Part shown: piece by piece, positions 1 to 64,000 of the stretch
Layout of the letters: the number at the start of each line of letters is the position of its first letter
Numbering within the stretch: position 1 is the stretch's first letter
Assembly: GCF_024679245.1 (NCBI RefSeq)
Contig: NC_090192.1
Span: 26,001 to 90,000, forward strand
Direction of reading: 5' to 3'
Source: Pseudorasbora parva
Taxonomy: Eukaryota; Chordata; Actinopteri; Cypriniformes; Gobionidae
Length of the DNA stretch: 64,000 nt
Made by a program: the position numbers and the translations under genes
The notes under the pieces: model-generated
The model's database searches: none
Told to the model about the DNA's origin: nothing
The model's input: only the letters and a program-made list of their open reading frames with translations

Positions 1-1260
1 CGGTGGAGAAACGGGATGGGGAGACGAATCGAACCCAGACAGGTTCGTTGGAAAATGTGAGACCCAGACAGGCCGCACATTTTCTGGTTCGTCCTCTTAA
101 AAAAGGATCTCAATTTTAGGAGACACATGGTCAAAAATTCCCCTTTATCTAACCACTAGGTGACTGCCTTAGACCAGGATTAAACTCCGTGATTCGATCC
201 TCACCACAGGCCAAAATACTTAACCATTGGGGGGTTTTGCGATGCTGGGTCAGGATTATCGAGCTTCGGCCTGATTCGCTGATCCAGAGCAAGTTCAGAC
301 CGGAAACTTCGCAATTCCTAAAAACCAGAAAGGGAAACAAAAATAATCATAAAATTATCAGTAAAGGTTAGCCATGACCCCACTAAAACTTACTCATCGA
401 ACTAACCCAACCGAACGAAACGGATAACAAAAACCACACCTACTTTTATAACCTTCCACCTAACTGAATAAGACAAAAAACCACAGAAGTTTCATAAATG
501 AACAAAAGGATATATATATATTTAAAAAATTATACGCCACCCACCTGACCCAAAAGCCCAAAAAAGGCACTGCTCCTAACGGGAGCCAATCACAGGCGAC
601 AACAGTATAGTCTGGCATGCGCAACCAGAGTCATCAGACTAAGACATACTGTCCCATGCACATGATCCGGTACAAATGGGCCCACTAATTAGATAGAAGA
701 TCCTCATCCCCTCCGGTTTCTCTCCTGCCCTCCGTGGTTGGTAGAGAAACGGGATGGGGAGACGAATCGAACCCAGACAGGTTCATTGGAAAATGTGAGA
801 CCCAGACAGGCCGCACATTTTCTGGTTCGTCCTCTTAAAAAAGGATCTCAATTTTAGGAGACACATGGTCAAAAATTCCCCTTTATCTAACCACTAGGTG
901 ACTCCCTTAGACCAGGATTAAACTCCGTGATTCGATCCTCACCACAGGCCAAAATACTTAAACCATTGGGGGGTTTTGCGATGCTGGGTCAGGATTATCG
1001 AGCTTCGGCCTGATTCGCTGATCCAGAGCAAGTTCAGACCGGAAACTTCGCAATTCCTAAAAACCAGAAAGGGAAACAAAAATAATCATAAAATTATCAG
1101 TAAAGGTTAGCCATGACCCCACTAAAACTTACTCATCGAACTAACCCAACCGAACGAAACGGATAACAAAAACCACACCTACTTTTATAGCCTTCCACCT
1201 AACTGAATAAGACAAAAACCACAGAAGTTTCATAAATTAACAAAAGGATATATATATATA

Positions 1261-1307
<47 letters not shown>

Positions 1308-1660
1308 ATACGCCACCCACCTGACCCAAAAGCCCCCAAAAAAGGCACTGCTCCTAACGGGAGCCAATCACAGGCGACAACAGTATAGTCTGGCATGCGC
1401 AACCAGAGTCATCAGACTAAGACATACTGTCCCATGCACATGATCCAATACAAATGGGCCCACAAATTAGATAGAAGATCCTCATCCCCTCCGGTTTTCT
1501 CTCCTGAACTTTCATAAATTAACAAAAGGATATAAAATAAATCAATACACCACCCACCTGACCCATAAGCTAAAAAAAGGCACTGCTCTTAACGGGAACC
1601 AATCACAGGCGACATGTGTAACCAGAGTCATCGGACTAGACATACTGTTCCATGCACATG
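1..1660 (+). repeat. Head monomers (a), (b) and partial (c) of unit 1
   Basis: Two head-to-tail monomers of about 740 bases (roughly 1-622 and 623-1399) and a shortened third (1400-1660). Each complete monomer holds the 78-nt structured motif, a TA-rich stretch, and the GCTCC/GGAGC hairpin followed by CCAATCACAGGCGAC. The joints differ from unit-to-unit joints: after GTATAGTCTGGCATGCG the next monomer begins at once, without the second hairpin, the GTTGTAATTTT tail or telomeric repeats. Equivalent blocks lie at 6798-8580 and 16519-18260. Confidence 0.8.
237..314 (+). ncRNA. Candidate structured RNA motif, copy 1 (type I)
   Basis: A 78-nt segment that can fold as a three-way junction. The closing stem TTGCGA (237-242) pairs with TCGCAA (309-314). 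A 9-bp arm at 245-253 pairs with 279-287, with an inner helix capped by a UUCG tetraloop (GC-TTCG-GC, 263-270). A short third stem AGTT (292-295) pairs with AACT (305-308). Other type I copies begin at 976, 7149, 7888, 16870 and 17606. Whether it is transcribed is unknown. It is not a tRNA or 5S RNA, and I see no hammerhead core. Confidence 0.5.
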
Positions 1661-1979
1661 ATCCCTCTCAAATTTTAGGAAATACATGATCAAAAAATCC
1701 CCGTTCATTATTAAACTACCCCTTAACCTACCCACCCCACTCCACTCCACCCCTTAACCTATCCACCCCCCCACAACCTACCCCTTAATCTAAAAACTAC
1801 CATCTTGCAAACCACACACTCTAAACACAAAACTACGGAAAACTTAGTTTACTGTTTCTTTAAGGGTACGATAAACGACATTCGTTGTCAAATTTCGATA
1901 AATGGCATTTGCCACCGTGATCCGAAAAATGACACTCATCGCCAACAATCCATGAGCCGACTTTTACCGTCAACCTTTC

Positions 1980-2680
1980 AGGAATCGTTTTTCGCTTAAA
2001 GACAATTCAGAGGTCGACCTTTACGATCGCCTTTTCATGAATTGTTCTTCAACCATCGACTTTCGTCGACAACAATTCATGGGTCAACTTTTACCGTCGA
2101 CTTTTCATGAATCGTTATTCACGAACACATGTTCATGCAATTCATGTATTGACTTTTACCGTCAACCTTTCATGAATGTCGTAGTCATTATTTGAACTAA
2201 AAAACCAAGACAGAGTGACTCAGCGGAACACCTTTTCTATCCACGGTGACACAAAATGCCTTCTGGGAAATAACTTATAAAAACTTATCATCCTGAAAGT
2301 ACACCTTCTAAAAATAAAAAATCAATCATCTTTTCTTTTAAAGAAGGGATAAACAGCGTTTACCGAAGAGATTTGTTCACCATTTAGGGCCTTTTTTAAT
2401 GATATGCGAAATCCACAAATACAGGAGTTGTTTTTTACCTTTAAACTTTCAAAAATCGTTTTTCGTTTATCAAAGATGATTCAGGGATTGACGCTTACCA
2501 TCAACCCTTCATGAATCATTCTTCGATCATCGACTTTCATCGACAAACAATTCATGAGTCAACTTTTACCGTCAACCAATCATAAATCATTATTCACGAA
2601 TAAACGTTTGTGAGTATTTCATGGATTGACTTTTACCGTCAACTTTCATGAATCTCGGGATTTAAACTTAAAAACCGCAG
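1980..2680 (+). repeat. Satellite A (TTTTACCGTCAAC / TCATGAATC motif)
   Basis: Degenerate short tandem repeats built around GACTTTTACCGTCAAC and TTTCATGAATCGT with spacing of roughly 50-80 bases. The same block lies at 8899-9599 (unit 2) and 18576-19257 (unit 4). Two sub-blocks are separated by a spacer containing CGGAACACCTTTTCTATCC, which itself occurs twice (about 2224 and 2694). No coding potential was recognised. Confidence 0.7.
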
Positions 2681-2814
2681 TACAGCGATTCAACGGAACA
2701 CCTTTTCTATCCGCGGTGACACAAGATGCCTTATGGGTAATAACCTATAAAACTTACCCTCTTGCAAACAACACGCTCTATACATGACACTGCGGAAAAC
2801 TTAACCGCCTTTTT

Positions 2815-3850
2815 TTAGGGTTCAGGCTCCCAACGGTTGTCCTTGGTAAGGATGATGTCGGTTTGGTTCTAGCTTGCGCCTTAGGGGGAAAGGCTGGTAG
2901 AAGCTTGATGGGCTCTTCGGGGCTCATTCGCCAGTCTGACCCTCGACCTGGCCCCTTAAAAATCCATTCATTTATTATGGTGAATGGGGAGGTCAGGGTT
3001 GCCCCATTCGGGGGGCTCCCTGGGCCGTTGAGCTCGGCGGCCGGGGGTGGTGGCGGTTGACTTCGCTATCTGCCCCAGGGCCGTGGTGTCTCTGTGGCTT
3101 TCGGGGGGTCCTTTGAAGGGTCTCCCGGCACTCTGGGGGTCTGGAGACCTGGGGAGGCTGAAAGTAAGTTTTGGCTATCCCTGGGTGGAAGGGCCTTCGG
3201 GGTCTTGGGGCCGAGAGGATTTGGAATCTCTCGACCCTGGGGACTCCCGGGTTCCTATCGGTTCACGAGGATGGGAATCTCGTGTCCGGTGGGGGCCTTG
3301 GGTTTCGGCTTGGGTGATCTTTAGGGGCTAAATCAGCAAGGGGGAGTTGGGCGGCGGTGATCCGTTCGCTGTCTGCCTTTTTTTCCCCCTGGGTCCCACG
3401 GGACCCAGCTGATTTGGGCAAGGGACCCCTTGGTGCCCTTCTGGAGGCCCTGCCTCTGGGGGGCACGGGGGGGTTCCTACTCCCCGGATTAGCCGGGGAA
3501 GGCCCCACCAAAATCAGCAGGGGCTAAGGGGGAAGGACGATCTGATCGTCGCGGACCCTGGATCCCTAAGTTCCCTAAGAACTTGGCTGATTTGGGCACA
3601 GGACCCGGGGGAGACCGGTTAGTCCATTCGGCTGTAACATGGTTGCGGCCGGTGGGCTCTCTCGGTGCCCTTGGATCCAGCTCTGGGAAATCGGAGAGTG
3701 TTCCCTGTGGGGCTCTTAACGAGCATTGCGGGACCTCTTCCGATGGATCGGAGCTAGCCCCAAGAAGAGACCTTTTAGTCACAGACTCTTCTCGGGTGAC
3801 CTGGGCAACCTAACGGTGATAACAAAGGGTCACTTGGGGGAGTGGTAAGT
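2815..3850. other. GC-rich, CpG-containing segment of unit 1
   Basis: About 1 kb of G/C-rich sequence in otherwise AT-rich units, with clustered CpG (for example near 3040, 3350, 3550 and 3640). It is repeated at 9734-10769 and 19412-20446. Short open frames occur on both strands, as expected of GC-rich DNA, and none resembles a known domain. By analogy with CpG-rich TERRA promoter regions of human subtelomeres it could drive subtelomeric transcription, but that is inference. A degenerate tandem origin is suggested by recurring CAGCTGATTTGGG / GGCTGATTTGGG and CTGGGTCC / GGACCC motifs. Confidence 0.5.
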
Positions 3851-4439
3851 ATCCAGCCTTCCCGGGGTAACACCCGGTTGGGTGGCCTAGGGCGATGGGC
3901 CTTAATTGGAGCCCAATTTTTTACGGTGACTATTGCCACTCACGCAACAGCACATTGTGCAACCAACATCCAACACACTGACATGTTTCTTCCCAGCTAC
4001 TTTTTGCTTGTCTTCATTGCTGGACTTTGAGTTGTTCAACTCAAAAAATACATTCTTACTTGACTCGTGGAGTCCACTTCCCGATACACATAGATTTCCT
4101 CTGACCCATACCCCTTCCTCCGACCCTGACCCCCCACCCCATCCCAACCCCAACCAACACACTAACCTTGGCCTACCAAAAAAAATACTACAAACAAACC
4201 ACTGACATCTACCTAAAAGATCAGGATTAGTTCACCATACATTAGAACCCAAAAAACAATTGTGGTTCTTTTTAGAAAAAACATAGCAATTGGGCTGGAG
4301 ACACACGTTTGGGACTGATCCCCCAGACGGGCCGCCTCAGAGGAGGGTGTCTAGTGTTTAAAGAGCCGAAACACCCGATGATACTGAGGTACGCTACTGA
4401 AGATGTGTCTCAAACATTTCCCTCAGACATCTCACTTGA

Positions 4440-5620
4440 GGGAGTAAGAATCTCAAAGCAATACACTATCATTACCCACACTCCCACACTAACTCTAGCC
4501 ATCACAAATCCACTCGCATCAACCCTACCAAACCCATTTTTTACACCAAAAAAACTTACCCACTAAGGCATCTTTTGACCAGAAAACGCTTTTCAAAAAA
4601 CCATAAAATATAGAACTACCCCCACTCCTACACTAACCCTACCCATCACAAAACCTATTGGCATTAACCCTATCGACTAAAACCCTAATGTGAAACTCCA
4701 CAAAACAAAAATAGATATTTTAACATAACCCTTATTCCAACCCTAACCCTACCCATCACAGACCTACTTGTATCAACCCCATCCACTAAAACCCTAATTT
4801 TGACAAAAGTAGATACTAATGTAACCCTTACTCCTACCCTAATCCTACCCATCACAAACCCACTCGCATTAACCCTAATTTCAAACTTCATTGGACAAAA
4901 AATAGAGGCTAACCTAACCCTTACTCCTACCCTAACCCTACCCATCACAGACCCACTCGCATCAACCCTATCGACAAAAACCTTAACTCCAAACTTCACT
5001 AGACAAAAAAATAGATACTAACGTAGTCCCTACTCCTACCCTAATCCTACCCATCACAAACCAGTTTGCATTAACCCTAATTTGAAAACCCATCAGACAA
5101 AAAAATAGATATTAACCTAGCCCTTACTCCTACCCTAATCCTACCCGTCACAAACCCACTGGCATCAACCTTATTGACAAAAACCTTAATAGACACTAAC
5201 GTAGCTCCTACTCCTACCCTAAACCTACCCATCACAAACCTACTCGCATCAACCCTAATTAGAAAATCCATTAGACAAAAAAATTAGATACTAACCTAGC
5301 CCTTGCTCCTACCCTAATCCTACCCAACACAAACCCACTGGCATCAACCCTATTGACAAAAACCTTAATTCAAAACTCCATAGACACTAACGTAGCTCCT
5401 ACTCCTACCCTAAACCTACCCATCACAAACCTACTCGCATCAACCCTAATTAGAAAATCCATTAGACAAAAAATTAGGTACTAACCTAGCCCTTACTCCT
5501 TCCCTAATCCTACCCGACACAAACCCACTCGCATCAACCCTATCGACCAAAACCCTAAATTCAAAATTCCATTAGACAAAAAAATAGATACCAATATAAG
5601 CCCTACTCTTACAATACCCA
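4440..5620 (+). repeat. Satellite B: G-poor, telomere-like satellite of unit 1
   Basis: Imperfect tandem repeats of about 90-130 bases built from CTCCTACCCTAATCCTACCC, ATCACAAACCCACTCGCATC and AACCCTATCGACAAAAACC. The plus strand is almost free of G runs. The minus strand carries repeated GGGTAGGATTAGGGTAGG-type runs, which resemble degenerate TTAGGG. Copies lie at 11359-12539, 14161-15341, 21036-22216 and (short) 25412-25760. Short frames encoding RVRVGVRV-like peptides on the minus strand only reflect the repeat. Confidence 0.85.
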
Positions 5621-6360
5621 TTGTAAAAAACCATATAGGCTATACTTGCGCGTCAAGTAACCAATTAACCAAAAAAATCCCAAAAGCAAACTCCTAATTC
5701 AACCCATACAACTAATATTATCTAGGACAGGGTGACTAACAACCCACACACAAACTCCACCCACAAACCCAATTCTTGACCAAGATTTTAACCCTTAAAG
5801 CCAGACAGGAAGTTGTCGTATTTCATTAACGAAAGATATTACCGTATCGGGACAAAGACCAAAAGTACCGTCCTAATCACCACTCCTGACCACCCCAAAC
5901 CCAATCAACTCGGACCTTTCCTTCAAAATATGCGTCCGTTTTTATAAGAGCACTTTTTCTATTAAAACGCCTATATCTCGGAAAAGAAAGCACGCACCAA
6001 GGCCAAACTCAACCTCATAACATCTCTCTGTAATACCTGTCACACCATAAAACCCTGAACTTCTGGGACCTTTCCTTACTAAATGCACCATTTCCTATCA
6101 AGCCACACATCGCGGCCTAAGGGGGCGCTAGAGTCTCACACGGGGGCACGTTCAATAGGCCCTATCCTCACCCTTCTTTGACACGAATATCAACACTATA
6201 GCCCAACTCAACACAGAGATATAGTCCATCTAAGTGGACACCTCGATAATCACCCTTTCAATCATTTAATCACCTTTTACGTAGACTTCAAATTCCCTGA
6301 CCTGTTACATAGACTTCAAATTCCCTGACCTTTTACCACATACCAAAATACTCCACCTAT
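5620..6360. other. Unit 1 stretch between satellite B and tail
   Basis: AT-rich sequence without obvious tandem structure or coding potential, repeated in units 2, 3, 4 and the 25.4-26.9 kb block. It includes a short direct duplication of TAGACTTCAAATTCCCTGACC near 6280-6330. Confidence 0.6.
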
Positions 6361-6367
6361 GGGAGGA

Positions 6368-6445
6368 TTGCAATGCTGGATCAGGATTATCGGGCTTCGG
6401 CTTGGTTCGCTGGTCCAGAGCAAGTTCAGATTGGAAACTTTGCAA
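6368..6445 (+). ncRNA. Candidate structured RNA motif, tail copy (type II)
   Basis: A diverged version of the 78-nt fold in the unit tail, of identical length. The closing stem is TTGCAA (6368-6373) with TTGCAA (6440-6445), so a G-C pair of type I has become A-T by changes on both sides. The 9-bp arm (6376-6384 with 6410-6418) also keeps pairing despite substitutions, and the GC-TTCG-GC loop is unchanged. Equivalent type II copies start at 13287, 16089, 22974 and 26518. The pattern argues for selection on RNA or single-strand structure in the past. Confidence 0.5.
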
Positions 6446-6654
6446 TTCCTAAAAACCAGGAAAGGAAACAAGAACAATCACTTCCCTCAGTAAAACTTAC
6501 CCATCAGACTAACCAAACCGAAAAGAACGGATTATAACAAACTTTACCCCAGTGTTCATAATTGATGGAAACATAAAGACAGAAGTTTCTTAAAACAACA
6601 AAACCAAAAGATAAAATAAGCTACTCACCTTGCCCATAAGCCAAAAAAGGCATT

Positions 6655-6784
6655 GCTCCTAGACGGGAGCCAATCACAGGCGACACAGTATAGTCTGACA
6701 GGCGTCGGCCAGTGCCCCTCCTCATTCTCCCTACTTCAAACCTTTCCAGACGAGTTCTGGCTTGGGGGGAGATGTTGTAATTTT
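6655..6784 (+). other. Two-hairpin tail ending on telomeric repeats (unit 1)
   Basis: The unit end contains hairpin 1 (GCTCC 6655-6659 with GGAGC 6666-6670), the conserved spacer GGCGTCGGCCAGTGC, hairpin 2 (CCAGA 6746-6750 with TCTGG 6756-6760), a GGGGGGAG run and GTTGTAATTTT, then CCCTAA. The same arrangement ends units 2 (13574-13703), 3 (16376-16505) and 4 (23251-23380) and the block at 26795-26924, where the hairpin 2 arm is TCAGA and still pairs through a G-U. A diverged relative is at 24569-24685. Confidence 0.7.
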
Positions 6785-6797
6785 CCCTAACCTAACC
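6785..6797 (+). repeat. Short telomeric joint between units 1 and 2
   Basis: CCCTAACCTAACC, about two telomeric repeats, lies exactly between the unit 1 tail and the unit 2 head (TTGGCCAGAGCC). The same joint recurs between units 3 and 4 at 16506-16518. Confidence 0.85.
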
Positions 6798-8174
6798 TTG
6801 GCCAGAGCCATCGGACTAGACATACTGTTCTATGCACAGGATCCTGAACAAATGGGCCCACAAATTAGATAAGATCCTCATCCCCTCCGGTTTCTCTCCT
6901 GCCCTCCGTGGTCGGTGGAGAAACGGGATGGGGAGACGAATCGAACCCAGACAGGTTCGTTGGAAAATGTGAGACCCAGACAGGCCGCACATTTTCTGGT
7001 TCGTCCTCTTAAAAAAGGATCTCAATTTTAGGAGACACATGGTCAAAAATTCCCCTTTATCTAACCACTAGGTGACTGCCTTAGACCAGGATTAAACTCC
7101 GTGATTCGATCCTCACCACAGGCCAAAATACTTAACCATTGGGGGGTTTTGCGATGCTGGGTCAGGATTATCGAGCTTCGGCCTGATTCGCTGATCCAGA
7201 GCAAGTTCAGACCGGAAACTTCGCAATTCCTAAAAACCAGAAAGGGAAACAAAAATAATCATAAAATTATCAGTAAAGGTTAGCCATGACCCCACTAAAA
7301 CTTACTCATCGAACTAACCCAACCGAACGAAACGGATAACAAAAACCACACCTACTTTTATAACCTTCCACCTAACTGAATAAGACAAAAAACCACAGAA
7401 GTTTCATAAATGAACAAAAGGATATATATATATTTAAAAAATTATACGCCACCCACCTGACCCAAAAGCCCAAAAAAGGCACTGCTCCTAACGGGAGCCA
7501 ATCACAGGCGACAACAGTATAGTCTGGCATGCGCAACCAGAGTCATCAGACTAAGACATACTGTCCCATGCACATGATCCGGTACAAATGGGCCCACTAA
7601 TTAGATAGAAGATCCTCATCCCCTCCGGTTTCTCTCCTGCCCTCCGTGGTTGGTAGAGAAACGGGATGGGGAGACGAATCGAACCCAGACAGGTTCATTG
7701 GAAAATGTGAGACCCAGACAGGCCGCACATTTTCTGGTTCGTCCTCTTAAAAAAGGATCTCAATTTTAGGAGACACATGGTCAAAAATTCCCCTTTATCT
7801 AACCACTAGGTGACTCCCTTAGACCAGGATTAAACTCCGTGATTCGATCCTCACCACAGGCCAAAATACTTAAACCATTGGGGGGTTTTGCGATGCTGGG
7901 TCAGGATTATCGAGCTTCGGCCTGATTCGCTGATCCAGAGCAAGTTCAGACCGGAAACTTCGCAATTCCTAAAAACCAGAAAGGGAAACAAAAATAATCA
8001 TAAAATTATCAGTAAAGGTTAGCCATGACCCCACTAAAACTTACTCATCGAACTAACCCAACCGAACGAAACGGATAACAAAAACCACACCTACTTTTAT
8101 AGCCTTCCACCTAACTGAATAAGACAAAAACCACAGAAGTTTCATAAATTAACAAAAGGATATATATTTATATA

Positions 8175-8226
<52 letters not shown>

Positions 8227-11200
8227 ATACGCCACCCACCTGACCCAAAAGCCCCCAAAAAAGGCACTGCTCCTAACGGGAGCCAATCACAGGCGACAAC
8301 AGTATAGTCTGGCATGCGCAACCAGAGTCATCAGACTAAGACATACTGTCCCATGCACATGATCCAATACAAATGGGCCCACAAATTAGATAGAAGATCC
8401 TCATCCCCTCCGGTTTTCTCTCCTGAACTTTCATAAATTAACAAAAGGATATAAAATAAATCAATACACCACCCACCTGACCCATAAGCTAAAAAAAGGC
8501 ACTGCTCTTAACGGGAACCAATCACAGGCGACATGTGTAACCAGAGTCATCGGACTAGACATACTGTTCCATGCACATGATCCCTCTCAAATTTTAGGAA
8601 ATACATGATCAAAAAATCCCCGTTCATTATTAAACTACCCCTTAACCTACCCACCCCACTCCACTCCACCCCTTAACCTATCCACCCCCCCACAACCTAC
8701 CCCTTAATCTAAAAACTACCATCTTGCAAACCACACACTCTAAACACAAAACTACGGAAAACTTAGTTTACTGTTTCTTTAAGGGTACGATAAACGACAT
8801 TCGTTGTCAAATTTCGATAAATGGCATTTGCCACCGTGATCCGAAAAATGACACTCATCGCCAACAATCCATGAGCCGACTTTTACCGTCAACCTTTCAG
8901 GAATCGTTTTTCGCTTAAAGACAATTCAGAGGTCGACCTTTACGATCGCCTTTTCATGAATTGTTCTTCAACCATCGACTTTCGTCGACAACAATTCATG
9001 GGTCAACTTTTACCGTCGACTTTTCATGAATCGTTATTCACGAACACATGTTCATGCAATTCATGTATTGACTTTTACCGTCAACCTTTCATGAATGTCG
9101 TAGTCATTATTTGAACTAAAAAACCAAGACAGAGTGACTCAGCGGAACACCTTTTCTATCCACGGTGACACAAAATGCCTTCTGGGAAATAACTTATAAA
9201 AACTTATCATCCTGAAAGTACACCTTCTAAAAATAAAAAATCAATCATCTTTTCTTTTAAAGAAGGGATAAACAGCGTTTACCGAAGAGATTTGTTCACC
9301 ATTTAGGGCCTTTTTTAATGATATGCGAAATCCACAAATACAGGAGTTGTTTTTTACCTTTAAACTTTCAAAAATCGTTTTTCGTTTATCAAAGATGATT
9401 CAGGGATTGACGCTTACCATCAACCCTTCATGAATCATTCTTCGATCATCGACTTTCATCGACAAACAATTCATGAGTCAACTTTTACCGTCAACCAATC
9501 ATAAATCATTATTCACGAATAAACGTTTGTGAGTATTTCATGGATTGACTTTTACCGTCAACTTTCATGAATCTCGGGATTTAAACTTAAAAACCGCAGT
9601 ACAGCGATTCAACGGAACACCTTTTCTATCCGCGGTGACACAAGATGCCTTATGGGTAATAACCTATAAAACTTACCCTCTTGCAAACAACACGCTCTAT
9701 ACATGACACTGCGGAAAACTTAACCGCCTTTTTTTAGGGTTCAGGCTCCCAACGGTTGTCCTTGGTAAGGATGATGTCGGTTTGGTTCTAGCTTGCGCCT
9801 TAGGGGGAAAGGCTGGTAGAAGCTTGATGGGCTCTTCGGGGCTCATTCGCCAGTCTGACCCTCGACCTGGCCCCTTAAAAATCCATTCATTTATTATGGT
9901 GAATGGGGAGGTCAGGGTTGCCCCATTCGGGGGGCTCCCTGGGCCGTTGAGCTCGGCGGCCGGGGGTGGTGGCGGTTGACTTCGCTATCTGCCCCAGGGC
10001 CGTGGTGTCTCTGTGGCTTTCGGGGGGTCCTTTGAAGGGTCTCCCGGCACTCTGGGGGTCTGGAGACCTGGGGAGGCTGAAAGTAAGTTTTGGCTATCCC
10101 TGGGTGGAAGGGCCTTCGGGGTCTTGGGGCCGAGAGGATTTGGAATCTCTCGACCCTGGGGACTCCCGGGTTCCTATCGGTTCACGAGGATGGGAATCTC
10201 GTGTCCGGTGGGGGCCTTGGGTTTCGGCTTGGGTGATCTTTAGGGGCTAAATCAGCAAGGGGGAGTTGGGCGGCGGTGATCCGTTCGCTGTCTGCCTTTT
10301 TTTCCCCCTGGGTCCCACGGGACCCAGCTGATTTGGGCAAGGGACCCCTTGGTGCCCTTCTGGAGGCCCTGCCTCTGGGGGGCACGGGGGGGTTCCTACT
10401 CCCCGGATTAGCCGGGGAAGGCCCCACCAAAATCAGCAGGGGCTAAGGGGGAAGGACGATCTGATCGTCGCGGACCCTGGATCCCTAAGTTCCCTAAGAA
10501 CTTGGCTGATTTGGGCACAGGACCCGGGGGAGACCGGTTAGTCCATTCGGCTGTAACATGGTTGCGGCCGGTGGGCTCTCTCGGTGCCCTTGGATCCAGC
10601 TCTGGGAAATCGGAGAGTGTTCCCTGTGGGGCTCTTAACGAGCATTGCGGGACCTCTTCCGATGGATCGGAGCTAGCCCCAAGAAGAGACCTTTTAGTCA
10701 CAGACTCTTCTCGGGTGACCTGGGCAACCTAACGGTGATAACAAAGGGTCACTTGGGGGAGTGGTAAGTATCCAGCCTTCCCGGGGTAACACCCGGTTGG
10801 GTGGCCTAGGGCGATGGGCCTTAATTGGAGCCCAATTTTTTACGGTGACTATTGCCACTCACGCAACAGCACATTGTGCAACCAACATCCAACACACTGA
10901 CATGTTTCTTCCCAGCTACTTTTTGCTTGTCTTCATTGCTGGACTTTGAGTTGTTCAACTCAAAAAATACATTCTTACTTGACTCGTGGAGTCCACTTCC
11001 CGATACACATAGATTTCCTCTGACCCATACCCCTTCCTCCGACCCTGACCCCCCACCCCATCCCAACCCCAACCAACACACTAACCTTGGCCTACCAAAA
11101 AAAATACTACAAACAAACCACTGACATCTACCTAAAAGATCAGGATTAGTTCACCATACATTAGAACCCAAAAAACAATTGTGGTTCTTTTTAGAAAAAA

Positions 11201-13703
11201 CATAGCAATTGGGCTGGAGACACACGTTTGGGACTGATCCCCCAGACGGGCCGCCTCAGAGGAGGGTGTCTAGTGTTTAAAGAGCCGAAACACCCGATGA
11301 TACTGAGGTACGCTACTGAAGATGTGTCTCAAACATTTCCCTCAGACATCTCACTTGAGGGAGTAAGAATCTCAAAGCAATACACTATCATTACCCACAC
11401 TCCCACACTAACTCTAGCCATCACAAATCCACTCGCATCAACCCTACCAAACCCATTTTTTACACCAAAAAAACTTACCCACTAAGGCATCTTTTGACCA
11501 GAAAACGCTTTTCAAAAAACCATAAAATATAGAACTACCCCCACTCCTACACTAACCCTACCCATCACAAAACCTATTGGCATTAACCCTATCGACTAAA
11601 ACCCTAATGTGAAACTCCACAAAACAAAAATAGATATTTTAACATAACCCTTATTCCAACCCTAACCCTACCCATCACAGACCTACTTGTATCAACCCCA
11701 TCCACTAAAACCCTAATTTTGACAAAAGTAGATACTAATGTAACCCTTACTCCTACCCTAATCCTACCCATCACAAACCCACTCGCATTAACCCTAATTT
11801 CAAACTTCATTGGACAAAAAATAGAGGCTAACCTAACCCTTACTCCTACCCTAACCCTACCCATCACAGACCCACTCGCATCAACCCTATCGACAAAAAC
11901 CTTAACTCCAAACTTCACTAGACAAAAAAATAGATACTAACGTAGTCCCTACTCCTACCCTAATCCTACCCATCACAAACCAGTTTGCATTAACCCTAAT
12001 TTGAAAACCCATCAGACAAAAAAATAGATATTAACCTAGCCCTTACTCCTACCCTAATCCTACCCGTCACAAACCCACTGGCATCAACCTTATTGACAAA
12101 AACCTTAATAGACACTAACGTAGCTCCTACTCCTACCCTAAACCTACCCATCACAAACCTACTCGCATCAACCCTAATTAGAAAATCCATTAGACAAAAA
12201 AATTAGATACTAACCTAGCCCTTGCTCCTACCCTAATCCTACCCAACACAAACCCACTGGCATCAACCCTATTGACAAAAACCTTAATTCAAAACTCCAT
12301 AGACACTAACGTAGCTCCTACTCCTACCCTAAACCTACCCATCACAAACCTACTCGCATCAACCCTAATTAGAAAATCCATTAGACAAAAAATTAGGTAC
12401 TAACCTAGCCCTTACTCCTTCCCTAATCCTACCCGACACAAACCCACTCGCATCAACCCTATCGACCAAAACCCTAAATTCAAAATTCCATTAGACAAAA
12501 AAATAGATACCAATATAAGCCCTACTCTTACAATACCCATTGTAAAAAACCATATAGGCTATACTTGCGCGTCAAGTAACCAATTAACCAAAAAAATCCC
12601 AAAAGCAAACTCCTAATTCAACCCATACAACTAATATTATCTAGGACAGGGTGACTAACAACCCACACACAAACTCCACCCACAAACCCAATTCTTGACC
12701 AAGATTTTAACCCTTAAAGCCAGACAGGAAGTTGTCGTATTTCATTAACGAAAGATATTACCGTATCGGGACAAAGACCAAAAGTACCGTCCTAATCACC
12801 ACTCCTGACCACCCCAAACCCAATCAACTCGGACCTTTCCTTCAAAATATGCGTCCGTTTTTATAAGAGCACTTTTTCTATTAAAACGCCTATATCTCGG
12901 AAAAGAAAGCACGCACCAAGGCCAAACTCAACCTCATAACATCTCTCTGTAATACCTGTCACACCATAAAACCCTGAACTTCTGGGACCTTTCCTTACTA
13001 AATGCACCATTTCCTATCAAGCCACACATCGCGGCCTAAGGGGGCGCTAGAGTCTCACACGGGGGCACGTTCAATAGGCCCTATCCTCACCCTTCTTTGA
13101 CACGAATATCAACACTATAGCCCAACTCAACACAGAGATATAGTCCATCTAAGTGGACACCTCGATAATCACCCTTTCAATCATTTAATCACCTTTTACG
13201 TAGACTTCAAATTCCCTGACCTGTTACATAGACTTCAAATTCCCTGACCTTTTACCACATACCAAAATACTCCACCTATGGGAGGATTGCAATGCTGGAT
13301 CAGGATTATCGGGCTTCGGCTTGGTTCGCTGGTCCAGAGCAAGTTCAGATTGGAAACTTTGCAATTCCTAAAAACCAGGAAAGGAAACAAGAACAATCAC
13401 TTCCCTCAGTAAAACTTACCCATCAGACTAACCAAACCGAAAAGAACGGATTATAACAAACTTTACCCCAGTGTTCATAATTGATGGAAACATAAAGACA
13501 GAAGTTTCTTAAAACAACAAAACCAAAAGATAAAATAAGCTACTCACCTTGCCCATAAGCCAAAAAAGGCATTGCTCCTAGACGGGAGCCAATCACAGGC
13601 GACACAGTATAGTCTGACAGGCGTCGGCCAGTGCCCCTCCTCATTCTCCCTACTTCAAACCTTTCCAGACGAGTTCTGGCTTGGGGGGAGATGTTGTAAT
13701 TTT
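6798..13703 (+). repeat. Subtelomeric macrosatellite unit 2 (complete)
   Basis: Complete unit of about 6.9 kb, almost identical to unit 1 from 6913 onward. It begins right after a short CCCTAACCTAACC joint and ends at TTGTAATTTT, directly before a telomeric array. The length difference from unit 1 comes from the TA/poly(A) tract at 8160-8224. It shares unit-specific variants with unit 1 (for example in satellite B), while units 3 and 4 share other variants. No protein-coding gene is supported. Confidence 0.92.
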
Positions 13704-13779
13704 CCCTAACCTAACCCTAACCCTAACCCTAACCCTAACCCTAACCCTAACCCTAACCCTAACCCTAACCCTAACCCTT
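13704..13779 (+). repeat. Interstitial telomeric array, CCCTAA, ~75 bp
   Basis: Uninterrupted CCCTAA repeats after one shortened CCTAA repeat at the start. It separates the intact right end of unit 2 from the truncated left end of unit 3. Orientation matches a telomere to the left. Confidence 0.95.
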
Positions 13780-16505
13780 ACTTGACTCGTGGAGTCCACT
13801 TCCCGATACACATAGATTTCCTCGAACCCATACCCCTTCCTCCGACCCTGACCCCCCACCCCATCCCAACCCCAACCAACACACTAACCTTGGCCTACCA
13901 AAAAAATACTACAAACAAACCACTGACATCTACCTAAAAGATCAGGATTAGTTCACCATACATTAGAACCCAAAAAACAATTGTGGTTCTTTTTAGAAAA
14001 AACATAGCAATTGGGCTGGAGACACACGTTTGGGACTGATCCCCCAGACGGGCCGCCTCAGAGGAGGGTGTCTAGTGTTTAAAGAGCCGAAACACCCGAT
14101 GATACTGAGGTACGCTACTGAAGATGTGTCTCAAACATTTCCCTCAGACATCTCACTTGAGGGAGTAAGAATCTCAAAGCAATACACTATCATTACCCAC
14201 ACTCCCACACTAACTCTAGCCATCACAAATCCACTCGCATCAACCCTACCAAACCCATTTTTTACACCAAAAAAACTTACCCACTAAGGCATCTTTTGAC
14301 CAGAAAACGCTTTTCAAAAAACCATAAAATATAGAACTACCCCCACTCCTACACTAACCCTACCCATCACAAAACCTATTGGCATTAACCCTATCGACTA
14401 AAACCCTAATGTGAAACTCCACAAAACAAAAATAGATATTTTAACGTAACCCTTATTCCAACCCTAACCCTACCCATCACAGACCCACTTGTATCAACCC
14501 CATCCACTAAAACCCCAATTTTGACAAAAATAGATACTAATGTAACCCTTACTCCTACCCTAATCCTACCCATCAAAAACCCACTCGCATTAACCCTAAT
14601 TTCAAACTTCATTGGACAAAAAATAGAGGCTAACCTAACCCTTACTCCTACCCTAACCCTACCCATCACAGACCCACTCGCATCAACCCTATCGACAAAA
14701 ACCTTAACTCCAAACTTCACTAGACAAAAAAATAGATACTAACGTAGTCCCTACTCCTACCCTAATCCTACCCATCACAAACCAGTTTGCATTAACCCTA
14801 ATTTGAAAATCCTTTAGACAAAAAAATAGATATTAACCTAGCCCTTACTCCTACCCTAATCCTACCCGTCACAAACCCACTGGCATCAACCTTATTGACA
14901 AAAACCTTAATAGACACTAACGTAGCTCCTACTCCTACCCTATACCTACCCATCACAAACCTACTCGCATCAACCCTAATTAGAAAATCCATTAGACAAA
15001 AAAATTAGATACTAACCTAGCCCTTGCTCCTACCCTAATCCTACCCAACACAAACCCACTGGCATCAACCCTATTGACAAAAACCTTAATTCAAAACTCC
15101 ATAGACACTAACGTAGATCCTACTCCTACCCTAAACCTACCCATCACAAACCTACTCGCATCAACCCTAATTAGAAAATCCATTAGACAAAAAATTAGGT
15201 ACTAACCTAGCCCTTACTCCTTCCCTAATCCTACCCGACACAAACCCACTCGCATCAACCCTATCGACCAAAACCCTAAATTCAAAATTCCATTAGACAA
15301 AAAAATAGATACCAATATAAGCCCTACTCTTACAATACCCATTGTAAAAAACCATATAGGCTATACTTGCGCGTCAAGTAACCAATTAACCAAAAAAATC
15401 CCAAAAGCAAACTCCTAATTCAACCTATACAACTAATATTATCTAGGACAGGGTGACTAACAACCCACACACAAACTCCACCCACAAACCCAATTCTTGA
15501 CCAAGATTTTAACCCTTAAAGCCAGACAGGAAGTTGTCGTATTTCATTAACGAAAGATATTACCGTATCGGGACAAAGACCAAAAGTACCGTCCTAATCA
15601 CCACTCCTGACCACCCCAAACCCAATCAACTCGGACCTTTCCTTCAAAGTATGCGTCCGTTTTTATAAAAGCACTTTTTCTATTAAAACGCCTATATCTC
15701 GGAAAAGAAAGCACGCACCAAGGCCAAACTCAACCTCATAACATCTCTCTGCAATACCTGTCACACCATAAAACCCTGAACTTCTGGGACCTTTCCTTAC
15801 TAAATGCACCATTTCCTATCAAGCCACACATCGCGGCCTAAGGGGGCGCTAGAGTCTCACACGGGGGCACGTTCAATAGGCCCTATCCTCACCCTTCTTT
15901 GACGTGAATATCAACACTATAGCCCAACTCAACACAGAGATATAGTCCATCTAAGTTGACACCTCGATAATCACCCTTTCAATCATTTAATCACCTTTTA
16001 CGTAGACTTCAAATCCCCTGACCTGTTACATAGACTTCAAATTCCCTGACCTTTTACCACATACCGAAATACTCCACCTATGGGAGGATTGCAATGCTGG
16101 ATCAGGATTATCGGGCTTCGGCTTGGTTCGCTGGTCCAGAGCAAGTTCAGATTGGAAACTTTGCAATTCCTAAAAACCAGGAAAGGAAACAAGAACAATC
16201 ACTTTCATCAGTAAAACTTACCCATCAGACTAACCAAACCGAAAAGAACGGATTATAACAAACTTTACCCCAGTGTTCATAATTGATGGAAACATAAAGA
16301 CAGAAGTTTCTTAAAACAACAAAACCAAAAGATAAAATAAGCTACTCACCTTGCCCATAAGCCAAAAAAGGCATTGCTCCTAGACGGGAGCCAATCACAG
16401 GCGACACAGTATAGTCTGACAGGCGTCGGCCAGTGCCCCTCCTCATTCTCCCTACTTCAAACCTTTCCAGACGAGTTCTGGCTTGGGGGGAGATGTTGTA
16501 ATTTT
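13777..16505 (+). repeat. 5'-truncated subtelomeric unit 3
   Basis: This partial unit starts at the base equivalent to unit 1 position 4055 and keeps the satellite B region and the tail to the normal right end. Its left end abuts a ~73-bp CCCTAA array. The joint falls in CCCTTACTTGAC, where the unit's own CTTACTT overlaps the telomeric repeat by a few bases (microhomology). On the right it passes through about two telomeric repeats into unit 4. Its base variants match unit 4 better than units 1 and 2. Confidence 0.88.
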
Positions 16506-16518
16506 CCCTAACCTAACC

Positions 16519-19500
16519 TTGGCCAGAGCCATCGGACTAGACATACTGTTCTATGCACAGGATCCTGAACAAATGGGCCCACAAATTAGATAAGATCCTC
16601 ATCCCCTCCGGTTTCTCTCCTGCCCTCCGTGGTCGGTGGAGAAACGGGATGGGGAGACGAATCGAACCCAGACAGGTTCGTTGGAAAATGTGAGACCCAG
16701 ACAGGCCGCACATTTTCTGGTTCGTCCTCTTAAAAAAGGATCTCAATTTTAGGAGACACATGGTCAAAAATTCCCCTTTATCTAACCACTAGGTGACTGC
16801 CTTAGACCAGGATTAAACTCCGTGATTCGATCCTCACCACAGGCCAAAATACTTAACCATTGGGGGGTTTTGCGATGCTGGGTCAGGATTATCGAGCTTC
16901 GGCCTGATTCGCTGATCCAGAGCAAGTTCAGACCGGAAACTTCGCAATTCCTAAAAACCAGAAAGGGAAACAAAAATAATCATAAAATTATCAGTAAAGG
17001 TTAGCCATGACCCCACTAAAACTTACTCATCGAACTAACCCAACCGAACGAAACGGATAACAAAAACCACACCTACTTTTATAACCTTCCACCTAACTGA
17101 ATAAGACAAAAACCACAGAAGTTTCATAAATTAACAAAAGGATATATATATTAAAAAAATTATACGCCACCCACCTGACCCAAAAGCCCAAAAAAAGGCA
17201 CTGCTCCCAACGGGAGCCAATCACAGGCGACAACAGTATAGTCTGGCATGCGCAACCAGAGTCATCAGACTAAGACATACTGTCCCATGCACATGATCCA
17301 GTACAAATGGGCCCACAAATTAGATAGAAGATCCTCATCCCCTCCGGTTTCTCTCCTGCCCTCCGTGGTTGGTAGAGAAACGGGATGGGGAGACGAATCG
17401 AACCCAGACAGGTTCATTGGAAAATGTGAGACCCAGACAGGCCGCACATTTTCTGGTTCGTCCTCTTAAAAAAGGATCTCAATTTTAGGAGACACATGGT
17501 CAAAAATTCCCCTTTATCTAACCACTAGGTGACTCCCTTAGACCAGGATTAAACTCCGTGATTCGATCCTCACCACAGGCCAAAATACTTAACCATTGGG
17601 GGGTTTTGCGATGCTGGGTCAGGATTATCGAGCTTCGGCCTGATTCGCTGATCCAGAGCAAGTTCAGACCGGAAACTTCGCAATTCCTAAAAACCAGAAA
17701 GGGAAACAAAAATAATCATAAAATTATCAGTAAAGGTTAGCCATGACCCCACTAAAACTTACTCATCGAACTAACCCAACCGAACGAAACGGATAACAAA
17801 AACCACACCTACTTTTATAGCCTTACACCTAACTGAATAAGGCAAAAACCACAGAAGTTTCATAAATTAACAAAAGGATATATATATATATATTAAAAAA
17901 ATTATACGCCACCCACCTGACCCAAAAGCCCCCAAAAAAGGCACTGCTCCTAACGGGAGCCAATCACAGGCGACAACAGTATAGTCTGGCATGCGCAACC
18001 AGAGTCATCAGACTAAGACATACTGTCCCATGCACATGATCCAGTACAAATGGGCCCACAAATTAGATAGAAGATCCTCATCCCCTCCGGTTTTCTCTCC
18101 TGAACTTTCATAAATTAACAAAAGGATATAAAATAAATCAATACACCACCCACCTGACCCATAAGCTAAAAAAAGGCACTGCTCTTAACGGGAACCAATC
18201 ACAGGCGACATGTGTAACCAGAGTCATCGGACTAGACATACTGTTCCATGCACATGATCCCTCTCAAATTTTAGGAGATACATGATCAAAAAAATCCCCG
18301 TTCACTATTAAACTACCCCTTAACCTACCCACCCCACTCCACTCCACCCCTTAACCTATCCACCCCCCCACAACCTACCCCTTAATCTAAATCCTACCAT
18401 CTTGCAAACCACACACTCTAAACACAAAACTACGGAAAACTTAGTTTACTGTTTCTTTAAGGGTATGATAAACGACATTCGTTGTCAAATTTCGATAAAT
18501 GGCATTCGCCATCGTGATCCGAAAAATGACACTCATCGCCAACAATCCATGAGCCGACTTTTACCGTCAACCTTTCAGGAATCGTTTTTCGCTTAAAGAC
18601 AATTCAGAGGTCGACCTTTATGATCGCCTTTTCATGAATTGTTCTTCAACCATCGACTTTCGTCGACAACAATTCATGGGTCAACTTTTACCGTCGACTT
18701 TTCATGAATCGTTATTCACGAACACATGTTCATGCAATTCATGTATTGACTTTTACCGTCAACCTTTCATGAATGTCGTAGCCATTATTTGAACTAAAAA
18801 ACCAAGACAGAGTGACTCAGCGGAACACCTTTTCTATCCACGGTGACACATAATGCCTTCTGGGAAATAACTTATAAAAACTTATCATCCTGAAAGTACA
18901 CCTTCTAAAAATAAAAAATCAATCATCTTTTCTTTTAAAGAAGGGATAAACAGCGTTTACCGAAGAGATTTGTTCACCATTTAGAGCCTTTTTTAATGAT
19001 ATGCGAAATCCACAAATACAGGAGTTGTTTTTTACCTTTAAACTTTCAAAAATCGTTTTTCGTTTATCAAAGATGATTCAGGGATTGACGCTTACCATCA
19101 ACCCTTCATGAATCATTCTTCGATCATCGACTTTCATCGACAAACAATTCATGAGTCAACTTTTACCGTCAACCAATCATGAATCATTATTCACGAATAA
19201 ACGTTTGTGAGTATTTCATGGATTGACTTTTACCGTCAACTTTCATGAATCTCGTGATTTAAACCTAAAAACCACAATACAGCGACTCAACGGAACACCT
19301 TTTCTATCCGCGGTGACACAAGATGCCTTATGGGTAATAACCTATAAAACTTACCCTCTTGCAAACAACACGCTCTATACATGACACTGCGGAAAACTTA
19401 ACCGCTTTTTTTAGGGTTCAGGCTCCCAACGGTTGTCCTTGGTAAGGATGATGTCGGTTTGGTTCTAGCTTGCGCCTTAGGGGGAAAGGCTGGTAGAAGC

Positions 19501-22500
19501 TTGATGGGCTCTTCGGGGCTCATCCGCCAGTCTGACCCTCGACCTGGCCCCTTAAAAATCCATTCATTTATTATGGTGAATGGGGAGGTCAGGTTTGCCC
19601 CATTCGGGGGGCTCCCTGGGCCGTTGAGCTCGGCTGCCGGGGGTGGTGGCGATTGACTTCGCTATCTGCCCCAGGGCTGTGGTGTCTCTGTGGCTTTCGG
19701 GGGGTCCTTTGAAGGGTCTCCCGGCACTCTGGGGGTCTGGAGACCTGGGGAGGCTGAAAGTAAGTTTTGGCTATCCCTGGGTGGAAGGGCCTTCGGGGTC
19801 TTGGGGCCGAGAGGATTGGGAATCTCTCGACCCTGGGGACTCCCGGGTACCTATCGGTTCACGAGGATGGGAATCTCGTGTCCGGTGGGGGCCTTGGGTT
19901 TCGGCTTGGGTGATCTTTAGGGGCTAAATCAGCAAGGGGGAGTTGGGCGGCGGTGATCCGTTCGCTGTCTGCCTTTTTTCCCCCTGGGTCCCACGGGACC
20001 CAGCTGATTTGGGCAAGGGATCCCTTGGTGCCCTTCTGGAGGCCCTGCCTCTGGGGGACACGGGGGGGTTCCCACTCCCCGGATTAGCCGGGGAAGGCCC
20101 CACCAAAATCAGCAGGGGCTAAGGGGGAAGGACGATCTGATCGTCGCGGACCCTGGATCCCTAAGTTCCCTAAGAACTTGGCTGATTTGGGCACAGGACC
20201 CGGGGGAGACCGGTTAGTCCATTCGGCTGTAACATGGTTGCGGCCGGTGGGCTCTCTCAGGTGCCCTTGGATCCAGCTCTGGGAAATCGGAGAGTGTTCC
20301 CTGTGGGGCTCTTAACGAGCATTGCGGGACCTCTTCCGATGGATCGGAGTTAGCCCCAAGAAGAGACCTTTTAGTCACAGACTCTTCTCGGGTGACCTGG
20401 GTAACCTAACGGTGATAACAAAGGGTCACTTGGGGGAGTGGTAAGTATCCAGCCTTCCCGGGGTAACACCCGGTTGGGTGGCCTAGGGCGATGGGCCTTA
20501 ATTGGAGCCCAATTTTTTACGGTGACTATTGCCACTCACGCAACAGCACATTGTGCAACCAACATCCAACACACTGACATGTTTCTTCCCAGCTACTTTT
20601 TGCTTGTCTTCATTGCTGGACTTTGAGTTGTTCAACTCAAAAAAATACATTCTTACTTGACTCGTGGAGTCCACTTCCCGATACACATAGATTTCCTCGA
20701 ACCCATACCCCTTCCTCCGACCCTGACCCCCCACCCCATCCCAACCCCAACCAACACACTAACCTTGGCCTACCAAAAAAATACTACAAACAAACCACTG
20801 ACATCTACCTAAAAGATCAGGATTAGTTCACCATACATTAGAACCCAAAAAACAATTGTGGTTCTTTTTAGAAAAAACATAGCAATTGGGCTGGAGACAC
20901 ACGTTTGGGACTGATCCCCCAGACGGGCCGCCTCAGAGGAGGGTGTCTAGTGTTTAAAGAGCCGAAACACCCGATGATACTGAGGTACGCTACTGAAGAT
21001 GTGTCTCAAACATTTCCCTCAGACATCTCACTTGAGGGAGTAAGAATCTCAAAGCAATACACTATCATTACCCACACTCCCACACTAACTCTAGCCATCA
21101 CAAATCCACTCGCATCAACCCTACCAAACCCATTTTTTACACCAAAAAAACTTACCCACTAAGGCATCTTTTGACCAGAAAACGCTTTTCAAAAAACCAT
21201 AAAATATAGAACTACCCCCACTCCTACACTAACCCTACCCATCACAAAACCTATTGGCATTAACCCTATCGACTAAAACCCTAATGTGAAACTCCACAAA
21301 ACAAAAATAGATATTTTAACGTAACCCTTATTCCAACCCTAACCCTACCCATCACAGACCCACTTGTATCAACCCCATCCACTAAAACCCCAATTTTGAC
21401 AAAAATAGATACTAATGTAACCCTTACTCCTACCCTAATCCTACCCATCAAAAACCCACTCGCATTAACCCTAATTTCAAACTTCATTGGACAAAAAATA
21501 GAGGCTAACCTAACCCTTACTCCTACCCTAACCCTACCCATCACAGACCCACTCGCATCAACCCTATCGACAAAAACCTTAACTCCAAACTTCACTAGAC
21601 AAAAAAATAGATACTAACGTAGTCCCTACTCCTACCCTAATCCTACCCATCACAAACCAGTTTGCATTAACCCTAATTTGAAAATCCTTTAGACAAAAAA
21701 ATAGATATTAACCTAGCCCTTACTCCTACCCTAATCCTACCCGTCACAAACCCACTGGCATCAACCTTATTGACAAAAACCTTAATAGACACTAACGTAG
21801 CTCCTACTCCTACCCTATACCTACCCATCACAAACCTACTCGCATCAACCCTAATTAGAAAATCCATTAGACAAAAAAATTAGATACTAACCTAGCCCTT
21901 GCTCCTACCCTAATCCTACCCAACACAAACCCACTGGCATCAACCCTATTGACAAAAACCTTAATTCAAAACTCCATAGACACTAACGTAGATCCTACTC
22001 CTACCCTAAACCTACCCATCACAAACCTACTCGCATCAACCCTAATTAGAAAATCCATTAGACAAAAAATTAGGTACTAACCTAGCCCTTACTCCTTCCC
22101 TAATCCTACCCGACACAAACCCACTCGCATCAACCCTATCGACCAAAACCCTAAATTCAAAATTCCATTAGACAAAAAAATAGATACCAATATAAGCCCT
22201 ACTCTTACAATACCCATTGTAAAAAACCATATAGGCTATACTTGCGCGTCAAGTAACCAATTAACCAAAAAAATCCCAAAAGCAAACTCCTAATTCAACC
22301 TATACAACTAATATTATCTAGGACAGGGTGACTAACAACCCACACACAAACTCCACCCACAAACCCAATTCTTGACCAAGATTTTAACCCTTAAAGCCAG
22401 ACAGGAAGTTGTCGTATTTCATTAACGAAAGATATTACCGTATCGGGACAAAGACCAAAAGTACCGTCCTAATCACCACTCCTGACCACCCCAAACCCAA

Positions 22501-23380
22501 TCAACTCGGACCTTTCCTTCAAAGTATGCGTCCGTTTTTATAAAAGCACTTTTTCTATTAAAACGCCTATATCTCGGAAAAGAAAGCACGCACCAAGGCC
22601 AAACTCAACCTCATAACATCTCTCTGCAATACCTGTCACACCATAAAACCCTGAACTTCTGGGACCTTTCCTTACTAAATGCACCATTTCCTATCAAGCC
22701 ACACATCGCGGCCTAAGGGGGCGCTAGAGTCTCACACGGGGGCACGTTCAATAGGCCCTATCCTCACCCTTCTTTGACGTGAATATCAACACTATAGCCC
22801 AACTCAACACAGAGATATAGTCCATCTAAGTTGACACCTCGATAATCACCCTTTCAATCATTTAATCACCTTTTACGTAGACTTCAAATCCCCTGACCTG
22901 TTACATAGACTTCAAATTCCCTGACCTTTTACCACATACCGAAATACTCCACCTATGGGAGGATTGCAATGCTGGATCAGGATTATCGGGCTTCGGCTTG
23001 GTTCGCTGGTCCAGAGCAAGTTCAGATTGGAAACTTTGCAATTCCTAAAAACCAGGAAAGGAAACAAGAACAATCACTTTCATCAGTAAAACTTACCCAT
23101 CAGACTAACCAAACCGAAAAGAACGGATTATAACAAACTTTACCCCAGTGTTCATAATTGATGGAAACATAAAGACAGAAGTTTCTTAAAACAACAAAAC
23201 CAAAAGATAAAATAAGCTACTCACCTTGCCCATAAGCCAAAAAAGGCATTGCTCCTAGACGGGAGCCAATCACAGGCGACACAGTATAGTCTGACAGGCG
23301 TCGGCCAGTGCCCCTCCTCATTCTCCCTACTTCAAACCTTTCCAGACGAGTTCTGGCTTGGGGGGAGATGTTGTAATTTT
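16519..23380 (+). repeat. Subtelomeric macrosatellite unit 4 (complete)
   Basis: Complete unit, about 6.86 kb, with the same order of parts as unit 2. It lacks the long poly(A) tract seen in the second head monomer of units 1 and 2 (short A run at 17895) and carries scattered substitutions, such as an extra base near 20260. It ends at TTGTAATTTT, followed by the longest telomeric tract in the window. No coding function is supported. Confidence 0.9.
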
Positions 23381-23875
23381 CCCTAACCTAACCCTAACCC
23401 TAACCCTAACCCTAACCCTAACCCTAACCCTAACCCTAACCCTAACCCTAACCCTAACCTAACCCTAACTAACCCTAACTAACCCTAACCCTAACCCTAA
23501 CCCTAACCTAACCCTAACCCTAACCCTAACCCTAACCCTAACCCTAACCCTAACCCTAACCCTAACCCTAACCCTAACCTAACCTAACCCTAACCCTAAC
23601 CCTAACCCTAACCCTAACCCTAACCCCCTAACCCTAACCCTAACCCTAACTAACCCTAACCCTAACCCTAACCCTAACCCTAACCCTAACCCTAACCCCC
23701 TAACCCTAACCCTAACTAACCCTAACCCTAACCCTAACCCTAACCCTAACCCTAACCCTAACCCTAACCTAACCCTAACCCTAACCCTAACCCTAACCCT
23801 AACCCTAACCCTAACCCCTAACCCTAACCCTAACCCTAACCCTAACCCTAACCCTAACCCTAACCCTAACCCTAA
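23381..23875 (+). repeat. Interstitial telomeric array, CCCTAA, ~495 bp
   Basis: Longest telomeric tract in the window. It is mostly perfect CCCTAA with variants: CCTAA (several), CTAACTAA (near 23465-23480, 23648 and 23715) and C-expanded CCCCCTAA (near 23625 and 23695). Some variant groups recur at a spacing of about 70 bp (23625-23650 and 23695-23718), which suggests block duplication inside the array. Confidence 0.97.
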
Positions 23876-24685
23876 TCAGTGGCTTATACCTAAACCTACC
23901 CATCACTGACCTGATGAATCAGTGGCTTATACCTAAACCTACCCGTCACAGGGGTAATGAGCAGTGACTTGGTTTTTGAGGATCTATCCCCATACCGATC
24001 CCTGCCTAAACCTACCCGTCACAGACCTGTGGTATTAGTGGGGGCTGATACCTAACCCTACCCATCACAGACCTGGGGTATGAGTTTAATAATCTACCTA
24101 ACCCTACCCATCACAGACCGGGGGCATGGTTTGAACCCTAGCCGGTACAGCCCGGATGGATCGAATGGGGCTAGAGCATAACCCTACTGGTCACAGCCCT
24201 AAGGATGGGTTGATTTTGGAGGAGGTCTATCCCCATATCAATCCGTGTTTCACCGCTCTATGGAGTATTGTCAGGTTTATATTTCTCAGGAATCTTGATA
24301 CCCTTGCCGGGTAGCCCTACTCATTGCAGCCCCGAGGGGGGGATGTTTGGGTTATCGTAAAGCTTACCCAGTAGCTTAACTGTTTAGTTCGGAGCGGTCT
24401 ATGAAGCCGTGTCGTGGGGTTTTGTGTTTGGGGTGGGTGCGTGCGGTGGGTGGGGATTCGTTGGGGGGTTAGGTTTAGAGTTTGGGGAGATGCGTGGCCT
24501 AGCCCGGTCTAGCGTTTCCCCCGGGGGGGAGGTTTTTTTGTTCGTGGGTACCCAATGCCAAGTCGGCAGTCCCAAGAAAACAGGGACGACAGCAGAGTCT
24601 AACAAGCGTCGGCCAGTGCACTTCCTCAGTCTCCCTTCCGGCTTGGCCGAAGGCTAGGTTCGGGAGGGAGCTGTTGTAATTTCAT
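23876..24685 (+). repeat. Older diverged subtelomeric block
   Basis: It starts with degenerate repeats of CCTAAACCTACCCRTCACAG separated by TCAGTGGCTTATA (23876-24120), continues through GC-rich sequence (24140-24560) and ends in a two-hairpin tail like that of the 6.9-kb units. The motif CTACCCATCACAG links it to satellite B. It appears to be a distant relative of the main unit in the same order: satellite, GC-rich part, tail. No gene was recognised. Confidence 0.65.
24569..24685 (+). other. Diverged two-hairpin tail before telomeric repeats
   Basis: Hairpin 1 is GTCCC (24569-24573) with GGGAC (24583-24587). The spacer keeps AGCGTCGGCCAGTGC. Hairpin 2 is CCTT-C-CGGC (24634-24642) with GCCGAAGG (24646-24653), with one bulged C. 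GGGAGGGAGC and TGTTGTAATTT follow, then CCTAA repeats. Stem sequences differ from those of the main units but pairing is kept, while single-stranded GTCGGCCAGTGC and TGTTGTAATTT are conserved. Confidence 0.6.
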
Positions 24686-24723
24686 AAACCTAACCCTAAC
24701 CCTAACCCTAACCCTAACCCTAA
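24686..24723 (+). repeat. Short telomeric array after the diverged block
   Basis: Five to six CCCTAA repeats following the diverged tail, passing into the ~58-bp tandem repeat. Confidence 0.85.
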
Positions 24724-24724
24724 G

Positions 24725-24925
24725 CCTAAACCTACCCAGATACCCCTGACTAATAAGTATATAGACATACCCACATCACACCTAAACCTACCCAGATACC
24801 CCTGGCTAATATATAAATATATAGACATACCCACCCCACACCTAAACCTACCCAGATACCCCTGGCTAATAAATATATAAACATACCCACATCACCCCTA
24901 AACCTACCCAGACACCCCTGGCAAT
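24725..24925 (+). repeat. ~58-60-bp tandem repeat, four copies
   Basis: Four copies of a unit that starts CCTAAACCTACCCAGATACC and continues with CCTGGCTAATAAATATATA and ACATACCCACATCAC. Copies start at about 24725, 24781, 24841 and 24898, the last incomplete. The first bases resemble degenerate CCCTAA. Confidence 0.8.
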
Positions 24926-25393
24926 GTCACCAAGGGGTCTACAGCCCTCTCATCATGCTAACCCCCACCACAAAACCCTACCTAAAACCTACCCCTCTTA
25001 CCTGGGGTCCAGATGGGTCAACCCTCGACTCCGCACCCCGCGTGGATCCAGCCCGGCCTGGCGTACCCCTCGTGGACGTAGCCCTGGATTCCTGCAAAAA
25101 AACAGAGAAAAAAATGATGAGTGGCTATATAAAATATAGTGTGGGTTAAATAACATAAATGGTTAATATAGTAAATAAATAAATAAACTGATGTGATGAT
25201 ACATACTTATCTGGCTTATACAAAGATAAAATAAAAAAGAATGAAATTTATTATACATATAATGGCACTAGCAGGACATGGTAACGTTGTTGGCTATCTT
25301 TGGACCTGGGCCGCCTTTAGTGGTCAGTAGAAGGCTGGACCGTGCACAACCATTTCAGGGACCTTAGGGTCCCTGATCTTGGATTTTTCATTC
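24926..25393. other. Block ending in an 8-bp perfect hairpin before telomeric repeats
   Basis: It begins with C-rich subtelomere-like sequence (24926-25100) and continues with an AT-rich stretch (25100-25300). A hairpin follows, CAGGGACC (25356-25363) with GGTCCCTG (25368-25375) and a 4-base loop, then ATCTTGGATTTTTCATT and CCCTAA repeats. No protein or RNA family was recognised. Confidence 0.5.
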
Positions 25394-25412
25394 CCCTAAC
25401 CCTAACCCTAAT
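25394..25412 (+). repeat. Short telomeric cap on truncated block
   Basis: About three CCCTAA repeats. They merge with the unit's own CCCTAATTTGAAAA, so the joint has microhomology. Confidence 0.8.
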
Positions 25413-26924
25413 TTGAAAATCCATCGGACAAAAAAAATAGATATTAACCTAGCCCTTACTCCTACCCTAATCCTACCCGTCACAAACCCACTGGCATCAA
25501 CCCTATTGACAAAAACCTTAATAGACACTAACGTAGCTCCTACTCCTACCCTAAACCTACCCATCACAAACTTACTCGCATCAACCCTAATTAGAAAATC
25601 CATTAGACAAAAAATTAAATACTAACCTAGCCCTTACTCCTTCCCTAATCCTACCCGACACAAACCCACTCGCATCAACCCTATCGACCAAAACCCTAAA
25701 TTCAAAATTCCATTAGACAAAAAAATAGATACCAATATAAGCCCTACTCTTACAATACCCATTGTAAAAAACCATATAGGCTATACTTGCGCGTCAAGTA
25801 ACCAATTAACCCAAAAAATCCCAAAAGCAAACTCCTAATTCAACCCATACAACTAATATTATCTAGGACAGGGTGACTAACAACCCACACACAAACTCCA
25901 CCCACATACCCAATTCCTGACCAAGATTTTAACCCTTAAAGCCAGACAGGAAGTTGTCGTATTTCATTAACGAAAGATATTACCGTATCGGGACAAAGAC
26001 CAAAAGTACCGTCATAATCACCACTCCTGACCACCCCAAACCCAATCAACTCGGACCTTTCCTTCAAACTATGCGTCCGTTTTTATAAAAGCACTTTTTC
26101 TATTAAAACGCCTATATCTCGGAAAAGAAAGCACGCACCAAGGCCAAACTCAACCTCATAACATCTCTCTGTAATACCTGTCACACCATAAAACCCTGAA
26201 CTTCTGGGACCTTTCCTTACTAAATGCACCATTTCCTATCAAGCCACACATCGCGGCCTAAGGGGGCGCTAGAGTCTCACACGGGGGCACGTTCAATAGG
26301 CCCTATCCTCACCCTTCTTTGACGCGAATATCAACACTATAGCCCAACTCAACACAGAGATATAGTCCATCTAAGTTGACACCTCGATAATCACCCTTTC
26401 AATCATTTAATCACCTTTTACGTAGACTTCAAATTCCCTGACCTGTTACATAGACTTCAAATTCCCTGACCTTTACCACATACCAAAATAATCCACCTAT
26501 GGGAGGATTGCAATGCTGGATCAGGATTATCGGGCTTCGGCTTGGTTCGCTGGTCCAGAGCAAGTTCAGATTGGAAACTTTGCAATTCCTAAAAACCAGG
26601 AAAGGAAACAAGAACAATCACTTTCATCAGTAAAACTTACCCATCAGACTAACCAAACCGAAAAGAACGGATTATAACAAACTTTACCCCAGTGTTCATA
26701 ATTGATGGAAACATAAAGACAGAAGTTTCTTAAAACAACAAAACCAAAAGATAAAATAAGCTACTCACCTTGCCCATAAGCCAAAAAAGGCATTGCTCCT
26801 AGACGGGAGCCAATCACAGGCGACACAGTATAGTCTGACATGCGTCGGCCAGTGCCCCTCCTCACTCTCCCTACTTCAAACCTTTTCAGACGAGTTCTGG
26901 CTTGGGGGGAGATGTTGTAATTTT
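25412..26924 (+). repeat. 5'-truncated subtelomeric block (oldest related copy)
   Basis: It matches the end of satellite B and the whole tail of the 6.9-kb unit (compare 14790 onward), with more differences than units 1-4 have among themselves. It carries the type II structured motif (26518-26595) and the two-hairpin tail. One arm of hairpin 2 has changed from C to T and remains pairable. Confidence 0.85.
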
Positions 26925-26973
26925 CCCTAACCTAACCCTAACCTAACCCTAACCCTAACCCCTAACCCCTAAC
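26925..26973 (+). repeat. Innermost telomeric array
   Basis: CCCTAA-type repeats with CCTAA and CCCCTAA variants, about 49 bp. They mark the inner border of the subtelomeric domain. The next base starts an RTE-like LINE fragment. Confidence 0.9.
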
Positions 26974-28310
26974 CCATGTTGACAGGTGACAGGAGGGTGA
27001 GGGAAAGATGGAAGGAGTACTTTGAGGAACTGATGAATGAGAAAAATGACAGAGATGAGTTGTAAAGGCAAATATTGTTGACCAGGAAATACAAAGTATT
27101 AGCAAAGGTGAAGTTAGGAGAGCTTTGAAAAGGATAAAGAGAGAAAGGCTAAGGGGAGAAGTGGACATTTGTGAGCAGCAGTATGGTTTTATGCCAAGAA
27201 AGAGCACTACAGATGCATTATTTGCTTTGAGAAAGTTAATGGAGAAGTACAGAGAGGGTCATAAAGAGCTCCATTGTGTCTTTGTAGATTTAGAGAAAGC
27301 ATATGACAGAGTGCCAAGAGAGGAGCTGTTTTAATTGTATGAGGTCTGGAGTGGCGGAGAAGTATGTTAGAGTGGTACAGGATATGTATGAGAGCAGTAT
27401 GAAAGTGGTAAGATGTGCCATAGGTGAGACAGAGGACATCCCTGTAAAGGTGGGACTGCATCAAGGATCGGCTCTGAGCCCCTTCTTGTTTGCGGTGGTG
27501 ATGGACAGGCTGACAGATGAGGTCAGATAGGAATCTCCATGGACTATGATGTTTGCGGATGACATTGTGATCTGTAGTGAGAGCAGGGAGCAGGTGGAGG
27601 AAAGTCTAGAGAGGTGGAGGTTTGCTCTGGAGAGAAGAGGAATGAAGGTTATTCACAGCAAGACAGAATACATGTGTGTGAATGAGAGAGAAACAAGTGG
27701 AACAGTGAGGTTTCAGGGAAAAGAGGTAACGAAGGTGCATTTTAAGTACTTAGGGTCAACAGTCCAGAGCAATGGGGAGCGTGGAAAAGAGGTGAAGTGT
27801 GCAGGCAGGTTGGAATGGGTGGAGAAAAGTGTTAGGTCTGTTGTGTGATAAAAGAGTACCAGCAAGAATGAAAGGTGTACTGATACTGAAAGGTGTAGTG
27901 AGACCAGCGATGTTGTATGGTTTGGAGACCGTTGCACTGAGGAAAAGCTAGAGGTAGCAGAGCTGAACATGCGGAGGTTCTCTTTGGGAGTGATGAGAAT
28001 GGATAGGATCAGGAATGAGTACATCAGAGGGACAGCACATGCGAGATGTTTTGGAGACAACGTTAGAGAGGCCAGGCTGAGATGGTTTGGACATGTTGAT
28101 AGGAGGGAGAGTGAATATATTGGTAAAAGGATGCTGAGGTTAGAGCTGACAGGTAGGAGGTCGAGAAGAAGACCAAAGAGGAGTTTTATGGATACAGTGA
28201 AGGAGGACATGAAGGTAGTCAGTCTGAGAGAAGAGGATAGGACTAGATGGAGGTAGGTGAGTCGCTGTGGCGACCCCTGAAGGGAACAGCTGAAAGAAGA
28301 GCATATCCTC
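26974..28310 (+). pseudogene. RTE-like non-LTR retrotransposon, 5'-truncated and broken
   Basis: Remnant of a LINE reverse transcriptase. Recognisable pieces, in order, are RERWKEYFEELM, YGFMPRKSTTDALFALRKL, FVDLEKAYDRVPREEL, VGLHQGSALSPFLFAVVMD, the catalytic FADD box in MMFADDIVICSE, FKYLGSTVQSNGE and a C-terminal RWFGHVDRRESEYIG. Frames shift near 27330 and between 27780 and 27970, and there is a TAG at 27528. The endonuclease domain is missing. The right end has the GTGGCGACCCCTGAAGGGA-type tail common in fish RTE elements. Clade assignment rests on motif memory. The left end touches telomeric repeats. Confidence 0.85.
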
Positions 28311-29448
28311 ACTAACTAAAACAGAAACAGATAAAGGTGCACAAACACAAGTAGATCATAGTTGCATAAATGTATAGAAAAGAGCCTTATTAGGTAAATT
28401 AATGCAAATTATGCAACCATCCCTAAAGCTTTAGTACACACATTGATAAATACATCTCTGCTCCCCAATTCTCCCTGAGTGCGGGATACCCCTATTTATT
28501 TGAGCTGAAGTGGCGTTGGATATGCAGCAGCAGATGAATAACTACACCCGGTTCTGCTGTTATAGCAGAATAACTCACATTGGTTAACCATAGTCGGCAT
28601 TGAAGGATGGCCAAACTCTCCACCATAAAGCTGGTGGCGAACATTGCTCAACAATGTGCACATAAGAGTTACATTTGTTGACAACTAAAAAGTTCTTCAC
28701 ATTTCCAGAAGGTCAAAGCAAATAAATTAAGTTCCCAATTAACACAACTGGCCATTTTAATCAAGGCATACATTTTTCTGCATTTCTTTGTTTATTTTAC
28801 ATTTGTAACATTTTTAAATATTAAAACATCAGGTACAAATACAAATGGGCAAAAAGCCATAGAAAATAAAGCAGAAATAAGAGTCACAATACAAAAAGGC
28901 ATTAAAAACAAAAATACAAATGTATACACAATGCAGTCAGAGAGAAAGAAAAATGCATAAAAAGGGAAATAAATAAATAACATCAGTAAGTTTATACAGT
29001 ACCTTAAAGCAAAGGTTTAACAGTAAAAATAGGAAGGGGCTTTAAAATAGTAAAGTCAATGGAGACAGGATCATAAAAACACTTTTTTTAAGAAAAGCAC
29101 ATTTTCTAATAAATGAAAGGAGCATAAATAAAAAGACATTAAATAAAATTAGAAAGTGTAAAAAATGTAGTGAATTTTTTACACTTTGTAAAAAATTAGA
29201 CAAAAAGTGCTAGAGATGAAAACACAAAAACAACAAAGTCAAACAAGTCTTAAATGGATACCAGAGGTGATAAAACACAAAAAGAAACCCTTTCATATGG
29301 ATGGTGTTAAGACAAAATAATTAATGCAGTGAAAGATTTTTTGGGAAGCTGTATGGGAAGATTTTACACAAGTTGCCAAAATAGCTTACAATTTACCTTT
29401 TGGGGAACCAACTCCGTTATTAATTCCTCTCCCTCACGTCATTCCAAA
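28311..29448. other. AT-rich stretch, no gene recognised
   Basis: About 1.1 kb rich in A on the plus strand, especially 28780-29330. Short frames lack recognisable domains. Confidence 0.5.
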
Positions 29449-29456
29449 CCCACAAG

Positions 29457-29956
29457 TAGTGATGGGACATCTGAAGCGAGGCTCCGGAGCTTGTGTCGAG
29501 CAAAAAGGGGCGTTCCAGATGAAGCCCCGATTCGAGGCTTGTATCGTTTCCGTGAAAATCACGTGACGATGACAAACGAGGCCTCGTTTTCTGTTGAATA
29601 CGTCATTGCTTCATTCGGAGTATCGCTTTCGGATAAAAGTGGTTCGAAACCTCGCGCCTCTTGTGGGGTTTGCAGTAGGCATTTGCATTGGTATTGAGGT
29701 GTTGGTTGTATAGTAGCGATATCATTATATATCATAGCTTGTATTATATATTATATTACATTTTACTTAGTTTAGTAGATTATTAGAGTAAATTATACAT
29801 AGTTCAGTAGATTAATAGAGTAAATTAGCCTATATCTAGTTGTATATCTAGTAGTGTGTATACTACGTAATTATAATTATAATATATATTATATATATTT
29901 TTAACATGAATGTATAACCCGGGGACATAAAAGTTCCCCCAATTGAAGAATCACCC

Positions 29957-30018
<62 letters not shown>

Positions 30019-30033
30019 TAGGCCTAGTGTTAT

Positions 30034-30080
<47 letters not shown>

Positions 30081-30541
30081 CTATTATTATTATTATTAAT
30101 AATATTATTATAAGACTAGACTGTATTAGGGAAAGCTTTCCCATCCCTGTTGCAGTTTGCTGTTCCACAATTCCAGTCCCATAAGCACTGCACTCACAAT
30201 AATTTATTTACAATCATTCTGGGCATTCACTCATCACTAACCCAAAGAACTACTGAATAGTTGAACACAAAGTTGTGTGTTTGTGTGAGTTGTGTGTGCA
30301 TAGGTTAATACAAGCAGAGTAAAATACTTTATTAATACACAGGCAATAGAAAAAGGGTGTGCCCACACTATGACAATTTGGTTGCTCAGGATGAATAAAT
30401 TTGTGTGCGATGCATTGCTTTGCACAGCAGGTGTCACTAGGGAGCACACTGTTTCATGAGGCTTCAGGTAGATGAACCTTTTGGTGAACCAATGGGCTGG
30501 AAAGCCTCAGTGGTTCAGGAAGCCTCATTTGGCCATCACTA
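29457..30541. mobile_element. hAT-type MITE with 8-bp target duplication
   Basis: The ends are TAGTGATGGG and CCATCACTA, inverted. The element is flanked on both sides by the identical 8-mer CCCACAAG (29449-29456 and 30542-30549), the size expected for hAT. The left part has GC-rich GAAGCGAGGCTCCGG-type sequence, and its right counterpart is GAAGCCTCATTTGG. The middle holds two TA microsatellites. No transposase is present. A 122-codon frame at 29329-29697 crosses the left boundary and is not considered a gene. Confidence 0.85.
29961..30074. repeat. TA microsatellites inside the MITE
   Basis: Two (TA)n runs (about 29961-30014 and 30038-30074) separated by a short AGGCCTAGTG-containing spacer. 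Confidence 0.9.
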
Positions 30542-30549
30542 CCCACAAG

Positions 30550-30996
30550 CTACATAAATCTCAGGGGAAAAAAATGCACAAAGTGTAATGGATATCCACT
30601 GGAGGAGAGTTGCAGAACGCAAGTGCAGTCAAATTTTAAATATGAACATAAACAAAACAAAGGAAATCGAGAACTTGATTTGAACCATGAACAGACACTC
30701 ACCAACAGCAGGTCACCTCTAACAACACTAGACCAGGGCTTAGAGAGGGCTTAAATACACAAGGACTAATAAACCAAGGAAAAAAATTTTGTTTAAACCA
30801 GACACACCTGTGAACAATGAACAAAACAATGAACCAATGAGAACACAGAGCACAAGAGCTAGAGAAGCACATGACATGATCACATGACGGCATAGGAACC
30901 ACATGACAAACCAAGAAACATGACTGAGATCAACTTCAAAATAAAAGACAAGAAACGAACAGGAAAGAAAAACAAATCACACAATGACACAAAGGC

Positions 30997-31062
<66 letters not shown>

Positions 31063-31483
31063 CTTTGTCAAGTAAATGGGGACAAAAAACATTGGCTAAT
31101 AAAAGGCTAAAAGTGTAAATATGAACAACAAGAAATAAAACTGATTGAAAACTACAAGCAGGACAAAAATTTGAAATGAAACAAAGAAGTGTAATTTTAG
31201 GATTTGTTAAATTTTTTGGTCTGTCTTAGATTAGTCTGAGAAAGGAATATAAGAGATGAAGACATGAATCCAAAAGCAAACACTTATATGAGTGTGATGT
31301 CACCGGTCTTATAATACTCCAGGGAGAAAATGCAGATGACCTGATCAAGAAAAACCTTGCCAGTTTTATCTTCAGAAATGTCAGCATATTCCACATCAGA
31401 TACAGAGGCGTGGAACTGCCTGTGTTGGTTATTAAAAAGGGTCCAGGATAGCGCACAATATCTGAGCAGCATTAAAAGCTACT
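30550..31483. other. Intergenic stretch with a TA/TG microsatellite
   Basis: No gene recognised. It holds a composite (TA)n(TG)n microsatellite at 30997-31058 and is otherwise AT-rich. Confidence 0.5.
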
Positions 31484-31560
31484 CAGGGTGTGGCGATATA
31501 CCGGCATTGGCGATAACCGTGATATTCAAAGCACGAAATATGGACATTGTGTTAATTTCG
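31484..31560 (+). repeat. Interspersed repeat fragment, GGGTGTGGCGATATA family
   Basis: AGGGTGTGGCGATATA, then GATAACCGTGATATTCAAAG. The same sequence recurs at 34808-34870. The GGCGATATA start resembles the ends of some vertebrate hAT MITEs, but the boundaries were not resolved. Confidence 0.55.
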
Positions 31561-32160
31561 AAATGGAAGATACATTTCGATTTTGCAATTATTTCTTCTA
31601 TTCATAACTTTATTCCGAGAGCTATTTACAATTGCACTTTAACCAGGGCAGTTTGAAGCGCGCTGTAGGCAATTGTCAGCCGTTATCAAACAATAATTGT
31701 AGGCTTTTAGCACAGGTAGTGAGTGATAGTTTGGTTTTGATTTGAGTCATTGGCAGCCTGTTGCGTTGATTAATCTTTGGGATAATTATAAAAGTGTCCA
31801 CACCTGTTCTCACTCAAGTAGTGATCAGTGTGTATTTAATAAGCGTGTCAGCGCTGTCGCGGCAGCGTCAGCGGGAGCGTTCAGCCCTTGTGTTCAGCCG
31901 CCTCGTGTGAAGACCGACGAGTGTAAAGACATCTTTTTCGACTCTACCTACGATCGACTCCACTGTAGAACGAACACCGAGAACGCACTTAAGTATTTAT
32001 TCCTCTATCCTCTTTTTCCTTCTCTCTACTCTCACAATGTGCTTTCAATACATACCCACTATTTCTAACCTACACTCCACTATGAGACGCAGACAGCAGC
32101 AAAACTGCTAATCTGCGTCCTATTCCTTCCTATACTAATATTCCTCCCTCCTTTTCTCTG
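31561..32160. other. Unassigned sequence before the gypsy remnant
   Basis: GC-rich around 31840-31930 and AT-rich elsewhere. It may be leader sequence of an element, but nothing diagnostic is visible. Confidence 0.35.
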
Positions 32161-32165
32161 GGTCT

Positions 32166-32633
32166 ATGGAATTGTCATTTGAACTTGCCTTTGAATCTTT
32201 GAAAAATTTGTTGTGCAATGCTCCTGTTTTAACTGCTCCAGACTTCTCTAGACCTTTTAAACTTGAAGTGGATGCCAGTGGTACGGGTGCCGGAGCTGTC
32301 CTACTACAGGAAGATGTCCAAGGAATTGACCATCCTGTATGTTTCTATTCTAAGAAATTCAATCGCCATCAACTCAATTATAGTACCATAGAAAAATAAG
32401 CACTAGCTCTTTTGTTAGCTCTACAACATTTTGAAGTTTATGTTGGCTCCAGTTCTCAACCTGTTGATGTATTCACTGATCATAATCCACTTATCTTTCT
32501 GCAGCGTATGTGTAACAAAAACCAGACACTTATGCGCTGGGCACTCATTTGTCAGGGCTTTAATTTGCAAATTAAGTACAAGAAAGGTGTTGACAATGTT
32601 ATTGCAGACTCTTTGTCCAGATGTCATTTGTAA
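32166..32633 (+). pseudogene. Ty3/gypsy pol remnant: RNase H domain
   Basis: The translated frame matches the end of a gypsy-type reverse transcriptase and its RNase H: FESLKNLLCNAPVLTAPDF, KLEVDASGTGAGAVLLQED, HPVCFYSKKFN, LNYSTIEK, then FTDHNPLIFLQRM and GVDNVIADSLSR. A TAA at 32397-32399 interrupts the frame just after STIEK. Integrase is missing, because LTR-like sequence begins about 35 bases after the end. Confidence 0.85.
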
Positions 32634-32668
32634 ACTTGTAACCATGTTTACTCTTATGTGTGGGGGTG

Positions 32669-33360
32669 TTACAACCCTATGTTTTTTATTTTGTGACCTC
32701 TCTGTTTTGTGAGTCTCTCTGTCTGACCAGGAAGTTCATCTGATTGGTTCCTGCAGGCTGATTGCTGTCATGTCCTGATTGGTCCACAGTCTTTTAAAAA
32801 GATTGTCATCACTTCCTGTAGGGAGATTGATTGATTGAGAGATCTTGTGTTTTGAGAGAGAGTTTGACCTGTGTATGCAGAGTTTGTTTGTGTGTTATAA
32901 AAGTTTGACTGTGCTAGGAATATTAGACACTGTGAGTATTGTTTGTTTGTTTAAAACTGACACTGTTTGTATCAGTGGAACGTATTGGTATATCTGACCC
33001 TTTGCTTGTTTTCGACACTGATTTGGACTGCCCTTTTCAGTTTGTTTGCCCCGTTGTACAAATATTGTAAATAATGAGTTTGGGAAAGTAGGGAGTCTGA
33101 CGCCATTTTTGTTTATTGTAAACTATTTTGATCTATGTTTTGGTTAGGGAGTTAGGTTTATATACTGTATTTTCTTTTTCTTTCTTTTTGGTTTAGGGTT
33201 TAAGAAAGAGGTTTAAAACAAGGAAGTTTTGTTTGTTATTTTGGCCCAGTCAGCTCTTGAATCTTCGGTCCCAATTCAAATCAATAAATTCATCTTTATT
33301 TCATTACACCGGTTTCAGAGTTTTCATGTTGCACCCTTTTCCCCTAGACGGGGCGTAACA
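32669..33360 (+). mobile_element. Probable LTR of the Ty3/gypsy element
   Basis: It begins TGTTACAACCC and ends GGGGCGTAACA, giving TG/CA termini with a short inverted repeat (TGTTAC and GTAACA). An AATAAA is present near 33286, shortly before the end. No matching second LTR lies in the window, so the element is incomplete. The boundary with the following L2-like fragment is immediate. Confidence 0.65.
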
Positions 33361-33565
33361 AGCTGTAAACAAAGCTGACTTCATTCCAGCCTTTGCCACT
33401 CATTCCAATCTGAATATCTTGACCTTGACACCTGGATCCGTCCAGAAGACTCAGCAACCCCTGCTGCTCTCTCTAACAATTTCTCTTTCTCACACACCCC
33501 TCGCCACACTGGCAGAGGTGGAGGCACAGGTTTTCTTATCACAAACAATTGGAAATACTCAACCC
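33361..33565 (+). pseudogene. L2-like LINE fragment: endonuclease piece
   Basis: One frame reads TWIRPEDSATPAALSNNFSF and HTPRHTGRGGGTGFLITNNW, typical of the apurinic endonuclease region of fish L2/CR1-group LINEs. It is cut by a MITE fragment at 33566. The reverse-transcriptase part of what is probably the same element resumes at 33738. Confidence 0.75.
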
Positions 33566-33737
33566 TAGGGGTGTGCATTGGCACTTCCTTCACGATTCGA
33601 TTCGATTACGATTCACCAGGTAACGATTCGATTCTACGATGCATTGTGATGCATCAAAATTCTACTGCACACAAAGCAAATTTTTCATCAGTCATGAGGG
33701 AATACAAGCAGATATTAAACAACAGATTGTATTGGCT
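33566..33737 (+). mobile_element. Fragment of the TAGGGGTGTG hAT-type MITE
   Basis: It nearly matches the first ~170 bases of the complete element at 46293, from TAGGGGTGTGCATTGGCAC to GATTGTATTGGCT, and then stops. The missing right half and the missing middle of the surrounding LINE suggest one deletion spanning both. Confidence 0.85.
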
Positions 33738-34805
33738 CATTTCAACCAGATGATCCCACAGTAGCTGCACGAATCTCAAGCTGTCTGGCGGACATCTCGG
33801 CATGGATGAAAAAACATCACCTGCAGCTCAATCTAGCAAAGACTGAGCTGCTTGTTTTCCCTGCTAATCCAACCATACAACACGATTTTACCATCCAGCT
33901 AGGTTCATCTTTGATTACTCCTTCAGGGTCGGTCAGAAATCTTGGAGTAATCTTTGATGACCAGCTGTCCTTCAAAGACCACATCTCAAAGACAGCTCGG
34001 TCATGCAGGTTTGCATTGCACAATATCAGGAAAATCAGACCGTTCCTTACGGAGCATGCAACACAGCTTCTTGTCCAAGCCCTGGTCATTTCTAGACTTG
34101 ACTATTGCAATGCGCTTCTGGCTGGACTTCCATCTTGTGCAATTAAACCGCTGCAAATGATCCAGAACGCTGCGGCATGTCTTGTCTTCAATGAGCCCAA
34201 AATGGCTCATGTCACACCTCTATTCATCTCTCTGCATTGGCTACCACTCGCTGCCCGGATCAAATTCAAAGCCCTGACTCTTGCTCATGGATCTTCCACA
34301 AGCGCAGCACCCGCATACTTCGACTCACTCCTACGAGTCTACACCCCCACCAGAAGCCTTCGACTCACTCCTACGAGTCTACACACCCACCAGAAGCCTT
34401 CGCTCAGCTAATGAGCGAAGGCTTGTGGTACCATTACAGAGAGGCATGAAATCCCTCTCTAGAACTTTTTCTTTCATTGTTCCTGGTTGGTGGAACGATC
34501 TTCCGTCCTCCATACGCACGACAGAATCACTCGCTTCATTCAAAAGACGGGTAAAAACTCATCTCTTCCATGAGTACTTAATCTTACATTTAAAAAAAAA
34601 AACAACAACAAAAAAAAAGCTTTCCTTCTCTATCTCTCCTTTCTTCTTCCCTTTTCGGGTTTTTGCTACTCTGAGTGGTATACAAATCTCTGTATTTTGG
34701 CCACTTTTTGTGTTTCGTTGCCTCTTCTTGACGGATCGCTTCCTGTTCTCCTTCCTAAGTCGCTTTGGATAAAAGCGTCTGCTAAATGCATAAATGTAAA
34801 TGTAA
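33738..34805 (+). pseudogene. L2-like LINE fragment: C-terminal reverse transcriptase and 3' tail
   Basis: The longest frame (33806-34411, extending upstream to about 33752) reads MKKHHLQLNLAKTELLVFPA, NLGVIFDDQLSFKDHI, LDYCNALLAGLP and LQMIQNAAACLVF, conserved in the C-terminal part of L2/CR1-type LINEs. A ~40-bp segment (CTTCGACTCACTCCTACGAG onward) is duplicated near 34318-34400 and shifts the frame, and the rest continues at 34401-34560. The 3' end has GCTTTGGATAAAAGCGTCTG then TAAATGCATAAATG, a typical fish L2 tail. Confidence 0.85.
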
Positions 34806-35260
34806 TTTAGGGTGTGGCGATATAACGGCATTGACGATAACCGTGATATTCAAAGCACAACATATGGACCTAGACAAAAAAGAACTGGAGCGCTGCTGGA
34901 ATCCCTTGAACCCTCTGGTGCTCTTGGAAGGGTTTAATGTTACTATGCCCATAACATTTTTCTTCTGTTGTTTTAGAACTATCTTGACAATAAATTCAGA
35001 AGTAAGATGGGTAACTAGCCTATTCACATTTATTGACTTTAGGGACATAATTGTATGGAGTACACAAGATGTTTGTATTGGTGTCACTCCTATTTTTTCC
35101 ACTTGGAGATCTCTTATTTTACCTTGTATTTGTATGGTTTAACTTTTGGCATTAGCCATTTACTGAACTATTGCCACTAGTGGCCAAAAGTTGTGTTGCA
35201 AATGCCAGAGTGTCACACCTGAAACCAATGCAACTATAAGTAGTGCTTAATCCTGTCTGT
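34806..35260. other. Repeat fragment and unassigned sequence
   Basis: It starts with a second copy of the GGGTGTGGCGATATA repeat (34808-34870) directly after the LINE tail. The remainder has no recognisable gene. Confidence 0.5.
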
Positions 35261-35261
35261 G

Positions 35262-37745
35262 GCTGTGTCCCAATTTAGGGGCTGCATCCTCCTAAGGCCG
35301 CATTTGAAGGCCGATTGCGCCACCGCAGAGCGACGAGGCTGTCCCAATTCGAAGGAGCCTTCTAATGCGGCCTGCCGTCAGTGTTGCCAAGTCCGCGGTA
35401 TTCACGCCGAATTGGGCTACTTTTATGTTGTTGTTGCGGGTAAATAAATATTTCCACGGGTTGATTTTCAACCCTGTAAGTACGATTTTGGCGCTCCACC
35501 ATTCCCAAACGCACAAATTCAGGGGAGAATTTAGCTGCTCAATGGAGAAAATTGCATTGGGAGTTTTGGGTTAGTTTTGTTGCAGAGACCTGGCAACCCT
35601 TTCTCCCCGGAACGCGAAGGATAGAACGGATTCTTCGCAGCCTAGCCCATCCCACGGCAGAGGAATACAAATATAAATTTAAGTATTGTGCTTTAATTTA
35701 CTCAAATAACCAACGAAACGTGTTAAAAACCTGGGGTCTTTATTTCTTAACGTGAACTTGAAGCCTGCGTTACCACTGTGGCTTTATCCTTAGGTTTGTT
35801 TTGTTTTATGGAGCAGTTATAGAAGACAGCTTTATTAAAATAAGGGCAGCAAATTAGTATTTATTTACCCGGCCGAAAAACCCGGCCAGTGTGGATTGAC
35901 ACTGATCACTCTGTCAAGGTTTATTCTGCGATAACAACAGGCTGGGTGTACATTATCCCTTACTTATACCCCTCCTTATCCAGTTGATAACAATAGTCTC
36001 ATAAAAGCTGTGTCTACAAATGTTTTAACCTAATTTGAGTATCTAGAAATATGATTTCTGGAGTATTTTGTATACATGTATAATACATACAAAATGTATA
36101 GCTGCATCATATATTTAAAATTCCACCCCTGCCTTGCAGGTATACAAAAAAAAAATTGGGACAACTAAAAAAAATACATGTATGCAAGTTAATAGACACA
36201 TCTTTGCTGACATGTATTGCTGTTGTGTTTGTTGTTTTTAACAGGAATGTTTATTTTCTCTGCATTAGGATTGCAAGTGTCCTGGGACAGGTGAGGGAGT
36301 GGAAAACTTGGCCATGGTTTGTCCTCATGGATGAGGTGTTGGGACAGGCATTCTAACCCTCCTGTCCTCATGGCCTTCACCCCTGAGGACCATGGGCGTC
36401 GCTAGGCCCATTTCAGAGCGACTTCAGCTTTTATTTGTAAATAAAAAGTTATTTCTCTGCATTGTTTATTTTTGTAATGCAAATTATTTTTTTTAATGAA
36501 ACCAATAAATTGTTTAAATATTTGTCATACAAGTTTTGTAAATGAAATCAATTATTCTGTTGGCTACATTTATTTTTGTCATGTCAATTAATTTGTAAAT
36601 GAAACAATAAATTGTTCTAAAAAAATATTTACAGTACTTGTATTTACAAGATAAGTTACGTTTAAGATGGGAAAAACTAAATAAAATGTTAAATGAACTG
36701 TACATAAAAAATAATGGAAGAAAGGGTTTTATGAAGACTTTTAATGAGCTGGGTGGAGACCCTGGATGGGCTGCACAACAGAGACCCTGGTATAGCCTCT
36801 GTCAGCGGGACATCATCTGGGATCAGCGCATATTTCCACCTGTCCAACAGGTTTGCAGTGCTGACTCAGTCGACTGCTGCCATGCCGCTAAGATGTTTTC
36901 AGAAAGAGTGATGAATAAATTAAATGAACTTACATCCTCAAAATCAAACCATAACATATTTTTAACATGCATAACTGTTCTATGAGCTGAACTCTGCAGG
37001 ACAGCGGCCCTCCAGGACCAATGGTATTTTATTTTTGAATTCTATTATGTTCATATGTTTTAAACAATGTCAAAATCTAATATCCATGTATAAAAAGTCA
37101 CTTTTTCATACAATGAGATGAAGCCTCTGAGATGAAGTTTAAACTCAAATACAGAGTAAATATATTTTGTTGCAGCATTTGTAATGTTTAGCAACTGTGA
37201 CAGCTGCCGTTGAAGAGTAGCAGTTACAAACTGAACTGCCTAACAACAAAACAACTTAAAGATGTTCACTTCCGTCCATTTATCTACATAATAAAGAGTA
37301 TAAACTATATAAACTCGCATGTTGGTTACATATTAGTTGACATTTGAATATGTCTTGCATTTTTTATTTATTTATCATTAGATAAGGCTACTGGAGTAAA
37401 TTGAATCCCAATGCTTACGTAACATTTATGTGTAATCTGGCTTTCTTAAAAAAAAAAAAATCTGACGTCGCGTTGCGCAATGAATTCTGGGGTTGGCAAG
37501 GCTGCGAAGCATCCATCCGAGTATCCTTCGTTTCACGGGAAAAGAAGGACGCATTTGCAGGCGTTATTTTGAAGGAGCCTTCGAAGGACCTTTGAATTGG
37601 GACAGCCTTCGTCGCGCCGCGGTGACGCAATCTGCTATACCTTCCACTGTAAACAATTCTCGGTGCGTCCTTTGAAGGCCGCGTCGGCCGCGCACTTCGA
37701 AGGACACAGCCTTCAGAGGACACAGCCCTTGAATTGGGACACAGC
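35262..37745. mobile_element. DNA element of ~2.5 kb with inverted ends
   Basis: The left end GCTGTGTCCCAATTTAGGGG and the right end CCCTTGAATTGGGACACAGC are inverted copies, followed inward by GC-rich sequence rich in GAAGG and GGCCGC on both sides. Flanking bases (TGTCTGTG and TGTTTGTT) are similar but not identical, so the target duplication is uncertain. Inside, the short peptide REWKTWPWFVLMDEVLGQ (36290-36350) resembles Myb/SANT-like DNA-binding proteins of PIF/Harbinger elements, but this is weak. The superfamily is not assigned. Confidence 0.6.
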
Positions 37746-37800
37746 TTGTTTGTTACCAACACCCTGATGAAGGCCAATGGGTCAATACGAAAATGGGTTT

Positions 37801-39260
37801 ACTTCACCTAGTGTGCACTACCTTGTGTACTTCACCTAGTGCGCACTACCTAGTGCACTACCAAGTATACACTACCTAGTGTACTTCACCTAGTGCACTA
37901 CCAAGTATACACTACCTAGTGTACTTCACCTAGTTTACTTCACCTAGTGTGTACTACCTTGTGTGCTTCACCTGGTGTACACTACCTAGTGTACTTCATC
38001 TAGTGTGCACTACCTAGTGTACACTACCTAGTGTACTTCACCTAGTTTACTTCACCTAGTGTGTACTACCTTGTGTACTTCACCTGGTGTACACTACCTA
38101 GTGTACATCATCTAGTGTGCACTACCTAGTGTACTTCACCTAGTGCGCACTACTTAGTGTACACTACCTAGTGTGCACCACCTAGTGTGCACCACCTAGT
38201 GTGCACTACCTAGTGTGCACTACTTAGTGTGCACTACCTAGTGGACTTCACCTAGTGCGCACTACCTAGTGCACTATCAAGTATACACTACCTAGTGTAC
38301 TTCACCTAGTGCACACTACCTTGTGTACTTCACCTAGTGTGCACTACGTAGTGCACTACCAAGTGTACACTACCTAGTGTACTTCACCTAGTGCACTACC
38401 AAGTGTACACTACCTAGTGTACTTCACCTAGTTTACTTCACCTAGTGTGTACTACCTTGTGTACTTCACCTGGTGTACACTACCTAGTGTACTTCATCTA
38501 GTGTGCACTACCTAGTGTACTTCACCTAGTGCGCACTACTTAGTGTACACTACCTAGTGTGCACCACCTAGTGTGCACTACCTAGTGTGCACTACCTAGT
38601 GTGCACTACTTAGTGTGCACTACCTAGTGGACTTCACCTAGTGCGCACTACCTAGTGCACTATCAAGTATACACTACCTAGTGTACTTCACCTAGTGCAC
38701 ACTACCTAGTGGACTTCACCTAGTGCGCACTACCTAGTGCACTATCAAGTATACACTACCTAGTTTACTTCACCTAGTGTGTACTACCTTGTGTACTTCA
38801 CCTGGTGTACACTACCTAGTGTACTTCATCTAGTGTGCACTAGCTAGTGTGCACTACCTAGTGTACTTCACCTAGTGTGTACTACCTAGTGTGCACTACC
38901 TAGTGTGCACTACCAAGTGTGCACTACTTAGTGTGCACTACCTAGTGTACTTCATCTAGTGTGCACTACCTAGTGGACTTCAACTAGTGTGCACTACCTA
39001 GTGTGCACTACCTAGTGTGCACTACCAAGTGTGCACTACCTAGTGTACTTCATCTAGTGTGCACTACCTAGTGGACTTCAACTAGTGTGCACTACCTAGT
39101 GGACTTCACCTAGTGTGCACTACCTAGTGGACTTCACCTAGTGTGCACTACTTAGTGTGCACTACCTAGTGGACTTCAACTAGTGTGCACTACCTAGTAT
39201 ACTTCACCATCTAGAGTACTTCACACTACAGTGTACACTAGGGGAAGCACACTAGGGAGT
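37801..39260 (+). repeat. CTAGTG minisatellite, ~1.4 kb
   Basis: About one hundred copies of a 13-15-base unit of the forms ACTACCTAGTGTGC and TTCACCTAGTGTAC with variants such as CTTGTG and CAAGTG. Longer blocks are repeated as wholes; for example the run near 37830-38060 resembles that near 38340-38560. Units are partly palindromic (GTGTACAC, GTGCAC, CTAG). Confidence 0.95.
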
Positions 39261-40174
39261 GTACAGTAGATAGAAAATACTTAGAAAATACATTACTGGT
39301 GTGAATCCTGAAACAAAACAATGGAACTGACATTTTAAAATATGTTAAAACAGCACAAACATGCATTTTAGTCTGAGACTAGGCTTAAGCCTTGTCAGTG
39401 AAACTGAGAAATGGACAGATTTATCACTCACTAATTCCACACTTCAGAAACTTAAAGTCCATTCTGTGCAAGTTCAGTGTGTGGGCATTTATACTCATGG
39501 GCACAACCACTGACAGACATGCAAACAACCAAATCTCAGTATAGTAAGGTTTTTGTTCATGCCCTAATCCTACAGTTATTTAACAGCCATTTATACACAT
39601 TTCCTCATTTAAAAACGGTTTAGATATAAAATAAAAAAACAACCCCCTTCATCTACCACACTTGGTGTCTCCCACCTCTCATGATGCACCACAGCAAAGA
39701 TATAAAAGTTTATTCCAGCAGATGTTCTGGTCTTTCAGCAGGATCTAGCTCTTTCTGTTTGTAAGGGCTGTTTTTATTAGTAATGGGCTTCGTGAAACAC
39801 TGAAAGAGTTGAAGCAAATGTGCCATATTTTGTCGAAGCATTTGCAGAAGCTCAATCATCATCGCCCCATAGCGGTGAACATTTAACACAGTGATCTGCA
39901 CACTTTGTAATTGTCCTAAACAGATAGCAAATTATCCTTCATTTCATACAAATTTCAAATCAAAAGCATAATTTTCTCAAAACACTGTGCACAAAACTCC
40001 CTAATGTTATCACAGCAGTTCATACACCAACCAAATCTTTAATATATCAGAAAAATGATGTGGCATATAAAAGAGGCTTAATTGTAGCATGTTTCTGTAG
40101 TTGTTTTTGAAATGCAACCCCTCCTTGTGAAAGATCTGTAATGGGACCACTTTGGTCATTTCCCCAAGATGCAT
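39261..40174. other. Unassigned stretch
   Basis: No gene recognised. A 63-codon minus-strand frame at 39710-39901 has no known domain and no support as a gene. Confidence 0.4.
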
Positions 40175-40182
40175 GATTTCCT

Positions 40183-40707
40183 TAGCCTAGAAATCTAGAC
40201 GCACCCTAGCGGCAGCAAATTTAATCTGCCTGTGAGTGTCGTCTAGCAACTCACAATACCCTTCTGAGCTGTATTCGCCTAACACTTGCCGGGCCAATCA
40301 CATCGTGTATAGAGTCGGCGGGCGGGGCCATAATGACAACGGCCGGGTTGCGTTTGCATGCTTCTAGTAAACACAGAAACTGGCGAACGGCGGTCTGTCG
40401 AATCAGCTCTGACCGCGACTCTGGAAGACTTGAGTTAAGCTTTTATCTGAGAAAAGAACAAAGAACGGCACTGAAGTCATTCTGAAGAAGGGAAGATGTG
40501 TTCGGAGTTTAGCCGACCAGATACGGTGAAAGTTAAATCTATCAGCTAGCTCTCCTTCACCTTCGTTGCTCTGGTTGGTGGTAGCGCTATCCTATCGCGT
40601 GCAGAGGGAGTTTGACAGACAGCCGTTTATCCCGCCCCTCGGATTGAGCTGCCAATGGTGAGTTTCCAGACCAAACATCTTAATGTGGGTCTGGCTTGTC
40701 GGGCTAC
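40183..40707. mobile_element. Short DNA element (MITE) with 8-bp target duplication
   Basis: The same 8-mer GATTTCCT lies at 40175-40182 and 40708-40715. The ends are partly inverted: TAGCCTAGAAATCTAGACGC on the left and GTGGGTCTGGCTTGTCGGGC then TAC on the right. The interior is GC-rich (GGCGGGCGGGGCC near 40320). No transposase. The 8-bp duplication fits hAT, though the right end seems to carry one extra base. Confidence 0.7.
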
Positions 40708-40752
40708 GATTTCCTGGCATTTGGTGCCGATCATGCGCAGATCAATGCCAAC

Positions 40753-40860
40753 TAGGGCTGAAACGATTTATCGAGTTACTCGAATTAAAAAAATCCTTAA
40801 TGCAAAATCATCTGCCTCGACGCTTCGTTTAGTCCATTTAACTACACACGGATGTTGCAG
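40753..40860 (+). repeat. Fragment starting TAGGGCTGAAACGATT
   Basis: TAGGGCTGAAACGATTTATC followed by GAGTTACTCGA resembles the start of a common vertebrate hAT-type repeat (GGGCTGCAACGATTAATCG class). The right end was not located. Confidence 0.45.
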
Positions 40861-40999
40861 AAAGAAATGTTTTGTGTAAGGACTCGGAGTATGAGCAGAT
40901 TGAGGTTATATCCACTGTTCAGGTGGGTAAACATCCCAAAAATTGCAGGTGGATGAGAGTTAAATAATTAATGTGTTTATTTTAAACTCGGAACTCTCA

Positions 41000-41510
41000 T
41001 TTCACGGTAAAGCGCAATGAATGTGTCGTTCTTTAACTTTCGTTTTCAGCTCATGTCGAGATCAAAGACCACAATGCGAGAGAGAGCGGCATCAACACTT
41101 TTAATATCATTTAGTCTCGCTATTTTTAAATGAAGACAACTGTGTGTTGAGCTTCAGTGTGCCACACTGAACATTTAAGTTTAGGTTTAGATCGTCCTGT
41201 CGGTCTCCGTCTCCCGCTGCTCTCATCTCGTCTGTCCATACTGATTGGGCCCCCCCAGGGGGGTAAGCACAGTCTCCGGTGTACCGGCCTGCGAGAGGCG
41301 ATGGGGGTATGTGGCGAGGTGAACGAGCGAGAGACATGGGAGGAGCGAGTGAGACCGGGGACGTGATTGCAAAAGAGCGCCACCTGCGAGCCACACCGGT
41401 CTCGAGTCCTCTCATGAGGGAGCTCGGAGGCATTTAAGGACGAGCGACACCAGTCACGGACGAGAGAGAACCTGGAGGTAAAAGAGTGTAAAACACGCAG
41501 ATACATTACA
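41000..41510. other. GC-rich segment, possibly element-derived
   Basis: CpG-rich sequence containing CCCCCCAGGGGGG and CTCATGAGGGAGCTCGGAGG then CATTTAAGGA. Overlapping open frames on both strands show no domain. It could be an LTR or leader of a retroelement. No terminal features were identified. Confidence 0.35.
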
Positions 41511-42226
41511 GATTACCTGATGTGATCTGTGGAACACTGTATTTTACAACAATTAAGGCTTAGAAATAATGGTGAAGAAAAAATCTATTTCGACATAGAC
41601 TAATCTATTTATATGAATAAAATGTGTTTTTTCTGGTGGTATTTAATGATTGAATAACAATAATAATAAACATATGTGACCCCATCTGTGAAACCATGGC
41701 TAAAGTCGCAAAATTTAATTATGAGATAATGATTGTCAAAGTGCCATAGCCATAAAAATGACGAAAATAGGTAAATTGTGTTTATTGCTGTAAATGATAA
41801 ATTATACCAAGGGATTTGAGATACAATACTCAATTTTTAATTCATAACATTATAAATACTGAAATTAGTGAGTTTATTGACACTACACTTTATATACTTA
41901 TACACAAAAATCATCTTAGGGGGTTTTCATCACAACAAGACCAGCTGATTCGTATGTTATTCGTTTCAGGAACTTCTTTTTTTACCATTAGGAAGAGAAA
42001 GACATTAATATCAATCGGCACGACCAGCAATCAGGTCATTGCGACTTAAGCCGGGATCAGATGTCTATGGAGATATTTTCGTGTCATCGCCAATATTTTA
42101 ATATTTTCTTCTTTGTTTGGTAGCTCAACAGTGTGCCAATAATAACCATCTTAATTTAAAGTCATATTAGGCATGCTATGTGTCAATGTAAAACATGTTG
42201 TGGATAGTGGTGCATCAGATTAATGC
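41511..42226. other. AT-rich stretch, no gene recognised
   Basis: Low-complexity AT-rich sequence with short frames only. Confidence 0.4.
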
Positions 42227-42480
42227 AGTGTTTCCCAACCGGAGTGCCGCGTAAAAGGTTTCAGCACGCACTTGCATCGAAAAATACTTCATTACCTAGT
42301 GTACACTATGAAGTGCACTTACATACTTCTTCACTACTACCTAGTATACATAATTTTCTAGTATAGTTCTAGTTCTAGAAAGTGAAGTACACTAGATAGT
42401 GTACACTAGATAGGGAAGTACACTAGGTAGTGTACACTAGAAAGTGAAGTACACTAGTTTGAGACTCACTGTATGTGATG
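42227..42480. repeat. hAT-like end plus inverted CTAGTG minisatellite
   Basis: CAGTGTTTCCCAACCGGAGT at 42227 resembles a Charlie-type hAT end. It is followed by copies of the CTAGTG minisatellite, first in the orientation of the 37.8-kb array (42291-42350) and then inverted (42370-42465, GTGAAGTACACTAG and TAGTGTACAC). Confidence 0.6.
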
Positions 42481-42714
42481 TCCATGTCCTGAACTCTTAT
42501 TTTTCATTCTATGGCACCTTTAATAATAGCCAACTTAAAAGTTTTTGGTACGTACCCTAATGTCAAGGATGAATTAATGATTATTAAGCAGAGGATCTCT
42601 GACCTCTGGAAGTATCTCTTTTTATAGCCTAGTCGGTATAGGGTCAAGAATACATGTTGATTTTGATGATTTAACAAGTTTAGCCAATTCTTCTCCTCCT
42701 ATAGTAGTGAATGA

Positions 42715-42725
42715 GTGTGTGTGTG

Positions 42726-42811
<86 letters not shown>
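42715..42811. repeat. GT microsatellite
   Basis: (GT)n with one TT interruption. It lies inside or beside the minus-strand LINE fragment. Confidence 0.95.
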
Positions 42812-42813
<2 letters not shown>

Positions 42814-42829
42814 CTCCTATAGCAGTGAA

Positions 42830-43275
42830 TGAGTGTAATTTTTCCTCAGTGACTCTACAGCGCTCTGTCTGAAGTGATACTGTAGTAGACGGCTGCATGG
42901 TTATAATTTTATTCCTAATATTATCAATCTTACTAGTAAAGAAGTTCATAAAGTCATTACTGCTGTGCTGTTTACAAACGTCAGAAGCTGAAGCTTTATT
43001 TTTTGTTAATTTAGCCACTGTATCGAATAAATACCTAGGGTTGTGTTTGTTTTCTTCTAAAAGAGTTGAGAAATAAGCAGATCTAGCAGTTTTTATGGCC
43101 TTTCTGTATGCCATCATGCTCTCTTTCCACAAGTTGCGAAAAACCTCCAGTTCTGCGCTCCATTTTTCTGGCTGCTGTTTTAAGGGCCCGTGTGTGCTCG
43201 TTGTACCACGGCACTGGATTATTTGCTTTAATCTTCTTTAAGCGTCGAGGAGGAACTATGTCTAGTGCTAGCGGC
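42830..43275 (-). pseudogene. L2-like LINE fragment, minus strand
   Basis: The minus-strand translation gives MWKESMMAYRKAIKTARSAY, LLEENKHNPRYLFDTVAKLT and SNDFMNFFTSKIDNIRNKI, the segment before the reverse transcriptase in L2/CR1-group LINEs. Upstream in another frame are KKIKANNPVPWYNEHTRALK-like codons, so there is at least one frameshift. The 5' side ends at a CAGTGTTGGG repeat at 43276. Confidence 0.75.
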
Positions 43276-43400
43276 CAGTGTTGGGCAGTAGCGTCGCTAC
43301 AAGTAGTGACGCTACTAGCTTAACTACATTTTTCAGTAGCGTGGTGGTAGCATCGCTGTTTTCTCAATGAAATAGCTTTTCAGTAGCTAAGCTCTTCTGT
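43276..43400 (+). mobile_element. hAT-like end, CAGTGTTGGGCAGTAGCG
   Basis: CAGTGTTGGGCAGTAGCGTC, then GCTACAAGTAGTGACGCTAC (itself an imperfect palindrome). The start equals the CAGTGTTGGG end of the complete MITE at 55831. No right end or target duplication was found. Confidence 0.5.
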
Positions 43401-44090
43401 TGATCAAGTAGTGCGGTAGCGTCCACACAAGCTAACGTTACATTTTCCCAAGCCTTTCTGAGGATCAAGCTCAAATTGGAAAACAACTGATAAGAACGCG
43501 GATATACTTCACTTTCTAAAAAATATTGTTTAGTAATTGTTCTGCTTTGGGCATTAACATTTAGGGGCGAGGATGTAGGAGCCATATCTGGAATTCTGTG
43601 CACTACCAGAGGAAAAAAGATTTATTTAATTAATTTATTTTATATTGTATATATGTTTAATAATTGGACTAACCTGTTCGCATGATTTGACTTGCTCCTC
43701 CTCCTTGACTCGTGCGTCACTACGGTGCGAAAGTGCAGGTCTAAATAGTAAATTAGAATTGTTGAGTAGAAAGGTTAGAGTGTGGAGAGCAACAGTTTCT
43801 TCAATCGCATGTTTGTTCACACGAATGTTTAGTTTTCTTTGAAAGTTGAATGTTGTATTTTGTTGGAAAGTAAACCGGAGATTGTAATCAATAAACCGCG
43901 GCCTTTTGTTGTTATGAATGCCTCTCCGTGCGTGCTTTATGGATGTGTGTATTGGGAGAGACTCCACCACTAACCTCAAAGGGCTAAAGAAAATTGAAAA
44001 ACAAGATTACCCTTAACAGATACATACACTTAGTACTTTATAACCTCGAATACTGTATGTGTATTATACACTAATATCTCTATACTTCTC
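43401..44090. other. Unassigned stretch
   Basis: No recognisable gene. A 114-codon minus-strand frame (43635-43979) has no known domain. Confidence 0.4.
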
Positions 44091-44102
44091 ACAGTGTATG
44101 GA

Positions 44103-44103
<1 letters not shown>

Positions 44104-44162
<59 letters not shown>
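44104..44162. repeat. CA microsatellite
   Basis: Perfect (CA)n, followed by scattered ACAC/ACGT-rich sequence to 44295. Confidence 0.95.
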
Positions 44163-44165
<3 letters not shown>

Positions 44166-44297
44166 GCCCTTCCTGAGCACGGACACATTCACACAACATT
44201 TTTACATTTACGTACGTAAACACACAAACACGTGTATGTATGTTCATACACACACATACGTGTGTATGTTGTTTGTATGTATGTACCCACACGTGTA

Positions 44298-45581
44298 CAG
44301 GTCCTTCTCAAAAAATTTGCATATTGTGATAAAGTTCATTATTTTCCATAATGTAATGATAAAAATTAAAATTTCATATATTATAGATTCATTGCACTCC
44401 AACTGAAATATTTCAGGTCTTTAATTGTTTTAATTCTGATGATTTTGGCACACAGCTCATGAAAACCCAAAATTCCTGTCTCAAAAAATTAGCATATCAT
44501 GAAAAGGTTCTCTAAACGAGCTATTAACCTAATCATCTGAATCAACTAATTAACTCTAAACACCTGCAAAAGATTCATGAGGCTTTTAAAAACTCCCAGC
44601 CTGGTTCATTACTCAAAACCGCGATCATGGGTAAGACTGCTGACCTGACTGCTGTCCAGAAGGCCATCATTGACACCCTCAAGCGAGAGGGGAAGACACA
44701 GAAATACATTTCTGAACGAATAGGCTGTTCCCAGAGTGCTGTATCAAGGCACCTCAGTGGGAAGTCTGTGGGAAGGAAAAAGTGTGGCAAAAAAAGCTGC
44801 ACAACGAGAAGAGGTGAGCGGACCCTGAGGAAGATTGTGGAGAAGGACCAATTCCAGACCTTGGGGGACCTGCGGAAGCAGTGGACTGAGTCTGGAGTAG
44901 AAACATCCAGAGCCACCGTGCACAGGTGTGTGCAGGAAATGGGCTACAGGTGCCGCATTCCCCAGGGCAAGCCACTTTTGGGCTACAGAGAAGCAGCACT
45001 GGACTGTTGCTCAGTGGTACAAAGTACTTTTTTGGACGAAAGCAAATTTTGCATGTCATTAGGAAATCAAGGTGCCAGAGTCTGGAGGAAGACTGGGGAG
45101 AAGGAAATGCCAAAATGCCTGAAGTCCAGTGTCAAGTCCCCACAGTCAGTGATGGTCTGGGGTGCCATGTCAGCTGCTGGTGTTGGTCCACTGTGTTTTA
45201 TCAAGGGCAGGGTCAATGCAGCTCGCTATCAGGAGATTGTGGAGCACTTCATGCTTCCATCTGCTGAAAATGGATCGCCTCCATGCCACGCCGCAGTGAA
45301 GCAGTCATTTCTGCAAAAGGATTCCCCACCAAGTATTGAGTGCATAACTGAACATAATTATTTGAAGGTTGACTTTTTTTGTATTAAAAACACTTTTCTT
45401 TTATTGGTTGGATGAAATATGCTAATTTTTTGAGATAGGAATTTTGGGTTTTCATGAGCTGTATGCTAAAATCATCAGTATTAAAATATTAATCTAAAAT
45501 ATATGAAAGTTACATTTTTATCATTACATTATGGAAAATAATTAACGTTATCACAAAATGCTAATTTTTGGGGAGGACCTG
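44298..45581 (+). mobile_element. Tc1-like transposon with long inverted ends
   Basis: The ends are CAGGTCCTTCTC (left, preceded by TA) and GGGGAGGACCTG (right). The inner parts also pair, for example TTTCCATAATGTAATGATAA on the left with TTATCATTACATTATGGAAA read on the right. The right flanking TA has become TG. Length is about 1.28 kb, shorter than usual because parts of the transposase are deleted. Confidence 0.88.
44627..45330 (+). pseudogene. Tc1-type transposase, inactivated by deletions
   Basis: The frame starts MGKTADLTAVQKAIIDTLKR and contains the paired-type helix-turn-helix (ISERIGCSQSAVSRHLSGK), a GRKK hinge and a second HTH part (TLGDLRKQW, ASRATVH-like ETSRATVHRC). The first catalytic Asp is in FLDESKFC, followed by SVMVWGAMS and GPLCFIKG. 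A stretch before FLDES is shortened and read out of frame. After MLPSAE a deletion removes the second Asp and the Glu of the catalytic triad. The final codons MPRRSEAVISAKGFPTKY occur in another frame near 45280. It cannot be an active enzyme. Confidence 0.88.
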
Positions 45582-45584
45582 TGC

Positions 45585-45631
45585 GTGTGCGTGCGTGCGT
45601 GCGTGCGTGCGTGTGTGTGTGTGTGTGCGCA
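45585..45631. repeat. GTGC/GT microsatellite
   Basis: (GTGC)n passing into (GT)n, directly at the right end of the Tc1 element. Confidence 0.9.
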
Positions 45632-45689
45632 TGCCAAACTACCAATATGAGCACAACTAGACTGCTACTAAACTAACACAACTAGTTGG

Positions 45690-46235
45690 CCAGTAGCCAT
45701 GTCAACCTGTAGCCCAAGACTGGTTTCCCACTGAAGCTAAGCAGGGCTGAGCCTGGCCATTACCTGGATGGGAGACCAACTGGGAACACCAGGCTTCTGC
45801 TGGTAGAGGTGTTAGTGAGGCTCACCCTGTGGTCTGTGTGGGTCCTAACACCCCAGTATAGTGATGGGGACACTATACTGACAAAGAGCACCGTCCTTCG
45901 GATGAGTCGTTAAACCGAGGTCCCGACTCTCTGTGGTCGTTAAAAATCCCAGGATGTCCTTTGGAAAAAGAGCAGCTGTGTAACCCCGGCCTCCTGTCCA
46001 ATTTTGCCCAATGGCCCCTGTCCATTATGGCCTCCTAATCACCCCCCTTTCCTGATTGGCTTAATCACTCGGTCTCCTCTCCACCAATCAGCTGGTGTGT
46101 GGTGAGCGTTCTGGCGCAATATGTCTGCCGTCGCATCATCAGGTGGTGCTGCACATTGGTGGTGGTTGAGGAGATTCCCCCTTCTATATGTAAAGTGCTT
46201 TGAGTGCCTTGAAAAGTACTATATAAAAGTAAAAA
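45690..46235 (+). mobile_element. 5S rRNA-derived SINE (SINE3-like)
   Basis: The head carries the 5S rRNA internal control region: GAAGCTAAGCAGGG (box A type) and CCTGGATGGGAGACC (box C type) at the normal spacing, within TGGTTTCCCACTGAAGC and ACTGGGAACACCAGG. A long body follows, then GTAAAGTGCTTTGAGTGCC and ACTATATAAA before an A-rich tail. It matches the known layout of fish 5S-derived SINEs. The altered 5S part excludes a functional 5S gene. Confidence 0.85.
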
Positions 46236-46292
46236 AATGATTTGATTGTTATGATTAATTTATTATTATTATTAGACAGGTTAGTTAATTAC

Positions 46293-47394
46293 TAGGGGTG
46301 TGCATTGGCACTTCCTTCACGATTCGATTCGATTACGATTCACCAGGTAACGATTCGATTCGATTCGATTCGATTCGATTCTACGATGCATTGTGATGCA
46401 TCAAAATTCTACTGCACACAAAGCAAATTTTTCATCAGTCATGAGGGAATACAAGCAGATATTAAACAACAGATTGTATTGGCTGCTATGTGTCTCCTGA
46501 TCTTTGACATAAAAGTTATTAAATAAAATAAAATGTAATTAAATAAAATGCAATTAGCCCTTAAATGCATGACTGTTTCACCAAACATTCTTACATATTC
46601 AGGTCGTTAGCGACCCAGATCTATATTTAACATGGATAGACCTCTACCTGTCGTGATAATATATAAAACTCCTGATTTTAGAGTAGCAGCTACAGAAGAA
46701 TAAAATAAAACCTATTTCGTTACCTTTTGGAGCTTGGAAGGATTCAGTTTGAGCAGATGTTTAATACCATCATCATATGACCTCGTCAGAGCTCGTTTAC
46801 CAGTTTACCAGCATCTGCCTCATATTCGCGATCTCCAGCATATTCTCAAAACTAATTTTCAATGTCTTCAAAATCAATATTTTGATCACTGACAGCTTCT
46901 TGACCACATCCATCATCAAGAGACAGTGACACTAACATATGATTGTGTTTAGTACTTGCTCTCTGCGGTAAATCACTGAGTCCTTTCAAGTTTTGCAGAT
47001 TATTGTTTCGTTTTCTGTCAGAGGTAACGTTAACTATGAGTGAAACGTCACTTCATCATTGCGTATCAGACATTGCCACCTTGTGGAATAAAGGTGAATT
47101 GCGGCGTTTTTCGTCATTATAGATTCATTGATTATTGTGCAAAAAAAAATATACGTACAATCCTACACACCTCGGGTCGTTAGCGCGTTTTTAATAACCC
47201 GTCTATCGCGGTCATCTCCCTCCGCCTCAGCCATCTTCCTTGTTGTTGTTGTTATTCTCTCGGAACCGGAAGTATTTGAAACTTCACAACTTTATCGTTT
47301 TATAATCGATTCTGGCACTTTGCCGCATCGATGCTGAATCGTTCATGCCCCGCATCGCGATGCATCGCCGAATCGATTATTGTTGACACCCCTA
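46293..47394. mobile_element. hAT-type MITE with 8-bp target duplication (TAGGGGTGTG)
   Basis: The termini TAGGGGTGTG and GACACCCCTA are inverted. The identical 8-mer TTAATTAC flanks both sides (46285-46292 and 47395-47402). The ends are rich in GATTCGATTCG-like steps on the left and CGATGCATCGCCGAATCGAT on the right. No transposase frame was found. A second, partial copy interrupts the L2-like LINE at 33566. Confidence 0.9.
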
Positions 47395-47402
47395 TTAATT
47401 AC

Positions 47403-48832
47403 TATAATTGCCCATGATTTTGCAGCAATTTTATGTTTTACTATGGAAGTGTACTGTCTATATCTATGGACTATAAAAATATAAGGCTATATACAAACAA
47501 GATATAAAACCTTACACAATTTCATGTTATTTAAAACAATCAAATCAACAAACTACGCTCACACAACTGCATGTTATAGACGTGTGAGGAGAAAAGACAA
47601 AAAAACAGTATCAGTACTTGCAGGAGGAGGAGTAGAAGAATTTATATACAGTAATTCCCATCCACTCTGACAAAATGGTCATCTGATGTTTCCTTAAACA
47701 TGTATCCTTGGCACCTCAAAGCTTGAAAATAATGAATTGATATTAAACTTAGTATACACTGAGAAAACTGAACATCATTTACTGATACTGACGTGTTTAT
47801 AACCTTTAATAACCATGCATCTGGAACGGAGAAAAATGTATACCACTTAGCGCCTCTGGTGGACGTTTCCATGGGAAAACTGATCTGAGTCAGGTTATTG
47901 CTAAAAAATTAAAATACATTGGCAAGTGATTGCTTGTCATAACAAGAAATCAGTACACAATATAACACATTTAATGTAAAAAGATAAATTACTAATTATA
48001 GTATACTGTATTAGCTTAATATAGTATTTAGTTATTTTTGGAAAGTGTACATTTTTTTTTGAATTGTTTGGGTTGCATCTTTAACTAGAACTGACAAATG
48101 TACAATTGACTAAATGTACAAAATTCTTCATCCGTTCACAATAATATATTGCATTCCCTCTATAGTATATTTTATTATTCCAGAAAGAGTTTCAAAAAGA
48201 GAACAAATACATTTATTTTCTGTTTTATTAACCCTGGAACAGTATGCATTCAAAAAAATGCATTATTTAATTAAATTAAAACTTCTACAAACGAGGGCTT
48301 TGGCTGGATTGGAACCCGTGTGTTGGTGAGTAGCTGCAATAGGAAACAGTGTAAGATAAATGCTCAATTATCCAGCACATATAAACTTACATCACTAAGC
48401 AAACATTAGGAAAGAAGAATCTCTGAAGTCATTTCCCTTCTTTTTTTTCTCTTATCTCCCTCTATCTTTTTCATTTGCCCCCCTTTTCTTCCCTTCTAAC
48501 TGAGTAACTGCGGTGGCTCTGGTCAGGTTTAAAGTGTTTACAGTTTAATATAGGCTTGTTGAGTCTTTCACCTGAGGGTCTTTTTACGGAGTTCATTGGA
48601 ACTGTAATTATATTGCACACAAAGGACTCTTATTTTGAAAGAGTGATAGCCTGACCTCATTTTTGAGGAAGTGCTCCGTCCGCAGTTCAATGACATGAGA
48701 CACCGGGGACTGTATGTGCATGTATTCCTGCTAGGTATTTTTAAAATTGCTCAATAATGGCACAGATATTAACATGTGAGTTATTTATTTATTTTTTTGG
48801 TTTATAAATAATACTTATTTATTTATTTAAAA
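47403..48832. other. AT-rich region upstream of the transporter gene
   Basis: No gene recognised. A long pyrimidine-rich tract (about 48428-48498) followed by GGCTCTGGTCAG (ending 48526) looks like a possible 3' splice acceptor for a 5' leader exon of the downstream gene, but no matching donor was identified. No convincing TATA box near a start can be singled out in this AT-rich DNA. Confidence 0.35.
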
Positions 48833-50344
48833 ATGAATGGAACTACGAAGCGAGGAGGTTGCACACTCACTCTTGCATTAACTGTGTGCTCTGCAGCCAT
48901 TGGAGGCACTTTTCAATATGGCTACAATATTTCAATCATTAATGCACCCACATCTTATGTGCAGAAGTTCATTAATGAGACCTGTATGGAGAGATGGGGT
49001 GCAGCTCTTGAGCCGAGTCAGCTGACACTGATATGGTCCTTTATTGTTTCCACTTACTCCATCGGAGGACTTTTGGGCTCTCTGCTGGCTGGCCCAATGG
49101 CTATAAAGTGTGGCCGTAAGGGTGCCCTGCTGCTGAACAACGGCTTCCTCTTTCTGAGTGCAGTGCTGGCTCTGAGCAGTCGATCTGCCGGCTCCTTTGA
49201 GATGATCATCCTCGCCCGTCTGCTTGTGGGCATCAATGCTGGTGTTAGTATGAATGTCCAGCCCATGTACTTCGGAGAGAGCGCACCTAAGGACCTGAGA
49301 GGCGCTGTTGCCTTTTCTTCGGCTGTTTTCACCGCTTTAGGGATCCTGATCGGCCAGATTACAGGTCTGACTGAAGTTTTGGGGAGTGAGTCTCTCTGGC
49401 CTTATCTATTGGCCAGCAATGCTGTCCCAGGACTAGTGCAGCTGATCACCTTGCCCTGGTTTCCCGAGAGCCCGCGTTATTTACTGATTGACCGAGGGGA
49501 CAGAGAGGCGTGCGGCCAGGCCCTGAAGCGCCTCCGAGCGAGCAGCGTTAGCCCGGATGAGATGGAAGAGATCCTCCAGGAGAGAGCTGAAGCTGGGGAA
49601 GCTCATGCCAAGAGTCTGTGGGATCTGCTCCAGGACCGCAGTCTCCGCAGGCCGCTCTGCACTGTAATGGCTGCCAGCAGTGCCATGATGCTGTGTGGAA
49701 ATGATTCCATTTACTTCTACGCCTCGTATATCTTTCAGGAAGCCGGTATTCCAGGGAATAAGATTCAGTATGTGACCATCGGCACAGGAGCGTGTGAGTT
49801 CGGTGCGGCTTTGGCCTGTAATCTGCTCATCGAGCGTGTTGGCCGCAGGCTTCTCCTCGCAGGCGGCTATCTGTGCATGGCCTGCTGGGCGTTAGTCTTC
49901 ACTGCTGCTCTTTCTCTGGAGGGCCGAGTGGCCGGCATGCCTTATCTGAGTATGGTCTGTGTGTTCTGCTACATCTTCAGCTTTGGTATCGGCCCCGCAG
50001 GAGTCACCGGCATCCTTCCTGCCGAGCTGTTTGACCAGCTGGCCCGGCCTGCAGCCTACATGGCCGCCGGCTCCATGATGTGGCTAAACCTCTTCCTCGT
50101 TGGAATGGCGTTTCCATTCATAGTTAATGGATTGGGACAGTTCTGCTTTATCCCCTTCTGTGGTGTTTGTGTGGCTGCGTGTCTTTTCATCAGTTTCACT
50201 TTACCTGAAACCAAAGGGAGGACATTAGCAGAGATCAATGAGGAGTGGAATAAGAAAGGCACAGCTAAAGGACATCCTAAATATAGTCAACAATCTCAAA
50301 GTCTGACTGATCCGTCAGAAAGCCAAGAGACGGAGAAGATCTGA
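48833..50344 (+). CDS. slc2a11: Class II facilitative hexose transporter, GLUT11-like, uninterrupted frame
   Basis: The 503-residue protein of the SLC2 (GLUT) family is a plasma-membrane sugar uniporter with 12 expected helices. Visible motifs: FQYGYNISIINAPT in helix 1 (28-40), an N-glycosylation site NET at 48-50 in the first outer loop, KCGRKG between helices 2 and 3 (92-97), GINAGVSMNVQPMYFGESAP (133-152), WFPESPRYLL (209-218), CGNDSIYFYAS (289-299) where class I has QQLSGIN, IERVGRR (333-339), FGIGPAGVTGI (384-394) and LPETKGRT (457-464). LCGNDS, GTGACE and ELFDQLARPAA point to GLUT11 rather than GLUT5 or GLUT9. The start is supported by an in-frame TAA at 48809 and A at -3. Vertebrate SLC2 genes are normally split into many exons, so an intact single-exon copy suggests a retrogene or intron loss. 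The exact teleost paralogue and the substrate are not resolved. Confidence 0.93.
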   Translation: MNGTTKRGGCTLTLALTVCSAAIGGTFQYGYNISIINAPTSYVQKFINETCMERWGAALEPSQLTLIWSFIVSTYSIGGLLGSLLAGPMAIKCGRKGALLLNNGFLFLSAVLALSSRSAGSFEMIILARLLVGINAGVSMNVQPMYFGESAPKDLRGAVAFSSAVFTALGILIGQITGLTEVLGSESLWPYLLASNAVPGLVQLITLPWFPESPRYLLIDRGDREACGQALKRLRASSVSPDEMEEILQERAEAGEAHAKSLWDLLQDRSLRRPLCTVMAASSAMMLCGNDSIYFYASYIFQEAGIPGNKIQYVTIGTGACEFGAALACNLLIERVGRRLLLAGGYLCMACWALVFTAALSLEGRVAGMPYLSMVCVFCYIFSFGIGPAGVTGILPAELFDQLARPAAYMAAGSMMWLNLFLVGMAFPFIVNGLGQFCFIPFCGVCVAACLFISFTLPETKGRTLAEINEEWNKKGTAKGHPKYSQQSQSLTDPSESQETEKI

Positions 50345-50599
50345 GAGAAGTCTGGCTGCCTTCTGCGTTTACTTTTATCGGTTTACTCTGTTATTGTTTT
50401 TCCTATATTTTGACACTCACTTGACACGTCTATTAATGTATTATTTGTAATTTATTTAAAATTATTGATTCTCTTTTTTATTGTTTTTAATTTCCGACTT
50501 TTGGTCCTTGATCAAACAAGGCAACAAAGTTAGATTTTATATTAGTTTAACATTTATTACTTGAAATGCAGCTAGGAAATATAATGTGCAATTATAAAA

Positions 50600-50611
50600 A
50601 ATAAAAATAAA
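50600..50611 (+). promoter_or_regulatory. Candidate polyadenylation signals of the transporter gene
   Basis: Two adjacent AATAAA hexamers (50600-50605 and 50606-50611) about 260 bases after the stop codon, followed by an A-rich and (GAA)n tract. If the gene is a retrocopy this A-rich stretch could be the old poly(A) tail, but that is not demonstrated. Confidence 0.4.
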
Positions 50612-51345
50612 AAAGAAGAAGAAGAAGAAGAAGAAACACTGGTGCATGTTGACCTGCTATTTGAATCGTATCAGGGATGCAGTTTTTGTTGTTTGGTAGT
50701 TTTTATTTTTACTATTTCCAAAATACTTGAATCTTCGTGCCTGCACTTATGTATTTTTCCTCATTCAGTGTCTCATATTGAGATGTTGTTCATTATTTAT
50801 GCAAGAGTTGCTTATTTTGAAAGCAGCACCCGAAGAGTAATGCAGTATATTAGCCTGCCGTCTGCACGTCCCGGAGATCTGTCCTTCGCCTGCTGTGCCA
50901 GCAGATGGCACTATCTCACCAGCATTGTTTTCTTCTGTCTGCACTGTTTGTCTACCCTATGAATCAAAACAAGAACAGTCACAGAATGCCATTGCGTTTA
51001 TGTGACTTATAATCACAGATGGAAAAGAAGACAATCACTAAATAACCTTCATTTGTGCCTTAGTTTACATATTTTCTGCCTGCTAACCTGCCTGTGTACT
51101 CTCTAAAGTAGCAAATATATTCAACCAAATGAAATGTAATATTCTATCCAAATGTATTGAATTGTATGATGATTAGACATTTGTCCTGATTCTTATAATG
51201 CAGTGAGTAAGAACTTTCTGTTAATCTATCAAATGTGTTACGAAGCTGTGACTTCTACTTCTACTGTAGAGCGTGACGGCTCCGATCTTTCGAATTATCT
51301 TATGAATATCTATTGATCTAATATGATTTCTGACCTGTAAGGTTG
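50612..51345. other. Downstream intergenic stretch
   Basis: (GAA)n at 50613-50635, then AT-rich sequence. The 106-codon frame at 50642-50962 has no domain and is not supported as a gene. Confidence 0.4.
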
Positions 51346-51665
51346 CCAGAATCATTCACTGTCTGTTCGTCGGCCAGAGGAGAACCGGTCTGGTTTCTTC
51401 TTCCATTCTGGCCCTGGAGGAGTTTTGGTTCCTTGCCACTTGCTCAGTTGGGGACACTAAAATTTCAACTATATTACCGATCTGCCCACATTGACACTGT
51501 GATAAATTGAAATTAGCTGGATAACATTACTGTTTTCTCCAGAATGACTATACAACCGAATCAAATTCTGTTGCATTATCTTCCTGTTAACACTGTGAAG
51601 CTGCTTTGAAACAACTGGACTTGTATAAACCGTTATATCAATAAATGGGATTTGATTCATGTAAG
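51346..51665 (+). repeat. Interspersed repeat, GTGAAGCTGCTTTGAAAC family
   Basis: It contains CCAGAGGAGAACCGG, GGAGTTTTGGTTCCTTGCC, CACATTGACACTGTGATAAA and GTGAAGCTGCTTTGAAACAA, a sequence common in fish genomes that usually ends in TATAAA-like repeats. Class not assigned here. Confidence 0.5.
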
Positions 51666-51839
51666 AAGTGAGAAGAATTCACTTGTGTTTGTGTTTATTG
51701 ATACACCATTTACTGTTTAATGAAACTATATAAGTTAATGAAGCCCAAGTGTCACCTGCACCTATTATGTGATGTGTAGGCTGGCGAAATGGTGACTTGA
51801 AAGCACTTTATTATATTACCATTTTTGATAATTATGTAG

Positions 51840-52225
51840 CATTATGAAAGAGTATCTTATGCTCCTCAGGCCTGCATTTATGTGAACAAAAACAGCAATA
51901 TTGCGAAATATTATTGAAATAAAGGGTTTCTATTTTAATATACTTTAAAATGTAAAGTATTCCTGTGATCAAAGCTGAGTTTATCATCATTACTCCAGTC
52001 TTCAGAGTCACATGATCCTTCACTAATCATTCTCAGAGGAGGATCTGATGTCAATGTTGGAAACAGTCGTGCAGAACCTGCTGTGATTCTCTGTTCAAGA
52101 TTCTTTGATTAATAAAATGTTGAAAAGAACATTATGTAATAACATTTCACAATATTAGGCTACTGCTTTTTCTGTATTATTGATTAAATAAATGCAGGCT
52201 TGATGAGCATAAGAGACTTCCTTGC
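51840..52225 (+). repeat. Interspersed repeat, CTGCATTTATxTG / TCACATGATCCTTC family
   Basis: GCCTGCATTTATGTGA, TTCCTGTGATCAAAGCTGAG, ACTCCAGTCTTCAGAGTCAC and AAATGCAGGCTTGATGAGC are steps of an abundant fish repeat. The ends are imperfectly inverted (CCTGCATTTAT and ATAAATGCAGG), consistent with a non-autonomous DNA element. Confidence 0.55.
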
Positions 52226-52256
52226 AAAAACATAAAATAGTTTCCAAACTATTCTC

Positions 52257-52273
52257 ACATACACACACACACA

Positions 52274-52360
<87 letters not shown>
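52257..52360. repeat. CA microsatellite
   Basis: (CA)n of about 100 bp with one TA interruption near 52280. Confidence 0.95.
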
Positions 52361-52364
<4 letters not shown>

Positions 52365-52907
52365 TTATTTATTTTACATATTGTCCCTTTTTTGCATTTG
52401 AGCCCCTGCCCCTGAAGAACTCTCTGCACGTCTCTGCGAGTCCATCTGACACTTAACACAGACTTCATTTCCATAAATTGAAAGTGTAGCAGCCCAGCTT
52501 AATGAGATTCTCAAGTGGCTTACAAAGTCTTTTCAAATTCAGCGAGGTTGAGCAGAAAGAGCAGGCTTCTCAGGAAAAAGGACTTGAATGGTCTGTTTTT
52601 CTCCTTGTTAGTCTGGGCTGTGGCTTCATCGCTTCAAGAAGAGAAAGCAAGCTGATGGGATCTCAGAAGAACAGCATGCATTTACTGAATCAAAGAAAGG
52701 GACAATGAGCTTCCCCAATCAGACAAAAGCCCTTTATAATGACAGAATCTATACTGTGAACACTGTGATCGAAGTAAAAAAATTATGCATATATACACAC
52801 ATATAAATATATGGTGTGTTTTGCATATCTAAAAAAAATGTTGCCTGTAGTGTCTCGTCTTTTGAAAAATGTGTGTTTGAAAGTCTGAGGTGATCATGTA
52901 GTGTCCC

Positions 52908-53040
<133 letters not shown>

Positions 53041-53467
53041 CTCTCAGGTCAGCTGATCAACAGAAACATCATCCTCTGTATATGTGTCCATATATTAATG
53101 TGACAGCATAACAGCGTTAATCATGACATGCAGCCGGTTTTTATTTTATGGTTTTATTCTGGTTTAATTTTATTAAATTATTATTTCCTTTTTCCGGAAA
53201 TTATTAAATGAAATCATACCCATTTCACACAAAAAATCATTGATTTGCTATGAAAAAATAATACTATTAAACATTTGCATTTAAATTACAACATTTTAAT
53301 GAATAGAAACAGCATACATTTTTTAAAATCTGAACAACATAATAGAATACATATTAAAGAAAAATAAATAACTAAAAGGGTTAAACTGGTCCCTCTTTTT
53401 CTCTCTTCTTTATTGCCATGTTATAAACAGTATGAACTATCTCACTAGTTAAGTTATGTATAACTAG

Positions 53468-53644
<177 letters not shown>

Positions 53645-53734
53645 TAGCTTGGCCCTCCCTCATGCAGTAAAATTGGTTGAATCCGTGTGATTGACAGGAA
53701 CAGAAAGTGAGGCCGATCAGACGAATGTGTGTGT

Positions 53735-54235
53735 CATGAGTTAGGTTTGGCTCTCTTCTCTTTCTCAGCTGTTTGCTATCGCATCAGCGTACTCTCTGAT
53801 TGAGAGCGCACCTGTTCCTCTTTGCATGCTTCTCTCTGGCTATTGAGTGACTCCTGTTTGTGGCTTCTTTGCCAGATTATTATTGAATGCATCTCGCTCA
53901 AGTTCACGTCTCTCGTTTGCCTCGTTTGTCTGGTGGGATCGTCCCGTGTTGTTGGTGTTGGTCTCACCTGTGTTTCTGTCCAGTCTCCTGCTGTACGTGA
54001 GTACTCTCTGGACGCTGTCTGTGGTGCTGAGTGCGTTGCCTGGGGCTGCTTCGCTCGCCACTGCCTTCCCGCTACGAGCTCAAGACATCGGCCCGTTTCT
54101 AAGGTTGATCCCTGTGTTATGCTCCAGATCTGCATCACCCTTTGCTGTGATCGGCTATCTGCCCGAGTTCCTTTTGTGAGTTAATAAACATTTCTGTTCT
54201 GCACCTTTGCATTTGGGTCCTCTCTACAATCTCTG
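53735..54235 (+). mobile_element. Possible solo LTR
   Basis: A moderately GC-rich stretch ends in TTAATAAACATTTCTG, TTTGCATTTGGGTCC and TCTCTGACA, resembling the AATAAA and terminal part of fish gypsy-type LTRs. A TGTGTCATGAG at about 53730 could be the TG start. No target duplication was confirmed. The overlapping frames of 110-120 codons on both strands have no domain. Confidence 0.4.
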
Positions 54236-55822
54236 ACAGAGTGTGCAGTGTGCGTCTTTAGGCCTATATAATTCTTTGAATTAGTCTAATATTTTAAATA
54301 AAATTTAATTCATTCATTATTAAATTAATGATTTAATTTCTATAGGCCATATTTTTTTTAATAGAGTCGACCCTTCAGATATGCGAGCCTAACCCTAACC
54401 TATAAGAGTCGGCTCCTGGAGAACGACCCATCGCTAACTCAAAATGAAAACATTTCTCCATTTCCTAAACTTCAGGCCCGAGGCTCTAAACTGGGAATTT
54501 AGAGGGCCATGATATTCAAATCAGCTGCCCATTTATTAACGTGCGATCATTTGTACGAAGGGATTGCCGGCATATGAATGTTTCATGAATCACATGTGAA
54601 CCCCGTCATAAGATGATTTTTGCACGTGGATCTGCTCTCGTTTCTATGTTAGATTGATGAATGAGGCTGATAGATAGATACTGGTGCGCAGGTCCGCATG
54701 ACCAATGTTTCATACGAACTGTGCCCTGTTCTGAAATAAACTGCCAGTGTAAAAACTTACTTTATTTATATTCTTAAAATGAGAGAAATCACTGCTTGTT
54801 CTGATTTTTTAAGCCTAGGCTTAAACCTTCTGCTTGTGTTTTTCCCAGCATGCTTTGCTTTCCTTCCCACAGGCAGTGCACATGTTGTTTTGAGCATACG
54901 GCTCCGAGGCCCAACATGACTGCCTCTTATATTAAAACAACCAGCTAATGCATTAAACAAGTAATGCTAGCCAAAATTATACTTTCAGTTGATTCATCGG
55001 ATTTTAAATTTTGGTGTTCCTTAAATAATGAAAAAAAGTGAGATCAGTTTATTATTCTGGGTTTATATGATTTTCAGACGTCGAGGACAATCAGAGGTAC
55101 TGCAAATTTTGGCCAAAACAAATACATCCAGTGAACCCTGGTGCTATGGACTGAAGCAAAATACATACAGTCTGAGCATGTCGTCTCAAAGACTGCTCAA
55201 GAATGATGAGATCTTACTCCTAATTCACATAAAAGCCTGATTTGCGACCTGTATCTGCCAACACCTGCTTCTCTGCTCAATCATAACATATTGAATTAAT
55301 AAACATTCTTCCATAAATGCACCAGAAACGTTAGGGATGGAATAGGAAGTTTAAAAATACGGCACAATAGGGAAGTATAAAGCCATGGCTCTGAAAGCGG
55401 TGGATTTTAGGGATGGAGGAGCCGACGCTGAGCCGTAATGCTTTATAGCCCATTGTTGAGAGCGGTTCAGCCATCAGGATTTGACAGTTTGTCACAGTAT
55501 AGAGACAAAAGGACAATTAAACCATGAGCAATCGTGAACAAATGCCGAGGCCTCTTATTATGCGTCTCCTAAAAAATGAGATGCACAGCGGATGAATCTG
55601 CAGAGCGACTGTAATAAAGCATCTGCAGGTCGATTTCTCTGAAACGAAACACTGGTTCTGTGAGGCTGTCGTTCATTACTGTTCGTTTCGAGCGTCGACA
55701 TTAGCTCAACCAATGGCTTGAGTCTGGGGGCAGGACTATCCGCTGCTCGGCCAATCACAGATGAGGTGAATGTTGGAGGAAACCTGATTTTTGTTGATGC
55801 TTGTGACACAGATATGACTGGT
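54236..55822. other. Intergenic stretch
   Basis: No gene recognised. It contains a short CCTAACCCTAACC near 54390, too short to be called telomeric, and several unassigned short frames. Confidence 0.4.
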
Positions 55823-55830
55823 CTCATAAC

Positions 55831-56495
55831 CAGTGTTGGGGAAAGTTACTTTGAAAAGTAATCCATTACAATATTGCATTACTCTCTTAAAAAGTGGCTA
55901 ATTGAGTTACTTAGTTTCTTGTTAAGAAAAGTAATGAGTTACATTACTTTTGCTTTACTGTTTCTCACATGGGCTGGGCTTGTTTTTTATAATAAAACAG
56001 TTCTATATTTGTGCAAAGGTAAAGACCTCTTCATACCAAAATTTAAATAATAATAAATAATAAGCCTCAGGCTAAGGTAAAAATGCAAATTAACGCATGA
56101 ACATTAGAGGGCGCAGCTCTGCTATTCTGGATAATGGAAGAATAGGACGCAGGAGAAAAAGTTTTTAACAATAAAAACAAAAAATCTAGTAATTTTTGCT
56201 CATGGTTTAACTGAACCATTAAGGGTAAGCGGCAAGATATTGGTCAATAAAGTGGGATTATCTTAAGATATATGTTTTATTTAAGGAGGTTTGCATAGTA
56301 TTCTTATTTTGCTTTTGGCTGATTTTATTCATTTTGAGGAGTACTGAATCTTTATTGTGCAACTGAGATGAATAAATGCTCGCATTTAGTCTAAAACTAC
56401 AATAACGCCTCTGCACTGCGGGATTTTTCTCAACATGGGGACAGGAGAGCTGTCAGGAGAGCTCAAGTTACCTGTAATGCGTTACCCCCACACTG
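55831..56495. mobile_element. hAT-type MITE with 8-bp target duplication (CAGTGTTGGG)
   Basis: The ends are CAGTGTTGGGGAAAGTTAC and GTAACGCATTACAGG-type inverse on the right (plus strand ...GCGTTACCCCCACACTG). The 8-mer CTCATAAC flanks both sides (55823-55830 and 56496-56503). Length 665 bp, no transposase. Its subterminal TTACTTT/AGTAATG steps are typical of this abundant fish family. Confidence 0.9.
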
Positions 56496-56503
56496 CTCAT
56501 AAC

Positions 56504-58127
56504 TTGGGATTGTTCTCATAGGCTTTCATTGAAGACGCTTTTCACAGTTAATTCTTATTTTTATCTAATAAAATGAATCCTGCCTATTATATAAGGGTAG
56601 TTTCCTGTAAGAGTTCACTGCACAATGTGTAGCTAACCATCTGAATGGCCATAATTCAAACATAATTCGAACACGCATAGTATGCAGAATAAAACAAACA
56701 TATAGTTATATATATATATGATGATGATAACACATGATAGTTTAGACATGTTTAACTATATATATATATATAGTTTATCATGTGTGTAATCATGTGTTTC
56801 GTTGTATGTAAAATAGCCTTATACAAAACCTACAAGAGATGAGTGTGCAAAAAAAATATTAAAAAACTAAACTAAGGTAAGCTTTTCAATTCCAGCTAAT
56901 GGCGGAGGTCTATGAAAACAATAACCGACACTAATAGGGGTCAGAGCGCCTGCAGATGTGCCATTGTGTTCTGACAGTGATAATGACAGCCTATCTGTAA
57001 TGTTGTATAAGCAGCGAGAGCCAATGTGAGAGCATGTGATACCTGCAGGTATAATGGAAGGCTGCATATGTTATATGATGGCTAATGTGGGAAAACTGAT
57101 ATACATAGTGTCACTTATGATGGAGGAAGCATTCAGGTCACATTGCAGCATAAAATTAGAAGAAATAAAGTATACATTTCCCCACATATTGTTATTGCGT
57201 TGTGTTTTCTGTGAGGTTTTTATCATTATAATAAATACATGTACTTGTATTTTGTGTCAGTACTATTCATTATTCATTACTTTTCATCATCTGAATTGCA
57301 TATCATCGTATTAAATATCGAAGTGTATTTTGCATTACAGTAATGAGAGCTGTGGTGGGGGGATCGAGTGTTTTAAGGCAAGAACCAGGAAAGCACACAG
57401 TATCAAAAACACAAGTGTGCAATAATGAAATCTGAGCCGGTGGTGAATTGCTTTTACATTCAGTGGATTGAAATGCAATGTGTTGCTTTACTGATTCAAG
57501 GAAATGTCTTCAGAAGTATGGGGGCTCACCTAAAATCCTTTTAATCTTATTTGCTTATTGTGGCTCTGCTAGAGGCTAGACTGACTCTTCTTCAGTTCAA
57601 CTGGCCTGTGGCAGATGAGATCAGGAGAAGCATAAGGCAAGCTCAATCCGGCAGCTCCATATATGAGGAGACGGAGGGCTGATGCTGAGGCTGGACTAAT
57701 GGGATCTGTGCACTTACTCATGAAAACTGGCCAATCATTACACCAGCCCGGCTGTATGCTGTATACAGCATGCTCATGTATTTATGGGAGAACACGACAT
57801 ATATGTCCTTGTCAGGACATATGCAAGGGGGCAGAGGTAAGTAAATCCAAATACAGTGTTTATTAAAGATAAAAAGGAAAATTCTCTCATTAATTACTTA
57901 CCCAAATGTTGTTCGACACCTTCAGAACACAAATTAAGATATTTTTGTTGAAATCTGATGGCTCAAACAGGCCTTAATTGACACCAATGTCATTTTCTCT
58001 CTCAAGACCCATAAAGGCACTAAAGATGTCATTACACCAAAGCCCATCTCACTACAGCGGCTCTACAATCATTTTATGAAGCGACAAGAATAGTTTTTGT
58101 GTGCAAAAAAACAAAACAAAATTAAAG
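56504..58127. other. Intergenic stretch
   Basis: AT-rich. Two nearby (TA)n runs (56710-56720 and 56757-56771) sit in sequence with GTTTAAACATG-like inverted steps. No gene recognised. The CGGAGGGCTGATGCTGAGG region near 57670 shows a short frame without a domain. Confidence 0.4.
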
Positions 58128-60660
58128 CTGCAAGCAGCATTTAGCGGGGTTCAAGCTTTTAAGGCCTTTTAAGCACAGAGGCATTAAAGACATTAAGTTT
58201 ATTTATACTGAAATAATAGATGGAAAAGTCCATTTACAGCCAATATAGGCAATTTACCATACACTGATAAAAATGACTTTGTGGCATGGTAAAATCTATT
58301 ACATTAATTCATGTAATTATTACATTGTAAAATCAAGTTTAAGTTGGAACTATATATCTTAGGTAAAATGTACAGTCTATTCATGTAATAACTTAACTGA
58401 GAAAAAAGAGTGAATTTTATCATATATTTACAAATAATATTTAATGTTTTATAGTCACAGCACATGCACCTACAATATTAAGTGAAGTTAAATCTGAAAA
58501 GCAAAGTGCATTTGAAAATGCACACAGATTTTTCGCAAAGATCCCACTTGTTCAGTGGTGGCAGAGATGGTCATTTCGGGATGTTGCTTTTTATGTGGCT
58601 GACTTATTCTCAATAAGTTTTGACTTTTAACTGAACGTGAGTTGTAATCACAATAACGATAGCTAAAGCTACATAAGCTCCTATTGAGAATTAAGAGAGT
58701 TTTTTATGTCACCATTATGGCGATTAGTGTTTTCTTTAGTTGGGCAGTTTGATGACTTTTTAATGTTAATGTTTCTCTCATTGCTGTATCTGGGTTTGTT
58801 ATGGCAAGAAAAGCAGAGAAAACACGATCAGATGCTTTTGGCCGCTTGATGATCAGAATATGATCATTGTGTAGTGGCTTAATTCACCAATCTTATACCT
58901 GAGTATGAGCAATATACTATTAACCTTGTTTTATTCTAGAAAAGATCCATCACAGTTTTAACCAGAAAAGTTAAATACGTTTTATAACAGGCTTTACACT
59001 AAGCACTTTGAACTCCTGCAAGCTTTTCTCACACACAGATATAAAGATTCAGCCTAAGAATCTCAACAATGGTGACATGCTTCCTGCCATAATGCATTCT
59101 GGGGGCATCATGCAAAACTCAGAAATATTAACAATGTTCACTTGGGTTTGTAATTGGATGCAATGGTAATCTGAGTGAAACTTACAATCTATAGATGAGT
59201 ATTGACAGTACAATATACTTGTGTATTTTACATAAAAAATAAGTGGTTCTAGTAAGTAAATATTACTTAGAATACCCCGAGTAAATATTACAAGCACTTT
59301 TTGTGTGGAAAAAGTTGCCTAGCTTTTTTTAAGTAAATGTCACTCCAAATTTTTTTCAGTGTAGGAAATGTATGGTTTTTAAAGCTTTTTCACAGTTATA
59401 GTGCTACCTATTGTCCGATCTCTTTAAAAACATTGCATGCTTCATCAGCATGTTATGCCACATGTACCCAACAATTTTCGTGAAGTTTTGAGTTTCCCCT
59501 TAGGATTTATAGGCTTTTGAGTGTATTTTGCCACGCCTCTTTTTGAAATGGCCCTGTTATAGCCATTCAAATGCAAAATTTCAACTTTTTTTGATAGTTA
59601 TTGATCTAAAGAGTCCAAAAAAATGTCCTAGACTGGTTTGGTTCTGATCGGGCAAAAAACCAGGGACAAGTTCACAAAAGTAGGTTTTTAACATAATTAC
59701 AAATATTTAATTAACGATTTGATTGACAGCAATGGCCCCAGAGGCAAAGTTGTTGACCATGAGGAGATCTGTTATATGATATGCAATATTTTGCGGATGT
59801 GTGCAACACCACCTGATTACAGAGCCATAAACATAATAGGTGCTCAAATTTCATTGGCCTATGGTGGTCATGTTTTTTGAGATACGCCAATGTCCTCATA
59901 GACCTAAATGGTAGCTTGGGCCAAGACACCGCACACCAATTTTCAAGTAAATCGGACTAGTGGTCGTGTGGTTATAGCCGTTTTTGTGGTTTTTTCATGT
60001 TATAGCGCCACCAAGTGGACGATCATCGCAATTTTTTTCAAGTGACCGAAATATGAGCTCATAGACATGTGACCCAACTTTTGCGAAAATATCTCTTTCC
60101 ATGCACAAGTTATAGTCATTTTCGTAAAAGTGGCCCCCGACCAGTTGAACATTTTGGTTCCACTTAGCGACCAAGAATTGGAAAATTGAATTTTTTTCAT
60201 AATTATTAAAAGTCTCCCTCCAAAGAACATTTCTACAGTGGTTTGGTTCCAATCAGGGAAAAGATGTGGGAGAAGTTTACAAAAGTAGGTTTTTCCAAAA
60301 AAACAAAATATCTCGAAATTGGTGCCCGAAGGGCAAGGCAATCCGAGGCATGCGTTTTGTCCGTCCCGAGCCAAGGATTCCAACGATATAAGACACTTGA
60401 GCCCACGCCTAACGGTTAAGGAGTTATGAGCCGTTTCGTACTTTTGCTCGCTGTAGCGCCCCCGTCAGGCCGATCGGGGCGTGCCTCGGTGGCGTAGGTA
60501 GTCGGTGTGAGTACCACCAGCCCTGAAAGTTTCAAGTCTCTGCGACTTACGGTTTGGTCTGCCCGATCAGTTTTAGATGGAGAATGATGCATCATGGGAA
60601 AATTAACAATAACAATAGGGTTTCAGCCCTTCAGGCTTGAACCCCTAATAAAAAGGGCAT
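58128..60660. mobile_element. Interspersed repeat with GGGGTTCAAGC inverted ends
   Basis: GGGGTTCAAGC at 58146-58156 and its inverse GCTTGAACCCC at 60635-60645 bound a repeat containing TATAGCGCCACCAAGTGG and TGGTTTGGTTCC steps. This family is abundant in cyprinid-like genomes as far as I recall. It is interrupted by a separate element at 58262-59361. Its right-hand part is the founder of the 1,180-bp array that follows. Confidence 0.6.
58262..59361. mobile_element. 1.1-kb element with CACTGA ends and flanking TA
   Basis: The left end CACTGATAAAAATGAC and the right end ATTTTTTTCAGTG are inverted with one mismatch in the first 13 bases. Both sides are flanked by TA (58260-58261 and 59362-59363). 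No transposase frame. TA duplication suggests a Tc1/mariner-type MITE, but TA is a weak signature in AT-rich DNA. Confidence 0.6.
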
Positions 60661-63600
60661 AAAAAGAGCCTTAAAAGGCCTATAAAAAAACAACGATAGG
60701 GTCTGAGAACTTGATTTTCGGGCTGCTGGTTACAAAAACTTTATCAAGCGTTTTGACATGCCCATCGGGGGGGGAAAATGTCGATTTTCATATTTTCAGC
60801 TCATTTATCATGCGAATGTGGTGCTTTTTTTAACCTTTAAAACTGTAAAACCTCTACCGATGGCCCGATCTCCGTAAAAGTTTGCACGCTTCTTTGGGAT
60901 AATATGGCGCACGTCCTCAGCCGATTTGGTGAAGTTTTGCGCAGAGCAGACCCTTTTTCGGTCATTTAAAGGTCGTTTTGCACAGAATAATATGGAGCAT
61001 TTTTCCCCTTTATAAGAGTTGAAGCACCATTAAAGTCTGCCAGCTTCTTTAGCATCATGTGACGCATGCGCACGCTTGATTTGGTGACGCTGTATGCAAA
61101 TCAGGCAGGAAGAGGGCCGCTTTCAGCCATTGAATGGGATTTTCCATAGAAATGCATCATTTTGACAGCTTTTTAGTTGCTATAGCGCCACCGAGTGGCG
61201 GTCCGCCGTGTCCTTTTTCACGCAGCCACAGAGTGAGCTCTTACATAGGCGTGCTGAGTTTGGTGAAAATATCTCGTTCCGTTGACGAGTAATAGCCAAT
61301 TGAGTAAAAGGGGTCCCTCCCACCTCAAACGTTTTGGGGGCCCTTAGGGACCGTGAACCCAAATTTGCACTTTTTTTTAATAATTATTGACATTCAGACT
61401 CCAGAGAATCTGGCTGCGCTGGTTTGGTTCCGGTCGGGCCAAAAACCTAGGACTAGTTCGCAAAAGTAGGTTTTTGGAAAATGCCAAAATTCCCGAAATT
61501 TTTCCCAGGGTGACGAGGCAATCCGAGGCATGCGTTTTGTCCGTCCCGAGCCAAGGATTCCAACGATATAAGACACTTGAGCCCACGCCTAACGGTTAAG
61601 GAGTTATGAGCCGTTTCGTACTTTTGCTCGCTGTAGCGCCCCCGTCAGGCCGATCGGGGCGTGCCTCGGTGGCGTAGGTAGTCGGTGTGAGTACCACCAG
61701 CCCTGAAAGTTTCAAGTCTCTGCGACTTACGGTTTGGTCTGCCCGATCAGTTTTAGATGGAGAATGATGCATCATGGGAAAATTAACAATAACAATAGGG
61801 TTTCAGCCCTTCAGGCTTGAACCCCTAATAAAAAGGGCATAAAAAGAGCCTTAAAAGGCCTATAAAAAAACAACGATAGGGTCTGAGAACTTGATTTTCG
61901 GGCTGCTGGTTACAAAAACTTTATCAAGCGTTTTGACATGCCCATCGGGGGGGGAAAATGTCGATTTTCATATTTTCAGCTCATTTATCATGCGAATGTG
62001 GTGCTTTTTTTAACCTTTAAAACTGTAAAACCTCTACCGATGGCCCGATCTCCGTAAAAGTTTGCACGCTTCTTTGGGATAATATGGCGCACGTCCTCAG
62101 CCGATTTGGTGAAGTTTTGCGCAGAGCAGACCCTTTTTCGGTCATTTAAAGGTCGTTTTGCACAGAATAATATGGAGCATTTTTCCCCTTTATAAGAGTT
62201 GAAGCACCATTAAAGTCTGCCAGCTTCTTTAGCATCATGTGACGCATGCGCACGCTTGATTTGGTGACGCTGTATGCAAATCAGGCAGGAAGAGGGCCGC
62301 TTTCAGCCATTGAATGGGATTTTCCATAGAAATGCATCATTTTGACAGCTTTTTAGTTGCTATAGCGCCACCGAGTGGCGGTCCGCCGTGTCCTTTTTCA
62401 CGCAGCCACAGAGTGAGCTCTTACATAGGCGTGCTGAGTTTGGTGAAAATATCTCGTTCCGTTGACGAGTAATAGCCAATTGAGTAAAAGGGGTCCCTCC
62501 CACCTCAAACGTTTTGGGGGCCCTTAGGGACCGTGAACCCAAATTTGCACTTTTTTTTAATAATTATTGACATTCAGACTCCAGAGAATCTGGCTGCGCT
62601 GGTTTGGTTCCGGTCGGGCCAAAAACCTAGGACTAGTTCGCAAAAGTAGGTTTTTGGAAAATGCCAAAATTCCCGAAATTTTTCCCAGGGTGACGAGGCA
62701 ATCCGAGGCATGCGTTTTGTCCGTCCCGAGCCAAGGATTCCAACGATATAAGACACTTGAGCCCACGCCTAACGGTTAAGGAGTTATGAGCCGTTTCGTA
62801 CTTTTGCTCGCTGTAGCGCCCCCGTCAGGCCGATCGGGGCGTGCCTCGGTGGCGTAGGTAGTCGGTGTGAGTACCACCAGCCCTGAAAGTTTCAAGTCTC
62901 TGCGACTTACGGTTTGGTCTGCCCGATCAGTTTTAGATGGAGAATGATGCATCATGGGAAAATTAACAATAACAATAGGGTTTCAGCCCTTCAGGCTTGA
63001 ACCCCTAATAAAAAGGGCATAAAAAGAGCCTTAAAAGGCCTATAAAAAAACAACGATAGGGTCTGAGAACTTGATTTTCGGGCTGCTGGTTACAAAAACT
63101 TTATCAAGCGTTTTGACATGCCCATCGGGGGGGGAAAATGTCGATTTTCATATTTTCAGCTCATTTATCATGCGAATGTGGTGCTTTTTTTAACCTTTAA
63201 AACTGTAAAACCTCTACCGATGGCCCGATCTCCGTAAAAGTTTGCACGCTTCTTTGGGATAATATGGCGCACGTCCTCAGCCGATTTGGTGAAGTTTTGC
63301 GCAGAGCAGACCCTTTTTCGGTCATTTAAAGGTCGTTTTGCACAGAATAATATGGAGCATTTTTCCCCTTTATAAGAGTTGAAGCACCATTAAAGTCTGC
63401 CAGCTTCTTTAGCATCATGTGACGCATGCGCACGCTTGATTTGGTGACGCTGTATGCAAATCAGGCAGGAAGAGGGCCGCTTTCAGCCATTGAATGGGAT
63501 TTTCCATAGAAATGCATCATTTTGACAGCTTTTTAGTTGCTATAGCGCCACCGAGTGGCGGTCCGCCGTGTCCTTTTTCACGCAGCCACAGAGTGAGCTC

Positions 63601-64000
63601 TTACATAGGCGTGCTGAGTTTGGTGAAAATATCTCGTTCCGTTGACGAGTAATAGCCAATTGAGTAAAAGGGGTCCCTCCCACCTCAAACGTTTTGGGGG
63701 CCCTTAGGGACCGTGAACCCAAATTTGCACTTTTTTTTAATAATTATTGACATTCAGACTCCAGAGAATCTGGCTGCGCTGGTTTGGTTCCGGTCGGGCC
63801 AAAAACCTAGGACTAGTTCGCAAAAGTAGGTTTTTGGAAAATGCCAAAATTCCCGAAATTTTTCCCAGGGTGACGAGGCAATCCGAGGCATGCGTTTTGT
63901 CCGTCCCGAGCCAAGGATTCCAACGATATAAGACACTTGAGCCCACGCCTAACGGTTAAGGAGTTATGAGCCGTTTCGTACTTTTGCTCGCTGTAGCGCC
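60331..64000. repeat. Tandem array of a 1,180-bp unit
   Basis: GGCAATCCGAGGCATGCG recurs at about 60335, 61516, 62696 and 63876, a period of 1,180 bases. Units 60331-61510, 61511-62690 and 62691-63870 look identical by eye, and a fourth begins before the window ends. Each unit carries the GCTTGAACCCC end mid-unit (60635, 61815, 62995) and the TATAGCGCCACCGAGTGGCGG step (61178, 62358, 63538). A diverged relative of the unit precedes the array (about 59990-60330). Frames of 60-70 codons recur with the period and are not genes. Confidence 0.95.

What the first reader, a model, noticed from the sequence alone, without database searches (positions are those of the whole stretch)
1..26973. Subtelomere built of blocks that each end on the right in CCCTAA: possible telomere-attaching element
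Seen: the tails at 6784, 13703, 16505, 23380, 24685 and 26924 all stop at nearly the same base and are followed by CCCTAA-type repeats. A different block at 25393 also ends in CCCTAA. Left ends vary. Known: telomere-associated retroelements such as HeT-A/TART in flies and terminon-type Penelope elements in rotifers attach by their 3' end to chromosome ends, are often 5'-truncated, and are re-capped. Inference: an RNA ending in CCCUAA could pair with the TTAGGG 3' overhang and be copied onto the end, giving exactly this polarity. No reverse transcriptase is encoded, so the unit would be non-autonomous. Recombination or break-induced replication between subtelomeres could also explain it.
Basis: partly seen in the sequence, partly recalled or inferred. 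Interest (0 to 1): 0.9.

Follow-up and report, generated by a model that had tools for sequence, protein, structure and literature searches.

The report
Penelope retroelements at fish chromosome ends
Many chromosome ends of this fish carry pieces of a jumping gene that encodes a telomerase-like copying enzyme and itself ends in the chromosome-tip sequence, which suggests that it multiplies by attaching to chromosome tips.

Summary
Its blocks belong to Penelope-like retroelement (PLE) families, several of them left-truncated 3' ends. Left of the window, a copy with the same tail carries an esterase-like ORF1 and a 742-aa ORF2 (reverse transcriptase plus GIY-YIG endonuclease; best structural matches are telomerase RTs). 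In the fetched DNA, 74 of 74 copies of five tails are followed within 10 bases by CCTAA, going on as telomere tract (33), as a seam into another unit (39) or otherwise (2). T1 left ends scatter: 10 positions in 11. Of 126 exact T1 tail sites in the genome 100 were listed; 96 lie within 100 kb of a contig end and 95 of these point as predicted. RT copies of the lineage near ends: 19 of 19 point as predicted. Best reading: an element whose RNA ends in the telomere complement and is copied onto chromosome ends, like rotifer terminons, but with the endonuclease kept, in a vertebrate. Some copies clearly multiplied as DNA. Attachment by reverse transcription is inferred, not shown.

The parts
1..6784 (+). 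Unit A: T1-tailed unit (non-autonomous derivative of the T1 PLE); its first 115 bp lie left of the window
6785..6797 (+). 13-bp seam CCCTAACCTAACC between units A and B (read here as the element's own 3' end)
6798..13703 (+). Unit B: T1 unit used as reference U (6906 bp), ends in tail GTTGTAATTTT
13704..13778 (+). Interstitial telomere tract, 75 bp
13777..16505 (+). Unit C: left-truncated T1 copy (starts at unit position 4177), ends in tail
16506..16518 (+). 13-bp seam CCCTAACCTAACC between C and D
16519..23380 (+). Unit D: T1 unit, 100% identical to C over 2742 bp
23381..23875 (+). Interstitial telomere tract, 495 bp
23876..24688 (+). Block E: other family; parts of its first 261 bp are 77-82% similar to the 3' region of a C10-type PLE; ends in a T4-type tail related to T1
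24689..24723 (+). Interstitial telomere tract
24724..25393 (+). Block F: 3' UTR and tail of a C61-type RT-encoding PLE (97.5% over 670 bp), left-truncated
25394..25411 (+). Short telomere-type joint between F and G (its last bases also belong to G)
25404..26924 (+). Unit G: left-truncated T1 copy, about 97.5% identical to the others
26925..26975 (+). Innermost interstitial telomere tract of the series; other DNA begins after it

Best explanation
The blocks are copies, several of them left-truncated, of telomere-attaching Penelope-like retroelements. Shown by sequence: the lineage has two genes (an esterase-like ORF1; an ORF2 with RT and GIY-YIG endonuclease); the tails examined end in telomere-complementary CCTAA(CC); copies lie mainly at chromosome ends with the 3' end towards the centromere on both arms; left ends are cut at scattered places and carry telomere repeats; copies with open ORFs exist. 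Inferred: the RNA's CCUAACC end pairs with the G-rich 3' overhang, ORF2 protein copies the RNA from that primer, copying often stops early, and telomerase re-caps the new end. The 6.9-kb window unit lacks the genes but keeps 437 bp of the 5' end and about 4.3 kb of the 3' part of the autonomous T1 element, so it is probably mobilised in trans. Tandem arrays and identical neighbours then arise by DNA-level duplication or by attachment to the 5' end of an existing copy.
For: Tails: 74 of 74 run into CCTAA within 10 bases. Left ends: 10 distinct positions in 11, with telomere-matching start of 4.6 bases on average against 2.06 for nearby positions (3 of 20000 random draws reach it). Autonomous T1 copy at C21:13276-23255, ORF1 470 aa and ORF2 742 aa. 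GIY-YIG above Pfam cut-off in ORF2; key residues kept, by eye, in six telomere-type ORF2s. Model of ORF2 (pLDDT 72): Foldseek ranks 1-6 are telomerase RTs, at low TM-scores of 0.32-0.37. Polarity: 95 of 96 listed T1 tail sites within 100 kb of an end, on 17 contig ends; 19 of 19 RT copies of at least 45% identity within 150 kb of an end. Block F equals the 3' UTR of a C61-type PLE. A hand-placed closing stem pairs 8 of 8 in five related tails, with compensatory changes. Of 7 telomere arrays whose inner edge was seen, 6 adjoin a left-truncated element.
Against: No transcript or insertion event was observed. Telomere-associated PLEs in the passages read are endonuclease-deficient; this one is not. 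No hammerhead ribozyme was found. Fold energies of the tails beat shuffles clearly for only two of 11 (T7 z -3.1, T4E z -2.3; T1 z +0.8). A=B, C=D and repeated block-plus-tract units on C12 and C16 show DNA-level copying. Of the 99 listed T1 tail sites on contigs of known length, three lie 0.4-1.3 Mb from an end and one near an end has the wrong polarity. Seventeen matches of at least 45% identity lie in the interior; 13 of these are under 1900 bp, three form a mid-C2 array beside a run of N, one has 14 stops. Some ends showed nothing of this kind in the stretch fetched: first 10 kb of C3 and C8, last 4 kb of C2 and C6.
Confidence: 0.72

Rival explanations
1. Site-specific insertion into telomere repeats: the GIY-YIG endonuclease cuts within TTAGGG tracts (or at an existing copy's 5' end) and the element inserts there by target-primed reverse transcription, as TRAS/SART of silkworm are said to do (recalled), rather than attaching to an open chromosome end.
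For: GIY-YIG looks intact; truncated copies have telomere repeats on both sides; seams join a tail to another unit's 5' end. It explains the same polarity.
Against: It does not by itself explain why 6 of 7 telomere arrays with a visible inner edge are seated on a left-truncated element. Target-site duplications inside repeats were not tested.
Confidence: 0.18
2. DNA-only spread: a subtelomeric cassette bounded by telomere-like sequence is copied between ends by break-induced replication, as yeast Y' elements, worm TALT and mouse mTALT; the retroelement genes are passengers.
For: Identical neighbouring units and repeated block-plus-tract units. mTALT is a telomere-flanked head-to-tail subtelomeric unit (PMC7889907, passages). 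MoTeR arrays also expand by break-induced replication (PMC7367193, passages).
Against: Five tail types with different bodies share the same end rule and several a related hairpin; two kinds of window block trace to different RT-encoding families with open ORFs; units of different families begin alike after the seam (by eye). DNA copying does not predict these.
Confidence: 0.1

Closest known systems
Terminons / Athena (telomere-associated PLEs of bdelloid rotifers; PMC6431247 and PMC3846280, passages seen)
   Same: PLE reverse transcriptase; 3' end carries reverse-complement telomere repeats after a terminal fold; copies 5'-truncated by telomere repeats; head-to-tail arrays; GDSL-type esterase among the accessory genes
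   Different: Those are described as endonuclease-deficient, up to 40 kb, with a hammerhead fold at the 3' end. Here the GIY-YIG domain looks intact, elements seen are about 6.7-10 kb, no hammerhead was found, and the host is a fish with TTAGGG telomeres
Canonical endonuclease-bearing PLEs (Penelope/Poseidon type; PMC11167929, passages seen)
   Same: RT plus GIY-YIG in one ORF, tandem arrangement with repeated ends
   Different: The Anolis element is described as nicking AT-rich DNA in its own repeat or elsewhere; here copies sit mainly at chromosome ends and end in CCTAA. A separate 34-35%-identity family of the same genome is mostly interstitial
MoTeR and FoTeR telomeric retrotransposons of fungi (PMC7367193 passages; PMC12857005 listing only)
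   Same: Retroelements in telomere arrays with short interstitial telomere tracts, 5' end towards the tip, truncated copies
   Different: FoTeRs are listed as non-LTR retrotransposons, and MoTeRs are recalled as such; ORF2 here is RT plus GIY-YIG
Mouse mTALT, worm TALT, yeast Y' (PMC7889907, passages seen; Y' detail recalled)
   Same: Subtelomeric units between telomere repeats in uniform orientation, head-to-tail duplication
   Different: Described as spreading by recombination; no set of different bodies with a common 3' end is described in the passages seen

Membership tests
Penelope-like elements | RT and GIY-YIG endonuclease in one ORF | tested here: met
   GIY-YIG 24.1 bits against cut-off 22.6. 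Pfam RVT_1 not detected in T1 ORF2 itself; 24.6 bits in a 66%-identical relative (below the cut-off 29.6) and 31.7 in a 48%-identical one. YxDD and GIY-YIG residues kept
Penelope-like elements | RT related to telomerase RT | tested here: met
   Foldseek ranks 1-6 are TERT chains, E 1.1e-10 to 8.7e-9, query TM 0.32-0.37; model pLDDT 72; retron RTs follow from rank 7
Penelope-like elements | Tandem copies with repeated ends (pLTR) | tested here: met
   6.7-6.9-kb tandem spacing; tail region is a diverged copy of the 5' sub-repeat
Penelope-like elements | Hammerhead ribozyme motif (in many, not all) | tested here: not met
   No Rfam hammerhead match at E up to 1 or 5 in the loci given, which include seams
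Terminons / Athena | 3' end bears telomere-complement repeats and faces inward at chromosome ends | tested here: met
   74 of 74 tails; polarity 95 of 96
Terminons / Athena | Copies 5'-truncated by telomere repeats | tested here: met
   11 T1 left ends
Terminons / Athena | Endonuclease-deficient RT | tested here: not met
   GIY-YIG present with its key residues
Terminons / Athena | 3'-terminal hammerhead fold | tested here: not met
   No Rfam match; another hairpin stands there
HeT-A/TART/TAHRE | LINE-type elements replacing telomerase repeats (recalled, and PMC5537684 abstract start) | tested here: not met
   ORF2 is RT plus GIY-YIG; long CCCTAA arrays cap ends, e.g. C5, C9, C11
Y'/TALT cassettes | Spread by recombination, no RT needed | tested here: inconclusive
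   DNA-level duplications exist but do not account for the shared end rule

The most novel reading that the evidence does not exclude
A whole lineage of endonuclease-bearing Penelope-like elements in ray-finned fishes has become telomere-specific: its RNAs carry a telomere-complement 3' code behind a conserved hairpin, they prime on the telomere overhang, and they rebuild chromosome ends beside telomerase, with the GIY-YIG domain used on telomere or array DNA.
Probability: 0.4. Interest if true: 0.93.

Novelty: new variant of a known kind. Interest (0 to 1): 0.86.

Why it matters
Telomere-attaching retroelements are known from flies, rotifers, silkworm and fungi (partly recalled). Here a vertebrate with TTAGGG telomeres carries, on at least 17 contig ends, elements whose RT resembles telomerase and whose tails finish in the telomere complement. 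That gives a vertebrate setting in which to ask how PLEs and telomerase are related, how a 3' RNA code could target chromosome ends, and what an endonuclease is for in an element that could use an open end. It also offers an explanation of how these subtelomeres grow. In the rows listed by ten literature searches of the open PMC library I saw no title or abstract start that reports this in a vertebrate; subscription papers were not searchable and the two main primary papers on telomeric PLEs were not held.

Tried and rejected
First working model: pure break-induced replication seeded at the 13-bp CCCTAACCTAACC, as in Y'/TALT. Set back to a rival once an RT-encoding copy with the same tail appeared, several different bodies proved to share the end rule and block F matched another PLE.

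Hammerhead or other known RNA in tails or seams: no credible Rfam match. Tail fold energies: weak evidence. MAFFT misaligned the 5' side of the tails, so pairing was counted on hand-placed stems of five sequences, a small and chosen set. The tail types used were defined, so 31 of 32 there is partly circular; the patterns also come from tails already seen, but they stop before the telomere-like bases. The tail at C20:1036 resembles T4 but was not in the pattern list used there. A viral-contig scan for the tail found nothing. A whole-genome count of T1 tails with and without CCCTAACC could not be got. E's autonomous partner was not found: its tail has no match in the C10 or C17 pieces fetched.
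Full report
What the window is. The window is G000:C21:26001-90000, strand +, of a 1.23-Gb genome in 79 contigs; C21 is 42,207,876 bp long. CCCTAA on the + strand means that the tip of the chromosome lies to the left.

The observation. Two joints (6785, 16506) hold just 13 bp, CCCTAACCTAACC, followed by the first bases of another unit. The five T1 tails of the window continue with these same 13 bp, including the irregular 5-base repeat, so I take them as part of the element's own 3' end. A and B are identical apart from two gaps over 6804 bp, C and D are identical over 2742 bp, AB and CD differ by about 1.1%, and G, the innermost copy, by about 2.5%.

Beyond the window. I fetched C21:1-26100, 20 kb of C1 and the first 10 kb of C2-C16, later C16 to 21 kb, 5 kb near the right end of C1, the last 4 kb of C2, C6, C10 and C15, and the first 8 kb of C17 (all N), C18 and C20. 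In the DNA held, 32 internal telomere tracts of at least 17 bp were found, none inverted; 6 tracts at a contig start or after a gap were set aside. On the left side of 31 of 32 stands one of seven tail types (T1-T7), the exception being C1:1395. The right sides are diverse. Searching tails by their own sequence in the DNA held: T1 20 of 20, T2 34 of 34, T3 9 of 9, T4 7 of 7 and T6 4 of 4 run into CCTAA within 10 bases (0-2 bases for T1, T2 and T6). The script classed 33 as telomere tract and 41 as short; reading the 41, 39 are seams into another unit and 2 (C1:1862, L033:2383) are short stretches of another kind. Units of different families begin alike after the seam (AGCCCGNGCC or GCCAGAGCCATCGGAC, by eye). 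Stretches without any of this: first 10 kb of C3 and C8 and last 4 kb of C2 and C6. On the right arms, C15 holds an inverted T1 unit and C10 a T2 tail, both mirrored as predicted.

Left ends. Eleven T1 left ends that follow telomere tracts fall at 10 different unit positions (4177 to 5433; 4755 twice); a twelfth, on C18, was seen later and is not in the count. The place of some is unsure by a repeat, since this part of the unit is itself made of 95/190-bp repeats (G was put at 5373 and 5194). At the 10 distinct positions the unit begins with 4.6 telomere-matching bases on average, against 2.06 for all positions 4100-5700; 3 of 20000 random draws reach this. That fits telomere addition, or recombination, at such sites. 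All 11 cuts lie in one 1.3-kb part of the 6.9-kb unit, so they are not spread evenly. Of seven telomere arrays whose inner edge I saw (left ends of C6, C9, C11, C13, C18; right ends of C1, C10), six sit on a left-truncated element, C1 right being the exception (C13 follows a run of N; C10 right was recognised by eye as block-F sequence).

The autonomous partner. C21:13276-23255, whose right end lies 2.7 kb left of the window start, is a 9980-bp element bounded by the T1 seam on the left and a T1 tail plus 136 bp of telomere repeats on the right. It shares 437 bp at the 5' end (91%) and about 4.3 kb at the 3' end (93%) with the window unit, and it encodes ORF1 (470 aa) and ORF2 (742 aa, ending 8.5 kb left of the window). 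ORF1 matches GDSL-type hydrolases weakly (E 1e-4, below Pfam's cut-off) but keeps the GDSN, N and IHW blocks, as do ORF1s of the C16, C22 and C17 elements; in C61 my patterns for the N and H blocks found nothing, though VHW is there by eye. ORF2 carries GIY-YIG, YxDD, and residues invariant among 12 aligned proteins. Its model (mean pLDDT 72) matches telomerase RT first, at low TM-scores. Its nearest relatives (57-66%, plus a 100% one) form a clade with it at 100/100 support; telomeric copies C10 and C17 fall inside that clade, C22, C61 and C66 on another branch (84/48 for the three).

Other blocks of the window. Block F is 97.5% identical over 670 bp to the stretch directly after ORF2 of a tandem C61-type element, including its tail; in that array the seam reads CATTCCCCTAACC and then the next unit, while in the window CATTCCCCTAACCCTAA goes on as telomere repeats. 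C61 is unplaced, but matches of the same score group lie near the ends of C13, C22 and C24. Block E is 77-82% similar, in parts of its first 261 bp, to the 3' region of a C10-type element; the source of its tail was not found. A T6-tailed block on C16 is 82% identical to the 3' UTR of a C22-type element.

Genome-wide position and polarity. A protein search with ORF2 gave 66 matches, 60 of 285 candidates scored. Sixteen lie on unplaced contigs and were left out of the tally. Of the other 50, those of at least 45% identity and within 150 kb of a contig end number 19, and 19 of 19 point as predicted; 17 more of at least 45% lie further in. Among long matches (1900 bp or more) of at least 45%, 17 are near ends and 4 are not: three form an array in mid-C2, whose last tail is followed after about 330 bp by a run of 200 N (gap or withheld, not known), and one has 14 stops. 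The 34-35% family of the same genome has 1 match near an end and 10 elsewhere (C19's length is not known and was counted as elsewhere). The T1 tail 19-mer occurs 126 times (71 forward, 55 reverse; reversed control 0); of the 100 places listed, 99 have a known contig length, 96 lie within 100 kb of an end, on 17 ends, and 95 of these 96 point as predicted; the 26 unlisted places were not seen. A BLAST with 145 bp of the tail scored 40 of 266 candidates; the 40 are identical to the query and, by inspection, lie near ends with the predicted polarity.

The 3' fold. T1, three T4 variants and T5 keep a closing stem of eight pairs, 8 of 8 in each; the outer three pairs read C-G A-U U-A, C-G A-U G-C and G-C C-G G-C. 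T2 and T2b, and T6 and its C22 relative, have hairpins of different sequence at the same place (by eye). Energies alone are not persuasive. No hammerhead was found.

How it most likely works. Shown: gene content, end rule, polarity, truncation. Inferred: RNA ending in CCUAACC pairs with the telomeric overhang and is copied by the telomerase-like RT; the new end is capped by telomerase. Passages on rotifer terminons describe the same design (PMC6431247), and passages on endonuclease-deficient PLEs describe priming from exposed ends followed by telomere addition (PMC3846280). Here the endonuclease is kept, so cutting inside telomere repeats or array seams remains a serious rival. DNA-level copying is certain for some pairs.

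What it is not. It does not meet two defining features of terminons (endonuclease loss, hammerhead), so I do not file it as one; it works like one. It is a PLE by domain content.

Noticed in passing
45689-45805: 5S rRNA match (Rfam RF00001, 51.9 bits), the only match at gathering threshold in the window
   Followed up: no
48833-50344: Open single-exon SLC2A11-like transporter gene, used to place the source among cyprinid-like fishes
   Followed up: partly
44528-45415: Open frame that looks like a Tc1-type transposase (recognised by eye, not searched)
   Followed up: no
26976-28300: LINE-like reverse transcriptase fragments directly inside the last telomere tract (recognised by eye); a similar stretch lies at C1:2879-3908
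   Followed up: no
37797-39236: 28-bp satellite, about 49 copies, TACTTCACCTAGTGTGCACTACCTAGTG
   Followed up: no
60079-64000: About 1180-bp tandem repeat, 95-97% identical, running to the window's end
   Followed up: no
C2:34607094-34624500 (L052): Three C22-type ORF2 copies in mid-chromosome, the last followed by tail, seam and then 200 N; may mark a scaffolding join or an old fusion
   Followed up: partly
C4:63-5109, C7:273-6999, C9:5973-9337, C21:510-2194: T2-tailed mini-units of about 841 bp in tandem at chromosome ends, seam CCCCTAACTCAGCCCGTGCC
   Followed up: partly
C16:1-9293: 967-bp tandem satellite at the chromosome end, seen as repeated open frames
   Followed up: no
C12, C13, C14, C17 left ends: 5000 N within the first 10 kb of C12, C13 and C14 and 8000 of 8000 in C17; gaps or withheld
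   Followed up: no
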